NCBI GenBank assembly: GCA_943353835.1
Contig: CALRBA010000003.1
Span: 1 to 61,730 of the forward strand
Reading direction: 5' to 3'
DNA length: 61,730 nt
Source: Candidatus Nomurabacteria bacterium
GTDB taxonomy: Bacteria > Patescibacteriota > Minisyncoccia > Phycocordibacterales > Phycocordibacteraceae
The position numbers and the translations under genes were made by a program. A model generated the notes under the pieces. That model worked only from the letters and a program-made list of their open reading frames with translations. It made no database searches and was not told the DNA's origin. Of this stretch, positions 1-61,730 are shown piece by piece. Within the stretch, counting starts at the first letter, position 1. The number at the start of each line of letters is the position of its first letter.

Positions 1-2015
1 GCTTTCTTTTTGCCTTTCTCAGAAACAAGGTCAGACCTTTGGGAACTTGCATTAAGGTCTGACCTTGTTTCTGGTGGCACTTCAGGGAGCGCCATCTCCA
101 CATACGGCCCGAAGCGTCCCGTCTTTATATAAACAGCGTCGCCGGTCTCGGGGTGTACACCGATTGGCTCGTCACTTTTCAGCTCCGCACCGTCTTCCAT
201 GCGTGCGCCGAGACAATCAGGATACTTCTTACAGCTCATGAAGACACCTCCGCGTCCGAGCTTATTCTCCATCGCACTACCACAGAGCGGGCATGGAAAT
301 TCTTTGGGAGCATCGCCGAGCGACGTCGCCTTCGGAAGTTTATCTTTCGCTCGCACAGCCTTTTCAAATGGTCCATAAAATTCGGTTAATGTCTCTTTAT
401 ATCCGCGTTCTCCGCGAGCAATCTCGTCAAGTTTGTCCTCCATCTCCGCGGTGAATGTGTCGCTCACATACTCTGGAAAATTTTCTTCCAGCCAGCCCGA
501 GACGACCATGCCTGTGGCCGTCGGCTTCAGCGCTCTCGCAAGTTTTTCTACATATCCGCGGTCTTGGATGGTCTTCATAATAGAGGCGTAGGTTGATGGA
601 CGTCCAATTCCTCTTTTTTCCAATTCTTTAATCAATCCTGCTTCGGTATAACGATTTGGCGGTTCGGTCTGTTTCTCTTCAGCACCAAGCGAGAGGAGGT
701 CGAGCGGGTCGCCACTGGCAAGCTTCGGGAGCTCTACATCCTCGCCTCGCGACTTCGTATCCAGCGCGAGCCAGCCAGCGAAGAGGACGCGGGAGCCGTT
801 GGCAGTAAACAAGGGGATTTCTTTATTTGCTTTCGCGACGACGTTCGTGCGCATAATCTTCGCAGGAGACATCTGAGAGGCGAGGGCGCGTATACGGATA
901 AGTTCGTAGAGTTGCACTTCGTCCGGAGTAGAACCCGCGCGTTTATGAGAAGGGTCAGTGGGGCGGACGGCTTCGTGCGCCTCCTGTGCGTTCTTACTCG
1001 TCGTCTTATACGCGCGCACCTGCAGATACTCTTTACCAAACTCTTTTTCTACAGCACTCGCTATCTTCGCGACCGCTTCGGTGCCGAGATTCACCGAATC
1101 GGTGCGCATATAGGTGATATGTCCCGCCTCATATAATTTTTGTGCTGCGCGCATTGTGCGTGAAGGTGCGAATCCGAGTCTCGTTGAAGCAGTCTGCTGA
1201 AGCGTTGAAGTCGTAAATGGAGGACGAGGATTACGGTCTTCGGCTCTTTCTGTAACATCGCCGACTTTCCATACGGCACTCCTGCCGGCTTGTACAATTC
1301 TTTCAGCTTCTTCATATGTGGCAGGCTGTTCTGTGCAGGTTGTAGACAAGGTTAAACCTTGAGAATTCTGACCAAGGTTTAACCTTGTCTTAAAGAGTGC
1401 AGAGAGGACGAAATAGGTGACGGGTATAAAAGCTTTAATTTCTCGCTCGCGTTCCGCCAGGATGCGAAGAGCAGGAGATTGTACACGCCCAGCTGATAAA
1501 CCGTAGCGCACTTTTTTCCAAATCAAACCGGACAAGTCATAACCGACGATGCGGTCTAATACGCGCCGCGCTTCTTGCGCACGGCGCAAATTCTCGTCTA
1601 TGTTTCTCGGATGCGCTATTGCATCTTTTATCGCATCCTCTGTTATCTCGTGGTAAACAACACGTTTAATCGGTTTGGTTTTTATTTTTTGAGATTTGGA
1701 ATTTCCGAGTTCATCTCTGATGATCTCGGCGATGTGCCACGCAATAGCCTCTCCCTCACGGTCTGGGTCGGTCGCGAGATATATCTCGTCGGCCTTCTCT
1801 ACAGAGCGCTGTATCTTCTCTATCACTTCGCGTTTATCAGCGGAAATAACGTAGTGCGGAATAAACCCGCCTTCAATATCCACCGCGTCTTTATTACTCT
1901 TTGGTAAGTCGCGCACATGCCCGACAGAAGCAATGACATCGTAGTCTTTACCTAAATATTTCCCAATCGTGCGTGCCTTTGTAGGGGACTCTACAATGAG
2001 TAATCGTTTCATCAT
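1..2015 (-). CDS. topA: DNA topoisomerase I, partial (C-terminus runs off the left edge)
   Basis: Minus-strand translation starts M(M)KRLLIVESPTKARTIGKYLGKDYDVIASVGHVRDL and continues with ATDPDREGEAIAWHIAE, YGLSAGRVQSPALRILAERE, ITYMRTDS, GIGRPSTYASI and a C-terminal CPLCG..C..YPDC zinc finger. Not in the ORF track because it has no stop in the window. Confidence 0.95.
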   Translation of the reverse strand, partial: MMKRLLIVESPTKARTIGKYLGKDYDVIASVGHVRDLPKSNKDAVDIEGGFIPHYVISADKREVIEKIQRSVEKADEIYLATDPDREGEAIAWHIAEIIRDELGNSKSQKIKTKPIKRVVYHEITEDAIKDAIAHPRNIDENLRRAQEARRVLDRIVGYDLSGLIWKKVRYGLSAGRVQSPALRILAEREREIKAFIPVTYFVLSALFKTRLNLGQNSQGLTLSTTCTEQPATYEEAERIVQAGRSAVWKVGDVTERAEDRNPRPPFTTSTLQQTASTRLGFAPSRTMRAAQKLYEAGHITYMRTDSVNLGTEAVAKIASAVEKEFGKEYLQVRAYKTTSKNAQEAHEAVRPTDPSHKRAGSTPDEVQLYELIRIRALASQMSPAKIMRTNVVAKANKEIPLFTANGSRVLFAGWLALDTKSRGEDVELPKLASGDPLDLLSLGAEEKQTEPPNRYTEAGLIKELEKRGIGRPSTYASIMKTIQDRGYVEKLARALKPTATGMVVSGWLEENFPEYVSDTFTAEMEDKLDEIARGERGYKETLTEFYGPFEKAVRAKDKLPKATSLGDAPKEFPCPLCGSAMENKLGRGGVFMSCKKYPDCLGARMEDGAELKSDEPIGVHPETGDAVYIKTGRFGPYVEMALPEVPPETRSDLNASSQRSDLVSEKGKKK
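21..72. repeat. Palindromic element, ACAAGGT family, copy 1 (inside topA)
   Basis: agaaacaaggtcagacctt - 14 nt - aaggtctgaccttgtttct; 19-bp perfect arms. Confidence 0.95.
1344..1390. repeat. Palindromic element, ACAAGGT family, copy 2 (inside topA)
   Basis: agacaaggttaaaccttg - 11 nt - caaggtttaaccttgtct; 18-bp perfect arms. Confidence 0.95.
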
Positions 2016-2071
2016 TTGTTAACTCATAGCGCGTATACCTATATATGGTCAAGTGCGCATTGTTCGCTGGC

Positions 2072-2842
2072 TCACTCAACTTCCACTCGTATCGGGTGAT
2101 GGTCGGAGCCGATTCGGTCTGAGAGAACCTCGGCATTTTTTATCGTAAACGAATGCGAGACGAGGATGTGGTCGAGCTGACTTCCGCCGAACGAATGAGT
2201 CACCTTCCCGCGAAGCGGGTTTATGAGCTCGTGCTCAACGAAGCGTCGTTCAATATGTGTACGTTCGCGTCGATATAGGAAAGCATCACTCACCCGACCG
2301 CCGAGAAGCCAACTCAATATCGAGACATGTGGTGCCTCGATGGTATTGAAGTCACCGCAGACGATAGTGGGAAGGCTCGGGTCGCGTTCAGCCAGAGACT
2401 GTTCAAATTCGCGAAGTCGTTTCTCAGGTGTGGCGAGGACGAGATGCAGATTGAATATGCGTACTGTGCCCGCGGACGTGACTACGTCAGCGAACAGCGC
2501 CGCCCGATTCGTTCGCTTCGACCATCCGAGAGGGCTTAACAGCCACACGAGAGCCTTCGCTCGCCACGGGAGTTCGGGCCAATAATCCGGGAAGGGTATT
2601 CTCTTGCTTTGTACAATCTCATTACGCGATAGAATAACTATCCTATGAGTGCTCGGTACCCTGAACAAATGGTTCGCATCCACCGTTTCCACGAGGTGGT
2701 AGGGAAGCGAGTGGAGTCGCTCGAGAAACGTTTCAGGAACTTCTTGCAAACAGAAAATGTCAAAATCGCTTTCAGAGATAAATTTAAACGCACGGTCCAG
2801 TTCGCGGTTACGGAAGAGAATGTTCCAAGAATAGATTTTCAT
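2072..2842 (-). CDS. Endonuclease/exonuclease/phosphatase family protein
   Basis: MKIYSWNILFRN..FDIFCLQEV..IVCGDFNTIEAP..QLDHILVS..SDHHPIRVEVE; EEP catalytic motifs. Confidence 0.85.
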   Translation of the reverse strand: MKIYSWNILFRNRELDRAFKFISESDFDIFCLQEVPETFLERLHSLPYHLVETVDANHLFRVPSTHRIVILSRNEIVQSKRIPFPDYWPELPWRAKALVWLLSPLGWSKRTNRAALFADVVTSAGTVRIFNLHLVLATPEKRLREFEQSLAERDPSLPTIVCGDFNTIEAPHVSILSWLLGGRVSDAFLYRRERTHIERRFVEHELINPLRGKVTHSFGGSQLDHILVSHSFTIKNAEVLSDRIGSDHHPIRVEVE

Positions 2843-2848
2843 ACTTAT

Positions 2849-3706
2849 TTATACGCGATGCCATGCGCTGAATTCTTCTTTAATAAGCCCGCGCAACTCT
2901 AGTGCTACAAGGGCGGTTAATACTTCGCCAGCGGCGCCGGAGGCGCCGCGGAGAATCTCATCGCGAGTCATCGGCTCGTCCAACATATTCCAGATAACGA
3001 GTTCAGCGTCTTCAAGGTCGCTTGGCGCGACACCTATTGAAGCGCTTTCGCGTGGTGCGATATGTAACGCTTCAAGAATGTGTAGAGGGTCGCTGATAAG
3101 CGCGGCACCGAGACGGATAAAGAGATGTGAACCGAAGGAGTGCGGGTCAGCAATACGATGCGGGATGCAGAGCAAGTCGCGATTGTATTCACCAGCGAGA
3201 CGCGCGGTAATAAGCGTGCCAGACTTCTGTCCTGCTTCAATAATCAACACAGCGTCGGAGAGTCCGACCATAATCCTGTTGCGCTCGGGGAAAAAATGTA
3301 CACGCGAGAGAGTATCGGGAGAATATTCGGAAAGAAATCCTCCCCCGGCTTTTAAAATTTCTTTCGCGAACGCGCGATTACTCCTCGGGTAGAGTACATC
3401 ATCGCCGAGTCCAGAGCCAGGCACCACGAGTGTATGTAAACCAGCAGATAACGCTGCTTTATGCGCACAAGTATCGGTGCCGAGCGCTAGGCCAGAGACA
3501 ATAGAGATAGGGTAGCCGGCGAGGCCTGTAATTAACTTCTCACACGCCTCTTGTCCGTAGCGCGTCATCGCACGGCTACCCACGACGGTTAGCATCTTAT
3601 GTCCAGAGGGAGGCAATTCACCACGTACCCACAACCTCTTCGGTGGCTGTGGTATCTCCAATAGTTGTGCAGGCCATTCACTCTTCTCCAGTTCTCGAAT
3701 CTCCAT
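2849..3706 (-). CDS. dprA: DNA-processing protein DprA
   Basis: LTVVGSRAMTRYGQEA..IVSGLALGTDTCAHKAAL..VVPGSGLGDDVLYPRSNRAF..LSEYSP..FPERNRIMVGLSDAVLIIEAGQKSGTLITA. Confidence 0.93.
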   Translation of the reverse strand: MEIRELEKSEWPAQLLEIPQPPKRLWVRGELPPSGHKMLTVVGSRAMTRYGQEACEKLITGLAGYPISIVSGLALGTDTCAHKAALSAGLHTLVVPGSGLGDDVLYPRSNRAFAKEILKAGGGFLSEYSPDTLSRVHFFPERNRIMVGLSDAVLIIEAGQKSGTLITARLAGEYNRDLLCIPHRIADPHSFGSHLFIRLGAALISDPLHILEALHIAPRESASIGVAPSDLEDAELVIWNMLDEPMTRDEILRGASGAAGEVLTALVALELRGLIKEEFSAWHRV

Positions 3707-3729
3707 AGGTGCAGTATACTATTCAATAT

Positions 3730-4998
3730 ATGTTGGATATACATTTCATACGCGAGAATGCGGACATCGTTAAGGAGGGGGCGGCGAAGAAGCATATTGA
3801 GGTTGACCTTGACCGTCTCATCAAGGTTGATGACGAGCGCAAGCTACTGCGACAAGAGCTCGATGCAAAGAAGGCAGAGCAGAATCGGCGGAGCAATGAG
3901 ATTCAGATTTTGAAGGATGTTGAGCGTGAGAAAGTTATTGAGCAGATGCAACATCTTAAGTCGGGCATGGCGGAGAGCGAAGAGAAATTGAAGACGGTGA
4001 TGGTTGAATGGCAACAGCTAATGCTCACCGTTCCGAATATTCCGGATATGTCGGTACCGGATGGCGAAAGCGATGCGGATAACATGGAAGTAAAGAAGTG
4101 GGGCGAGCCAACGGCGTTCGGGTTTACTTCAAAAGGGCACATTGAATTAATGCTTGCGCTTGATATGGCCGATTTCGAACGAGGCGCAAAAGTCGCTGGA
4201 TTTCGTGGCTACTTCCTCAAGGGTGATGGCGTGCTTCTCACAAATGCCATCTGGCAACTCGCACTCAAATTTTTCACCGCAAAAGGATTTACACCGATGA
4301 TTGTTCCCTCGCTTGTGCGACGAGAGGCTTTGATTGGTACAGGATTCCTTCCGCAAAGCGAAGATGATCTTTATAAAGTGCAGGATGAACTGTACTTGGC
4401 TGGTACAGGAGAAGTTGCGACGATGGGCTACCACATGGATGAGGTGCTTACGAAGGAAGAGCTGCCAAAAAAGTATCTTGCGTTCTCACCGTGCTTCCGT
4501 CGCGAGATCGGTGCTCATGGTAAGGATGTGAAAGGTCTCATTCGTGTTCACGAGTTTTATAAGTTCGAACAAGTGATTCTATGTGAAGCTAGTCACGAAG
4601 GCTCGGTCAAGTACCATGAGGAACTGACACGCAACAGCGAAGAGTTTATTGAACTTTTGAATATCCCGTACCACACTGTTGTCAATTGTGGCGGTGACCT
4701 AGGCTTGGGTCAGGTGAAGAAGTATGACATCGAGCTTTGGGTACCAGGAGAACAGACATATCGCGAAATCGGCTCCGCATCATATTTTCACGATTTTCAG
4801 ACGCGCCGGTTGAATATTCGATATAAGGATGCGGAAGGGAAGCTTCAATACGCACATTCGCTCAATAACACTGCAATCCCGATACCGCGCATTCTGGTTT
4901 CTATAATTGAGAACTATCAACAGGCTGACGGTACCATTAAAGTACCCGACGCTTTAGTGCCCTATGTTGGAAAGAGCGTTATCGGGGGAGCGCAGTAA
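3730..4998 (+). CDS. serS: Serine--tRNA ligase (start set at 3730, downstream of TATACT)
   Basis: MLDIHFIRENADIVKEGAAKKHIEVDLDRLI..; class II motifs FSPCFRREIGAHGKDVKGLIRVHEFYKFEQ and ReIGSASYFHDFQTRRLNIRYK. Confidence 0.95.
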   Translation: MLDIHFIRENADIVKEGAAKKHIEVDLDRLIKVDDERKLLRQELDAKKAEQNRRSNEIQILKDVEREKVIEQMQHLKSGMAESEEKLKTVMVEWQQLMLTVPNIPDMSVPDGESDADNMEVKKWGEPTAFGFTSKGHIELMLALDMADFERGAKVAGFRGYFLKGDGVLLTNAIWQLALKFFTAKGFTPMIVPSLVRREALIGTGFLPQSEDDLYKVQDELYLAGTGEVATMGYHMDEVLTKEELPKKYLAFSPCFRREIGAHGKDVKGLIRVHEFYKFEQVILCEASHEGSVKYHEELTRNSEEFIELLNIPYHTVVNCGGDLGLGQVKKYDIELWVPGEQTYREIGSASYFHDFQTRRLNIRYKDAEGKLQYAHSLNNTAIPIPRILVSIIENYQQADGTIKVPDALVPYVGKSVIGGAQ

Positions 4999-5803
4999 CG
5001 AGCGGCTCGCAGTGCGGCGCCGTACTCGGCGCCGAATGGGTCTCATATTTTTTTTAATCCTGCTCCTGCTCCTGCTTACTGCAACTATTTACGGGCTTCG
5101 GCAGAGTGCTGCGCGCATTTCACACATAGAAGTTATTAGTGTGGACGCATCGCTTTCTGGATATGCGACAAGCAGGATGCAAGGAAACTATTTCGGTATT
5201 ATTCCACGTGATTCCATATTTTTCTTCCCCGAAGAGAGCATTCGCGCAGACATACTTTCATCTCATAATGACATTGTCGCAGTTTCAATATTAAGAAACG
5301 GCTTTACTGGAATTTTAATAAAAGCGGATTACCGCGTTCCTGTCGCGCGTTGGTGTGGGGACGCAACAAGGTTCAACCTTGAGGATTCGGATTTAAGGTT
5401 GAACCTTGTTGCGGACTGTTATTTTTTTGATACTGACGGATTAATATATTCGGCGGCTACAACAACGCAACCGATAAATTCTTTTGTTGTTTATAATGCG
5501 TTACCCGTCGACGATGACCCGATTGGTTCAACTCTCCCATTTGCCAAAGATTTTCCCGCAATTTTTGACTTTGCACGGCAATTATCAACCCTTGGTTCGC
5601 AGGTAGTTTCTGTCGCCATTCATGACGGAGAAGTGGACAACCGTCTCGCGAGTGGTACGCGTGTCACCTATGTTCTTGGTCGCGAACAAGTCGCCTTCAC
5701 CGCACTTGTTTCTGCTCGCAACAACTTCAATCTAGCTGACGGCTCGGTAGACTATGTTGACCTGCGCTTTGACGGTAAAGTGTATGTGAAGCCGAAGAAG
5801 TGA
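4964..5803 (+). CDS. FtsQ/POTRA-like single-pass membrane protein (overlaps serS 3' end; start may be 5036)
   Basis: Basic N-terminus, TM LIFFLILLLLLLTATIYGL, then HIEVISVDASLSGYATSRMQGNYFGIIPRDSIFFFPEESIRADILSSHNDIVAVSI; topology and motif like FtsQ. Confidence 0.55.
   Translation: MLERALSGERSNERLAVRRRTRRRMGLIFFLILLLLLLTATIYGLRQSAARISHIEVISVDASLSGYATSRMQGNYFGIIPRDSIFFFPEESIRADILSSHNDIVAVSILRNGFTGILIKADYRVPVARWCGDATRFNLEDSDLRLNLVADCYFFDTDGLIYSAATTTQPINSFVVYNALPVDDDPIGSTLPFAKDFPAIFDFARQLSTLGSQVVSVAIHDGEVDNRLASGTRVTYVLGREQVAFTALVSARNNFNLADGSVDYVDLRFDGKVYVKPKK
5362..5413. repeat. Palindromic element, ACAAGGT family, copy 3 (inside ftsQ-like gene)
   Basis: cgcaacaaggttcaacctt gaggattcggattt aaggttgaaccttgttgcg; 19-bp perfect arms. 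Confidence 0.95.
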
Positions 5804-5815
5804 TACCGTTCATAT

Positions 5816-6847
5816 ATGTTCTGGAATAACTTGAAGAAACCATTCTTTGTGATGGCGCCGATGGCGGATGTCACTGATGTCGCTTTTCGAGCGTTGGTAG
5901 CCGCGCGTGGGAAGCCAGATGTCTTCTGGACCGAATTTGTCTCGGCAGATGGGCTCTACCACACCCGCGAGATAGCGAAAATGAAGGATGACGAGAATCC
6001 GCTGATGCGCGATTTATTAAAAGAGGAAGGGCAGAAGCCTATTGTTGCGCAGATTTTTTCAAACAAGCCAGAGATGATTGCTTATGCGACGAAGCTTGTT
6101 GCCGAACTTGGCTTCAATGGCGTGGATATCAATATGGGCTGTCCTGATAGAACGATAGAGAAGCAAGGTTGTGGTTCGGCGATGATCAAGACGCCCGAGC
6201 TTTCGCGCGAGATTATCCGCGCGGCGAAGGCGGCGAGTAGCCTACCCGTCTCGGTGAAGACGCGCATCGGGTACAACAAAGAATCGTTAGATGAATGGCT
6301 CCCAGCGCTTTTGTCCGCGAACCCTTCTGCAATAACGTTGCATCTACGGACAAGAAAAGAGATGTCGCTCGTACCCGCTGATTGGGAACAAATGAAAAAA
6401 GCGGTAGAAATCAGGAATCGCGTAAATCCAAGCGTACTCCTCATCGGCAATGGCGATGTGCAAAACCTTGAAGATGCGGGAGTGAAAGCCAGAGAGACCG
6501 GTTGCGATGGAATCATGCTCGGCCGCGCGATGTTCGGCAACCCCTGGGTCTTCGCGGGCCGCAAATCGGAGGACACGCCACTTGCAGAGAAACTCGCAGC
6601 GCTTCTTGAACTCGCACACGGTTTTGAAAAAATCTCGCCGCCGAAGAACTTCGCCATTTTGAAAAAGCACATCAAAGCATTCGTCACTGGCTTCGCTGGC
6701 GCCGCCGAACTCCGTGCGCAACTCATGTCAGCCGAAAACGCTACCGAACTTGAGGCAATTACGCAAAACAAGGTTCAATCCCGCTATAGCGGGATTGAAC
6801 CTTGTTTTGCGGTATACTCTCGCAATGGCGCATCAGAGTTTATATAG
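5816..6847 (+). CDS. dus: tRNA-dihydrouridine synthase
   Basis: VMAPMADVTDVAFR..EFVSADGL..PIVAQIFSNKPE..GFNGVDINMGCPDRTIEKQGCGSAMIKTPEL..PVSVKTRIGY..LIGNGDVQ..GCDGIMLGRAMFGNPWVF. The C-terminus is read through a 50-bp palindrome. Confidence 0.93.
   Translation: MFWNNLKKPFFVMAPMADVTDVAFRALVAARGKPDVFWTEFVSADGLYHTREIAKMKDDENPLMRDLLKEEGQKPIVAQIFSNKPEMIAYATKLVAELGFNGVDINMGCPDRTIEKQGCGSAMIKTPELSREIIRAAKAASSLPVSVKTRIGYNKESLDEWLPALLSANPSAITLHLRTRKEMSLVPADWEQMKKAVEIRNRVNPSVLLIGNGDVQNLEDAGVKARETGCDGIMLGRAMFGNPWVFAGRKSEDTPLAEKLAALLELAHGFEKISPPKNFAILKKHIKAFVTGFAGAAELRAQLMSAENATELEAITQNKVQSRYSGIEPCFAVYSRNGASEFI
6762..6811. repeat. 50-bp perfect palindrome, related arms, at dus 3' end / dnaX promoter
   Basis: cgcaaaacaaggttcaatcccgctatagcgggattgaaccttgttttgcg. 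Confidence 0.95.
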
Positions 6848-7952
6848 AATACATCGCCCGGCGATCTTTGCGGAGGTAGTGGGGCAGGAGCAGGTGACGA
6901 AGCCATTAGAAGAGACGGCGAAATCTAAGAAGATTGGGCACGCGTATCTCTTCGCCGGCAGTCGCGGATTAGGGAAAACCTCGGTCGCGCGCATCTTTGC
7001 TGACGCCATTGGTTGTAAAGAAAACGATTTACATGAGATAGATGCGGCTAGTAACAACAGTGTTGATGCTATGCGTGCACTCATCGAAGGCGTTTACACC
7101 CTTCCGTTTGAATCCCCATACAAGGTCTATATTCTTGACGAGGTGCACATGCTTTCTAAGAGCGCATGGAATGCATTTTTGAAAACGCTTGAAGAGCCAC
7201 CCGCGCATGCAGTTTTTATTTTGGCAACAACGGAACTTGAAAAAGTTCCGGAAACGGTGCAGTCGCGCTGTCAGGTTTTTGAATTTAAAAAGCCATCAAG
7301 GCGAGGCCTTGCTGAAGTTGCTGTGAGTGTGGCTAAGAAAGAAGGATACACACTCGCACCAGACGCCGCCGAGCTTATCGCCATGCTCGCGGAAGGCTCG
7401 TACCGCGACGCGCTTTCTGTTTTACAAAAAGTTTTTGCCGTAGCAGCCCCGACGTTAAAAGTCGGGGCTCCGACCAAAAGCGTCGGAGACGTGAAAACTT
7501 TGTCGCGCGAGGTTGTTGAGGCAGCTACAGGAGCACCAAAAAGAGAACAGGTTCACGCGCTTATATCCGCGCTCGCCACGGATCCGCCGGCTGGCGGACG
7601 CGGTAAAGCGCTTGAAGCGATAGAGAAGGCGGCGAAGTCCGGCGCCGATATGAAGCTTTTCTTGGAGCTAGTGCTTGAAGCTTTGCGCGCTACTCTCCTC
7701 ATTCGCTACGCGCCCGAGCTCCACACCTCTCTCCAGAGCGAGCTCGGCGCGGACGAATTTTCTGTACTTGAATCCATGTCGGGAAGTAGTACGTCCCGAC
7801 ATGAAAAAGACCTATCTGCGCAGGCAGGCATTACTCATGTGACAATGTTGGCGTTTCTAAACGCCACCGAGCGCATCCGCTACGCGCCCATCCCCGCGCT
7901 TCCGCTCGAGCTCGCCGTCCTCGAACTTTTTCCTGACGAATCAGACAAGTAG
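6825..7952 (+). CDS. dnaX: DNA polymerase III subunit gamma/tau
   Basis: MAHQSLYRIHRPAIFAEVVGQEQVTKPLEETAKSKKIGHAYLFAGSRGLGKTSVARIFADAIGC..LDEVHMLSKSAWNAFLKTLEEPPAHAVFILATTE. ORF opens at 6714 but the conserved start is 6825. Confidence 0.94.
   Translation: MAHQSLYRIHRPAIFAEVVGQEQVTKPLEETAKSKKIGHAYLFAGSRGLGKTSVARIFADAIGCKENDLHEIDAASNNSVDAMRALIEGVYTLPFESPYKVYILDEVHMLSKSAWNAFLKTLEEPPAHAVFILATTELEKVPETVQSRCQVFEFKKPSRRGLAEVAVSVAKKEGYTLAPDAAELIAMLAEGSYRDALSVLQKVFAVAAPTLKVGAPTKSVGDVKTLSREVVEAATGAPKREQVHALISALATDPPAGGRGKALEAIEKAAKSGADMKLFLELVLEALRATLLIRYAPELHTSLQSELGADEFSVLESMSGSSTSRHEKDLSAQAGITHVTMLAFLNATERIRYAPIPALPLELAVLELFPDESDK
7297..7317. repeat. Dispersed 21-mer with hairpin caaggc-gag-gccttg, in dnaX
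   Basis: caaggcgaggccttgctgaag, identical to 58634..58654 in tyrS. Confidence 0.9.
7445..7488. repeat. Two adjacent hairpins in dnaX
   Basis: agccccgac gttaaaa gtcggggct overlapping ctccgac caaaagc gtcggag. Confidence 0.85.
7775..7803. repeat. Hairpin in dnaX
   Basis: catgtcggga agtagtacg tcccgacatg. Confidence 0.9.
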
Positions 7953-7969
7953 TGGTAGAGTTTATCTAT

Positions 7970-8040
7970 TGCCCGATCGTCTAATGGTAGGACAGCGGCC
8001 TTTGAAGCCGTTAATTGGGGTTCGAATCCCTGTCGGGCAG
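7970..8040 (+). tRNA. tRNA-Gln(TTG)
   Basis: tgcccgatcgtctaatggtaggacagcggcctttgaagccgttaattggggttcgaatccctgtcgggcag; acceptor tgcccga/tcgggca, anticodon loop ctTTGaa. Confidence 0.93.
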
Positions 8041-8103
8041 CCCGAATAAAACTAGCGGGGAAATGGGGACAGTCACGATTAAAAAGTTCGTAAAAATACA
8101 AAA

Positions 8104-8349
8104 GTGACCCACTACGTCTACATTCTCGAGTGCGCGGACACCTCGCTGTATGTGGGATGTACCAACAACATTGAGAGGCGATTGAAAGAACATAATCATT
8201 CAAAACAAGGGGCGCACTATACCAAGATCCGCCGGCCAGTTAAGCTACGATATTCGGAGACTTTCTTACATCTGAAGGACGCTCGTGCTCGTGAGGCTGT
8301 CTTGAAGCGACTTCCTCGCGAAAAGAAGCGAGCGTTCATCGTTCCTTAA
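8104..8349 (+). CDS. GIY-YIG nuclease family protein (UPF0213-like)
   Basis: THYVYILECADTSLYVGCTNNIERRLKEHN..GAHYTKIRRPVKLRYSETF..AREAVLKRLPREKK. Confidence 0.85.
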   Translation: MTHYVYILECADTSLYVGCTNNIERRLKEHNHSKQGAHYTKIRRPVKLRYSETFLHLKDARAREAVLKRLPREKKRAFIVP

Positions 8350-8407
8350 AAAAACAAAGAGCTGGTCAGGCTCTCGCGGGTTTATCGACCGTTTGTGTGG
8401 CGGGTAA

Positions 8408-8668
8408 CTACAGGAACTCAAGTTCTTCTCTGGAGTAGGTGCAGGTTGTAACTACCCCATATCTCTCAAATTCAACCGTGTACAGTTCTCTTTCGATGAA
8501 TTTGATACTTCCTTGTTCTCCGATGTGAAGATCGAAAAAAGCAAGGGGGAACCAAAAGAACAAAGAGACATCACAGAGCACTTTTACCCGCACCTGTGGT
8601 CTCTTTTGTTTGTGCCCTTTCCTCGCATTCTTGATATTGGTAACCGTTGCAGTCATGGAACCCCCCAT
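8408..8668 (-). CDS. Hypothetical protein
   Basis: 86-aa ORF in an otherwise unexplained interval; plausible composition, no recognised family. Confidence 0.35.
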   Translation of the reverse strand: MGGSMTATVTNIKNARKGHKQKRPQVRVKVLCDVSLFFWFPLAFFDLHIGEQGSIKFIERELYTVEFERYGVVTTCTYSREELEFL

Positions 8669-8846
8669 TGGTAGTCAAGAATATGTGTACCCCGAGCTTG
8701 AGTTTAGCGCTTTTTGCTCTTGTCTGCACTTGACCCCAGTACCCAGTAGGTCATTTTACTAAATGAGGTGAATCTGCTGATTCAAGTGTGACGAAGCGTC
8801 ATTACCCTCGACAGTGTGACGATGCGTCAGCTAGAATAACCACACT

Positions 8847-9914
8847 ATGTACAAGATGAAATGGCGGGTGGCTGGTGCGGGTGTAGCTGTAGTGGCGCTC
8901 GTTTACGTACTCGGCTTTTCTCCTCTCGCCTCGAGCGAGTATGTCTCGAACGTTGCCGAGCGATTTGTGCAACTACCGACTCTTGATAAAAGTGATTACA
9001 ACGCACGACTCCTCGCTCTCTCGCATATCGGCACTTCAACTCCCGTGTCGGCAACTGCCTCAACGTCGGTCAGAATCGCGACCACCACACTGCTCAGGTG
9101 GCCAGTCTCAACCGTGTACCCAAATGTAGGGGCGATACTGCCGTTCAAACGCGTTATCGCCTATTATGGGAATTTCTATTCTACAAAGATGGGAGTGCTC
9201 GGAGAATATCCGAATGACCAAATGCTCTCTATGCTCGCGAGCACGACGAATATGTGGACTATTGCAGACCCGAATACGCCTGCGGTGCCGGCTATCCATT
9301 ACATCGCCGTGGTCGCGCAGGCGACGGCTGGGAAGGAGGGGAAATATATTCTTCGAATGCCGGACGACCAGATAGACCACGCTCTTGAATTAGCGAGGCG
9401 TGTAAACGGCATAGTGTTTCTGGATGTGCAAGTAGGATTAAGTACTCTTCAATACGAGCTCCCTCTGCTAGAAAAATATCTAAAGATGCCAGAAGTGCAT
9501 CTGGGTATTGACCCGGAGTTTTCTATGAAGAATGGCGAGCGACCGGGGACGGTTATAGGCACCTTCGATGCCGAAGACATAAATTATGTCGCCGAGTATC
9601 TCGCGCGCCTAGTGCGCGATAATTATCTACCGCCGAAGATACTCGTCGTGCATCGCTTCACACAAAAAATGGTGACCAATTATAAAAATATCCTGCCATT
9701 GCCGGAAGTGCAAATAGTGATGCAAATGGACGGCTTTGGCTCTAAGGCGAAAAAATATGGAACGTACAATAGAATAGTAGCGTCAGAGCCAGTACAATTT
9801 ATGGGTATCAAACTTTTTTATAAAAATGATACACGCCCACCAGCAGACGGTCTTCTCTCGCCAGAAGAAGTCCTGAAACTCACTCCAACACCGATTTACA
9901 TTCAGTATCAATAG
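8847..9914 (+). CDS. Hypothetical exported protein, possibly TIM-barrel-like
   Basis: N-terminal signal/TM (VAGAGVAVVALVYVLGFSPLA), then VIAYYGNFYSTKMGVLGEY..GIVFLDVQVG..VHLGIDPEFSM..QIVMQMDGFG..MGIKLFYKND. Confidence 0.7.
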   Translation: MYKMKWRVAGAGVAVVALVYVLGFSPLASSEYVSNVAERFVQLPTLDKSDYNARLLALSHIGTSTPVSATASTSVRIATTTLLRWPVSTVYPNVGAILPFKRVIAYYGNFYSTKMGVLGEYPNDQMLSMLASTTNMWTIADPNTPAVPAIHYIAVVAQATAGKEGKYILRMPDDQIDHALELARRVNGIVFLDVQVGLSTLQYELPLLEKYLKMPEVHLGIDPEFSMKNGERPGTVIGTFDAEDINYVAEYLARLVRDNYLPPKILVVHRFTQKMVTNYKNILPLPEVQIVMQMDGFGSKAKKYGTYNRIVASEPVQFMGIKLFYKNDTRPPADGLLSPEEVLKLTPTPIYIQYQ

Positions 9915-9944
9915 TTTTTACTCCTGTGCTATAATCGCTTGCAT

Positions 9945-10643
9945 ATGGAAACAAATGAAACAAACAAATATTTTTTACCAGTAGCAGTTATATTAGCCGG
10001 ATTTCTTATCGCAGGCGCTGTCATGTGGAACGGTTCGCGTCCTGCAGGCCCTGGCGTAGCCGCGGAACCGGGAGCGGCGCCGAAGGTAAATGTTAAAGAT
10101 GTGAAGACAGAAGGCAATCCATTCATCGGCCGAGCTGATGCGCCGTCTACTATGATTGTCTGGGACGACTTACAGTGCCCGTTTTGCAAGAAATTCAAGC
10201 TCGACACCATGCCGCAGATTGTGAAAGAGTACGTCGATACGGGGAAACTAAAAATTGTTTTTATGGACTTCGCATTCCAGGGTGAAGATTCAACCATCGC
10301 GGCAGTATACGGGAGCTCGGTCTGGAAGCTGTATCCGGAGCAGTTCTACGCGTGGAACATGGCGATGTTCATTGCCCAGGATGAAGGCGGGAATCAGGGC
10401 TTCGGCGATGCCGCATCGATTGACAAGCTTAATGCCACAATTCCCGGCATTGACGTCGCGAAAGTTACCGCTGACGTGAAGGCGAACATGAGCACCTATC
10501 AAGCAGCGATAGAAGCCGACAAAGATGAGGCGCAGAAAGTCGGCGTGAATGCGACACCGTCATTTATAGTCGGCACTCAGATGATTCAGGGCGCTTATCC
10601 TTACCCGACATTTCAAGCTGCGATAGAAGATGCTCTGAAATGA
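9945..10643 (+). CDS. DsbA-family thioredoxin-fold protein
   Basis: N-terminal TM; GRADAPSTMIVWDDLQCPFCKKF (CPFC active site); VGVNATPSFIVGTQMIQGAYPYPTFQAAIE. Confidence 0.9.
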   Translation: METNETNKYFLPVAVILAGFLIAGAVMWNGSRPAGPGVAAEPGAAPKVNVKDVKTEGNPFIGRADAPSTMIVWDDLQCPFCKKFKLDTMPQIVKEYVDTGKLKIVFMDFAFQGEDSTIAAVYGSSVWKLYPEQFYAWNMAMFIAQDEGGNQGFGDAASIDKLNATIPGIDVAKVTADVKANMSTYQAAIEADKDEAQKVGVNATPSFIVGTQMIQGAYPYPTFQAAIEDALK

Positions 10644-11383
10644 TTCAAATCTGGGTCTACACGCTTATCAGCGTCACCGCGGTCAGTCTTATTTCGCTCA
10701 TAGGCATTTTTACGTTAGGAATAAAACAGGACCGTCTTCAGCACATACTTTTTTATCTCGTGAGCTTTTCCGCCGGCGCGCTCCTTGGCGATGTGTTCAT
10801 CCACATTCTCCCGGAGATTATGCAGGGAGAGGGAGCGATGCGTAACGGCAGTTATGTGCTCGCAGGCATCATGCTGTTCTTCGTATTGGAACGCTTTCTT
10901 ATATGGCACCATTCTCACAGTTCTCACAAAGAAGAAATACATTCAATGGTGTATCTCACCATCATCGGAGACGCGCTCCATAATTTCCTAGACGGCGTTG
11001 CTATCGCTGCAAGTTTCTTAATCAGTATACCCATCGGCATAGCCACAGCGACCGCAGTCATTTTCCACGAAATCCCACAAGAGATAGGGCAATTCGCCAT
11101 ACTGGTTCACGGTGGTTGGAGCAGAAAAAAGGCACTGCTCTATAACTTTTTTTCCGCCTTTACTGCGATTGCGGGAGCGCTCCTCACGCTCCTTTTCTCC
11201 CAGAGATTTGAAGAAGCACCAACCATACTGTTGGGGTTTGGGGCTGCGAGTTTCATCTACATCGCGATGTCAGACTTGATTCCGGAATTGCAAAAGGAAA
11301 CGGACACGCGGCGATTTATAGTGCAGCTGCTATGGATGGCCGCCGGTATCGGGGTTATGGCACTTCTCCTTTTTCTTGAATAA
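10640..11383 (+). CDS. ZIP family metal transporter
   Basis: SAGALLGDVFIHILPE..IGDALHNFLDGVAIAASFL..TATAVIFHEIPQEIGQFAILVHGG. Confidence 0.92.
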   Translation: MIQIWVYTLISVTAVSLISLIGIFTLGIKQDRLQHILFYLVSFSAGALLGDVFIHILPEIMQGEGAMRNGSYVLAGIMLFFVLERFLIWHHSHSSHKEEIHSMVYLTIIGDALHNFLDGVAIAASFLISIPIGIATATAVIFHEIPQEIGQFAILVHGGWSRKKALLYNFFSAFTAIAGALLTLLFSQRFEEAPTILLGFGAASFIYIAMSDLIPELQKETDTRRFIVQLLWMAAGIGVMALLLFLE

Positions 11384-11405
11384 ACGTTCTTGATATAATT
11401 TATCT

Positions 11406-11741
11406 ATGAAAATATTTTTACATTGGCTCATTGCTGCCGCGGCCATAGGAATAGCGGCATACATTATTCCGGGAGTTACAATTGACCCTATTAGTGCACT
11501 CATCGCGGCGGTCGTTCTCGGCGCGCTCAATCTCTTCATCCGCCCAGTGCTTCTTATCCTCACGCTCCCGATAACCGTCATCACGCTCGGTCTCTTCTCG
11601 CTCGTCATCAATGCGCTCCTGGTGCTTCTCGCCGCGTATCTCGTGCCGGGATTTTCTGTCGCAAGTTTTTGGACAGCATTCCTCTTCGCGTTCGTGCTAG
11701 CCGTCATTAACTGGTTCTTCAGTCTCTGGAACCGTTCGTAG
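11406..11741 (+). CDS. Phage holin family / 4-TM membrane protein
   Basis: Hydrophobic protein with ALNLFIRPVLLILTLPITVITLGLFSLVINALLVLLAAYLVPGF. Confidence 0.75.
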   Translation: MKIFLHWLIAAAAIGIAAYIIPGVTIDPISALIAAVVLGALNLFIRPVLLILTLPITVITLGLFSLVINALLVLLAAYLVPGFSVASFWTAFLFAFVLAVINWFFSLWNRS

Positions 11742-11742
11742 C

Positions 11743-11952
11743 ATGATTGACCCGGAACTTGTCGCTAAGCTTGACGAGATAGGCGCCAAAGCGGACAGGG
11801 CATACCGCGCCGTCGAGACCGTGCGTACGTATCTCTTTTGGACAGGTGTCATCACCATCGCGCTCATTGTGCTCCCAATCATCGGCCTTATGTTCGCTCT
11901 CCCGCAGTTCATCAGCTCCTACACTTCAACCATCACCAGCATTGGCTACTAA
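11743..11952 (+). CDS. Small single-TM protein
   Basis: MIDPELVAKLDEIGAKADRAYRAVETVRTYLFWTGVITIALIVLPIIGLMFALPQ; coiled segment plus TM, immediately follows previous gene. Confidence 0.6.
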   Translation: MIDPELVAKLDEIGAKADRAYRAVETVRTYLFWTGVITIALIVLPIIGLMFALPQFISSYTSTITSIGY

Positions 11953-12017
11953 GTTGTGTGAGTTCGCATAGAGTGGTATAATTTTTCTAGACTCATTCAC
12001 AGAGGGAGCAGACCATC

Positions 12018-12227
12018 ATGTACAAATATGTACCATTGCCAGTCGGCAAGTATGTCAAATATGTCCTGCAGTGCCCGCATTGCAAACATAGCGGACCCCA
12101 CTACCCAAGCGGATCGGCTCTGAACGAAAAGAAGGAGAAGGTGCGGCGCTGGAAATGTTTCAGCTCCAAGTGCGAGAAGTATTTCACCACCGAAACACCC
12201 CCTGACTCAGGACCAGCCGTTGCATAG
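12018..12227 (+). CDS. Small zinc-ribbon-like protein
   Basis: QCPHCKHSG..RRWKCFSSKCEKYF; paired CxxC-type cysteines. TATAAT upstream and hairpin terminator downstream. Confidence 0.6.
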   Translation: MYKYVPLPVGKYVKYVLQCPHCKHSGPHYPSGSALNEKKEKVRRWKCFSSKCEKYFTTETPPDSGPAVA

Positions 12228-12253
12228 CATTACACCCGCCTCGCGCCAAAAGG

Positions 12254-12278
12254 CCGCCTTCCGAGGCGGTCTGTTTTA
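12254..12278 (+). terminator. Rho-independent-type terminator
   Basis: ccgcct tccg aggcgg followed by tctgtttt. Confidence 0.6.
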
Positions 12279-12357
12279 TTACAATGCGCTTTTGCCGCGC
12301 ATCAGGTTGATGAGAATAGTGAGGAATGAGATGAGGGTATAGAGTATACTGTAAGAA

Positions 12358-15126
12358 ATGGAATCAACACCTAAGTTGTCTACACCGGAAGAGGAGCTTG
12401 CGTATTTGCGCGAGCAGGTGATTCGCAAAGAAGCGGAGCTTCTTGCGAATCATGCGCAAGGAGCCGAACAGGCTACGATTATTTCAGAGACGATACATGA
12501 ACACCACTCCGCCACAGCCGAGATTCTTGCACCCGAATATAAAATAAGCGAAGCGACCGCGAACAGCGAAGCTGAGGCAATACTCGCCGAGCTTAATCTC
12601 GGCGGTAGCGAGCAAGCGATAAAGAGTCTGCAACAGACTCTTGAGGAAAAGGGAATTAAGAACGCATTATCAGTGATGGAAAAGCTCCATGACCCGCATA
12701 TTGCCGACGACTTTCATCGGTACCTCGTGCGCTATATCGCGGTTGGTCTTCTCGCTGCCGGTATTGACGAGAAATCTCCGCGTTTCAAGGCGCTTCGGAT
12801 GACGCTCTATGAGATCGCGCTTCCCGAACCGAAGGGTGTTGAATCAGGCGGACGCACGAAGACACTCAAGGAGCTCATTTCCGGCATGGAACAATTATAT
12901 TCTGGACTTCTCTCTATCGGGGGCGCAGAGAGCGGAGAACCGGTGTATTACGCGCTTGAACTAGCAGTACCCGCCGATAATCCGGAGCTCCAATTTTATG
13001 CCGCCATCCCCAACAATAAAAAGAATCTTTTTGAAAAACAAATGCTCGCTGTATTTCCCGATGCGCATCTCGTACCACAACCATATGACTACAATGTATT
13101 CGCCTCCGGTGGCACATCTCTCGCGTCAACGGCGCGATTCGCAGAGAATTCGGCATTGCCTTTGAAGGATTACACAGATTTTGATTACGACCCGTTGAAC
13201 GCGATTACGAACGCATTCGCCAAGATTGAGCACACAGGCGAAGGGGCGGCGCTACAAATAATTATTGAACCGCGTGCCGAGCGATATGTGAAGCATTATA
13301 AAAAAATTCTGCAGGCATTGCGTAAGGGCGAGAAACACTCTTCGGCATTTAACACGCCGGAGACCGCATTCGGCGAGTTCGCGCGCGATATCGGCAAGAC
13401 GCTTTTTTCCGGCAAGCCCAAGGACGTACAGAAAGCCAAGGAGGCCGAGACACGCCAAATTGAAGCGAACAAGACATACATAGAACAGGTGGAGAAGAAG
13501 ATAGCCGCAACAATTGTCGGCGCGACGATCAGGCTTGTATCGTCGTCGGTAGACGCGCATAAGGCAGGGCAGATATTGGACGAACTAGAATCCGCGTTCA
13601 ATCAGTTCGGGAACACACAAGGGAATCATCTTGAATTTAAACGCCTACCTGCCGGCAGACAGGTGCAAGACGTTCTGGAAGATTTTTCATTCCGTTTGCC
13701 GGATTCTTCTGCGCTTCCGCTCTCTCTGCGCGAGCTTACGACGATGTATCACTTCCCACCGTCTGGCATCGCGAGTTCTCCGCACTTGAAGCAGGCGCGC
13801 TTTACCCACGCACCCGCGCCCATAGGGCTCTCGCAGACCGGAATATTGCTCGGTACCAACACATACCGCAGTACACAAACTAAAATTCATCTTGAACAGG
13901 AGGACCGCCTTCGACATCTCTACATCATCGGTCAGACCGGTACCGGTAAGTCCGGACTTATGAAGTCGATGATTATTCAGGATATTAAAAACGGCGATGG
14001 ATGTTGTTTCATTGACCCGCACGGCACCGATATCTTGGACATTCTCGGTTCAGTACCACCGGAGCGTTACAAAGATGTCATTTATTTTGACCCCGCCGAC
14101 CTCTCGCGCCCTTTCTCGCTCAACTTCTTGGAGTACGATATTTCGCGTCCCGAACAAAAGACTTTTATTGTGAACGAGCTCTTGATGATTTTTAAACGAC
14201 TATACGGCGACGTGCCCGAGAGTATGGGGCCCGCCTTTGAACAATACTTCCGCAACGCGACCCTCCTCGTGATGGAGGACCCGGCGAGCGGGTCAACCAT
14301 TCTTGACATCGCGCGTGTGCTCTCAAACAAAGAGTTCCGAGAACAAAAGCTCGCAAAGAGTATGAATCCGGTCATAAACCAGTTTTGGAATGAAATAGCG
14401 ACGAAGGCAGGTGGCGATGCATCACTTGAAAATATAGTTCCATATATTACCAACAAGTTTGACGACTTTACCGCGAACGATTTCATTCGCCCTATTGTCG
14501 GCCAACAAGAGTCGTCATTTAAATTCCGTGAGGTGATGGACACCAAGAAGATACTTCTTATCAATCTCTCCAAGGGTCGCTTGGGCGAGAAGAATGCGAA
14601 CCTGCTCGGCCTTATAGTCGTAGGCAAGCTCTTTATGGCGGCACTCTCGCGCGCCGATTCTCCGAGAGTTGCGCACGCGCCGTTCTATCTTTATATAGAC
14701 GAGTTCCAGAACGTAACTACCGACTCAATTCCAGGCATTCTATCCGAGGCGCGTAAGTATAAGCTCTCACTTTCTATGGCGCACCAGTTCTTGAGCCAGA
14801 TACAAGAGAAGACCCGTGACGCGGTCTTTGGCAATGTGGGCAATATGGCGATATTCCGCGTTGGCGAAGAGGATGGTGAATTCTTCGCCAAACAATTCGC
14901 GCCGGTCTTTACGGCGCTGGACTTCGTCAATCTGGAATTTAGAAATGCATATGTGAAAATTCTCGCGGGTGGCGTACCGCAGAAGCCGTTTGATATGAAG
15001 ACGCCAGATTTACCTCCGGTAAATCTGGCGCAGGTGGACGACCTAATTCACCTCTCCTCCCTCACCTACGGTCGCGACCGTGCTACAGTTGAAAATATGA
15101 TACGCGAGCGCTATCTTTCGCATTAA
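12358..15126 (+). CDS. VirD4/TraD-like (HerA/FtsK superfamily) ATPase
   Basis: HLYIIGQTGTGKSGLMKSMIIQDIKNGDGCCFIDPHGTDILDILGSVPPERYKDVIYFDPAD (Walker A) and PFYLYIDEFQNVTTDSIPGILSEARKYKLSLSMAHQFLSQI (Walker B/sensor). Confidence 0.85.
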   Translation: MESTPKLSTPEEELAYLREQVIRKEAELLANHAQGAEQATIISETIHEHHSATAEILAPEYKISEATANSEAEAILAELNLGGSEQAIKSLQQTLEEKGIKNALSVMEKLHDPHIADDFHRYLVRYIAVGLLAAGIDEKSPRFKALRMTLYEIALPEPKGVESGGRTKTLKELISGMEQLYSGLLSIGGAESGEPVYYALELAVPADNPELQFYAAIPNNKKNLFEKQMLAVFPDAHLVPQPYDYNVFASGGTSLASTARFAENSALPLKDYTDFDYDPLNAITNAFAKIEHTGEGAALQIIIEPRAERYVKHYKKILQALRKGEKHSSAFNTPETAFGEFARDIGKTLFSGKPKDVQKAKEAETRQIEANKTYIEQVEKKIAATIVGATIRLVSSSVDAHKAGQILDELESAFNQFGNTQGNHLEFKRLPAGRQVQDVLEDFSFRLPDSSALPLSLRELTTMYHFPPSGIASSPHLKQARFTHAPAPIGLSQTGILLGTNTYRSTQTKIHLEQEDRLRHLYIIGQTGTGKSGLMKSMIIQDIKNGDGCCFIDPHGTDILDILGSVPPERYKDVIYFDPADLSRPFSLNFLEYDISRPEQKTFIVNELLMIFKRLYGDVPESMGPAFEQYFRNATLLVMEDPASGSTILDIARVLSNKEFREQKLAKSMNPVINQFWNEIATKAGGDASLENIVPYITNKFDDFTANDFIRPIVGQQESSFKFREVMDTKKILLINLSKGRLGEKNANLLGLIVVGKLFMAALSRADSPRVAHAPFYLYIDEFQNVTTDSIPGILSEARKYKLSLSMAHQFLSQIQEKTRDAVFGNVGNMAIFRVGEEDGEFFAKQFAPVFTALDFVNLEFRNAYVKILAGGVPQKPFDMKTPDLPPVNLAQVDDLIHLSSLTYGRDRATVENMIRERYLSH
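15002..15030. repeat. Hairpin near the 3' end of the VirD4-like gene
   Basis: cgccagatttacc tcc ggtaaatctggcg; 13-bp perfect arms. Confidence 0.9.
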
Positions 15127-15131
15127 TTTGT

Positions 15132-17060
15132 ATGGCTGAAAAAATCCCGCCGGAACAGCTACAATCAGCGCCAGAAATTTCTCCGGAAGCGCAGAGGCTT
15201 GAAGCAGAAGAGCAGAGAGATATTGAGGAAAAGGTAGATGCGAGGATTGCAACAGAAGAAGTAGGGAAAGTTGAGGCTGGCCCTGTCAGTACAGAGCCGT
15301 TGCCAGCCATGTTTCGCAGTAATCGGAAGCGTCCGAAAAACAATGAACCCACGGTCATACCTGAAGATGATCAGCTCCTGAATCTCTTTAAAGAAAAGTA
15401 TGAAGCAATAGGCGAAGCTCCGATTATTCCAGACTCGGAGGACGCTCCTACCGAATTTCTGAACAACGACCATACGTCGCTTGAGTGGCGAGAAAAATTG
15501 CGCGGGCTCATCATGGTTGCGGAGAAGAGTCCTATCGGCAGTGAGCGCGGCGAAAGTTTGAAAACGTATCTCGCAGAGCGCTCAAAAGAATTGGGCGAGA
15601 AGGCGAAGGAGTACGGACCGAAGACAGTGGCTCTTATTGGTTCTCTGAGCGAGAAATATAATAAGCTGAACTGGAAAACGAAGATTGCGGTCACTGGCGG
15701 TCTCATTGCCAGTGTTTCGCTCACTTCGGCGGCATTTCCAATAATCTCAGCGATATTGGGCGGGGCACTGTATGGGCAGCGTGTCATCGGCGGCATCGGC
15801 TTCGCGATGAACCGGCGCAAGGCGCTTGATGCGAAGATAGCTGCGAACGCAGATCACTGGCTCGCAGGGAAGTCGGAACGAGTGAAAAATACATATGCGA
15901 CCGCTCTCGCGGCAGTTTATATGGGGAGTACCGCATTTGCCGTGCATGAAGGCGTTGAAGCGTTGAATGAACTTGGAGTAAATAAATGGCTGGGGAACAT
16001 GCTCGGGCATAAGCTCGAAGAAGTACCGGCCGCAACAACTGCGCCAATCGCAGAAGCAGTAGCACCCACCCCTGCTCCCGAAGTTCCAGCATCCGTAGCG
16101 CCAGAAATCCCTCAACCCGCGGCCGCAGCGGCCGCGGACGTGGAAGCTGTCGCATCTGCACTAGCGCCAGAAATCCATGGAATTGAAGTGACCGCAACGC
16201 CAGGAAAGGGTTATGAATACATGATGAAGCGACTGTGGGAACAGTTGCAAGAAAAAGGAATAAGCACTGAACAAGTAGAAAGATTCCGAGGAAGCGATCT
16301 TGGGAAGCTTCTTGAGGCGGACGAAAAATCAGTCAACGATGTGATACATAACATCGCAAAGGAACAAGGATTCTACAAGCCCGAAGGCACAAGCGTTCAG
16401 ATCAATCTTGGCGACAAGTTAAGCTTCAACGAAGAAGGCTCAATAGTTCTTGGTAATAAGGACGAATGGATTGTCAAAGCGCCTGCAAATGCGCCACTAA
16501 CGCCGGCGTACCCTCCGGAAACAATAGTTCGTCCAGAAATACCAGTGCCTCCGCTCGCGCAGGAAAACATCGCGACCTCAGAACCGATAAAAACAGTGGA
16601 CCTGACTGAGAAACAAGCAGTAGACGAAACCGAACTGCCGACGCCACCATCAGAGAACGACAGCTCAATCGTTCGCGACGGCCAAGGGCAAGCAGTGCTC
16701 GATGGGTCGGGTGAGCCGATTCGTACCGGGACATTTGAAACGTCGCCCGGCACGAATCAGTTTGGCCTCATAGTAGAGACCGCCAAGTCGCATATTTACG
16801 CAGGTGCTGGAGAAGGGCGAACATTCGTTTTTGGCGGTACGCCGGCTGAACGCGCAAATATGATTCTGGAACATCTAACTAAAAATCCAAACAGCGTCGT
16901 TTTCGGTACAGATGATTCCGAAAAATATCGTATTCCTTGGTATCTTGTGGAAGGAAAGATTACTCCGGGTGTACCGATGCGTACGAGCGGTTTCTTCGGG
17001 TTCGGTTCCACATGGATGAAACCGCCTGGTCCTGAGGATTTGGAAAAGGTTATTAAATAA
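15132..17060 (+). CDS. Large hypothetical protein: charged N-terminus, hydrophobic hairpin, Pro/Ala-rich stalk
   Basis: 642-aa ORF; hydrophobic IAVTGGLIASVSLTSAAFPIISAILGGALYG and APTPAPEVPASVAPEIPQPAAAAAADVEAVASALAPEI. Immediately follows the VirD4-like gene. Confidence 0.6.
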   Translation: MAEKIPPEQLQSAPEISPEAQRLEAEEQRDIEEKVDARIATEEVGKVEAGPVSTEPLPAMFRSNRKRPKNNEPTVIPEDDQLLNLFKEKYEAIGEAPIIPDSEDAPTEFLNNDHTSLEWREKLRGLIMVAEKSPIGSERGESLKTYLAERSKELGEKAKEYGPKTVALIGSLSEKYNKLNWKTKIAVTGGLIASVSLTSAAFPIISAILGGALYGQRVIGGIGFAMNRRKALDAKIAANADHWLAGKSERVKNTYATALAAVYMGSTAFAVHEGVEALNELGVNKWLGNMLGHKLEEVPAATTAPIAEAVAPTPAPEVPASVAPEIPQPAAAAAADVEAVASALAPEIHGIEVTATPGKGYEYMMKRLWEQLQEKGISTEQVERFRGSDLGKLLEADEKSVNDVIHNIAKEQGFYKPEGTSVQINLGDKLSFNEEGSIVLGNKDEWIVKAPANAPLTPAYPPETIVRPEIPVPPLAQENIATSEPIKTVDLTEKQAVDETELPTPPSENDSSIVRDGQGQAVLDGSGEPIRTGTFETSPGTNQFGLIVETAKSHIYAGAGEGRTFVFGGTPAERANMILEHLTKNPNSVVFGTDDSEKYRIPWYLVEGKITPGVPMRTSGFFGFGSTWMKPPGPEDLEKVIK

Positions 17061-17079
17061 AAATGCTATGATTTCACCT

Positions 17080-17376
17080 ATGCAAGATGAATTAACCAAA
17101 GCGATCGTGACCGACCTCGGTCTCACTGATCTTCCCGCTGACCAGCAGAAGTCACTTATCGCGCAGTTCGGCGAGATAGCGCTTAAGGCGGCGACGCTCG
17201 CTGTGGTAGGTAAGCTCGCCGAGGATAATAGGGAAGAGTTCGCCATTCTCGCCGAGACGGGCGACCCAGCGGCGCTTAAGGCATTCCTCGATCGTGAGGT
17301 ACCGGGACACGAGGAGCTCGCCAAAGCGGCCGTAGCTGAAGAAGTTAAGAAGTTTAAAGAGTTCCAGAAGCCGTAG
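17080..17376 (+). CDS. DUF5663-like small acidic protein
   Basis: MQDELTKAIVTDLGLTDLPADQQKSLIAQFGEIALKAATLAVVGKL..FAILAETGDPAALKAFLDREVPGHEEL. Confidence 0.65.
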   Translation: MQDELTKAIVTDLGLTDLPADQQKSLIAQFGEIALKAATLAVVGKLAEDNREEFAILAETGDPAALKAFLDREVPGHEELAKAAVAEEVKKFKEFQKP

Positions 17377-17399
17377 TATAATATTCAAGTAATAATTAA

Positions 17400-17921
17400 T
17401 TGCATATGAATCCAACACAAACAGGTATCGCTGTCGCACTCGCTTTAACAGTAGTAGCGCTTTTCTTCATCTTTCCCGGTGCCACTCTCTTCAATAATCA
17501 GACGCCGACAGAGAGTCCGCCGATTGAGTTTAATAATCAAACAGCAGCCGCAGGAGCTGCACAACCAACTATGCCTACAGAACCAGTGAAAGAACTTATG
17601 ATGAAGGATGATGTTGTCGGCACGGGCGCGACCGCGACCGCAGGCGACAGTGTGACGGTAAATTATATCGGAGCGCTCACGAACGGCACAGTCTTTGACG
17701 CTTCTGCCAACCACGGTACTGCAGGCTTCACCTTCACGCTCGGAGTTGGGCAAGTCATTAAAGGTTGGGACCAAGGGGTTGCGGGTATGAAAGTAGGAGG
17801 GAAACGTACGCTCGTTATCCCCGCAGCGCTAGCGTACGGCCCACAAGCTGTCGGAAATGTAATCCCAGCGAACGCGGACCTAGTCTTTCAAGTGGAGCTC
17901 TTGAATGTAGAGAAGAAGTGA
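17400..17921 (+). CDS. FKBP-type peptidyl-prolyl cis-trans isomerase
   Basis: DSVTVNYIGALTNGTVFDASANHGTAGFTFTLGVGQVIKGWDQGVAGMKVGGKRTLVIPAALAYGPQAVGNVIPANADLVFQVELLNV. Confidence 0.92.
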   Translation: MHMNPTQTGIAVALALTVVALFFIFPGATLFNNQTPTESPPIEFNNQTAAAGAAQPTMPTEPVKELMMKDDVVGTGATATAGDSVTVNYIGALTNGTVFDASANHGTAGFTFTLGVGQVIKGWDQGVAGMKVGGKRTLVIPAALAYGPQAVGNVIPANADLVFQVELLNVEKK

Positions 17922-17933
17922 AGTAAATAAAAA

Positions 17934-17965
17934 AATGGGCGCGAACCGTGAGGTTTGCGCCCATT
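17934..17965. terminator. Shared terminator between convergent genes
   Basis: aatgggcgcgaacc gtga ggtttgcgcccatt, flanked by aaaaaaa. Confidence 0.75.
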
Positions 17966-17975
17966 GCCGTATCTC

Positions 17976-18521
17976 CTAGTAAGGCGACTTCTGGAGGACC
18001 TTCACTTCGTAGCCAGGGAAGAGTGTCAGAACTTCGCGACCACAGTTCTCGAATGTGTACGTCTGACCACCGAGCGTCACGATGCCGTTTGCCGCACCTG
18101 CGAATCCGCTGGCGGCGGCACCGTATTTGCCGTATGCGCTCGAGCTCACGCCTGTAAAGGCCTTCGCGCCGAGTCCTACCCCGACGAATCCGGCGGCAGC
18201 ATACAGCGCTCCGTTCGCTAGTACAGCAACCAAGTTGCTCGGTCGTACGGTTCCCGTGAAGATGCGGCACGCGCGTTCAGCTTCCACCACGGCGGCAATC
18301 TGCTTAGCAGTCACGTCCCCTTTCACGAGGTAATTGACCTTGAGGCTACCCTGCGCCAGCATCCAGTCCGGAGCGGATTGATTATTCGCGACAATCGTCG
18401 CCCTTTCGCCGTCCGGCATGGTGATTGGGATGTTAATCCTCTCACCTTGTGTTGCGCACGCGCCTAACACGATGATACTCGCCAAAATGGCGATCCTGCA
18501 CAATACGTTCTTCATGTTCAA
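17976..18521 (-). CDS. Glycine-zipper-like lipoprotein
   Basis: MNMKNVLCRIAILASIIVLGACATQ (lipobox LGAC); VALVANGALYAAAGFVGVGLGAKAF.. GAAASGFAGAANGIVTLGG. Confidence 0.65.
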   Translation of the reverse strand: MNMKNVLCRIAILASIIVLGACATQGERINIPITMPDGERATIVANNQSAPDWMLAQGSLKVNYLVKGDVTAKQIAAVVEAERACRIFTGTVRPSNLVAVLANGALYAAAGFVGVGLGAKAFTGVSSSAYGKYGAAASGFAGAANGIVTLGGQTYTFENCGREVLTLFPGYEVKVLQKSPY

Positions 18522-18636
18522 AGACCTCCATTTTGGGGCCGTTTCAGAATTGAAGCGGTGGAACCCCGTCTAAATGCAAGGATACTCTACAATTATGATT
18601 TGTCAATACTGGTCGAGTAAGGTACGTTATAGAGTA

Positions 18637-19881
18637 ATGAGTGCTATTAATTTTAAAATAGAACAGCGCGCGCTTGGTTACCGAGAGCGCGCGGGCACAT
18701 TGACGACGCCACATGGCATTATCCGTACGCCAGCCTTCGCCCCGGTGGGGACAAAGGCCTCGGTGAAGGGCATTTTGCCGGAACAACTTGTGAAGCTCGG
18801 TGCTGAAGTGGTGCTCGCGAACACCTACCATCTCTATCTGCAGCCTGGAGAAAACACAGTGAAAAATGCCGGCGGGCTGGGGAAATTTATGGGTTGGCAG
18901 GGCCCCACGATGACCGATTCGGGCGGTTTCCAAGTCTTCTCGCTTGGCGCTGCGTTCGGCAAAAAAATCTCAAAATTTACAAGGTTAAACCTTGTCGAAA
19001 ACAAGCCTGTAAATACGCCGTCAATTTACGATGAAGAAATAGCAAGTCAGCACGGTCAACTCGCAATAATAGATGATGAGGGAGTATCGTTCACTTCGCA
19101 CGTAGACGGCTCGCTTCACCGCTTCACGCCAGAGCGCTCGGTGGAGATTCAACACGCGCTCGGTGCCGACATCTTCTTCGCCTTTGACGAATGTACGGCG
19201 CCGACCGAGCCATACGAGTATCAGAAAGAGGCGATGGAGCGTACACATCGTTGGGCGGAACGTAGCTTGAAAACGCATCGGCAGAATATTGACGCGAACA
19301 AGAAGCAAGCGATTTTCGGTATCGCACAGGGAGGACAGTTTGACGACCTTCGTCGGCAGAGTGCTAAGGCTATTGCTGAAATGGGGTTTGACGGATTTGG
19401 ATTAGGAGGCTCGTTCAGCAAGAAATACGGCGATGATTCTCTCCAGTCGGCGCTCGCGATGTTGAAGGAGTTGCCAGAGAATATGCCAGTGCACGGCCTC
19501 GGCATTGGCGAGCCCTGCGACTTGCTCGCAGCTATTTCTGCAGGTGTAGACATCTTTGACTGTGTCGCCGCCACGCGCATCGGTCGCCACAGTTCTCTCT
19601 ATACGATGCGAGGCATCATTCACTTACGCAATGGAGAATATCGTAACGATTTTTCCCCGCTCGACCCCGAGCTAGCAATAGCAGGGACGGAGACCTTCAC
19701 GCGCGCCTATGTCTCGCATCTCGTGCGTTCGGGCGAAATGCTCGGGTCAATCATCGTTTCCATGCACAATGTCGGCTTTATTTTGCAACTCGTTGCCGGC
19801 GCGCGTCAAGCAATTCTTGATGGACGTTTTGACGACTATCGTGCAGACTTCGTTCGCGACTACTATCATGGCCAATTTTAA
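18637..19881 (+). CDS. tgt: tRNA-guanine(34) transglycosylase
   Basis: LTTPHGIIRTPAFAPVGTKASVKGI..VLANTYHLYLQPG..GPTMTDSGGFQVFSLG..FGIAQGGQFDDLRRQSA..MPVHGLGIGEP..DCVAATRIGRH. Confidence 0.95.
   Translation: MSAINFKIEQRALGYRERAGTLTTPHGIIRTPAFAPVGTKASVKGILPEQLVKLGAEVVLANTYHLYLQPGENTVKNAGGLGKFMGWQGPTMTDSGGFQVFSLGAAFGKKISKFTRLNLVENKPVNTPSIYDEEIASQHGQLAIIDDEGVSFTSHVDGSLHRFTPERSVEIQHALGADIFFAFDECTAPTEPYEYQKEAMERTHRWAERSLKTHRQNIDANKKQAIFGIAQGGQFDDLRRQSAKAIAEMGFDGFGLGGSFSKKYGDDSLQSALAMLKELPENMPVHGLGIGEPCDLLAAISAGVDIFDCVAATRIGRHSSLYTMRGIIHLRNGEYRNDFSPLDPELAIAGTETFTRAYVSHLVRSGEMLGSIIVSMHNVGFILQLVAGARQAILDGRFDDYRADFVRDYYHGQF
18975..19014. repeat. Degenerate ACAAGGT-family element in tgt
   Basis: atttacaaggttaaaccttgtcgaaaacaagcctgtaaat; outer arms imperfect, inner acaaggtt-a-aaccttgt perfect. 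Confidence 0.65.
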
Positions 19882-21904
19882 ATTACACCTCCCATTTCAG
19901 CCGGCGGGGGACCAGCCGGCTGCGATACAGAAACTTGAAGAAGGGCTCAAAAGAGGTCTGCGACATCAGACGCTCTTTGGTGTGACAGGCTCTGGCAAAA
20001 CTTTTACCGTCGCGAACGTCATCGCCAAGAATGATAAGGCGACGCTTGTCCTCGCGCACAACAAGACACTCGCGGCTCAGCTCGCACAGGAGTATCGTGA
20101 ATTTTTTCCCGAGAATGCGGTGCATTACTTCGTTTCGTACTACGACTATTATCAGCCGGAAGCATATATCGCGCACTCAGACACTTATATAGAGAAGGAG
20201 GCGATGATAAACGCGGAGATAGATAGACTTCGTCACGCCGCCACACAAGCATTATTGACTCGTAAAGATGTAATTATAGTCGCCTCGGTCTCTGCTATCT
20301 ACGGCCTCGGCTCGCCGGAGGAATATGAAAAGGTACATGTGAAGATAGAGAAGGGCGCGAGGGACGATCGAGCGGCGCTTATACGCAAGCTTGTCAATAT
20401 ATATTTTGAACGCACGAACGCAGACCTCAATCCCGGACAGTTTCGTGCTATCGGCAATTCTCTGGAGTTTATGCCAGTTAATGAGCGCGTTATCTACCGT
20501 GTCGTCTTCGTGGGCGACGAAGTCGCACATATAGAAAAACTTGACCCAGTATCGCGTGCAAAATTATTAGAACCAAAAAACGTTTTCGTATTTCCCGCGA
20601 AGCACTTCATCACGAATGAAGAAGAGCGACTACGCGCGATTGAAGATATTAAATTAGAACTTGAAGAACAGCTCGCGAAGTTTAAGAGAGAAGAAAAGCC
20701 GTTAGAAGCCGAGCGCCTGAAACGTCGCACACTTCACGACCTAGCGCTTATTCGCGAACTAGGCTACACAAGTGGGATAGAGAATTATTCCCGCCACTTT
20801 GACGGTCGTAAGCCTGGCGAGCCGCCATTCACACTCCTCTCCTATTTCCCGAAGAACTTTTTAACAATAATAGACGAGTCGCATGTCACCGTTCCGCAGA
20901 TAGGCGGGATGTATGCAGGTGATAAGTCGCGTAAAGATGTGCTCGTGGAGTACGGCTTCCGCCTCCCGTCAGCGCGCGACAATCGCCCGCTTCGCTTTGA
21001 AGAGTTTGAAGAGCGCGTGGGGCAAGTCTTGTACACGAGTGCGACGCCCGGGCCGTACGAGAAGGCCCATTCGGAACAAATTGTAGAACAAGTTATTCGC
21101 CCGACTGGTCTTATTGACCCCGAGCTCACGGTGCGCAGAGTTAGTGAGACGGGAGGGTACAAGGGACAGGTTGTAGATTTTATTGCTGAAGCAGAGATAG
21201 TGATTAAGCGCGGTGGCCGCGCGCTCGCAACAACACTGACAAAACAAATGGCAGAAGACTTGTCTTCGTTTCTTAAAGAAAAGGGAATCAAAGCAGAGTA
21301 TTTACATTCAGATATAAAAACAATTGAGCGCATTGATATTCTCACCAACTTCAGAAAGGGCGAGTTTGATATCCTCGTTGGCGTAAATCTGCTCCGCGAA
21401 GGGCTTGATTTGCCTGAAGTTGAATTGGTGGGAATTCTTGACGCTGACAAAGAAGGGTTCTTGCGTAGCGAGACCTCACTCATCCAGACTATCGGGCGCG
21501 CCGCGCGCAATGTCCTCGGCCGAGTCATCCTCTATGCCGACAATATGACTGGCTCACTTGACAAGGCGATAAGCGAGACGAATCGCCGCCGCGCGCTCCA
21601 AGAGGCGTACAACACGAAGCACGGCATCACCCCGATGACGATTAAAAAGGAGATTCACGACATCGCCGCCTCAATGCGCACCGAGCACCAGCGCACGGTC
21701 GACGAGCTCCTTGTCTTGGACACGCTTGCATACAAAAATGACCCCAAGGAGTTTATTAAAAGAAAGAGAGAAGAGATGTCAGAAGCAGTGGAGCAATTAG
21801 ACTTTGAAACCGCCGCGCTCATCCGCGATGAGATATATAAGCTAGAGGGCACGGGTCCCAAAGCTCGTAAACCCCGCACCCGTAAACCGCTTTCGGGTTC
21901 TTAA
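19868..21904 (+). CDS. uvrB: Excinuclease ABC subunit B
   Basis: [126 protein letters not shown] opens at 19709. Confidence 0.97.
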
Positions 21905-21963
21905 ATAGAGTGATATAGTTACACCGTACCTGCCCCGCCACGGGCAGGAAATTTACATAGAAA

Positions 21964-24669
21964 ATGAAGAAAACAACAGCTAAAGAAGAGCATAAACCCG
22001 CCTCGCCGAAGACGTCGAGTCGAGGCGGGCACAAACACGGGAGCGACTGGCTCACCGTGAAGGGTGCGCGCACCCATAATTTGAAAAATATTGATGTCGC
22101 GATGCCGCGCGGAGCGATGACGGTTATCACCGGCCTCTCTGGCTCTGGAAAGTCCTCACTCGCCTTCGATACTATATTTGCTGAAGGACAGCGTCGGTAC
22201 GTGGAGTCGCTCTCTGCCTATGCACGCCAATTCCTAAACCAAATGGCGAAGCCAGATGTTGATGAAATATCTGGTTTGTCGCCAGCCATTTCTATAGACC
22301 AGAAGAGTCGTTCTAACAATCCGCGTTCCACGGTCGCCACGGTTACCGAGATTTATGATTACCTGCGCGTGCTCTACGCGCGCGCGGGCCAGCCCTATTG
22401 TATCCATCATGATGTTCCCATCGTGCGGCTTTCTAAAGAAGAAATGATCAAACTTGTCTTTCAGCGAGTGGAGGCAGGGAGCATGAGCAGTGCGCATGGA
22501 CCTGAAGTACTCGGCGTAGCAGTTGATAAACGCATAGTCACTATCTACGCGCCGATGGTTGTTGGGCGGAAGGGCGAGTACTACCAGCTGCTCTATGATC
22601 TCTTGAGCAAAGGCTACGAGAAGGTGGTGGTAGATGGGAAAGTGCATTCGCTCCGCGAAAAGATAGTCATGGAGCGTAATAAACGTCATGACATTGATGC
22701 GGTTGTTGATTCTATTTTCGTTTCTGAATTCGCACGCTCTACGCAGAGTGCTCGCGAACGACTCTCCGAGGCGCTAGAACTTGCATTAAAGGAAGCTGGA
22801 GGACTGGTTAAGATTAAGCACGCCGACGGTACGACAGAAACACTTTCTTCTAAATTTATTTGTCCCGAAGATGGCGCGTCTTTCCCAGAAGTTGAGCCAC
22901 GGCTCTTCTCATTCAACTCGCCGTATGGCGCGTGCCCGGCCTGTCATGGGCTCGGGACCGAGTCGCTCTTCTCAGAAAAAGTGTGTCAAGTATGTAAAGG
23001 GAAACGACTTCGCCCTGAAGCATTGAGAGTTTACCTCAAAAGCACGAAGCACGAAGCACGAAGCACAAAATTCGAAAGCCCTCTCGGGGCAAGCATCGTG
23101 GATTTTACGAATATGTCTATACGAGATGCTAAAAACTTTATTGATGACATTGAATTGTCGGAGATGAAATACGATATCGCGATGCCGATTTTGAAAGAGA
23201 TAGACGCGAGACTAACATTTATGTTGAACGTCGGCTTGGATTATTTAACGCTGAATCGCTCAGCGGCGACACTCTCTGGAGGTGAAGCGCAGAGAATTAG
23301 GCTCGCGTCTCAGCTCGGGAGCGGGCTCACCGGCGCGCTCTATGTGCTCGACGAGCCGACGATAGGTCTGCACCAGCGCGATAATGCTCGGCTCATCAAG
23401 ACCCTTCTCATATTAAAAGAGCTCGGCAACACGATTATCGTCGTGGAGCATGACGAGGACACTATTTATTCTGCCGATTACCTAGTGGACATCGGGCCGG
23501 GCGCCGGTATCCATGGAGGAGAAGTTGTTGCTTCCGGATGGCTGGATGATTTGTTGACGACGAAAGAAAATGAAACAGGCTCTGTCACCCTTTCATATTT
23601 GCGTGGAGAAAAAGAAATTCCAATTCCCGAGGAGCGTCGCACAGGAGAGAGAGGATGGTTAAAAGTTCGTGGCGCGACACTGCACAATCTCGTGAATCAG
23701 AATATTGACGTCCCCTTGGGGAAACTCGTCTGCATTACGGGCGTCTCGGGAAGCGGGAAGTCAACATTCCTCTACGACATTCTGCACCGCAATATTTCGT
23801 CACGTTTTGCGCGCCGCGAGGTGAAGCTTGAATATATCGCATCGCTCACCGGCACCGAGTATGTCAGCCGCGCGGTTCTCATAGACCAATCGCCAATAGG
23901 GCGCACCCCGCGCTCTAATCCGGCGACGTACACAGGCGCTTTCACGCACATCCGCGACCTCTTCGCGGCGACTGCCGAGGCGCGCGCGAGAGGATGGAAG
24001 CCTGGGCGGTTCTCATTCAACGTCGCTGGCGGTCGCTGTGAGGCCTGTCAGGGCAACGGTTCTATCGCGGTAGAGATGCACTTTCTCCCGACCGTGTACG
24101 TCACATGTGATATCTGCATCGGTAAGCGTTTTATGAAAGAAACATTGGAAATTACTTTCCGCGGTAAGAATATTTACGAGGTGCTCCAGATGACGATAGA
24201 AGAAGCGGAAAAGTTTTTTGGAGACATTCCAGCTATCAATGATCGTCTCATGAGCTTGAATTCAACAGGACTTCAATATTTAACACTTGGTCAGAGCGCG
24301 ACGACACTCTCCGGCGGAGAAGCACAGCGCGTGAAGATCGCAAGTGAGCTCTATCGTTCTCAAACAATGAAAACCATTTATCTGCTTGATGAGCCGACTG
24401 TAGGTTTACATTATGAAGATGTGGTGAAGCTTATTGAGATTCTACAAGAACTGGTGCGTAGAGGTAACACAGTGGTTGTCATTGAACACAATCTGGATGT
24501 GATAAAGAGCTCTGATTATATTATTGACTTCGGTCCAGAGGGCGGAGAGGGTGGCGGGAAGGTTATCGCGAAGGGCACGCCGGAGGAAGTCGCCGAGACA
24601 GACGGTTCTTACACGGGCGAATATCTAGTTAAGGTGTTAAAACGCCATGAAAAAAAGCGAATTAAGTAA
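21964..24669 (+). CDS. uvrA: Excinuclease ABC subunit A
   Basis: [123 protein letters not shown]. Confidence 0.97.
23041..23066. repeat. 7-bp tandem repeat inside uvrA
   Basis: (agcacga)x3 + agcac, translated [10 protein letters not shown]. Confidence 0.85.
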
Positions 24670-25978
24670 ATTCAATCTGCCGGATGTACCTGGGGTGTAT
24701 CTCTTTAAGAAAGGGAGGAAGGTGTTGTATGTGGGTAAGGCAACGTCGCTACGCGACCGAGTACGCTCCTACTTTGATGATGATTTGATCGCGACACGCG
24801 GCCCGCGTATCGTGGATATGGTGACGAAGTCCGATAGGGTCGCGCACGAGCCGACGCCGACTGTGCTAGAGGCACTCGTGCGCGAAGCGGCGCTCATTAA
24901 GAAATATCTGCCGAAGGCGAATGTGGACGGGAAGGACGATAAGACTTTTCTTTATGCAGTAATAACTAAAGAAAATATTCCGCGCGTGCTTGTCGTGCGC
25001 GGGAAGGATATTAATTTTAAACAGCTTACGGCTAACAGCTTGCAGCTGACAGGGCCTGTTCGCAACCAGCAAACTGCCACCTGCAAGCTGCGAGCGATAT
25101 ACGGACCGTTTCCTTCAGGCGCGCAGTTAAAAGAGGGTTTGCGTCTCGTACGGCGCATTTTTCCGTTCTTTGATACGGCGAAGCCGGTTGTAGCAACGGG
25201 TAAACATCATCAGGCAAAAATAGAATTTAACAGTCAGATTAATCAATATCCGCGAAGTTCCATATTCGCGCCTATAGGCCAGAATATGGAACAACTGAAA
25301 ATGTATCGGAAATCAATACGAAAGGTAATGCTATTTCTTTCAGGACGCGGTAAAGAGTTGCGACGGAGACTTGAAAAGGAAATGCGCGAGGCCGCGCTAG
25401 AAGAGCGGTTTGAAGATGCAGCCGAAACGCGTCGCGAGCTCTTCGCGCTGGACCATATTCAAGACGTCGCGCTCATTAAGGACGAAAATCTTGCGCAACA
25501 AGGTTCGACCTTAAATCCGAATTCCCAAGGCCGAACCTTGTTGCGCATTGAGGCGTATGATACGGCGCATCTCTCTGGGACGAACGCAATTGGCGTGATG
25601 ACGGTTGTCGTAGACGGCGCGCCGGTAAAGAAAGAATACAGAACGTTTCGTATCAGGGGTGTGAAGAAGAATGATGATATCGCGTCGTTAAAAGAAATTC
25701 TCTCACGCCGACTAAATCATCAAGAGTGGCAGTTCCCGAAGGTGATAGTAGTAGACGGCGGTAAGACGCAAAAGAAGGCGGCCGAGAGTGTACTTAAAGA
25801 AGTTGGAGTTATCATTCCTGTTGTCGCCGTTGTAAAAGACGAACGTCACCGCCCGCGCGAAGTCATCGGCGCGCGTTCCGCTGGCATTTCCGAGATGGAC
25901 GCCGTCCTCGCCAACTCCGAGGCGCACCGCTTCTCCCTCGCGCAACACCGTCGTGCCCGTTCTCGTTTGGTATACTGA
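24647..25978 (+). CDS. uvrC: Excinuclease ABC subunit C
   Basis: LPDVPGVYLFKKGRKVLYVGKATSLRDRVRSYF (GIY-YIG) .. RIEAYDTAHLSGTNAIGVMTVVVDG..KVIVVDGGKTQKKAA. Confidence 0.93.
   Translation: MKKSELSKFNLPDVPGVYLFKKGRKVLYVGKATSLRDRVRSYFDDDLIATRGPRIVDMVTKSDRVAHEPTPTVLEALVREAALIKKYLPKANVDGKDDKTFLYAVITKENIPRVLVVRGKDINFKQLTANSLQLTGPVRNQQTATCKLRAIYGPFPSGAQLKEGLRLVRRIFPFFDTAKPVVATGKHHQAKIEFNSQINQYPRSSIFAPIGQNMEQLKMYRKSIRKVMLFLSGRGKELRRRLEKEMREAALEERFEDAAETRRELFALDHIQDVALIKDENLAQQGSTLNPNSQGRTLLRIEAYDTAHLSGTNAIGVMTVVVDGAPVKKEYRTFRIRGVKKNDDIASLKEILSRRLNHQEWQFPKVIVVDGGKTQKKAAESVLKEVGVIIPVVAVVKDERHRPREVIGARSAGISEMDAVLANSEAHRFSLAQHRRARSRLVY
25492..25547. repeat. Palindromic element, ACAAGGT family, in uvrC
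   Basis: tgcgcaacaaggttcgacctt aaatccgaattccc aaggccgaaccttgttgcgca; 20/21 arm pairs; loop reverse complement gggaattcggattt resembles the copy 3 loop. Confidence 0.95.
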
Positions 25979-25983
25979 AACGC

Positions 25984-26946
25984 ATGCAAACCGTTGTTGG
26001 GGTACTGCGAGGCGGGCCTAGTCGCGAGCACGAGGTATCGCTTAAGTCCGGCGCCGCTATCCTTGCGAATCTGTCCGAGGAGCGTTACACCGCGCGCGAC
26101 ATTTATATAGATAGAAATGGAGTCTGGCATGACCGAGGCAGAGCAACTTCGCCTGAACGTATATTGCGTCAGACCGACGTTGTTCTAATTGGTCTGCACG
26201 GTGAATATGGTGAGGATGGAGAAGTACAAAAGCTTCTTGAGCGTTTCGGCGTCCCATATGCCGGCGCCGACTCATTTGGTTCCTATCTCGCGATGCATAA
26301 AATTATGTCCAAAGCGCGGGCGAAGGAGGAAGGACTACTCACACCAGAATCGCGTTTCATTGAACGCGTCGAAGACAGCGAGACTGTGGCAAGTGAGGTG
26401 GTCCGTGCCTTTCATCAGCCGGTCGTGGTGAAGCCAGTCGGTTGGGGCTCCTCGGTCGGTGTTTCTATAGTGGGAGGATACGCACCGGTGCTCTCTGCAG
26501 TTAAAAAACTTTTCTCTGATGGCGCGCCGAGCGTCATTGTTGAAGAATATATTCGTGGAAAGGAGGCGACAGTTGGAGTGGTGGAAGGACTGCGTGGCGA
26601 GAAATTCTACTCGCTACCGCCAGTTGAAATCATTCCTCCTAACGGCGATTTTTTTAATTACACAAATAAGTATGATGGGACTACCCAGGAGATTGTCCCG
26701 GGCAATTTCTCCCGCGTCGTTTCTGAAGAGCTCCAGAGGGTGACGAAGGTAATGCATCGTGCGCTTGGCCTGCGCCACTACTCGCGGAGCGATTTTATTG
26801 TTGCGCCAAAGGGTATTTATTATTTGGAGACCAATACATTACCTGGTCTCACGCATGAATCGCTCCTGCCGAAGTCCCTCGCCGCAGTCGGCGTCAGCTT
26901 CCGCGACTTCCTCACGCATCTGGTCAATCTCGCGCTCTCGCGCTAA
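25984..26946 (+). CDS. ddl: D-alanine--D-alanine ligase
   Basis: VVGVLRGGPSREHEVSLKSGAAIL..IGLHGEYGEDGEVQKLLERFGVPYAGADSFGSYLAMHKIMSK..VVKPVGWGSSVGVSIV..YLETNTLPGLTHESLLPKS. Confidence 0.95.
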   Translation: MQTVVGVLRGGPSREHEVSLKSGAAILANLSEERYTARDIYIDRNGVWHDRGRATSPERILRQTDVVLIGLHGEYGEDGEVQKLLERFGVPYAGADSFGSYLAMHKIMSKARAKEEGLLTPESRFIERVEDSETVASEVVRAFHQPVVVKPVGWGSSVGVSIVGGYAPVLSAVKKLFSDGAPSVIVEEYIRGKEATVGVVEGLRGEKFYSLPPVEIIPPNGDFFNYTNKYDGTTQEIVPGNFSRVVSEELQRVTKVMHRALGLRHYSRSDFIVAPKGIYYLETNTLPGLTHESLLPKSLAAVGVSFRDFLTHLVNLALSR

Positions 26947-27035
26947 AGTATTCAGACGGGCCCATATGTAGGCATATGAGCCCTCGTTCGGAGAGAAAGA
27001 ATAATTGAAGACACTTATTATTTCTTCCTCTCTTC

Positions 27036-27108
27036 GGGCCCATAGCTCAATTGGTAGAGCGCCTCATTTGCAATGAGGAGGTAGCCGGTTCGAAACCGGC
27101 TGGGTCCA
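27036..27108 (+). tRNA. tRNA-Ala(TGC)
   Basis: gggcccatagctcaattggtagagcgcctcatTTGCaatgaggaggtagccggttcgaaaccggctgggtcca; all arms pair. Confidence 0.95.
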
Positions 27109-27133
27109 CTCATATGATATTCTTCTTTAGTTC

Positions 27134-27207
27134 GCGCTCTTAGCTCAGTTGGTTAGAGCGTCCGCCTCACACGCGGAAGGTCGCAAGTTCGAATCTTGCA
27201 GAGCGCA
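27134..27207 (+). tRNA. tRNA-Val(CAC)
   Basis: gcgctcttagctcagttggttagagcgtccgcctCACacgcggaaggtcgcaagttcgaatcttgcagagcgca; acceptor gcgctct/agagcgc. Confidence 0.94.
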
Positions 27208-27226
27208 CCCGGGAGATGCCCTGTGT

Positions 27227-27297
27227 CGGGCCGGAGTATGCCGGTAGTACGCACGATTCGGGTTCGTGCAGACCGGGTTCGATTCCCGGCGGCCCGA
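27227..27297 (+). tRNA. tRNA-Pro(CGG), atypical D-arm
   Basis: Acceptor cgggccg/cggcccg, anticodon stem cacga/tcgtg with loop ttCGGgt, T-arm ccggg ttcgatt cccgg; D-arm gtat/gtac and no T at position 8. Confidence 0.75.
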
Positions 27298-27330
27298 CTG
27301 AATATCGTTATGTTAAACTCGTCCAAGCTT

Positions 27331-27482
27331 GGGCCATTAGCTCATCTGGTAAGCCCTTCAGGCTTTCTCCGTCGTCGCTCCGCTTAAATAAATGTGAAGA
27401 CGCATTTATTCAGCTACGCTTCTAGTAGTAGAGAGCGTCATTCGCATTGACGAGGTAAGCGGTTCAAGTCCGCTATGGTCCA
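27331..27482 (+). tRNA. tRNA-Ala(CGC) interrupted by ~81 nt in the D-loop (27352..27432)
   Basis: Joining 27331-27351 to 27433-27482 gives GGGCCATTAGCTCATCTGGTA/GAGCGTCATTCGCATTGACGAGGTAAGCGGTTCAAGTCCGCTATGGTCCA, a complete cloverleaf aligning to the upstream tRNA-Ala(TGC). Confidence 0.75.
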
Positions 27483-27530
27483 CAAAATCAAAAACTCGTC
27501 CGCAGTCTGGCGGACGAGTTTTTGATTTTG
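27483..27530. terminator. Bidirectional terminator
   Basis: 21-bp perfect stem caaaatcaaaaactcgtccgc / gcggacgagtttttgattttg with 6-nt loop, between the tRNA cluster and the convergent SWIB gene. Confidence 0.8.
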
Positions 27531-27543
27531 TATAATGAACTCT

Positions 27544-27795
27544 TTATTTCATATGTGCCGAGACGAGCTTCGTCATCTCAAACATCGTGACCTCGCCCTT
27601 ACCTCCGAAGATAGCCTTCAGCTTCTCATCCGCGAGGATATTCCTCTTGTTTGCCGGATTCTGAAGGTTGTTCTTCTTAATGTATACCCAAAGCTGCTTA
27701 ACCACCTCCGTTCTCGGCATCGGACTCTTCCCGACGACTGCCTCCAGTTCAGGAGACAGATTGAGCGGTTTTGATAAAGCTGAATTTATTGCCAT
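27544..27795 (-). CDS. SWIB/MDM2 domain protein (likely start 27795)
   Basis: MAINSALSKPLNLSPELEAVVGKSPMPRTEVVKQLWVYIKKNNLQNPANKRNILADEKLKAIFGGKGEVTMFEMTKLVSAHMK; whole SWIB domain. Confidence 0.9.
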   Translation of the reverse strand: MAINSALSKPLNLSPELEAVVGKSPMPRTEVVKQLWVYIKKNNLQNPANKRNILADEKLKAIFGGKGEVTMFEMTKLVSAHMK

Positions 27796-27884
27796 AATGA
27801 ATGTAATTGTATTAATTCTAAGTGACCCGTTCATTATACCACTATATTGGTATTGCAACACCGTCCGATGGTATAATGTAGAGT

Positions 27885-28115
27885 ATGTCATTCCAGAGTT
27901 TTCTTCTTAATCAATATGCCAAGTGGAAGATGAAGGACGTTCCCAAGGAACAGCGCGAGCAGATGACCGCGCTCGTAACTAAAGACCCTCAGCTTTTTAA
28001 AAAAATCGGCGAGGAGATTGAACGGCGTAAGAAAGGCGGAGAGAGCGAGATTAAGGCGTCTATGGAGGTGATGAAGAAATATCGTACGGAACTGTCTGCA
28101 CTTATGCAAAAATAA
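27885..28115 (+). CDS. Small hypothetical protein
   Basis: TATAAT 7 nt upstream of ATG; MSFQSFLLNQYAKWKMKDVPKEQREQMTALVTKDPQLFKKIGEEI. Confidence 0.6.
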   Translation: MSFQSFLLNQYAKWKMKDVPKEQREQMTALVTKDPQLFKKIGEEIERRKKGGESEIKASMEVMKKYRTELSALMQK

Positions 28116-28120
28116 ATAAT

Positions 28121-28678
28121 ATGGATACACTCGTTTCACTTCTCGTATTCTTTCAGGCGCTCGGCGCGTCTGTGGGCGCGTTACTATCTATCTGGAGCGA
28201 GTTCGTATATATCCGAGCCATGCGCGACGGACGGATTGATGTCGCAGAAACAGCTCATATGAAGATAATGGCGAATGGTCTTCGTTTCGGCATGACTATT
28301 ATGCTACTCGCTTCTCTCGGTCTCGTGATTGTCTCTTATGTATTACGCGATACTCTTCAGCCGACGCTCTCCGCCGGTTACTGGATATTCATCATGTTCG
28401 CACTTCTGATTATCAGTATTTCCTGGGCACTCTCACGAAGACGAATCTCCTTTGCTCTTGGTTCAGCAACGGTCTTTACCGCATGGTGGTTTCTCGCGTA
28501 TCTCACTCTCGGTTGGCTCTATCCGCTCTCATTCGGCTCCGCTGTCGCATTTCTAATCGTCGCTACTGCAGTCATATATGCCATCCTTCATTACGCCAGA
28601 ATGCTCGCCGTGCATACTCGCATCAACTCTCGACAGAGTGACGATGCGTCAGATGGTGCATCGCTTGCGCAGAAGTAG
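28121..28678 (+). CDS. Multi-pass membrane protein
   Basis: Several hydrophobic segments (FGMTIMLLASLGLVIVSYVL, YWIFIMFALLIISISWAL). Confidence 0.65.
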   Translation: MDTLVSLLVFFQALGASVGALLSIWSEFVYIRAMRDGRIDVAETAHMKIMANGLRFGMTIMLLASLGLVIVSYVLRDTLQPTLSAGYWIFIMFALLIISISWALSRRRISFALGSATVFTAWWFLAYLTLGWLYPLSFGSAVAFLIVATAVIYAILHYARMLAVHTRINSRQSDDASDGASLAQK

Positions 28679-28699
28679 AACTAACCATAATGTGCTTGT

Positions 28700-29797
28700 A
28701 TGTTGAAGATAGGCATTGTCGGATTACCGAACGTGGGGAAGTCCACGCTTTTTAATGCGCTTACCAAGGCGTCTGTGCCGGCGGAGAATTATCCATTCTG
28801 CACCATTGACCCATCTGTCGGGATAGTCGGCGTGCCTGACACTAGACTCCAGAAACTATCAGAGCTTCAGAAGTCAGAAAGAACGATTCCAGCGGCGATA
28901 GAGTTCGTGGATATTGCGGGACTGGTGAAGGGCGCCGCAGAGGGTGAAGGATTAGGCAATCAGTTTTTGGCGAATATTAGAGAAACAGATGCGATTCTCC
29001 AAGTCGTGAGATTTTTTGACGACACGAACATCGTGCATGTTGATAATGAGGTTGAGCCGTATAAAGATATTGAAGTCATCAATCTTGAACTCGTCCTCGC
29101 CGATGCCGAGCAGGTGAGGAAACGTCGCGACAAGATTGTAGGGGAAGTGCGTTCCGGCGACAAGAAATTTATCGCTGAGGACGCAGCGCTCGCAAAAGTG
29201 GAACAAGCCTTTTCACAAGGCAAATTCGCGCTTCACTCCGGACTCGTTGACGATGAAAAGAAAAGTATCTCGCATTTGAATCTCCTCACGATGAAGCCGA
29301 TTCTGTATGCATTAAATAAAAAAAGTGGCGGACATAATTTAGACGAGCTTGCGGACGGGCGCGCGGAGCGCGCGTATGAATTAATAAAGTCACTCGGCTC
29401 GCGCTATGTGATGGTAGACGCCGCGACGGAGAGAGAGTTGAATGATGTTGCGGACACTGACCGACAAAGCTTCCGACAAGAACTTGGTGTGAATGAAGAT
29501 GGTTTGACCGGACTGATACGAGGCGCATACGACATTCTCAATTTAATTTCATTTTTTACAACAGGTGAGGACGAGACGCGCGCGTGGACCATTCCACGCG
29601 GGAGCGCGGCGCCCGCTGCGGGCGCCGCCATCCATCAGGATTTTGAGGATAAATTCATTCGCGCCGAAGTCGTCTCCACCGACGACCTTCTCTCTACCGG
29701 CTCGTGGGCCGTAGCGCGCGAAAGCGCCAAGCTCGCGACCTGTGGCAAGGACTACATCGTCAAAGACGGCGATGTGCTAGTATTTCTACATGGATAA
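28700..29797 (+). CDS. ychF: Redox-regulated ATPase YchF
   Basis: KIGIVGLPNVGKSTLFNALTKA..AENYPFCTIDPSVGIV..FVDIAGLVKGAAEGEGLGNQFLANIRE..ISFFTTGEDETRAWTI..IHQDFEDKFIRAEV. Confidence 0.96.
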   Translation: MLKIGIVGLPNVGKSTLFNALTKASVPAENYPFCTIDPSVGIVGVPDTRLQKLSELQKSERTIPAAIEFVDIAGLVKGAAEGEGLGNQFLANIRETDAILQVVRFFDDTNIVHVDNEVEPYKDIEVINLELVLADAEQVRKRRDKIVGEVRSGDKKFIAEDAALAKVEQAFSQGKFALHSGLVDDEKKSISHLNLLTMKPILYALNKKSGGHNLDELADGRAERAYELIKSLGSRYVMVDAATERELNDVADTDRQSFRQELGVNEDGLTGLIRGAYDILNLISFFTTGEDETRAWTIPRGSAAPAAGAAIHQDFEDKFIRAEVVSTDDLLSTGSWAVARESAKLATCGKDYIVKDGDVLVFLHG

Positions 29798-30740
29798 ACC
29801 TAAAACAACAGCGAAGGATTTCTTCTTGTGGGCGGGGGCGATGGTCGCGTTTTATTGGAGTGTGCTCGCGTTTATATTTCTAATCTTTGATTATATAAAC
29901 TATACGTTCCCAAACCCACTTGGTTATTATACTACCGACCCGTACCAGAGCGGTATCAGCTACGGGATGGCTTCAATCATCGTTCTCTTGCCAATCTTCA
30001 TGTTCCTTATGCGACTCATACGGGCAGACATAGTTAAAGACTCTTCGCGCAAGGAGATTTGGGTGCGTCGCTGGGTTCTGATTCTAACCCTCTTCATCGC
30101 CGGCGTCACCATCGCCGTTGACTTGATTATCCTTCTCACTACCTTCCTTAACGGAGAAGCTCTCACGACAGGATTCTTACTCAAAGTACTCGTCATCTTC
30201 CTCGTTGCAGCGGGAGTGTTTATGCATTTTATCGCAGACTTGAAGGGGTATTGGGACTTGTGGCCACTCCGCAAGAGCTATGTAGGCATCGGTGTAACAA
30301 TTCTCGCAATCGTGACAATAGTCGCCGGTTTCTTCATCGTCGGCACGCCAGAGCAGGCGCGCCTACAGCGCTTTGACGCGCAGAAGGTGAGCGATTTGCA
30401 GAACATACAATCGCAGGTCGTGTATTACTGGCAGGCGAAGCAGGTATTGCCGAGCGCGATGAATGACCTCAATAATTCTCTCAACTACGGTTCTGTTCCG
30501 ATTGACTCTCAAACTGGAGAGCCGTATGTCTATCAGGCTACAGGAGAGCTCTCGTTCAAGCTTTGCGCAGCGTTTAACGCAGAGAGTCGCGCGAGTCAGA
30601 ATGTATATTATGAATCTCGTGCAACGATGCCTGTGCCGACAGGAGGTAAAGAAATGATGCAGGACAATTGGCAACACGGCATGGGTCAAGTGTGCTTTGA
30701 CCGCACGATTGACCCCAGCTTCTACCCGCCACTCAAATAA
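29790..30740 (+). CDS. DUF5671-like membrane protein
   Basis: KTTAKDFFLWAGAMVAFYWSVLAFIFLIFDYINYTFP plus further TM segments and a soluble C-terminal domain. Confidence 0.7.
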   Translation: MDKPKTTAKDFFLWAGAMVAFYWSVLAFIFLIFDYINYTFPNPLGYYTTDPYQSGISYGMASIIVLLPIFMFLMRLIRADIVKDSSRKEIWVRRWVLILTLFIAGVTIAVDLIILLTTFLNGEALTTGFLLKVLVIFLVAAGVFMHFIADLKGYWDLWPLRKSYVGIGVTILAIVTIVAGFFIVGTPEQARLQRFDAQKVSDLQNIQSQVVYYWQAKQVLPSAMNDLNNSLNYGSVPIDSQTGEPYVYQATGELSFKLCAAFNAESRASQNVYYESRATMPVPTGGKEMMQDNWQHGMGQVCFDRTIDPSFYPPLK

Positions 30741-30742
30741 GG

Positions 30743-33076
30743 ATGGCATACGACCATAAAGAAATTGAAAAAAAAGCGAGAGAGAAATGGTCCGGTCTTG
30801 ACCTCTATCACTCTGACTTAACCGACGACACGAGAGAGCTCTATTATCTGCTCGTAGAATTTCCGTATCCCTCGGGCGACCTGCATATAGGTCATTGGTA
30901 TGCATTCGCAGTAACTGACATCTATGCGCGTCTCTTGCGCATGCGCGGAAAGAACGTACTTTTCCCGATTGGCTTTGACGCCTTCGGCCTGCCCGCCGAG
31001 AATGCGGCTATTAAGCACGGTGTGAATCCGAAAGAATGGACGTATGAGAACATGGCGCGTATGCGCGAACAACTCGCGACAATGGGCTCCTCGTTTGATT
31101 GGAGTAAAGAGGTGGTAACCTGCGAACCGAGCTACTACCAGTGGACGCAATGGCTCTTTACTAAACTATTTGAACACAATCTCGCCGAGCGGCGCCTCGC
31201 GGCGGTGAAGTGGTGCCCCAAAGATCAGACCGTGCTCGCGAACGAACAGGTGGTGGACGGCGCCTGTGAGCGATGCGGAACATCTGTAGAAGAGAAGCAT
31301 CTCACACAGTGGTTTTTGAAGATTACCAGTTACGCCGAGCGCCTTCTCACCGGCTTGGACACATTGTCGTGGCGCGAAGAGATTAAGGACGCGCAGAGAG
31401 CGTGGATAGGGAAGTCGGAGGGAGCGAAACTGAAATTCAGTTTGCAGTTTACAGGTGGCAGTGAACAGGAGGAACTGCAAACTGTAAGTAGCAACCTGCA
31501 AGCTGTTGAGGTTTTCACCACGCGACCAGACACAGTGTTCGGCGCGACCTACGTCGTGCTCGCGCCAGAACATCCGCTCGTTTTGTCACTGATGAAAAAA
31601 GTTTTAAATAAAAAAGACGTTAAAAAATATGTAAGCGCGACAGCCAAAAAAACAGAGAGAGAGCGGAGCGAGAATAAAGAGAAGACCGGAGTAAAGATGG
31701 AGGGCGTTTCTGCGATTAATCCGGCGACAAAAGAAGAAATCCCAATTTACGTCGCCGACTATGTGCTCGGCTCCTACGGCACAGGCGCGGTGATGGCCGT
31801 CCCCGCGCACGACGAACGCGATTTTGAATTCGCTAAAAAATTCAATTTGCCGATATTAGAAACTGAATTTGCAGATTGGAACACTATCGCAGAAATTGGC
31901 GGTGTGAAAACGACGCAATACCGGATTCGCGATTGGCTCGTGAGCAGACAGAGATATTGGGGGTGCCCGATACCAATCGTGTATGACCCAGAGGGGAAGC
32001 CTCACGCAATTCCCGCCGAACACCTACCGTGGCTCCTGCCGACTGATGTGGACTTCAAGCCGACCGGCAAGGCACCACTTGCTTCTTCAAAAGAATTGCA
32101 GGAACGCGTAACCAAGATTTTCGGCGAGGGTTGGACGCCGGAGTACGATACTCTTGATACATTCGTTGACTCATCATGGTACTTCTTGCGGTACTTTGAT
32201 TCTAAAAATGCGCATAATTTTTCTAATGCAGAATTGATGAAGAAATGGCTACCGATTAATCGCTATTCGGGTGGGAGCGAGCATACCACTATGCACCTGC
32301 TCTACGCGCGATTCTTTATAAAAGTGCTCTACGACCTAGCACTCGTGCCGGTAGATGAGCCGTTTACAGAGCGCTTTAACCGCGGAATAATCATGGGTCC
32401 CGACGGGGCTAAGATGAGTAAGTCCAAAGGAAATGTAGTAAATCCAGATGAATTCGTTCTGAAGTATGGCGCAGACGCTGTGAGAATCTATCTCGCCTTC
32501 ATCGGCCCCTATAACGAGCCGAGGAGCTACCCGTGGAGTCTGGAAGGCGTCGCCTCGATGCGTAAGTTCCTTGACCGCGTCTCCCGTCTCGTGGAGAAAG
32601 CGGATTCAAAAGCGGTTTCTGATTCTTTAAATCAGGCGTTCGCGCGAACGAGTCAGAAAATTTCTGAAGACGGCAATAGGTTTAAATTCAATACCAGCGT
32701 TGCGGCGCTCATGATTCTCGTAAATGAACTGGAGGCGCTTGAGACGGTTCCGAAATCTGCGCTCACACAGCTCGTTATCATGCTCGCGCCGTTTGCTCCG
32801 CATCTCGCCGAACATCTCTGGGAAAAATTGGGAGAGGAGGGGAGTGTACACCAACAGTTATGGCCAGTCGCATCAATAATTACTGCGAGCGAGAATGAGG
32901 TTGTTGTGCAGGTAAACGGCAAGCGTCGCGGTTCGATTACACTCACCGTAAATGGCTCCGAGTCTGACGCGCTCACTGCTGCCCAAGTAATTCCAGCAGT
33001 GGTGGCCGCGCTGGCCGGGAAAGAGCCAAAACGCGTTGTGTATGTACCTGGCAAGATTATAAACCTTGTGGTATAA
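30743..33076 (+). CDS. leuS: Leucine--tRNA ligase
   Basis: LVEFPYPSGDLHIGHWYAFAVTDIYAR..FPIGFDAFGLPAENAAIKHG..GTGAVMAVPAHDERDFEFA..GPDGAKMSKSKGNVVNPDE. Confidence 0.97.
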   Translation: MAYDHKEIEKKAREKWSGLDLYHSDLTDDTRELYYLLVEFPYPSGDLHIGHWYAFAVTDIYARLLRMRGKNVLFPIGFDAFGLPAENAAIKHGVNPKEWTYENMARMREQLATMGSSFDWSKEVVTCEPSYYQWTQWLFTKLFEHNLAERRLAAVKWCPKDQTVLANEQVVDGACERCGTSVEEKHLTQWFLKITSYAERLLTGLDTLSWREEIKDAQRAWIGKSEGAKLKFSLQFTGGSEQEELQTVSSNLQAVEVFTTRPDTVFGATYVVLAPEHPLVLSLMKKVLNKKDVKKYVSATAKKTERERSENKEKTGVKMEGVSAINPATKEEIPIYVADYVLGSYGTGAVMAVPAHDERDFEFAKKFNLPILETEFADWNTIAEIGGVKTTQYRIRDWLVSRQRYWGCPIPIVYDPEGKPHAIPAEHLPWLLPTDVDFKPTGKAPLASSKELQERVTKIFGEGWTPEYDTLDTFVDSSWYFLRYFDSKNAHNFSNAELMKKWLPINRYSGGSEHTTMHLLYARFFIKVLYDLALVPVDEPFTERFNRGIIMGPDGAKMSKSKGNVVNPDEFVLKYGADAVRIYLAFIGPYNEPRSYPWSLEGVASMRKFLDRVSRLVEKADSKAVSDSLNQAFARTSQKISEDGNRFKFNTSVAALMILVNELEALETVPKSALTQLVIMLAPFAPHLAEHLWEKLGEEGSVHQQLWPVASIITASENEVVVQVNGKRRGSITLTVNGSESDALTAAQVIPAVVAALAGKEPKRVVYVPGKIINLVV
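31438..31505. repeat. Insertion-like palindromic segment in leuS
   Basis: cagtttgcagtt ... aactgcaaactg plus acctgcaagctg. Confidence 0.75.
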
Positions 33077-33133
33077 TTCCGACAATCGTGCGTGGGGTTG
33101 ACTTATTATAAGGCATACTGTAAATTACATCAC

Positions 33134-34210
33134 ATGAATAAGGGCATACATGCGAAGAAGAGTGGCAAGGTGGGTAGTAAATCCGCCACATTTTCATTTG
33201 ATAGCGCAATGCTTGTGAAAAAACTTCTTTCTGCAGCGTCGGAGCGCGCCCGCGAAGTACTCGTACGCCGTTTTGGTTTGGGCACCAACACCGAGCGCGA
33301 GACGCTTGAATCTATCGGCGACCGAACCAGTATCACGCGCGAGCGCGTTCGCCAAATTGAGGCTGCCGGTCTTGATGCTGTTAGAGTGAGTAAAGCGTTT
33401 AAGGATTCCATCGGAGCATTTGAAGAAATCACACAGTATATACATTCTATCGGCGCCATCGTGCCTGAAGAGACTCTTCTTTCAGCACTCGGCAAGGATG
33501 AAAAGAGCCGTAACCGTTTCCGTTTTTTCCTCGTAGTTAATTCCGCATTTTTCCGCGAACGCGAGACGAACGACTTTCTAGCACGCTGGCACGTTGACCA
33601 CGCGACCGCTAAGCATATTCACGATGCGCTTTCAAAACTCTATTCGTCTCTTTCTGACGACGATGTGATGTCCGAGGGAGCACTTCTTGACCGTTTTCTT
33701 GACGAACTTAAGGAGGTGAACGACTCGTATAAGAATGATGAGGTGTTGAAACGCTGGCTATCGCTTTCTAAACACATCGGTAGTAATCCGCTTGCCGAGT
33801 GGGGTCGTGCCACGGCGCCGGCCATCCGTATCAAAGGCGTTCGCGACTATGCGTATCTCGCCATAAAACGTCACGGGGAACCGATGCACTTCTCCGAAGT
33901 GGCTTCGACGATTGGTTCTCTCTTCTCTAAGAAGGCGCACATTGCCACAACGCACAACGAACTCATTAAGGACCCTCGCTTCGTGCTCGTCGGGCGCGGT
34001 ATCTACGCGCTTACCGAATGGGGCTATACGCCGGGAGTCGTACGCGATGTTATCCGCGAGACACTTGAGAAAACAGGTCCTCTGAAGAAGGATGAAATCA
34101 TACAACACGTTAAGAAGGCGCGTTTCGTCAAGGACAATACCATTCTTGTGAATCTGAACGACTCACGTTACTTCAAACGAATGAAAGACGGGCGGTACGC
34201 AGCTGTTTAA
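33134..34210 (+). CDS. Sigma-70 region 4-like HTH protein with HARE-HTH-like C-terminal domain(s)
   Basis: ERAREVLVRRFGLGTNTERETLESIGDRTSITRERVRQIEAAGLDAV (sigma r4) and YAYLAIKRHGEPMHFSEVASTI..DPRFVLVGRGIYALTEWGY..TGPLKKDEIIQHVKKARFVKDNTILVNLNDSRYFKRMKDGRYAAV. Confidence 0.8.
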   Translation: MNKGIHAKKSGKVGSKSATFSFDSAMLVKKLLSAASERAREVLVRRFGLGTNTERETLESIGDRTSITRERVRQIEAAGLDAVRVSKAFKDSIGAFEEITQYIHSIGAIVPEETLLSALGKDEKSRNRFRFFLVVNSAFFRERETNDFLARWHVDHATAKHIHDALSKLYSSLSDDDVMSEGALLDRFLDELKEVNDSYKNDEVLKRWLSLSKHIGSNPLAEWGRATAPAIRIKGVRDYAYLAIKRHGEPMHFSEVASTIGSLFSKKAHIATTHNELIKDPRFVLVGRGIYALTEWGYTPGVVRDVIRETLEKTGPLKKDEIIQHVKKARFVKDNTILVNLNDSRYFKRMKDGRYAAV

Positions 34211-34219
34211 ACACACTAT

Positions 34220-34259
34220 AAACAATCCGCATCCGCCGATAGGCGGATGCGGATTGTTT
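34220..34259 (+). terminator. Strong intrinsic terminator
   Basis: 18-bp perfect stem aaacaatccgcatccgcc gata ggcggatgcggattgttt followed by t-rich tract. Confidence 0.85.
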
Positions 34260-34278
34260 TCTTGCTATACTGAAACTG

Positions 34279-35643
34279 ATGATACCGTTTATGAAGGCAG
34301 TTGAGGCTCTGCGTAAATCGTTTACAGGCAAGACTGGTGTCAGACTTGAACCGTGGCCTCTGTTCGTTTTCGGATTGGTAATACTCTTTATGGCATATAT
34401 CTTTATGCCAAAAATTGTTTCGTTGGCTTTCTCAATATCTCTGTTTCTCGCACCGCTTTGGTTGCCGTTCCTTCTCGTCGGCGGCGCTAAAGCGCTTTGG
34501 CTTACATTAAAACGAAGTGAATTTATCGCTTCAAGAAATAACGTTCTCCTAGAGATTAAGCCACCGCGCAATCTGGTGAAGACACCCCTCGCGATGGAGG
34601 CATTTATTTCCAGCATCCATTTATCTCCGTTAGAGAGCAATTGGTATGCGGTTTGGATTAAAGGAGGTGTTCGCCCATGGTGGTCGCTGGAAATCGCGTC
34701 TTTTGAAGGGAGGGTGCACTTCTTCATCTGGACACAGGCGAATTATCGCCGAATCGTAGAATCGCAGATGTATGCGCAATATCCAGGTGTGCAGATAGTT
34801 GAAGCTCCTGATTATACGAAATTGATTAGTGCAGACCCGGAAGAGTGGAGTGTCTGGGGAACTGATTTTAAACAGTCCAACGAAGACCCTCTACCGATTA
34901 AGACATATATAGAATACGGGATGGACAAGGTGCAGAAGGAGCCTGAACAGGTAGACCCTCTCGCGAATCTCATTGAATTTATGGGCTCAATAGGGAAGGG
35001 TGAGTATCTCTGGCTCCAATACGTTATTAGAGTTCATAAAGGAGAGAAATATCATAAGACTAATAAAAAAGGTAAAGCATATACATGGAAGGATCAAGCT
35101 GAAGAGCTTGTAGATGAGATTCGTAAGAAGACGCGCGACTCTTATATAGACCCCATATCTGGCGAAGAGCGACCCGGATTCCCGAATCCGACTAAGGGTC
35201 AATCGGAGAAAATTGCCGCTATTGAACGTAATGTGTCCAAACTCGCCTTTGACGTCGGAGCGCGTTCAATCTATATAGCGAAACCTGACAAATTCAATCC
35301 TGTGATGATTACCCACATGATTAGTCTCTTTAAGCCCTTTAATACAGTCGGATGGAACGATATCAACTCAAGTGACTGGCTGAAACGGTTTGACGATTAT
35401 CCTTGGGAAGTAGGTGCGGCTAAAATGAAAAAGCATTATTCGCGCAAGCTTGTAGAGGCGTTCCGTCGCAGACAGTTTTTCCACGACCCGTTTTATTACG
35501 GGGTTTCTAAAGACGAAATAATGGTGATGAGTACAGAAGAAATCGCGACCATCTTCCATATCCCGTCAAGTTCTGTCGGGACACCTGGGCTAGAACGCAT
35601 TCAATCTGCGACAGGCGAAGCTCCTTCCAATCTGCCTACATAA
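34279..35643 (+). CDS. Conserved membrane-anchored hypothetical protein
   Basis: Two N-terminal TM segments (WPLFVFGLVILFMAYIFM; LAFSISLFLAPLWLPFLLVGGA) and a ~350-aa soluble domain. Confidence 0.65.
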   Translation: MIPFMKAVEALRKSFTGKTGVRLEPWPLFVFGLVILFMAYIFMPKIVSLAFSISLFLAPLWLPFLLVGGAKALWLTLKRSEFIASRNNVLLEIKPPRNLVKTPLAMEAFISSIHLSPLESNWYAVWIKGGVRPWWSLEIASFEGRVHFFIWTQANYRRIVESQMYAQYPGVQIVEAPDYTKLISADPEEWSVWGTDFKQSNEDPLPIKTYIEYGMDKVQKEPEQVDPLANLIEFMGSIGKGEYLWLQYVIRVHKGEKYHKTNKKGKAYTWKDQAEELVDEIRKKTRDSYIDPISGEERPGFPNPTKGQSEKIAAIERNVSKLAFDVGARSIYIAKPDKFNPVMITHMISLFKPFNTVGWNDINSSDWLKRFDDYPWEVGAAKMKKHYSRKLVEAFRRRQFFHDPFYYGVSKDEIMVMSTEEIATIFHIPSSSVGTPGLERIQSATGEAPSNLPT

Positions 35644-35647
35644 CCGT

Positions 35648-36616
35648 ATGGATCCCGTTAGAAATTTTTGCAAACTTTATGTGTGGTGGTTCTGTTCATT
35701 CACCGTCGCCGTAGTCCTCGTCGGCGGTTATACGTTACTGTTCGCATCGCCGTCAGACTTTCCTTCAGGGAGCATTGTAGTCATTGTTCGCGGAGCGTCA
35801 GTGTCTGACATATCTAAACAATTATCAGACGCGAATATAATTAAGCACCAATCAGTCTTGAATTTAATACTACGAATTTCCGGAGCGAGTTCTAACGTGA
35901 AGTCCGGCGGATATCTTTTTAAAAATCCGGAAAATGTATTTACAATTGCAAATCGGCTAGCCACTGGCGCGTACGGTCTCCCTCCGGTTCGTATCACATT
36001 TCCGGAAGGCATAACGGTGCGCGACATAGCAGAAAAAATTGTTGAGACACTACCTCTCATATCCGAATCAGATTTTATTTCGCTTGGTAAATCGTATGAG
36101 GGATATCTATTTCCTGACACGTATCTTTTCCCGCCGGACGCGACGGCTCAGTCTGTAATTGACACGATGCGCGCTAACTTTGATTTAAAAATTGTCCCGT
36201 TATTGAGCGAGATTAAAGCCTCCGGACACTCAATTGCAGACATTGTCATTATTGCATCTCTAGTAGAAAAAGAAGCGCGAACGATTGAAAGCAAGCGTAT
36301 TGTGGCAGGTATTTTATGGAACCGATTAAAACTCGGTATGCCACTTCAAGTAGATGCGGTGTTCGGCTACATTTTTAACCGCGACACATACTCGCCGTCA
36401 TATGAAGATTTAAAAGTCGCTTCACCATATAACACCTATCTCCACACCGGTCTTCCTCCCGGACCGATAGCTAATCCAGGGCTTGAGAGCATTCAAGCGG
36501 CACTGAACCCGACAAAAACAAATTATCTCTACTACCTAACTGGCAAAGATGATTTAATGCATTACGCCACCACCTACGCGGAGCATCAGACGAATCAGAG
36601 AAAATACCTAAAATAA
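35648..36616 (+). CDS. mltG: Endolytic transglycosylase MltG
   Basis: VIVRGASVSDISKQLSDANII..ITFPEGITVRDIAEKI..YEGYLFPDTYLFPPDATAQSVIDTM..IIASLVEKEA..VAGILWNRLKLGMPLQVDA..YNTYLHTGLPPGPIANPGLESIQAALNP. Confidence 0.95.
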   Translation: MDPVRNFCKLYVWWFCSFTVAVVLVGGYTLLFASPSDFPSGSIVVIVRGASVSDISKQLSDANIIKHQSVLNLILRISGASSNVKSGGYLFKNPENVFTIANRLATGAYGLPPVRITFPEGITVRDIAEKIVETLPLISESDFISLGKSYEGYLFPDTYLFPPDATAQSVIDTMRANFDLKIVPLLSEIKASGHSIADIVIIASLVEKEARTIESKRIVAGILWNRLKLGMPLQVDAVFGYIFNRDTYSPSYEDLKVASPYNTYLHTGLPPGPIANPGLESIQAALNPTKTNYLYYLTGKDDLMHYATTYAEHQTNQRKYLK

Positions 36617-36736
36617 CTCTCTGCCGAGAGGGGCTTGACAGCGGGTCAAAAGGGTGTATTATAGTAAATGGGAATTCGTGTCGGCATTGCCCGTGGGGGC
36701 GATGGATGCGAAGGCTCGTTGACAGAGGAGAACGGT

Positions 36737-37801
36737 ATGAGAACGATTGTACGTTTGGCAGTAATCCTGTTCGTGGTGGTGACTTCGGTTGCCTTCGGAG
36801 CGCAAGATATGCAGCAGAAGTACACGGTGCAGAAGGGAGATAACCTCTGGAACTTATCAGGGGATAGACTTCGTGATCCGTTGATGTGGCAGCAAGTAGT
36901 GAAGGACAACCCCTTCCTCGCACAGCCCGGACGCAAGTTCGAGCAGGACGGTAAGACGGTTGTCGTGATTCGCCCAGGCGAAAAGTTGGTTGGTCTCGAG
37001 AAGTTCGGGATCACACCGGCGTTGCCTGCACCGATAGACGCGTTACCAGTAGTAGACCTGAAAGGGTCTGAAACGGGGAACTCGTCATTGCCGTGGTCGA
37101 TCTGGGCAATTCTCGCAATTATTGCAGCGCTGACTGCATGGTGGCTACTTGAGCGAATGCTCAATAAGAGCGCGGCGACTGCGGGAACGCCAGTAGTCCC
37201 TGGGGGTGTGACTGAGCAAACGGCTCGGACACAATTTCAGGAAATGGCGGCGTTACGGCATCAGAGAGCGACCGGCACCTCGCTTCCCACGCAACAGTTC
37301 ATTGTGGTGGATCAAGTTGCGGGACGTATCTCCGGTGTCATGAACGTTCGCTACGCGGATGGTCGTGAAGTGCCACGTCGCCTAAAAGGCGAGCGTGCAT
37401 TCCGTGCGAATGTTCGCTTTCCGAACGGTACAGTGGAAACTCTGTATATGTTGCAGGCGTGTGGCAACGACCTGCGGTACGGCGGAATCAGCCGTTATCT
37501 GCCCGGACCGGAATTTCGGTTCGAGCCGGATGCCCAGCAAGCCACAGCATCGGTTGTACCCGCACCAGCGGCTACTGCAGCACCGGCGCCGGCGCTTGCT
37601 ATCGTTCCGGCAGCGGCACAAGAACCTGCGGCCGCAACACAGCAGGATGAGGCGACGTTCCGGTTTGAGTTCAAACCGGCAAACGACACCGAACCCGGTC
37701 TGGTGAGGGTCAAGGGCGCAAAGCCCAACTTCAATGTCAGTATGGCCAAAGACGGCACGGTGACATTGCGGTATCAGCCGATCGAAGCGTATCGTAAATA
37801 G
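36737..37801 (+). CDS. LysM-domain exported protein
   Basis: Signal peptide MRTIVRLAVILFVVVTSVAFGA, then QKYTVQKGDNLWNLSGDRLRDPLMWQQVVKDNPF, a C-terminal TM and a soluble domain. Confidence 0.75.
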   Translation: MRTIVRLAVILFVVVTSVAFGAQDMQQKYTVQKGDNLWNLSGDRLRDPLMWQQVVKDNPFLAQPGRKFEQDGKTVVVIRPGEKLVGLEKFGITPALPAPIDALPVVDLKGSETGNSSLPWSIWAILAIIAALTAWWLLERMLNKSAATAGTPVVPGGVTEQTARTQFQEMAALRHQRATGTSLPTQQFIVVDQVAGRISGVMNVRYADGREVPRRLKGERAFRANVRFPNGTVETLYMLQACGNDLRYGGISRYLPGPEFRFEPDAQQATASVVPAPAATAAPAPALAIVPAAAQEPAAATQQDEATFRFEFKPANDTEPGLVRVKGAKPNFNVSMAKDGTVTLRYQPIEAYRK

Positions 37802-37823
37802 TACGCTTACGAGTAGTACCTTG

Positions 37824-37853
37824 AAGCCCTGCATTCGTGCAGGGCTTTTTTTA
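37824..37853 (+). terminator. Intrinsic terminator
   Basis: aagccctgca ttcg tgcagggctt followed by ttttta. Confidence 0.85.
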
Positions 37854-37882
37854 TTGAAGCAGAGGTGATTAGATGAGGAGTA

Positions 37883-38833
37883 ATGAACGTAGAAGGGAAG
37901 AAGATATATGTAGGATTATCTGGCGGGGTAGACTCGGCGGTGTCGGCGGCGCTACTTAAACAAGATGGGGCCTTAGTGACGGGTGTGTTTATCAAGGGGT
38001 GGTACCCCGAAGGGATGCCCTGCACATGGGCGACAGAGCGCAGGGATGCGATGCGAGTGGCGGCGCGACTCCACATCCCGTTCCGTACGCTTGATGCGAG
38101 CGCAGAGTACAAGAAGAGCGTGATCGATTATTTGATTAGTGAGTATCGCGCGGGGCGCACTCCGAACCCGGACGTGATGTGCAATAGGGAAGTGAAGTTT
38201 GGCGCCTTCTACCGCTTCGCTATGGCGCAAGGCGCTGACTCTATTGCGATGGGGCACTATCGTAGTGGTGAAAAAGACCAGAGTTATTTTCTATGGGCAG
38301 TGCCAAAAGAGATTTTAAATGCAACCATTTTCCCCGTAGGTAATTTAGAAAAAGATGATGTGAGAAAGCTTGCAAAAAAATTTAATCTGCCTGTGGCCGA
38401 GAAGAAAGACAGTCAGGGCATATGCTTTTTAGGAAGTGTTTCAGTCAAAGAATTTTTGGAAAAAGAATTTGGGAATGATAATCCGGCGCTTTTATATACT
38501 CTTGGTCAGCGTGTTTCGGGCGGGTATGTAGTCTGGAAGGATGTTGAAAAGAAGAAGATTAGGATTTCAAAAACTCTTGCAACTTCAAAACATATCATTC
38601 CTTTTACTAACGCGAATTGGTTTGGAGAATTCTCTACAGTTCAAGAAGCTCAGTATAGGTATCGTGGTAACCGTATACATGGACGTATTGAAAAAAATAG
38701 TTTTATTACCGTCAATTCATTACCTGAAACTCCGGCTCCAGGGCAGTCAATAGTTTTTTACTCGCCTCGCTCAAGCTCCGGCGAAGCGGGCAATGGCACA
38801 GAACTTGTCGGTGGTGGTATCATTGACGCATGA
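37883..38833 (+). CDS. mnmA: tRNA-specific 2-thiouridylase MnmA
   Basis: KIYVGLSGGVDSAVSAALLKQDGALVTGVFIKGW..GRTPNPDVMCNREVKFGAFYRFA..MGHY..KDSQGICFLGSVSVKEFL. Confidence 0.92.
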   Translation: MNVEGKKIYVGLSGGVDSAVSAALLKQDGALVTGVFIKGWYPEGMPCTWATERRDAMRVAARLHIPFRTLDASAEYKKSVIDYLISEYRAGRTPNPDVMCNREVKFGAFYRFAMAQGADSIAMGHYRSGEKDQSYFLWAVPKEILNATIFPVGNLEKDDVRKLAKKFNLPVAEKKDSQGICFLGSVSVKEFLEKEFGNDNPALLYTLGQRVSGGYVVWKDVEKKKIRISKTLATSKHIIPFTNANWFGEFSTVQEAQYRYRGNRIHGRIEKNSFITVNSLPETPAPGQSIVFYSPRSSSGEAGNGTELVGGGIIDA

Positions 38834-39243
38834 ACCGTATGCGCCTTTGGATTTCTGCGGCAATTATCGCATTTATAATTCTAATCATTTTTGCACTCTC
38901 TGTACCGCACACGCGCGATGTCGGAACCGACTCAATACCTTTATCTCAAACAAAGAACGTACCTTCCGTCATATTACGCGACTCGTTCAAGAAAGGTGTA
39001 CACACTATTTCAGGTTCCGTTGAAGCTCCGAACGCCTGTACATCAGTTAACGTTTCAGCAACAGTTCTCGGCGATGCTTCAGGCAAGGAGAATATACTCG
39101 TTACAATATCCATGCCTTCTGATTCAGGTATTTGTCTTCAGTTACCCACTCGCACAAGTTTTCAAACAACAGTTTCAGCGCCGGCGAATCTGCCGATATC
39201 AGCGACCGTTAACGGCTCATTAGCGTCTACAACCTCACCATGA
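38830..39243 (+). CDS. Hypothetical membrane-anchored protein
   Basis: N-terminal TM LWISAAIIAFIILIIFALSV and exported-type remainder. Confidence 0.55.
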   Translation: MNRMRLWISAAIIAFIILIIFALSVPHTRDVGTDSIPLSQTKNVPSVILRDSFKKGVHTISGSVEAPNACTSVNVSATVLGDASGKENILVTISMPSDSGICLQLPTRTSFQTTVSAPANLPISATVNGSLASTTSP

Positions 39244-40079
39244 CAACACTACCGGTCATCATTAAAGCTGATGGAACGAACGAAATATTTAATCAAGAGC
39301 TCCTTACAAGGTCTCTTGAACGTTCCGGTGCGGGCGAGTTAACGGCAAAACAGATAGCCGAAACAATTACAAACACGGTCGCTCCAGGGACTTCATCAAA
39401 AGAAATTTATACGCGCGCTTTTTCGCTCCTGCGCAGGGAAGCCCGTCCAGTCGCCGCCAGATACGCATTGCGTCGTGCGCTCCTGGAGCTTGGTCCCACA
39501 GGTCACCCGTTTGAAGATTTCATTTCGCATCTGTATCGTACAGAAGGCTGGCAGGTGGAAACTAGAAAAATAATAAAAGGGAAATGCGTATCGCATGAAG
39601 TAGACTTCTACGCTTCAAATAAAGAACAGAACGAATTTCTCGCCGCAGAACTTAAATATCACAACGATTCCGGATACAAAACAGACTTGAAGGTCGCGTT
39701 ATACGTAAAAAGCCGTTTTGACGATATCTTTGCATGTGACGAATCGGTGCGTTCTTGTCCGATTGACCGTGGCATTCTTGTAACAAATACTAAGTTTACG
39801 TCCGAAGCAATTGCATATTCCGAGTGTTCGGGTGTAGAACTCTTGGGTTGGGGTTATCCGGCGAACAACAATCTTTTCATCCGTATGAGTCGCGCGAAGG
39901 TATATCCGATTACTACACTTACTGGACTTTCCCGCGCCGAGAAATTCCTTCTTATAGAACGCGGTGTCATTGCAGTTGATGAAATTATGAAGAATCGCCG
40001 CGCGCTGGACATATTGCATCTCTCGAGCGAGAGGGTAGGCGAGCTTCTCGCAGAAGCAGACAGCCTCCTTGCGTTTTAG
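39240..40079 (+). CDS. ATP-cone domain fused to a PD-(D/E)XK (Mrr-like) nuclease fold
   Basis: N-term PVIIKADGTNEIFNQELLTRSLERSGAG..IAETITNTV..SKEIYTRAFSLLRRE (ATP-cone); FEDFISHLYRTEGWQVETRKIIKGKCVSHEVDFYA..NEFLAAELKYHN (E..D..ExK). Confidence 0.8.
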   Translation: MTTLPVIIKADGTNEIFNQELLTRSLERSGAGELTAKQIAETITNTVAPGTSSKEIYTRAFSLLRREARPVAARYALRRALLELGPTGHPFEDFISHLYRTEGWQVETRKIIKGKCVSHEVDFYASNKEQNEFLAAELKYHNDSGYKTDLKVALYVKSRFDDIFACDESVRSCPIDRGILVTNTKFTSEAIAYSECSGVELLGWGYPANNNLFIRMSRAKVYPITTLTGLSRAEKFLLIERGVIAVDEIMKNRRALDILHLSSERVGELLAEADSLLAF

Positions 40080-40086
40080 TACCCAA

Positions 40087-41346
40087 CTACCTAAGTTCCG
40101 CGAGCTCTTCGCGTGCAACGCCCGCATCGCTCCATGGCATTCTCGTCCCTTTTGGGCCCATGATGTGGTGTTCAGAACCTTTACCAGTAATGAATACCGC
40201 TGAATTTTTTTCAGCCATACGAACCGCCTTTCGTATCGCCTCACGCCGATCAAGAATAAATTCATGAGAGTGATTCTTAATTCCTTTAGCAACGTTATCC
40301 GCGATGTCTTTCGGGTCTTCATCATACGGATCTTCGGTGGTCAGAATGATATGCTCGCAGTGTTTGTCCGCAATTTCTCCCATCACTTTGCGTTTGGCAA
40401 TATCGCGTCCACCGCCAGTACCACCCAAAATACAGATTTTTTTCACGCCTGCATACACGCTATACGCACGGTCAAGTGAGTCGGCCGTGTGCGCGTAATC
40501 CACAATGACAGTAAAGTTTTGTCCTTCATCAATCTTCTCCATACGTCCAGGAATGAGAGTGAATTTCTCCAATGCACTTTTTATGTGTGCAATCGAAATA
40601 CCACGGCTCTCGGCAAAGGTGGCCGCCGCCAGCGCATTCATTATGTTAAATTCCCCCGACAGTTTTAGATGAATCTTTTGTCCTCGCCACTCTATGTCTC
40701 CACCATCTGTGTTTGTTGTAAAAGGCAGCGCATCATCAATGCCATATTTAATTTTTTGTCCTACACGAACAGCAAGAAATTTACCGGCTTCTGCGTCATC
40801 ACGATTTACGACGACAGAATGACTTCCTGTATTTCCTCGTTCAAGAGCGCGAGCAAGACTTACTTTAGCATCAACGTATTTTTCATACGAGCCATGCGCC
40901 TCTATATGTTCCGGCGAGAGATTAGTGAAAATAAGTGCATCAATATCAATGAAAGCATGACGGAATTGTTTCGCGCCCTCTGATGTCATCTCTATTACGG
41001 CATATGTACATTTAGCATCAACAGCCCTGCGAAGAAATTTCTGCAGGCGAGTTCTCCCAGGCATGCTTTGTCGCGACGGATTTTCCTCACTGAGATTCGC
41101 GATTTTAAGTCGATTGCTATTCACGAGTGCAACACGAAATCCTGCTTCTTCCAATATCGCCGAGGTAAGCTCGGTGGTGGACGTCTTGCCCTTGGTGCCC
41201 GTAACACCGACGACGTAAAGATGGCGAGAAGGGAAGCGGTAATAGACAGCCCCCACTCCTGCAAGTAGATAGTGATACGTCGGCTGTGTCGCAGAGAAAA
41301 GCGCTTTTGGAATGAGAGATTTTATCGACCGAAGAATTTTTTCCAT
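40087..41346 (-). CDS. Mur ligase family protein (MurE-like)
   Basis: YVVGVTGTKGKTSTTELTSAILEEAGF..YAVIEMTSEGAKQFRHAFIDIDALIFTNLSPEHIEAHGSYEKYV..VIVDYAHTADSLDRAY..CILGGTGGGRDIAKRKVMGEIADK. Confidence 0.9.
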   Translation of the reverse strand: MEKILRSIKSLIPKALFSATQPTYHYLLAGVGAVYYRFPSRHLYVVGVTGTKGKTSTTELTSAILEEAGFRVALVNSNRLKIANLSEENPSRQSMPGRTRLQKFLRRAVDAKCTYAVIEMTSEGAKQFRHAFIDIDALIFTNLSPEHIEAHGSYEKYVDAKVSLARALERGNTGSHSVVVNRDDAEAGKFLAVRVGQKIKYGIDDALPFTTNTDGGDIEWRGQKIHLKLSGEFNIMNALAAATFAESRGISIAHIKSALEKFTLIPGRMEKIDEGQNFTVIVDYAHTADSLDRAYSVYAGVKKICILGGTGGGRDIAKRKVMGEIADKHCEHIILTTEDPYDEDPKDIADNVAKGIKNHSHEFILDRREAIRKAVRMAEKNSAVFITGKGSEHHIMGPKGTRMPWSDAGVAREELAELR

Positions 41347-41368
41347 GCGTGCTATAGTAGTTTATCAT

Positions 41369-42163
41369 ATGGTAAAAAGCGTATATAAAAGAAAAGGGAG
41401 CGGGCCATTTGACCCTGCCTCCAGCGAGCCCTTTAAAGTGAGCCGTTCCAAGATAGATATGTTTACGGAGTGTCAGAGATGCTCGTATCTGGATTTAAAG
41501 TTCGGTGTGAAGCGCCCCTCTATGCCCGCATTCACGCTCAACAACGCGGTGGACGAATTATTGAAAAGAGAATTTGATATTCATCGCGCGAACAAGACGA
41601 AGCATCCGCTCCTAAAAAAATACGGCCTTGACGCGGTGCCGTTACAAGATGAACGGATGGACGAGTGGCGCGACGCTTTGCGTCGCGGTATCCAATATCA
41701 TCATGTTCCTACAAATATTCTAGTACGAGGAGGCATTGACGACGTTTGGGTCAACCCGGCTGGCGAGCTGATCATCGTCGACTACAAGGCCACGAGCAAG
41801 AAGGTGGGGCCGAGTACGGAAGACGATTTGTATGACTCATACAAGAAACAAATGGAAGTGTACCAGTGGCTCTTTCGCCGGAATAACTTCAAAGTTTCCC
41901 AGACCGGCTACTTCGTGTACGTGAACGGCAAGTCGGATGCGAAAGCTTTTGATGGAAAATTGGAATTTGATATAGAACTCATTCCATACACGGGGAGCGA
42001 CACGTGGGTGGAGCCGACAGTGTTTGATTTAAAAAAGATGTTAACAAGCGACGAAATACCGTCTTCTGGCATCTCCTTTGGCGGCGGTCCTTGCGAATAC
42101 TGCACCTACCGCGAATCGGCCGGAAAGACGTTCAAAGAACAGCACAAGAGAGTCGCGCCTTAG
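41369..42163 (+). CDS. PD-(D/E)XK nuclease (RecB/Cas4-like) with Cys pairs
   Basis: FKVSRSKIDMFTECQRCSYLDL..VRGGIDDVWVNPAGELIIVDYKATSKK..QMEVYQWLFRR..PCEYCTYRESAGK. Confidence 0.8.
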   Translation: MVKSVYKRKGSGPFDPASSEPFKVSRSKIDMFTECQRCSYLDLKFGVKRPSMPAFTLNNAVDELLKREFDIHRANKTKHPLLKKYGLDAVPLQDERMDEWRDALRRGIQYHHVPTNILVRGGIDDVWVNPAGELIIVDYKATSKKVGPSTEDDLYDSYKKQMEVYQWLFRRNNFKVSQTGYFVYVNGKSDAKAFDGKLEFDIELIPYTGSDTWVEPTVFDLKKMLTSDEIPSSGISFGGGPCEYCTYRESAGKTFKEQHKRVAP

Positions 42164-42197
42164 TGGACAATTGCGCGACATGATTCTGCAGAATCAA

Positions 42198-42866
42198 ATG
42201 AACGTAAAGATTGAACCATCGTGGAGAGAGAAGCTGAAAGGTGAGTTTGAAAAAAAATACTTCGTCGAGCTGTCGGAATTCGTGAAGAAGGAGTACAAAG
42301 ATGGATTTGTGTATCCCGAACCGAAGAATATTTTCAGAGCGTTTGACTTATGCCTCTTTGATAAAGTAAAAGTCGTGATACTTGGGCAGGACCCGTATCA
42401 CGGAGTTGGGCAGGCGAACGGTCTCGCCTTCGCCGTTGACGAGAGAGAAGCAATTCCACCCTCGCTCCGGAATGTGTTTAAGGAAATAGAAAGTGATTTA
42501 GGGAAATCTCTTGTGTACGCAAGTTGCGATTTATCCCATTGGGCAGAGCAGGGCGTTCTTCTCTTGAACGCAACGCTCACCGTGCGAGCCGGCTCTGCCG
42601 GCTCGCACCAAGAGAAGGGCTGGGAACAGTTTACAGACGCCGTCATCAAAGCGCTCTCGCAAGAGCGCCCGGGTTTGGTCTTCATGCTCTGGGGCAACTA
42701 CGCGAAGATGAAGGGCGCGCACATAGACCGGAGCAAACATCTCGTATTAGAAGCACCGCACCCCTCACCATTCTCTGCCTACTCAGGCTTCTTCGGCTGT
42801 AAACATTTCTCCAAGGCAAATGAGTATCTTATTGCTCACAACCAAACCACAATAGATTGGCTCTAA
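42198..42866 (+). CDS. ung: Uracil-DNA glycosylase
   Basis: VKVVILGQDPYHGVGQANGLAFAV..PPSLRNVFKEI..QGVLLLNATLTVRAGSAGSHQEKGWEQFTDAVI..MLWGNYAKMK..LEAPHPSPFSAYSGFFGCKHFSKAN. Alternative start 42180. Confidence 0.95.
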   Translation: MNVKIEPSWREKLKGEFEKKYFVELSEFVKKEYKDGFVYPEPKNIFRAFDLCLFDKVKVVILGQDPYHGVGQANGLAFAVDEREAIPPSLRNVFKEIESDLGKSLVYASCDLSHWAEQGVLLLNATLTVRAGSAGSHQEKGWEQFTDAVIKALSQERPGLVFMLWGNYAKMKGAHIDRSKHLVLEAPHPSPFSAYSGFFGCKHFSKANEYLIAHNQTTIDWL

Positions 42867-43238
42867 CTATTTCTGCCAGTAGGTTTTGAAATCCAATATT
42901 TCTGAAACAAGCGTTTCAGCGATTTCGCCCTTATAACAAATAGCGCGGTCGTCTACGTAGACAAACGCAATCGGCTTACCTGGATTATCTCCTTCTTTAT
43001 CCGGTCGGCGATTGATGTAATCAACAGGGATAGAGAACTGCTCACAATACTTCTTCAAAAATTCATCGCCCCGCGTTGAGTGGATGAGAATCTTGCACCC
43101 TTTCTCCTTCAGTATCTTGATCGCTTTGACAACTTCGGCATTTGGCTCTTGTATATCCTCTTTGGTGACGAACCCAGAATAGGAGGCAAGCACGCCGTCA
43201 AAATCAAAGGCGATAACACGAGGAGGGTTCATTACCAA
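42867..43238 (-). CDS. HAD-like hydrolase
   Basis: RVIAFDFDGVLASYSG..KILIHSTRG..FVYVDDRAICYKG. Confidence 0.75.
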   Translation of the reverse strand: MVMNPPRVIAFDFDGVLASYSGFVTKEDIQEPNAEVVKAIKILKEKGCKILIHSTRGDEFLKKYCEQFSIPVDYINRRPDKEGDNPGKPIAFVYVDDRAICYKGEIAETLVSEILDFKTYWQK

Positions 43239-45196
43239 ATCTTCGCACGACTCGAAGTAGAACGGTAGAGCTTGTCACCTTTAGTAACGCCAAAGGCTCC
43301 ATAGAACTCGGGGAGGTTCGAGGCAGGGCCGTTGATGCGGAACTTACCGGGGGAGTGCGGGTCGGTGAGCACTTGGGTCTTCTCTGACTCGGGGCGCCTA
43401 TTCTCGCGCTCAAAGAGAGCGAAGGAGAGGAAGAACCTCTGCTCGGGGGTGAAGCCGTCAATAACTTTGCGTCCGGTCTGAGCGAGGCGGAGTATATAGG
43501 CATCAAAGGCGATAGAGGCGCCACCGAGGTCAGCGATGTTCTCGCCGAGCGTGAGCTGGCCGTTGACCTTGAGTCCACCAGCGACTTTATATTCGTTAAA
43601 TTCTTTCACCAATATTTTTGCTTTATCGGCAAAACGTTTTGAGTCTTGTGCAGTCCACCACGTCTTACGGTTGCCTTTGCCGTCAAACTTGCATCCTTGG
43701 TCGTCGAATCCGTGGGTGATCTCGTGCCCAATCACCGAGCCCATTGCGCCATAATTGACCGCGTCGTCGGCGCTCACGTCAAAGAACGGTGGCTGGAGAA
43801 TCGCGGCGGGGAAGACAACATCATTGAGCCCGAAGCTACAATAGGCATTTACCGTCTGCGGGCTCATAAACCACTCACCACGGTCGACCGACTTCGTGAG
43901 CCGTCTCATCGCGCGCTTGTGCTCGAACGCGGCGACCCGTATGGCATTACCGAAGTAGTTGTCGGCGCGTATGACTAGTCCCTTATAACTCTTCCATTTG
44001 TCTGGGTAACCAAACTTGCGGTTCATCTGTGAGAGCTTCACGAGCGCCTTCTTCTTGGTGGTTGCGCTCATCCAGTCAAGATTCTTAATTCGCATGGCGT
44101 AGGCGACGAAGAGATCCTCGGTGAGCATTTTGATTTTCTTCTTCGCCTCAACACTGAAATAGGCGTCGACGTATAGCTTGCCGAGCGCCTCGCTCAAGCT
44201 CCCGTTGACCACGCTCTGCACGCGCCGCCAAAGAGGCTTCATCACCTTAACGCCCGAGAGAGTAGTGCCGTAGAAGGCGAAGTTCTGCTTCTCAAACTTC
44301 TCACTCAAGTAGCTCGCCGAGCCCGCGATCAAGTGCCAACTCAAATACATCTTCCAGTCTTCAATCGGTTCTTTCACCAGCATCGCGCTCATCGTCCTCA
44401 TAAACTCGGGCTGCATCACGATTAAGTCCTTCGGCTTACCAGCTCCACTTATCGTAAAGAATGCGTGCCAGTCGATATGCTTGGCGAGTTTAGTAAGTGC
44501 CGCGATGTTCATCTTGTGGTACGTCTTATCGACGTCTCGTAAATCCTCTTTCGTCATCGAGATATGCGCGAGCGCGGTCTCGAGGCGCATCACCACCTCG
44601 CGTACCTTCTTGGCCTCTCTTAGCGTCTTGCCGGCGAGCACACTAATCGCCTCGATATGCTTCTGATACGCTACGCGGACGCGCAGGGACTCGGCGTCAC
44701 TCTTCACATAGTAGTCGCGGTCGGGCATCCCGAGCCCGCTCTGGTGCAGATAGATCACGTACTTCTCGCTGTTCTTCATATCTTGGTCGATACCCATGCC
44801 CCATGGGCCACCACCACCGATCTTCTCCAGCTCCGCGAGCGTGGCTACGAGCGAGTGTACATCTTTAATCCTCTCTATCTTCTCTAGCCAGAGTTTAAGT
44901 GGCTTCAACCCCGCAGCGTTGCGTTGCTTAATATCTATTCCCGAGCGATAGAAGTCACGGACAAGCCTCTCTGGACTACCCACCTTCAAATTCTTACTCT
45001 TCTCAACCTTGGTCACGAGAGCGCGCAGCTTCTTCTCGGTCTGAAAGCGCAAGATGTGGAATGAGCCCCACCGCGACTCGTTCGCTGGTATCGCATTTTT
45101 CTTAAGCCACCTCCCATTCACGAAGTGGTAAAAATCATCTTGTGGTCTTACTCTCGTATCCATATCCCTCGTCTCAAATCCCCAGCCTTTTTTCAT
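43232..45196 (-). CDS. M13 family metallopeptidase (PepO/neprilysin-like)
   Basis: RPQDDFYHFVNGRWLKKNAIPANESRWGSF..VNAYCSFGLNDVVFPAAILQPPFF..GSVIGHEITHGFDDQGCKFDGKGN..LTLGENIADLGGASIAFDAY. Confidence 0.95.
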   Translation of the reverse strand: MKKGWGFETRDMDTRVRPQDDFYHFVNGRWLKKNAIPANESRWGSFHILRFQTEKKLRALVTKVEKSKNLKVGSPERLVRDFYRSGIDIKQRNAAGLKPLKLWLEKIERIKDVHSLVATLAELEKIGGGGPWGMGIDQDMKNSEKYVIYLHQSGLGMPDRDYYVKSDAESLRVRVAYQKHIEAISVLAGKTLREAKKVREVVMRLETALAHISMTKEDLRDVDKTYHKMNIAALTKLAKHIDWHAFFTISGAGKPKDLIVMQPEFMRTMSAMLVKEPIEDWKMYLSWHLIAGSASYLSEKFEKQNFAFYGTTLSGVKVMKPLWRRVQSVVNGSLSEALGKLYVDAYFSVEAKKKIKMLTEDLFVAYAMRIKNLDWMSATTKKKALVKLSQMNRKFGYPDKWKSYKGLVIRADNYFGNAIRVAAFEHKRAMRRLTKSVDRGEWFMSPQTVNAYCSFGLNDVVFPAAILQPPFFDVSADDAVNYGAMGSVIGHEITHGFDDQGCKFDGKGNRKTWWTAQDSKRFADKAKILVKEFNEYKVAGGLKVNGQLTLGENIADLGGASIAFDAYILRLAQTGRKVIDGFTPEQRFFLSFALFERENRRPESEKTQVLTDPHSPGKFRINGPASNLPEFYGAFGVTKGDKLYRSTSSRAKIW

Positions 45197-45243
45197 ATCA
45201 GCTATAGTATATGAAATTATTATCTCGTGCTATCTTTTTAAGC

Positions 45244-47001
45244 ATGACCGTCAATGAGGTGAGGAGTAAATACTTGGCCTTTTTTAAAGCGCGAGGACAC
45301 GCGATTATTCCGAGTGCGTCTATCGTGCCCGAGAACGACCCGACGACGCTCTTCACGAGTAGCGGGATGCAGCCGCTTGTGCCCTACCTACTTGGACAGT
45401 CACACCCCGAGGGCACGCGCCTCGCCAATTCTCAACTCTCGTTTCGGGCTGGCGATATAGAAGAGGTGGGGGACAATCGGCACACGACATTTTTTGAAAT
45501 GCTAGGCAATTGGTCCTTAGGTGATTATTTTAAAAAAGAACAACTACCTTGGGTCTACGAATTTTTGACTGAAGAACTTAAACTACCAAAAGATAAACTT
45601 TGGGTCACGTGTTTTGCCGGAGACGAGGTGCTTGGTTTGCCAAAAGATACTGAATCGGCAGAAATTTGGAAAAAAATAGGAATGCCAGAAGACCATATAC
45701 TTTTTTACGATGCGAAGAAGAATTGGTGGAGCCGCTCAGGCACGCCGGAGGCGATGCCGGCAGGTGAGCCTGGCGGTCCCGATTCTGAAATTTTTTATGA
45801 ATTTACAAGCGTTAAGCATGGCATTGCTTTTGGAGAAAATTGCCATCCTAACTGCGACTGCGGTCGTTTTATGGAAATTGGCAATTCGGTGTTTATGGAA
45901 TATATAAAACTCGACCCTTCGACAAGCTCAGGGCAGGCGGCTTTCGGAAAACTCCCAAAGCAAAATGTTGACTTCGGCGGAGGTCTTGAACGTCTCACTG
46001 CGGTAACTCTTAATAATCCGGACATATTTATGATTGATGTGTTTGACTCAGCTCGCGTCATGCTTGAGAAACATTCAGGTAAAAAATATCAAGTCGAAGT
46101 CTTGCTTCAAAAGTCGTTCAGAATCATCTTGGACCACACGCGTGCGGCTTCCGTTATGTTTGACGCAGGACTTTGTCCTTCTAATACAGAACAAGGATAC
46201 GTTCTTCGTAGATTAATTCGTCGCGCGATACGGGAAGCAGATAAACTTGGAATTAAAGACGCAATACTTGGCGAGATTGCAGAAGGACATGAAAATGAGT
46301 TTCGTACGGAGGAAATGCAGTTCAGAAAGACGCTCGCCAACGGCATGCGCGAGCTCACGAAGATGGGCGACACCATTGACGCCTTCATGCTCTTTACCAC
46401 CTATGGATTCCCGATAGAGCTCACGGCAGAGATAGCTATAGAACGAGGAAAAAAGATTGATATGGATGCGGTAGAGAAGCAGATGGCCGACCACCAAGCG
46501 CTGTCGCGGGCGGGTGCCGCGCAAAAGTTCGCGGGTGGGTTGGCCGACCACGCCGAGCAGACTATTCGCTATCACACGGCGCATCACTTACTTTTGAAAG
46601 CGCTTCAAATAGTGCTAGGAAAAGACGTGCACCAGCGGGGGAGTAATATCACCAGCGAACGGCTTCGCATCGACTTCTCTTACGGGCAGAAGATGACGCC
46701 AGAACAGAAAACGGAAGTGGAAAAAATCGTGAATGAGAAAATTGCAGAGGCGATTCCCGTTATCCGTACCGATATGCGCCTCGAAGATGCCGAGGCACTC
46801 GAGGCAGAGCACGAGTTCGGCGCCGTCTATCCGGACACGGTTTCGGTGTATTCAGTCGGTCCACTAGAAAACGCATTCTCCATAGAATTCTGCGGCGGTC
46901 CGCATGTGTCCAACACGGGCGAGCTCAAAGGAACATTTAAAATACAAAAAGAAGAAGCGAGCTCAGCGGGTATTCGTCGCATCAAAGCAGTGTTAGAATA
47001 A
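45244..47001 (+). CDS. alaS: Alanine--tRNA ligase, short form
   Basis: MTVNEVRSKYLAFFKARGHAIIPSASIVPENDPTTLFTSSGMQPLVPYLLGQ..RHTTFFEMLGNWSLGDYFKKEQ..ERLTAVTLNN..HTAHHLLLKALQIVLG..FCGGPHVSNTGEL. Confidence 0.95.
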   Translation: MTVNEVRSKYLAFFKARGHAIIPSASIVPENDPTTLFTSSGMQPLVPYLLGQSHPEGTRLANSQLSFRAGDIEEVGDNRHTTFFEMLGNWSLGDYFKKEQLPWVYEFLTEELKLPKDKLWVTCFAGDEVLGLPKDTESAEIWKKIGMPEDHILFYDAKKNWWSRSGTPEAMPAGEPGGPDSEIFYEFTSVKHGIAFGENCHPNCDCGRFMEIGNSVFMEYIKLDPSTSSGQAAFGKLPKQNVDFGGGLERLTAVTLNNPDIFMIDVFDSARVMLEKHSGKKYQVEVLLQKSFRIILDHTRAASVMFDAGLCPSNTEQGYVLRRLIRRAIREADKLGIKDAILGEIAEGHENEFRTEEMQFRKTLANGMRELTKMGDTIDAFMLFTTYGFPIELTAEIAIERGKKIDMDAVEKQMADHQALSRAGAAQKFAGGLADHAEQTIRYHTAHHLLLKALQIVLGKDVHQRGSNITSERLRIDFSYGQKMTPEQKTEVEKIVNEKIAEAIPVIRTDMRLEDAEALEAEHEFGAVYPDTVSVYSVGPLENAFSIEFCGGPHVSNTGELKGTFKIQKEEASSAGIRRIKAVLE

Positions 47002-47005
47002 AGCA

Positions 47006-48043
47006 ATGAGTTTTTTCAGTAACATTTTTAATCCGACGAATACGGAGTCACTCGTACTTATAGACATCAGCGCCGGCTCGGTCGCGGGCGCATATGCGCA
47101 TTATAAAGACGGTGAGATTTCGTCTCTTCTCTATACGCGTCGTCTCCCTATAGAAGTTAGGAATGGAGAACGTCATGAACTGGCGATGTTGCGGGCGTTA
47201 GAAATTCTTGGCAATGCACTCATTAAAGAAGGTGCACCGGTTCTCGCGCGTGCTACTGGGAGTGGACGCGCAGACACCATATTTATATCGGTAGACGCAC
47301 CATGGCATGAAACTAAGGTTCGTACGGAATACTTTGAAAGAAAAACGCCGTTCACATTTACCAAGAGTATGGTCGCCACTGTGCTGGAGAAAACCAGCGT
47401 CACTCCAGAGGGAAAAGTTCTTTCCGATGAAAGCATCATAGGTACTATCCTCAACGGTTATGAGACGCGCGAACCGTACGGAAAGAAAGCAAATAGAGCT
47501 GCACTAATAATACTTACTTCGTTTATTGATGAAAAAATTTCAGAAGGTATTGTAAAAATTCTGCGTGGTCTTTTTCACACAAAGAACATTTTATCAATCA
47601 CTGGAAGTTCTCTGCGATATCAGGCTATGCGCATCGCATTCCCGCACGAACGCGATTCGCTTATTCTGGATTCCGTTGGACAATTAATATCCGTAGCGCT
47701 CGTGCGCAAGAATTTGCTAGTAGCAGTAACCGATGTTTCAGACGCAGCAAGAACAAACGTTGATTCGTGGGCTAAAGAGGTTATAAATGAATTCACAAAG
47801 CTGTCAAAGGAACATCCATTACCTCGGACAATATTTTTGCTTGCACAAGAACAGGACTCTTCGTCGCTAGAACAAGCGCTCAACTCTGCAGAACTTGTCG
47901 GACTATGGCTCTCGGACAATCCGCCGAAGATAGTTCCTGTACGGGCCGGTCATCTATCAAGCTCTGTAAGGCAGGTTACAACAGCTTCTCCAGACCTACC
48001 GCTTCTCCTCATGGCGCTTTATTGGCAACACCATAAAAAGTAA
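47006..48043 (+). CDS. PilM/actin-like ATPase-fold hypothetical protein
   Basis: ESLVLIDISAGSVAGAYAHYKDGEISSLLYTRRLPI..TIFISVDAPWHETKVRTEYF; weak resemblance only. Confidence 0.45.
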   Translation: MSFFSNIFNPTNTESLVLIDISAGSVAGAYAHYKDGEISSLLYTRRLPIEVRNGERHELAMLRALEILGNALIKEGAPVLARATGSGRADTIFISVDAPWHETKVRTEYFERKTPFTFTKSMVATVLEKTSVTPEGKVLSDESIIGTILNGYETREPYGKKANRAALIILTSFIDEKISEGIVKILRGLFHTKNILSITGSSLRYQAMRIAFPHERDSLILDSVGQLISVALVRKNLLVAVTDVSDAARTNVDSWAKEVINEFTKLSKEHPLPRTIFLLAQEQDSSSLEQALNSAELVGLWLSDNPPKIVPVRAGHLSSSVRQVTTASPDLPLLLMALYWQHHKK

Positions 48044-48058
48044 TGTTATACTTTACCT

Positions 48059-49276
48059 ATGCGTACACTAAATGACATCATCCCTCCGTCTAGGAGAAAG
48101 GAGACAGGACATCTTACCGGCGGTACATCAGGTCGTGAACCACTTAATCTGTCAGTCGATAAACCGCCAAAATTTCCGTATACTACGCTCGGCGTCGTAG
48201 CGCTTGTCGTCGCGGTCTCTATCGGTGCGCTCTTCTACTTCTCTGTCGCCAAGGTTGAAGTAACACCTGGAACGGTCTCCGCGGCAGTGCAAAATTCGTT
48301 TACTGCTTCTAAGAGCACAGGCTCACTTCCGTTTGAAATCGTAACTTCACAGAAAATCGCTTCCCAAAGCGTCAAGAGCAGCGGTTCTAAAACCGTGAAT
48401 TCATCCGCATCCGGAACAATAACGGTCTACAACACGCAGACGAAATCTCAAAAGATTATCGCGAATACCCGCTTCGCTACTTCAGCAGGATTCATTTTCA
48501 GAATACGTTCGGCTATAACGGTGCCCGGAGGCACGTCTGTGAAGCCAGGTAGCATCACAACAAATGTATATGCGGACAAAACAGGTAGTTCTTATAATGT
48601 CGGTCCGACATCCTTTACTGTCCCTGGATTCGCAGGAACTTCGCAGGAGACAATGGTGTATGCGCGCTCTACAGAAGCAATGACCGGTGGCGCCTCCGGA
48701 ACCGTACCAATAGTAGACGCCACTCTTGAAGAACAGGCGCGAAACGCCCTTAAAACCGCACTCACCCCCGACCTTCTTGAAGGTATCAATAAACAAATTC
48801 CTCCCGGTTATGTTCTTATATCAGGAGCAATGACGACCGTTTATGAAGCACTTGATTCAGTACCCTCATCAACAACCGGTATGGTAGATATTAAAGAACA
48901 GGGAACTGTTACTGCAGTTATATTCCCGAACACCGCACTCGCAGAGAAGATCGCGTACTCCGTATCCGGACTCGGATATCAGGGAGAGCAAGTAACATTA
49001 TCTTCAACCGGCAACTTATTATTAGCGACCATGAATATGCCTGGACCGGACACGGAGACATTCTCGTTTACTCTGGCCGGAACCGCATCTCTCACATATA
49101 CTGTAGATAAGAGCCGTATATCAGCCGCCGTAGCAGGAAAGACGCGTTCGGCAGCAGAGGTCGCTCTTACTAATTATCCTGAAGTCAAGAGAGCCGTTAT
49201 CGTCCTACGGCCGTTCTGGAGACAGACATTCCCGCAGGACCCGTCCTCCATCACGGTCATTGTGACCGGTCAGTAA
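48059..49276 (+). CDS. Baseplate J/gp47-like membrane-anchored protein
   Basis: N-terminal TM; SSASGTITVYNTQTKSQKIIANTRFATSAGFIFRIRSAITVPGGTSVKPGSITTNVYADKTGSSYNVGPTSFTVPGFAGT. Confidence 0.65.
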   Translation: MRTLNDIIPPSRRKETGHLTGGTSGREPLNLSVDKPPKFPYTTLGVVALVVAVSIGALFYFSVAKVEVTPGTVSAAVQNSFTASKSTGSLPFEIVTSQKIASQSVKSSGSKTVNSSASGTITVYNTQTKSQKIIANTRFATSAGFIFRIRSAITVPGGTSVKPGSITTNVYADKTGSSYNVGPTSFTVPGFAGTSQETMVYARSTEAMTGGASGTVPIVDATLEEQARNALKTALTPDLLEGINKQIPPGYVLISGAMTTVYEALDSVPSSTTGMVDIKEQGTVTAVIFPNTALAEKIAYSVSGLGYQGEQVTLSSTGNLLLATMNMPGPDTETFSFTLAGTASLTYTVDKSRISAAVAGKTRSAAEVALTNYPEVKRAVIVLRPFWRQTFPQDPSSITVIVTGQ

Positions 49277-49338
49277 TTTGACGATATTAGATACATCTGC
49301 TAGATTAATACAGTACTTGCATGAGTAATGAATAATAA

Positions 49339-49578
49339 ATGAGTGAAGGCGAAGATATTAAAACTACGGTAAACGGAACCGTTGAAGAAGTATTGCCGAA
49401 CTCGCTTTTTCGCGTTCGCATGCCAGCAAGTATTGAAGGAGAAACTGGAGAACTTATTCTTGCATACCTAGCTGGAAAGATGCGTTTGCATCGCATCCGC
49501 GTCTTGATGGGTGATTCAGTGGAGATGATTCTTGACCCGTACGGAGGCAAGGCGAGAATTGTGCGACGTTTAACATAA
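49339..49578 (+). CDS. infA: Translation initiation factor IF-1
   Basis: TVNGTVEEVLPNSLFRVRMPASIEGETGELILAYLAGKMRLHRIRVLMGDSVEMILDPYGGKARIVRR. Confidence 0.92.
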   Translation: MSEGEDIKTTVNGTVEEVLPNSLFRVRMPASIEGETGELILAYLAGKMRLHRIRVLMGDSVEMILDPYGGKARIVRRLT

Positions 49579-49595
49579 TTATTTAAGCAATTACG

Positions 49596-49712
49596 ATGAA
49601 AGTTAAAGCATCAATAAAGGTACAACAGCCGGGAGACCAGCTCGTCAAGAGGGGCGGGCGTCTTTATCGTATTAATAAGAAGAACCCGCGTCGCAAGGCA
49701 AGACAAGGTTGA
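49596..49712 (+). CDS. rpmJ: 50S ribosomal protein L36 (absent from the ORF track)
   Basis: Translated here: [38 protein letters not shown]. Confidence 0.9.
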
Positions 49713-49739
49713 TATGTTTAAATATTTAAAAATTTCAAT

Positions 49740-50120
49740 ATGCGTATAGCAGGCGTTACAATTTCAGATAATAAACAGCTCGCTTATTCACTGCCGATTA
49801 TTTTCGGTATAGGCCCCGCGCGAGCGCGCGATATCCTCAAGCAGGTCGGCGTTCCTGCGAACAAGAAGGGTGGCGAGATAACAAGCGATGAAGAGCAGAA
49901 AATTCGTTCGCTCGCAGAAGGGTTCACGATTGAGGGCGAGCTTCGTAGAGAGATCGGACAGAACATCAAGCGTCTTAAGGATATACGCTCCGCGCGTGGA
50001 GATCGTCATGCGCGCGGACTGCCGGTGAGAGGTCAGCGGACTAAGACAAATTCACGTACGCGCCGAGGCAATGTGAGAAAGACAATGACCTCCGGTCGCC
50101 GTACGTTGGAAAAGACGTAA
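49740..50120 (+). CDS. rpsM: 30S ribosomal protein S13
   Basis: MRIAGVTISDNKQLAYSLPIIFGIGPARARDILKQVGV..RGLPVRGQRTKTNSRTRRG. Confidence 0.97.
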   Translation: MRIAGVTISDNKQLAYSLPIIFGIGPARARDILKQVGVPANKKGGEITSDEEQKIRSLAEGFTIEGELRREIGQNIKRLKDIRSARGDRHARGLPVRGQRTKTNSRTRRGNVRKTMTSGRRTLEKT

Positions 50121-50147
50121 AATTTATTTTGCAAATATTATAAAGCT

Positions 50148-50582
50148 ATGGGTAAAAAACGCATCATCAAGAAGAGTGGCAGAGGCATGGACGCAGGGCG
50201 TAAGGAACGCGCAATGTCTAAAGTGACTAAGCGTCATCTGGATAAAGGAATTCTCCACATTGAGGCGACATTCAATAATACGAAGGCTATTCTCACCGAC
50301 GAAAAGGGTAATGCTGTCGTCTCCTCCAGCGCGGGAGCACTCGGCTTCTCCGGCGCAAGGAAGTCTACGCCATACGCGGCAGCAAAGGTCGGTGAATTTC
50401 TCGGTGAGAAGGGAATGATGATAGGCCTGAAAGAGGCTACTGTCATCATTAGGGGAGTTGGCGCTGGTCGCGAGTCCGTCCTGCGGGCATTCTCTGGCAA
50501 GGGAGTGCAGATAAAGTCCATCAAGGACGTAACACCGGTCCCGCACAACGGGCCGAGACCGCCGAAGCCTCGTCGCGTATAG
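50148..50582 (+). CDS. rpsK: 30S ribosomal protein S11
   Basis: GILHIEATFNNTKAILTDEKGNAVVSSSAGALGFSGARKSTPYAA..IRGVGAGRESVLRAF..VTPVPHNGPRPPKPRRV. Confidence 0.97.
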   Translation: MGKKRIIKKSGRGMDAGRKERAMSKVTKRHLDKGILHIEATFNNTKAILTDEKGNAVVSSSAGALGFSGARKSTPYAAAKVGEFLGEKGMMIGLKEATVIIRGVGAGRESVLRAFSGKGVQIKSIKDVTPVPHNGPRPPKPRRV

Positions 50583-50610
50583 TTATGTTTAAACATTTAA
50601 ATATTTAAAT

Positions 50611-51225
50611 ATGATCACCGGACCACGATATAAAATAGCAAAGCGCTTGGGCGCTACAGTATTTGAAAAAGCGCAGACCCAAAAGTTTGCGTTATCTGCC
50701 GACCGTTCCGCGAAGAATAAGAAGCGCAGTCGCGGTCGGACTAGTGAATACGGCAAGCAAATGCTGGAGAAACAGAAGGTGCGTATAACGTACGGGCTGC
50801 CTGAAAAACAGTTCCGTAATTACGTGCACAAATCACTCGCCGAGGTTCATAATGTCCAGCCAAGCGAACGTCTGCACGAGCTTCTTGAGATGCGTTTGGA
50901 CAACGTTGTCTGGCGCCTCGGTCTCTCCCCGACGCGTCGTGGAGCTCGGCAGATGGTCGCGCACGGCCATGTGACGGTGAACGGAAAGAAAAGCCGTGTC
51001 CCGTCGCAGGCGCTCAAGGTCGGTGAGACGATTGCTGTGCGCGAAGGGTCTAAGAAGCACGGTGTTCTCGTCGGGTTCAATGAGCGATTCATAGAGCGAC
51101 CGATGCCGTCGTGGCTCATCTGGGACCCGAAGAAAATGGAGGGCTCTATAAAAGAGCGTCCAACGAATGCTTCGGCGGACACTGCAGGCGACCTCGTCGC
51201 CGTACTCTCGTTCTATACGAGATAG
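50611..51225 (+). CDS. rpsD: 30S ribosomal protein S4
   Basis: SEYGKQMLEKQKVRITYGLPEKQFRNYVHKS..LLEMRLDNVVWRLGLSPTRRGARQMVAHGHVTVNGKKSRVPSQALKVGE. Confidence 0.97.
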   Translation: MITGPRYKIAKRLGATVFEKAQTQKFALSADRSAKNKKRSRGRTSEYGKQMLEKQKVRITYGLPEKQFRNYVHKSLAEVHNVQPSERLHELLEMRLDNVVWRLGLSPTRRGARQMVAHGHVTVNGKKSRVPSQALKVGETIAVREGSKKHGVLVGFNERFIERPMPSWLIWDPKKMEGSIKERPTNASADTAGDLVAVLSFYTR

Positions 51226-51273
51226 TCGGTTATATTATTTGGAGTATTAATCATTGGTAATTACGATTGCGTT

Positions 51274-52215
51274 ATGGAATACCACATCACACTACCGAGC
51301 AAGCCGCGTATTGTTTCTGAAGAAGGGCTACAGGGCGTTTATGAAATAGATTCACTTTATCCGGGATACGGTCACACGCTCGGCAATTCTCTGCGCCGTA
51401 TTATTCTATCCTCGCTACCTGGAGCGTCTGTTACGCAGGTCAAGATTGAAGGAGTTCCTCATGAATTCGCCACGATCGAAGGCTCTCGCGAAACGGTTAT
51501 GGAGATACTTCTGAATCTGAAGCGCGTACACTTCGTTCTCCACGGTGACGAGCCTCAGACTATTTCGCTCATCACTAAGGGTTCCGGTGAAGTTACGGCA
51601 AAAGATTTTAAACTACCGAGCCAAGTGGAAATAATGAATCCTGAACAGCACATCTGCGACCTCTCTGGCAAAGCGTTGCTGGAGCTGGAGGCAACTATTG
51701 AACGCGGATTGGGTTACGTCGCTCGCGAAGTTTTAACAAAAGACAAAGTAGATATCGGCACAATAGCACTTGATGCGACGTTCACGCCGATTCGTCGTGT
51801 GAATTATGAAGTAGAGAATATGCGCGTTGGCGACCGCACCGACTTCAATCGTCTGCGCATTCTTATTGAAACGAACGGCACTATATCCCCTCGCGAAGCG
51901 CTGGAGAAGTCTATTGAAACGATGATTCACCAGTTGAAGGCTGTTATCGGTTTCCAAGAATCTGAAACGCCATCCTCCGTCAAGGCTATGGAGGGCGACG
52001 CGCCATCTACGGGCGCGTCGAAGATTAAAGTGGCTGACTTAGATCTCACCCCACGTGTTACTTCCTCACTTGAAGAGGCAGGCATCAAGAGCGCAGCAGG
52101 GCTCACGAGGAAGACGGCAAGCACTCTTAAAGAACTTGACGGTATCGGCGAGAAGGCGATTGAAGAAATTTCTGTTGCGCTAGCCGGTCATGGACTGACA
52201 TTGAAGGCCGAGTAA
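51274..52215 (+). CDS. rpoA: RNA polymerase subunit alpha
   Basis: YPGYGHTLGNSLRRIILSSLPGASVTQVKIEGVPHEFATIEGSRETVMEILLNLK..LEEAGIKSAAGLTRKTASTLKELDGIGEKAIEEI. Confidence 0.97.
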   Translation: MEYHITLPSKPRIVSEEGLQGVYEIDSLYPGYGHTLGNSLRRIILSSLPGASVTQVKIEGVPHEFATIEGSRETVMEILLNLKRVHFVLHGDEPQTISLITKGSGEVTAKDFKLPSQVEIMNPEQHICDLSGKALLELEATIERGLGYVAREVLTKDKVDIGTIALDATFTPIRRVNYEVENMRVGDRTDFNRLRILIETNGTISPREALEKSIETMIHQLKAVIGFQESETPSSVKAMEGDAPSTGASKIKVADLDLTPRVTSSLEEAGIKSAAGLTRKTASTLKELDGIGEKAIEEISVALAGHGLTLKAE

Positions 52216-52220
52216 TCATT

Positions 52221-52574
52221 ATGGCGTACACAACAAAAGGTCAGACATTTCATCGAGAAGCCGGTCAGCGCCGAGCGCTCATTAAGTCGCTTGCGCGCTC
52301 GCTCGTCTTGGAAGAAAGAATCTCCACAACCGAGGCGAAGGCCAAGGCGCTCCGTCCCTTCGTAGAGCGCCTCGTCTCGTATGCTAAGACGAACACGCTC
52401 GCGTCTCGCCGGCTTGCAATAGAGAAACTCGGAGACAAGACGGCAGTGAAGAAGCTCTTCGGTTCTATCGGTCCTCGCTACGCGAAGCGAGCCGGCGGAT
52501 ACATTCGCGTAACCAAGCGTACAAAGCGCGGGAGCAACGATGCTCGTAAGCTTGCGTACATTTCATTCGTATAG
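52221..52574 (+). CDS. rplQ: 50S ribosomal protein L17
   Basis: REAGQRRALIKSLARSLVLEERISTTEAKAKALRPFVERLVSYAK. Confidence 0.96.
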   Translation: MAYTTKGQTFHREAGQRRALIKSLARSLVLEERISTTEAKAKALRPFVERLVSYAKTNTLASRRLAIEKLGDKTAVKKLFGSIGPRYAKRAGGYIRVTKRTKRGSNDARKLAYISFV

Positions 52575-52583
52575 TATTTATAC

Positions 52584-52961
52584 ATGAACATGACCACAAA
52601 CACGAAACCGGCTCCAACAACGCACATCATAGATGCGACTGACCGCACTCTCGGACGAGTAGCGAGCGAGGCAGCGCACGCGCTTCTCGGCAAGCGCTCC
52701 GTGCGCTTCAGTAAGAATCAGGCGATACCGGTCACTGTCACGGTAAACAACGCGAGCAAGCTTCATCTACCCAAGATCCGTACCGCGGGCAAGGTCTACA
52801 CACGCTACACCGGATATCCGGGAGGCTTCTACGAGATGACGATGGAAGAAATGATTATAAAAAAGGGAATTGCAGAAGTTGTAAAAAAGACAGTGGACGG
52901 TATGATTCCACGCAATAAACTCCGCAAGCCCCGGATGAAGAATTTGATAGTCAACGCATAA
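52584..52961 (+). CDS. rplM: 50S ribosomal protein L13
   Basis: HIIDATDRTLGRVASEAAHALLGKRSVRF..YTRYTGYPGGFYEMTMEEMI..VDGMIPRNKLRKPRMKNL. Confidence 0.94.
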   Translation: MNMTTNTKPAPTTHIIDATDRTLGRVASEAAHALLGKRSVRFSKNQAIPVTVTVNNASKLHLPKIRTAGKVYTRYTGYPGGFYEMTMEEMIIKKGIAEVVKKTVDGMIPRNKLRKPRMKNLIVNA

Positions 52962-52965
52962 TAAT

Positions 52966-53361
52966 ATGGCAACACAATTTATCACCGCAGTCGGGCGCCG
53001 GAAGACCGCTATCGCGAGCGTGCGTATGTCGGTCGCGCCGACTTCAAGTCTCGTGGTGAACGGAAAAAGTCCGAAAGAATATTTCAAAACAGACCTGCGC
53101 GCGATCATCGCAGAAGAAGCTCTCGCTAAGGCGGAGAGCACCGACAACTACCGCGTCACCGCGCATGCGTCTGGTGGAGGTATCGCCGCACAGGCGGACG
53201 CAGTGCGCCACGCGATAGCTCGTGCACTGATTAAGGCAGAGCCGAAGACACGCACCGTCCTTAAGAAGGCGACCTTCCTCAAGCGCGACCCACGCGCTAA
53301 GGAACGCAAGAAGCCGGGCCTCGTCAAAGCCCGCAAAGCCAAGCAGTGGTCCAAGCGCTAG
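52966..53361 (+). CDS. rpsI: 30S ribosomal protein S9
   Basis: AVGRRKTAIASVRM..HASGGGIAAQADAVRHAIARAL..FLKRDPRAKERKKPGLVKARKAKQWSKR. Confidence 0.97.
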   Translation: MATQFITAVGRRKTAIASVRMSVAPTSSLVVNGKSPKEYFKTDLRAIIAEEALAKAESTDNYRVTAHASGGGIAAQADAVRHAIARALIKAEPKTRTVLKKATFLKRDPRAKERKKPGLVKARKAKQWSKR

Positions 53362-53447
53362 TCAGTTACATAGGACAGTCCTATGTAATACGAAATTTCA
53401 GACAAGAGAAATTTGATTTAACGCGAAGTTTCGGGCATAATGGAAAA

Positions 53448-53993
53448 ATGCAAGAAGAAGATGATGCCGAGCAACGAGGTCCTGAGTCAGACGAGAGGAT
53501 AGAGATTGAGGACCCAGAAGGCGAAGAAAAGGCGGAGAATAAAATCGCAAAGATGCGTGATGATTTGAAGAGCTGTCGACAGGAAAGCCGGGAATATATG
53601 GACGGATGGCAGAGAGCCAAGGCCGACTATGTAAACTTGCTTAAGAGAATTGAAACTGGAGCTAAAGCATCGGAGTTAAAAGGGAGAGTGGAGGCAGTAG
53701 AGACACTTCTGCCAGCCTTTGACGCTCTGGAGCGTGCTAAAGGGCATGGAGATGTCCCAGAAGGGTTCATGGGAATCGCCAAGCAGTTGGAAATGGCGTT
53801 CGCAGGTCTTGGACTTGAAGAAATTGGAAAAGTTGGAGAGAAGTTTAATCCGTCACTTCACGAGGCGTTGGGGCAGGACAAGGTTGAATCGGTAGAAGAA
53901 GATGATACAATTACGATAATACTCGAGAAGGGATGGCGAGTTGGTGACAGTATTATTCGTCCTGCTAAGGTGCGTGTCGGACATTTTAATTAA
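53448..53993 (+). CDS. grpE: Nucleotide exchange factor GrpE
   Basis: [83 protein letters not shown]. Confidence 0.93.
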
Positions 53994-54007
53994 TCTATTT
54001 ATTACAT

Positions 54008-55903
54008 ATGGCAAAAATACTTGGTATTGATTTGGGCACGACTAATTCGGCAATTGCTATCGTTGAGGGAGGTGAACCGCGTGTTCTGGAGAACGCCGAG
54101 GGCGCACGCACAACGCCCTCAATAGTAGCGATAGGGAAGAACGGCGAGCGTATCGTCGGCACGCTCGCGAAGCGCCAGTCCATCACCAATCCACTCAATA
54201 CCATTTTCCCAATCAAACGCTTTATCGGCCACACATTTGACGAGCCGGAGGTGCAGAAAGATAAGGCCGTTGTGCCGTTTGAAATGCGCAAGGGCGACAC
54301 AGGTGGTGTGGAGGTGAAGATGACAGAGAAGTGGTACCGTTCTGAAGAAATCTCGGCGATGATATTGGGCAAGTTGAAGGCTGACGCCGAAGCTAAGTTG
54401 GGCGAGAAGATTACACAGGCGGTCATTACAGTTCCAGCATACTTCAACGACGACCAGCGGAGCGCGACCAAGGCTGCGGGGCAGATCGCCGGTCTTGAAG
54501 TGCTACGCATTATCAACGAACCGACAGCAGCGGCACTCGCCTATGGATTTAATAAAAAGAAAGACGAGAAGATAGCGGTCTTTGACTTTGGCGGCGGAAC
54601 ATTTGATATTTCAGTGCTTGAAGTTGGTGGGGATGTGATAGAGGTTAAGAGTACCGATGGCGACGCGCACTTGGGAGGCAAGGATATTGACCAGAAGATT
54701 ATTAATTGGCTTGCGGATGAATTTAAAAAAGAGAGCGGAATAGATGTTCGTACAGACGCTCTCGCGCGTCAGCGTTTGGACGAGGCTGCAGAAAAAGCAA
54801 AGATAGAACTCAGTAGCGCCATGGAAACTGAAATCAATATCCCGTTCTTGACGTCCGATGCTTCTGGCCCTCGCCACCTGCTGATTAAGATGACGCGAGC
54901 GAAGCTTGAAGACCTCGCTGGAGAATTTATCCAGAGAGCGATGGACATCACCAAGCGTGCCATGGAAGCATCTCCATTCAAGGTTAACGATATAAATGAG
55001 GTGATTTTAGTAGGCGGGCAGACGCGTATGCCGAAGATGCAGACAGAGGTAGAGAAATTCTTCGGTAAAAAACCGAACATGACGGTGAACCCTGACGAAG
55101 TCGTCGCCATTGGCGCAGCGATTCAGGCAGGCATTCTCCAAGGCGACGTGAAGGACATTCTTCTTGTGGACGTCATTCCACTTTCACTCGCCATAGAGAC
55201 GATGGGTGGTGTAGCAACAAAACTTGTTGAGAGAAATACGGCGATTCCAACAAGTCGCTCACAGACATTCTCAACTGCGGCAGATAATCAGGCATCTGTA
55301 GAAATTCATATCACACAAGGCGAACGTGCGATGAGCGCCGACAATAAGTCATTGGGCAAGTTTATGCTGGATGGCATTCCGCCGTCTCCGCGAGGTATGC
55401 CTCAGGTAGAAGTGAAGTTTGACATTGATGCTTCCGGAATCCTCACCGTCACCGCCAAGGAAAAGACAACCGGCAAAGAGCAGTCAATCAAAATTGCTGG
55501 TTCTACTGGTCTCTCTAAGGAGGATATCGCGAAGATGCAGGCAGATGCCGAAGCACACGCCGAAGACGATGAGAAGCGCAAGGAGCTCGTAGAAGCGAGG
55601 AACATCGCCGACCAAGCTGTGTATGCCGCCGAGAAGGCGATAAAGGAAAACGGTGAGAAAGCTGGGGCAGAAGTGGTAAAAGAGGTACAAGACAAGATTG
55701 ATGCGCTCAAAACCGCGCGGGCGAGCGAGGACTCTGCGCTCATCAAGACCGCGACCGAGACGCTCTCGTCCGCGCTTTCTAAAATAGGCGAAGTAATGGC
55801 AAAAGCGAGTGAGCAGACTCCGCCTCCCGCAGGCGAAGCCGGAGGTCCCGAGTCTGGTGAAGGGACTCCAGCCACCGACGCAGAATTTAAAGAAAAACCG
55901 TAA
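54008..55903 (+). CDS. dnaK: Molecular chaperone DnaK
   Basis: [88 protein letters not shown]. Confidence 0.98.
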
Positions 55904-55909
55904 TCCAAA

Positions 55910-57052
55910 ATGGCTACGACAAAAGACTATTACAACGTGCTGGGAGTGGATAAGAAGGCGACGCCGGACGACATCAAGATGGCGTTCCGGAAGCTCGCGC
56001 ATAAATACCATCCCGATAAAGGCGGTACCGACGAGGCGAAGTTTAAGGAAATTACCGAGGCATATTCAGTGTTGAGCGACGATAAAAAGCGTCGTGAATA
56101 CGATACGTATGGGCAGGCATTCGCCGGTTCGACGGGCTCACGGCAAGCCGGCGGTGGTCACGGTCAGTCGGAGGACACACAAGGGAATCCGTTCGGCGGA
56201 TTTGACTTCAGCGGCTTTCAACAGGGCTTTGGAGACGGCGGGGTGGAATTCGATTTCGGCGATATATTTGGTGACATATTTTCTGGCCGTGGCGGTTCAC
56301 CCCGAGCGCATCCGAGGGGCCGCGACATCTCTATTGATTTGGAAATCTCTTTTAAGGATGCAGTGTTTGGCACAACGCGAAATGTGTTAATCGCCAAAGT
56401 TTCTAAATGCAATTTCTGTCACGGCTCGGGGGCGAAGGCTGGGACCGAGCTGGAGAAATGCACCATCTGTAACGGTAGCGGTAGCGTACGTGAAGCGCGC
56501 AACTCTATCCTCGGGCAATTTACCAGTGTGCGCGCCTGTACTGTCTGTGATGGCATCGGTAAAATCCCTAAGGAGAAGTGTCCGGAGTGCAAGGGTCATG
56601 GCACTCTGCGCAGACAAGAAGAAATTAAAATCAACATCCCATCCGGCATAGACAATGGCGAGATGATTCGCATGACGGGGCAGGGCGAGGCGATTAAGAC
56701 CGGCGTGGCTGGCGACCTCTATGTAAAAGTGCATGTGAAGTCGCATGCAGTTTTCCGTCGCGAGAATGCGAATCTTATTATGCATCTACCAGTGAAGCTT
56801 ACCGACTCGCTTCTCGGAACGACTGTTTCTATAGAGACTCTTGAAGGAAAGACACTTGAAGTAAAAATCCCACCGATGAAGCGCGCAGAGGAATTACTGC
56901 GCGTGCGCGGTAATGGCATCCCCGTCGGCGGTGGCTTGTCCAGAGCGGAGTCGAGGGGCGACCTCATCATCCGCTTGGAGGTAGCTCTTCCACACAAGCT
57001 CTCTGGTAAGGCAAAAAAGTTTATTGAAGACCTAAAGTCAGAAGGTCTTTAG
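55910..57052 (+). CDS. dnaJ: Molecular chaperone DnaJ
   Basis: [35 protein letters not shown]..; four CxxCxGxG-type zinc repeats ([32 protein letters not shown]). Confidence 0.97.
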
Positions 57053-57069
57053 CACGCTATACTTAAAGA

Positions 57070-57591
57070 ATGACCGCAACCGATGGATTAGCGAAGGTAA
57101 ATGAGCTAGCGACGAATTACGCATTTACAGCTTGGAATAGCGTGAGTGACTTTCTAATTATTATAATTTTGTTCAGCATACTGTTTCTCTTCGCGTGGTA
57201 TGTGGGGCGCGCCACACTCGTTTCTGTTCTAATTGCGTTCTACGCCAGCTTTGCAATCTACAAAGTGTTTCCGTATATGTCATACTTGCCCACAGCGCCG
57301 GCGCTCACAGCACTTCTTGCACATGTCGGCCTCTATGCGGCTCTGACGCTCGCGTTCTATATCATCCTGCGGCGCGTCGTCGTCTCCGACTTTCTCTATG
57401 TCGGCATATTCGGTACAATCATACTTTCATTTCTTGGCGCGACATTTATAATCGCTCTCGCATATCATGTTTTCCCCGTTGCAGAGGTCTACCGTTTTAC
57501 TCCGGCCATTGACCTACTGTTCGCGGCAAAAACGTATTTCTTTTGGTGGTTCACCGCTCCCGCCATTGGTCTCTTTTTTCTCGCGCGGTAA
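57070..57591 (+). CDS. Multi-pass membrane protein
   Basis: Hydrophobic throughout; TATACT 6 nt upstream of ATG. Confidence 0.6.
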   Translation: MTATDGLAKVNELATNYAFTAWNSVSDFLIIIILFSILFLFAWYVGRATLVSVLIAFYASFAIYKVFPYMSYLPTAPALTALLAHVGLYAALTLAFYIILRRVVVSDFLYVGIFGTIILSFLGATFIIALAYHVFPVAEVYRFTPAIDLLFAAKTYFFWWFTAPAIGLFFLAR

Positions 57592-57606
57592 TGCTATATT
57601 TTATCA

Positions 57607-58860
57607 ATGACCCTGTCTGAAGAACTTAAAGCGCGCGGACTTATTGAGCACTCTTCTGCTCCGGTAGACCAGATTCTCTCTACCCCGCGGACGGTGTACT
57701 TAGGCATTGACCCGACCGCCGATTCTATGCAAGTGGGGAATCTCGCCGTCGTACTCCTTATGAAGCGTCTCGGAAACGCGGGCAACAAGCTTATCTTCCT
57801 CGTCGGCGGAGGCACCGGAATGATAGGGGACCCCAAGGAAGTCGGAGAGAGACCGATGCTTGATGAAAAAACCGTTGCACATAATACGCGTGCTCTGAAG
57901 TCTCAACTGAAAAAAATCCTCGGTAGCACATCTTTCAAAATGGTAGACAACGCCGATTGGCTCATGAGCGCGAAGTTCGTTCCGTTTCTGCGCGATGTAG
58001 GTAAGTACTTCACTGTGAATGATTTAATAAAGCGCGATGTCATCAAACGCCGTCTTGATAATCCGGATGACAGCATTTCATATACAGAATTTTCATACGC
58101 GCTCCTACAAGGACTGGATTATCTGACACTGAATGAGAAGTATGGTGTTGACTTACAGATTGGAGGCTCAGACCAGTGGACTAATATTCTCTCCGGTGTT
58201 GATTTAATACATAAACGCATAGGAAAACAGGTGTACGCGCTCGGAATGCCTCTCGTTACGGACGCCTTCGGTAAGAAGTTCGGTAAGAGTGAGGGCAACG
58301 CCGTATGGCTTGAGGCTTCAAGGACTTCGCCGTTTCGGTTCTACCAGTTTTGGATAAACTTGCCGGATGCAAATATTGAGAATTATCTGAAGGTCTACAC
58401 ATTTCTTCCGTTAATTGAAATTGAAGCCCTTATGGAACTGCACCTACGAAATCCCGGCGAGCGACAAGCGCAGGAGACGCTCGCTAGGCTTGTGACAGAG
58501 ACAGTGCACGGGCCGGCTGCCACAGCACAGTGCGCTGCCGCGAGCGACGCACTCTTCGGCGATACTCCGTTCAACGAGCTCTCACGCGAAGCACTCGCCG
58601 TGGCGCTCGCTGAAGCGCCTTCAGTCAAAATAGCAAGGCGAGGCCTTGCTGAAGGTTCCTTGCTCGCTGAAGCACTTGTCGCAGGAGGTCTCGCATCTTC
58701 AAAGAGCGACGCGCGCAGGCTTATAGAAGGGAAGGGCATCACGCTCTCCGGACAAACTATTTCAGATCCGGACCAGAAGGTGTATAACGGAGACTTGTCA
58801 AACGGCTATGCTCTCGTACGAAAAGGAAAACAAGGCGTCCTCGTCCTCGTTTTGAAATAA
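57607..58860 (+). CDS. tyrS: Tyrosine--tRNA ligase
   Basis: VYLGIDPTADSMQVGNLAVVLLMKRL..LVGGGTGMIGDP..DLQIGGSDQWTNI..KFGKSEGNAVWL; S4-like C-terminal domain. Confidence 0.96.
   Translation: MTLSEELKARGLIEHSSAPVDQILSTPRTVYLGIDPTADSMQVGNLAVVLLMKRLGNAGNKLIFLVGGGTGMIGDPKEVGERPMLDEKTVAHNTRALKSQLKKILGSTSFKMVDNADWLMSAKFVPFLRDVGKYFTVNDLIKRDVIKRRLDNPDDSISYTEFSYALLQGLDYLTLNEKYGVDLQIGGSDQWTNILSGVDLIHKRIGKQVYALGMPLVTDAFGKKFGKSEGNAVWLEASRTSPFRFYQFWINLPDANIENYLKVYTFLPLIEIEALMELHLRNPGERQAQETLARLVTETVHGPAATAQCAAASDALFGDTPFNELSREALAVALAEAPSVKIARRGLAEGSLLAEALVAGGLASSKSDARRLIEGKGITLSGQTISDPDQKVYNGDLSNGYALVRKGKQGVLVLVLK
58634..58654. repeat. Same dispersed 21-mer, in tyrS
   Basis: caaggcgaggccttgctgaag. Confidence 0.9.
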
Positions 58861-60449
58861 AGACCGTATCGGCTATAGTTGTCGTATTGCGTCGGTACCC
58901 AAGCGGTCAACGGGGGCAGGCTGTAAACCTGCTGATTTCGGTCTTCGTTGGTTCGAATCCAACCCGGCGCACCATACAAGGGACAATTTTTCGGGAAATC
59001 CTGCTGTGCCTGTGCGAGATAAAGCCACTGATTCTGGGCGGTTCCGCGCGCTTCGCGCGCGTGGAGGGTGAGGTTCGAGCCGAAGACTTTTTGGAGGGAG
59101 GATTTTTTGGAGGGGTAGTTCTGACTTTGGGCTATTTCACTAAGCGCTTGCGCTTCGTTTATCCACTCTCGCATCGGTTCGAGCCAAGCGGCGGCGTCTC
59201 GTTCAAGAAGCAGGGATTGTTCCTGCAGAGACCTTTTCTCGGACATGAGAGCATGGCGACGTTCTAGGTAGTCGCCGCGCTCAATGTCCTGTTCGATGAA
59301 AAGGTCGGTGAGGCGGGCAATTTTGCCGTCCAGCACGGCAATCTTTGACCGCATCTCTTGGACAGACGCCGCCGCGATTTGCGTGGTTTCTTTTTCGTCT
59401 TTATCCATAAGCCGGTTGAGTTCAGCCGCCCACTCAAGCGGGAGGACAAATCGCGCGAGAAGTTCGGAGAGTTGGAAGTTCAAAGATTCTTCTCGCACAT
59501 AGGGCTCGGTGCAAACGCCTTTCTTCCGCGTACAGCGATAGTAGATATGCCCCTTCTGCTTTTCAGCAGAAATCGAACAGGTGCAAGTCTCACAGGAGAG
59601 CAGGCCGCAATATGCCTGTGGACTATTCTTCTGCACTCTTTTCTTGCCTCGTAACTTCAAAACTTCTTGCACTCGATCAAACAACTTCTTATCAACGAGC
59701 GGTGTATGCTTGCCCTCGTACACTTCGCCACCATATTTGAAATGACCGTAGTAAAAAATGTTTGAGAGCATCCATGTCATTTGATCTTTGGAATGCGCCT
59801 GACCGCCATTGTCGTTACCCCATCTTCGCGTCGCGTGAGTTCTAAGACCGTTCTGGTATAGAAAATTTGCAATATCTTCTAACCGATATTTATTCTCGGC
59901 ATACATCTCAAACGCCTTGCGAATGATGTGAGACTTCTTTCTGTCAACCACTATTGTCTTCGTGCGTGGGTTATTCAAATAGCCGAGCGGAGCCGAGCTT
60001 GGATAGATACCCTGACGTGCTTTCTCTCGAAGCCCGCGCTTGGTGTTCACACTCAAATCGCGGATGTACTGATTCGCCATCCCGAACTCCACTGACATCA
60101 TCAGAACATTGTCGGCGGGATAATAGGCGCGATCGTGCGTTTGGATATGTGCGATAACACTATTCTGCAAAAGCCACTGTATTTGCCCGCCATCTACCGG
60201 ATTGCGCGAGAGGCGGTCAAGCTTCCAACACACAATGCCTTGAGCTTCGCCTTTTTGTATTCGCGCCATCATCTCGTTGAACACGGGACGACCCGGCATT
60301 TTCGCCGACTTCTTCTCGACGAATACCTCAACGACGTTGAGTCGTTCCTGCTTCGCGAGAGTGCGCAATTCGGACAGCTGCGCCTCAATAGACAAAACCT
60401 GTTTGTCCTCAACATCGGTGCTTTTGCGTGCGTAGAGAAAATACTTCAT
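58806..60449 (-). CDS. Large serine recombinase with recombinase zinc-ribbon domain; ORF extends through antisense tRNA-Tyr
   Basis: MKYFLYARKSTDVEDKQVLSIEAQLSEL..GIVCWKLDRLSRNPVDGGQIQWLLQ..YIRDLSVNTKRGLREKARQGIYPSSAPLGYL..YCGLLSCETCTCSISAEKQKGHIYYRCTRKKG. Confidence 0.93.
   Translation of the reverse strand: MKYFLYARKSTDVEDKQVLSIEAQLSELRTLAKQERLNVVEVFVEKKSAKMPGRPVFNEMMARIQKGEAQGIVCWKLDRLSRNPVDGGQIQWLLQNSVIAHIQTHDRAYYPADNVLMMSVEFGMANQYIRDLSVNTKRGLREKARQGIYPSSAPLGYLNNPRTKTIVVDRKKSHIIRKAFEMYAENKYRLEDIANFLYQNGLRTHATRRWGNDNGGQAHSKDQMTWMLSNIFYYGHFKYGGEVYEGKHTPLVDKKLFDRVQEVLKLRGKKRVQKNSPQAYCGLLSCETCTCSISAEKQKGHIYYRCTRKKGVCTEPYVREESLNFQLSELLARFVLPLEWAAELNRLMDKDEKETTQIAAASVQEMRSKIAVLDGKIARLTDLFIEQDIERGDYLERRHALMSEKRSLQEQSLLLERDAAAWLEPMREWINEAQALSEIAQSQNYPSKKSSLQKVFGSNLTLHAREARGTAQNQWLYLAQAQQDFPKNCPLYGAPGWIRTNEDRNQQVYSLPPLTAWVPTQYDNYSRYGLYFKTRTRTPCFPFRTRA
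58889..58974 (+). tRNA. tRNA-Tyr(GTA), CCA encoded
   Basis: gcgtcggtacccaagcggtcaacgggggcaggctGTAaacctgctgatttcggtcttcgttggttcgaatccaacccggcgcacca; class II variable arm. Confidence 0.94.
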
Positions 60450-60471
60450 ATTTGATATCATAGCAAATAAT

Positions 60472-60840
60472 ATGGATGTAAAGATGAAAAAAGTAAAAAC
60501 TACGCGACCTCCTGATGATATTTTAAAACAGATTGAAGAGCGAGATAAGGATTGTGTTTATTGTCACGGACCTTTTATAAAAGGTGACAACAACGCTTCC
60601 GCCACTGTTGAGCATTTGAATCACAGAAAGGATTGGGACAGTGTGGGGTGCTATATAGCCGAGGGAAAGGATGTCTCTAAAATTGTTGCGCGTTGTTGTC
60701 ATGCTTGTAATTCTAGTAGGAGCGACAAAAGCTTACTTGAGTGGTTTAAAACTCCATATTGCACAAGCAAAAAGATTAAAATTAAATACGATACAGTCGC
60801 CGCTGTTGTCAGAGATTATATTGATGCTTATGAAAAGTAA
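60472..60840 (+). CDS. HNH-endonuclease-like protein
   Basis: DCVYCHGPF..SATVEHLNHRKDWD..ARCCHACNSSRSDKSLLEWF; CxxC / H.NH / CxxCN layout. Confidence 0.7.
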   Translation: MDVKMKKVKTTRPPDDILKQIEERDKDCVYCHGPFIKGDNNASATVEHLNHRKDWDSVGCYIAEGKDVSKIVARCCHACNSSRSDKSLLEWFKTPYCTSKKIKIKYDTVAAVVRDYIDAYEK

Positions 60841-60844
60841 GTAT

Positions 60845-61343
60845 ATGGATGGGAGCGAGAAAAAGAAGATTGGGCAGGGGGCTTACATCACGAGTATCAG
60901 CGGGGCTTTCTTTTATAGAATTTAATTACCTAAGTTATCATTCGACACCCGACCCAGCATGGATTAGAAATATCTACATTTTACTCTCGTTTTATACGGA
61001 GTTGTTACTAAAAGCGATATTTGTCGCCAAAAAGCAATTTATAGATGTCAACGATCTTGATAACAAATTGAGAAAAATCGGACACGATTTTGTTGTCGCC
61101 GCACGAGAAATTGGGAATGCAGACATGCAAGAATTTGGAATAAAGGATATTCGATTTATAAATCACGAATATATTGTCGAAACCGAGGACGGAGAATTTT
61201 ATGTCAAAGACTTCAACGATATTCGATACGACTTTATTGAGAGAAAAGTACGAACTCTGAACGGCGATGAGCATGAGAAATTTAAAAAACAAATCGAGAT
61301 AATGCTAAAAATCAACGGCAAGCTAAAACCGCTTGTGTGGTAG
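60845..61343 (+). CDS. HEPN-like hypothetical protein, possibly interrupted by a frameshift near 60923 (track ORF 60849..61343)
   Basis: MDGSEKKKIGQGAYITSISGAFFYRI* in one frame, then (60926 on) YLSYHSTPDPAWIRNIYILLSFYTELLLKAIFVAKKQF..LRKIGHDFVVAAREIG in another; ELLLKAI..GHDF resembles HEPN signatures. Confidence 0.4.
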
Positions 61344-61433
61344 GGAGCTTCGCTGGTTTCAGACCCGCCAGCGAAGGACTCGGTGTGCGCACGGGTGGGC
61401 GGGGCAAACACACGATGTATTCGTATTGGTATT

Positions 61434-61592
61434 CCCCTCCAAAAAATCCTCCCTCCAAAAAGTCTTCGGCTTCTGAATTTTTGAACCTCCCCCCACGCGC
61501 GCGAAGCGCGCGGAACCGCCCAGAATCAGTGGCTTTATCTCGCACAGGCAAAACAGAACTTCCCGAAAATGGGACTTGTCTCTTGTATGGTG
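61434..61592 (+). pseudogene. Degenerate duplicate of the recombinase 3' coding end, inverted relative to 58970..59115
   Basis: Reverse complement matches 58970-59115, including ctcgcacaggc, the 43-nt block cctgtgcgagataaagccactgattctgggcggttccgcgcgc, and terminal caccatacaag; carries a stop (GGCTTCTGA) and an indel. Confidence 0.85.
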
Positions 61593-61730
61593 GCTCTATA
61601 CTACCAAACTCGAACCTATTTCACCCAGAGCCCGAAGCAATGATCACTCGCGCCTCGCAGAGCCTCGGCGCTCGCCCCGCTCGCGGACTCGCGGGGCCGC
61701 CCTTCGCCCTGCCGTCTCATACTTTCTTTT

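Follow-up and report, generated by a model that had tools for sequence, protein, structure and literature searches.

Palindromes in the window

Several unrelated protein-coding genes on one contig of a Candidatus Nomurabacteria genome carry near-perfect palindromes through which the reading frames stay open, which raises the question of what these palindromes are and how they came to lie inside the genes. The stretch of DNA analysed (61,730 nucleotides, hereafter the window) is the entire contig C3 of a 534-kb genome (G000), which is 98.5% complete. The original prediction had described palindromes of about 47-56 bp in topA (two copies), an ftsQ-like ORF and uvrC, and inverted-repeat detection recovered them as described, together with their loops, their in-frame peptides and the reversed copy in the ftsQ-like ORF. 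Inverted repeats with arms of 18-25 nt and a complementarity of 95-100% are located at 20-73, 1344-1390, 5362-5413, 6762-6811 and 25492-25547. Seven hairpins in the window reached an arm score of at least 18 with a loop of at most 14, compared with none in 60 dinucleotide shuffles of the window; they comprise the palindromes at these five sites, which are confirmed as real, and two terminator-like hairpins. The features are as follows.

3-2012, minus strand: topA (DNA topoisomerase I), truncated by the contig end; Pfam Topoisom_bac and Toprim
20-73, minus strand: doublet at topA site 1 (C-terminal linker); arms 20 nt, loop 14 nt; reads ETRSDLNASSQRSDLVS
1344-1390, minus strand: doublet at topA site 2; arms 18 nt; reads KTRLNLGQNSQGLTLS
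4964-5803, plus strand: ftsQ-like ORF (named after the original prediction); no domain found in a Pfam scan
5362-5413, plus strand: doublet in the ftsQ-like ORF, with its loop opposite in orientation to that of the uvrC copy; reads ATRFNLEDSDLRLNLVA
5816-6847, plus strand: dus (tRNA dihydrouridine synthase); Pfam Dus
6762-6811, no strand assigned: perfect 50-bp palindrome at the 3' end of dus; outer arms ACAAGGTTCAA, inner part TCCCGCTATAGCGGGA; covariance model E 6.7e-8
18574-19881, plus strand: tgt; Pfam TGT
18979-18995, plus strand: solo palindrome ACAAGGTTAAACCTTGT in tgt; in-frame reading TRLNLV
24647-25978, plus strand: uvrC; Pfam UvrC_RNaseH_dom
25492-25547, plus strand: doublet in uvrC; reads AQQGSTLNPNSQGRTLLR

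The unit consists of two self-palindromes of 13-17 bp, in mirror order, flanking a conserved loop of 13-14 nt, and the consensus of the half-unit is ACAAGGT NNN ACCTTGT. The unit can be described as a palindrome doublet, since the self-palindrome AAGGTNNNACCTT sits within each arm. The palindrome at dus/dnaX, which had been predicted to be related, is present and lengthens Dus by about 26 codons, but it has only the outer ACAAGGTTCAA arms in common with the rest of the family. What had been taken for a degenerate copy in tgt is instead one intact half-unit. An Rfam scan of the window returned tRNAs only, and inspection by eye of the flanks of the copies revealed no consistent target-site duplication.

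Copies across the genome and the genus

A search of the genome with a covariance model (R1, for which the E-values of the copies used in building it are circular) found nine long copies, namely the five in the window and four on other contigs (C2:10680, C2:44581, C5:11893 and C5:14833), in addition to a few short single palindromes. The copies outside the window follow the plan AAACAAGGTTnAACCTT, a loop of 13-14 nt near AAnTCCGAATTCCC, and the mirror arm. Two of the nine long copies are intergenic, one of them directly behind the stop codon of lepA. Within the genus, the distribution obtained with the model is patchy: many copies are present in G013, G041, G049 and G054 (about 15-20 in G013 and G041 by the model and patterns together), and none was detected in many congeners. 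Exact copies of the palindrome CAAGGTNNNACCTTG number 12 in the genome of the window and 25 in G013, while its reversed pattern, used as the control, gave one match per strand across all 69 genomes; only about 10-25 palindromes are present per genome. The zero count for the pattern TTGGNNGNCCNNCCAA, a miswritten form of the ACTTGG palindrome family, is uninformative. The relatives of UvrC with named records are from Candidatus Kaiserbacteria and other Paceibacterota, which places the host among the Patescibacteria of this group.

Location inside coding frames

We collected 62 distinct doublets, mostly from the genus; 43 of them lie in ORFs with a minimum length of 140 codons, a few of which may be spurious. 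The hosts include topA, uvrA, uvrB, uvrC, dus, eno, def, dnaG, tsaD and leuS. A Pfam domain was found in 19 of the 20 host proteins scanned, mostly housekeeping proteins (among them Def-Fmt, enolase, LepA, UvrB, UvrA, DnaG, HhH-GPD glycosylase, Dus, TsaD, LeuRS, AlaRS, a class II synthetase with the HGTP anticodon domain, and RecG). The frames used encode peptides, for example QGSTLNPNSQGRTL or TRFDLENSDLRSNL, while the other frames of the consensus contain stop codons. The open frames and the conserved flanking protein suggest that the inserts are translated.

Empty and shared sites in orthologues

Comparison with orthologues bears out the claim that a dispersed palindrome is read in frame in unrelated genes, since insert-free orthologues exist, the same element occurs in other genes and its distribution within the genus is patchy. 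Orthologues with the same residues in non-palindromic DNA, which the original prediction had named as contrary evidence together with a lack of further copies in the genome, were not found. At TopA site 2, five of the 30 aligned orthologues are filled (G000, G003, G013, G019 and G049), and the remaining 25 are empty and read KSKxGD. The net gain at this site is only about 8 residues despite the 47-nt palindrome, and host residues were therefore replaced; this is also the case in UvrC, where the insert adds about nine residues to a variable loop. The internal site of Dus is empty in 29 of 32 sequences, including the Dus of the window, and is filled in G013, G041 and G054, where 15-17 residues are gained. 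Relative to PDB 3uwx, 18 residues are inserted in the UvrB of G013, immediately before the DESH motif. The expectation of a clean insertion of 16-19 residues thus holds for UvrB and roughly for Dus, but not for TopA site 2 or UvrC. The TopA model obtained by AlphaFold (with 24 congeners) was poor (pLDDT 57), and we therefore make no claim on the place of the insert in the TopA fold.

Twelve sites are filled in at least two species (topA sites 1 and 2, uvrC, dus, ftsQ, def, eno, a ComF-like phosphoribosyltransferase, HhH-GPD, dnaG, tsaD and a large ORF in L062/L066). At every one of the twelve, the arms share one reading frame, and the orientation of the loop differs among species at six (topA site 1, uvrC, dus, ftsQ, ComF-like and HhH-GPD). 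Topoisomerase site 1 is filled also in G049, G013 and G106, with the loop reversed in two of them; the ftsQ site is filled also in G041 with a different loop, and the loop type differs at topA site 1 as well. All long copies at TopA site 2 share one register and one orientation. In uvrC, G013 has a copy with an inverted loop, and the same variable loop contains other palindrome families elsewhere, including unrelated perfect palindromes, for example one of 45-49 bp reading WTSDIHGGRGYPMST. At the ComF-like and tsaD sites, the genome of the window has solo palindromes where others have doublets. On the tree of TopA and Dus, the occupancy of TopA site 2 in five genomes requires five changes, at least three of which are forced by supported branches, and G044, the nearest relative of the genome of the window, lacks the insert at both topA sites. 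Inversion of the loop in place, together with in-frame deletion between half-units, would explain the pattern at the shared sites; the alternative is repeated insertion at permissive, perhaps sequence-fixed, sites.

The outer arms vary between copies, while they are mostly perfectly complementary within each copy. If an arm were copied from the host, the 3' outer arm would correspond to a conserved codon of the host and the 5' outer arm to its inverse. The copies in UvrC and enolase have a 3' arm that takes in the conserved Arg codon CGC of the host (the CGC of RIEAYD in UvrC and that of RATASVPSG in enolase), which suggests that the 5' outer arm may have been copied from the host-derived 3' arm.

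RAYT genes and their link to the palindromes

In a Pfam search for Y1_Tnp, 45 of the 69 genomes were found to have Y1 ORFs, most of which span 215-290 codons. In the genome of the window, the RAYT gene at C5:36361-37041 matches Y1_Tnp (PF01797) above the cut-off and lies between two matches of the R1 model; ACAAGGTTTAACCTTGT is present on both sides, upstream and overlapping the stop codon. The protein has about 227 amino acid residues, and N82-H83-F-H85 of the HUH motif and Y143 are near-invariant in the family. The only NCBIfam match was the REP-associated tyrosine transposase (REP_Tyr_transpos, NF047646), at 26-50 bits against a curated cut-off of 80. The AlphaFold model (pLDDT 91) had its best fold match in 4er8, the structure of a RAYT in complex with a REP hairpin, and 2xm3 and 2vjv (IS200/IS605-type) were also among the top matches; the fold search alone gave matches, and a profile search against PDB sequences gave none.

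The same palindrome lies on both sides, next to the start and the stop, in 25 of 48 RAYT loci, and the palindromes belong to many unrelated sequence families; several RAYT ORFs also have their own palindrome inside, in frame. The RAYT homologue of G013, which is 57% identical to that of the window's genome, has CCAAGGTCGAACCTTGG both upstream and downstream and, in frame, also inside. G013 has RAYTs of three families, and to each family belong dispersed palindromes of its own, many of them in frame. The palindromes of the two further RAYTs are TATCGAAGTCTGACTTCGATA, which is in frame in uvrC, and GGGTGGACACCTAGTGTCCACCC, which is in frame in uvrB, tgt and def, so that UvrB and UvrC each hold inserts of two RAYT families. 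The centre triplet of the dispersed palindromes agrees with that of the local RAYT in 25 of 28 cases in G013, 5 of 5 in G100 and 9 of 10 in G040, the last of which has two RAYTs with two centre triplets. Palindromes are present in 32 of 41 genomes with a RAYT versus 4 of 28 without (Fisher's exact test, P = 1.5e-7, uncorrected for kinship); a phylogeny-corrected test had only three usable pairs.

Some observations count against spread by RAYTs. Only 8 of 17 dispersed centre triplets in the genome of the window match its RAYT (TAA), and none of the four sampled in G106 matches the local RAYT. No matching pair of palindromes was found at 23 of the 48 RAYT loci, and four genomes have palindromes and no detected RAYT. 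The window's genome has a second RAYT, and no dispersed copies of its palindrome were found there. The NCBIfam scores below the curated cut-off and the absence of a GTAG, GTGG or CGTC tag at the foot of the hairpins likewise speak against it.

Comparison with known systems

The original prediction likened the palindromes to the Rickettsia palindromic elements (RPEs). Their behaviour fits this likeness, but the bracketing of RAYT-type transposase genes by the same palindromes makes the REP/REPIN-RAYT system the closest kind that we identified. A REPIN consists of two REPs in inverted order with a spacer (Bertels and Rainey 2011, PMC3116915), and RAYTs have REPs on either side, with which they coevolve (Nunvar 2010, PMC2817692). 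Likewise, the present family has an inverted palindrome doublet with a short spacer and a predicted hairpin, a RAYT gene flanked by the same palindromes, covariation of palindrome and RAYT between genomes, and several RAYT/palindrome families per genome. Unlike REPINs, the copies are mostly in genes and in frame, number about 10-25 palindromes per genome against the published tens to hundreds, and are perfect short palindromes without the GTAG/GTGG head; among 45 doublets the commonest foot was AAAA, and GTAG, GTGG and CGTC were not among the twelve commonest. The host also differs (Patescibacteria), and the RAYTs are only distantly similar, below the NCBIfam cut-off. The family thus has the structure and RAYT linkage of REPINs and lacks their foot tag and extragenic location, and we therefore do not call it a plain member of the REPINs.

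The family works like both REPINs and intragenic REPs. Intragenic GTAG and CGTC REPs, many of them in DNA repair genes, have been described (Di Nocera 2013, PMC3733652); they too lie wholly within ORFs, where their dimers add 20-30 residues, in repair and replication genes (uvrA, uvrB) and tRNA synthetases, and one case of same-site insertion in related species (recB) was reported. In contrast, coding copies are a minority of a mainly intergenic family there and the majority here, and the CGTC class, which includes the rickettsial RPE-4/6, has no dedicated transposase (PMC3733652), whereas cognate RAYTs are present here. As RPEs are described in PMC10969869 (after Ogata 2000), and compared by that description, they are likewise palindromic, dispersed and in frame in unrelated housekeeping genes with a similar peptide; at about 150 bp they are longer than the present elements (about 40-62 nt), which differ from that description also in being nested doublets with solo halves and in being linked to RAYTs. 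Compared with the TnpA of IS200/IS605 (Y1 HUH), the RAYT has the HUH motif, the conserved Tyr and a predicted fold match, but it is longer and is bracketed by palindromes that are also found alone elsewhere.

Origin of the palindromes

We consider it probable that the palindromes form a REPIN-like family of low copy number that is largely intragenic and is spread by a cognate HUH/Y1 RAYT, whose gene is bracketed by the same palindrome. The matching flanking palindromes make the RAYT the likely spreader of the in-frame elements, and the palindromes themselves would be mobile. The RAYT would recognise a hairpin in single-stranded DNA, cut it and insert it at another place. Insertions into genes would mostly be lost, except where a loop or linker tolerates them and the element is read in one of its open frames; the surviving ones would be seen as about 8-20 additional residues. 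Since each half is palindromic in itself, the two halves could act as both inverted and direct repeats: as inverted repeats they would allow the loop to flip, and as direct repeats, which lie 27 nt apart with a 14-nt loop, they would allow an in-frame deletion of 9 codons that leaves a solo half. A further-reaching reading, which we hold only tentatively and regard as rather doubtful, is that this is a transposase-moved class specialised for life inside proteins, in which several frames are open, the loop flips in place, the outer arms copy the host flank, and successive RAYT families act on the same essential Patescibacteria proteins, adding and rewriting loops.

Spread by RAYTs has to be weighed against three other explanations. 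The insertions might be ancient and single, inherited vertically and then lost from the majority of lineages, without recent mobility, which fits a RAYT origin long ago, the shared arm frame at the twelve sites and the single register and orientation at TopA site 2; the five changes demanded on the tree, the differences in loop orientation and loop type between species, and the empty topA sites of G044 make this unlikely. Even less probable, in our judgement, is a selfish coding palindrome of the RPE type that spreads by another route, either recombination or template-switching replication, and for which RAYT genes are merely another target. To our knowledge, no mobiliser has been described for RPEs. 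Such a route would agree with the CGTC REPs, including RPE-4/6, which are said to have no mobiliser (PMC3733652), with the genomes that have copies and no RAYT, and with the in-frame palindromes inside RAYT ORFs, by which RAYT genes do receive palindromes, but random insertion would not repeatedly bracket one gene family at start and stop on both sides, as seen in 25 of 48 loci and in many unrelated palindrome families.

The palindromes might finally be selected, immobile RNA or DNA elements, such as terminators, mRNA stabilisers, or DNA-uptake or protein-binding sites. REPs of other bacteria have been credited with such roles, and many of the noncoding copies are terminator-like, with outer arms A-rich upstream and T-rich downstream (AAAACAAGG...CCTTGTTTT), for example directly after lepA. 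However, most copies are read as part of unrelated genes, in which a terminator would do harm; all copies are absent from many congeners; orthologous sites are empty; and the number per genome is far below that of uptake signals, so that we regard this explanation as very improbable. A DNA-uptake signal in particular was dropped, as single AAGGTT/AACCTT words are not abundant and the copies are few.

Significance

REPs are usually described as extragenic, and intragenic REPs had already been reported in 2013; what is new here is the phylum, the coding habit and the matching transposase for in-frame coding palindromes. In the literature searched, we found no paper linking RAYTs or coding palindromes with Patescibacteria. 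Rickettsia has been known since 2000 to carry in-frame coding palindromes, and we know of no mobiliser identified for them. Since coding palindromes and a matching transposase co-occur here, with several independent pairs in one genome, the question of the mover can be tested with purified proteins. Spread by RAYTs would account for some of the unusual loop insertions seen in proteins of the reduced-genome Patescibacteria, and it calls for caution among users of Patescibacteria protein structures and phylogenies.

Clustering of the long copies and further palindromes in uvrC

The long copies of R1, the family of palindrome doublets lying mostly in frame within genes, were clustered in the Candidatus Nomurabacteria genome (G000), with five of the nine located within about 26 kb (window 1-25547), and also in the comparison genome G013, where seven were located within 37 kb (G013:C5:96524-133132). 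The clustered regions of the two genomes carry the same genes (topA, dus and uvrA/B/C).

In the window uvrC, a second, imperfect palindrome (25031-25095), which is unrelated to the R1 doublet, reads QLTANSLQLTGP...NQQTATCKL. The corresponding UvrC loop is occupied in other species by R1 elements or by the palindrome of another REP-associated tyrosine transposase (RAYT). The same loop in three species (loci L312, L327 and L347) carries a near-uninterrupted palindrome of 45-49 bp, GTGGACATCGGATATCCAC...GTGGATATCCGATGTCCAC, translated as WTSDIHGGRGYPMST.

Other repeats, hairpins and a fused ORF

A further in-frame repeat family is represented in uvrA by GAAGCACGAAGCACGAAGCAC in tandem (window 23038-23076), which is translated as a 13-residue peptide. 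The sequence CCTACCTGCCGGCAGACAGG (13644-13663), translated as LPAGRQVQ within a 922-codon ORF (12358-15126), looks like an additional in-frame palindrome family. Two perfect hairpins (27482-27531 and 34220-34259), A-rich upstream and T-rich downstream, are of the terminator type and do not belong to R1. Elsewhere in G000, a single ORF (L001 1275-2642, contig C2) contains fused domains of peptide deformylase and methionyl-tRNA formyltransferase, which have opposing activities in the same pathway.

Palindromes associated with RAYT genes

Immediately upstream of grpE, the palindrome TTACATAGGACAGTCCTATGTAA (window 53366-53388) is of a type shared with those flanking RAYTs of genomes G013 and G014; no RAYT of this kind was detected in G000. 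At seven loci (L148, L154, L176, L179, L180, L183 and L062), the RAYT ORF itself contains one or two in-frame copies of its own flanking palindrome, for example with KLGSPTSK encoded twice. Upstream of the RAYT at L185 (G006:C22) is a perfect palindrome of 59 bp, whose outer part differs from that of the remaining copies at this locus; this is a further case in which the outer arms are variable yet perfect.
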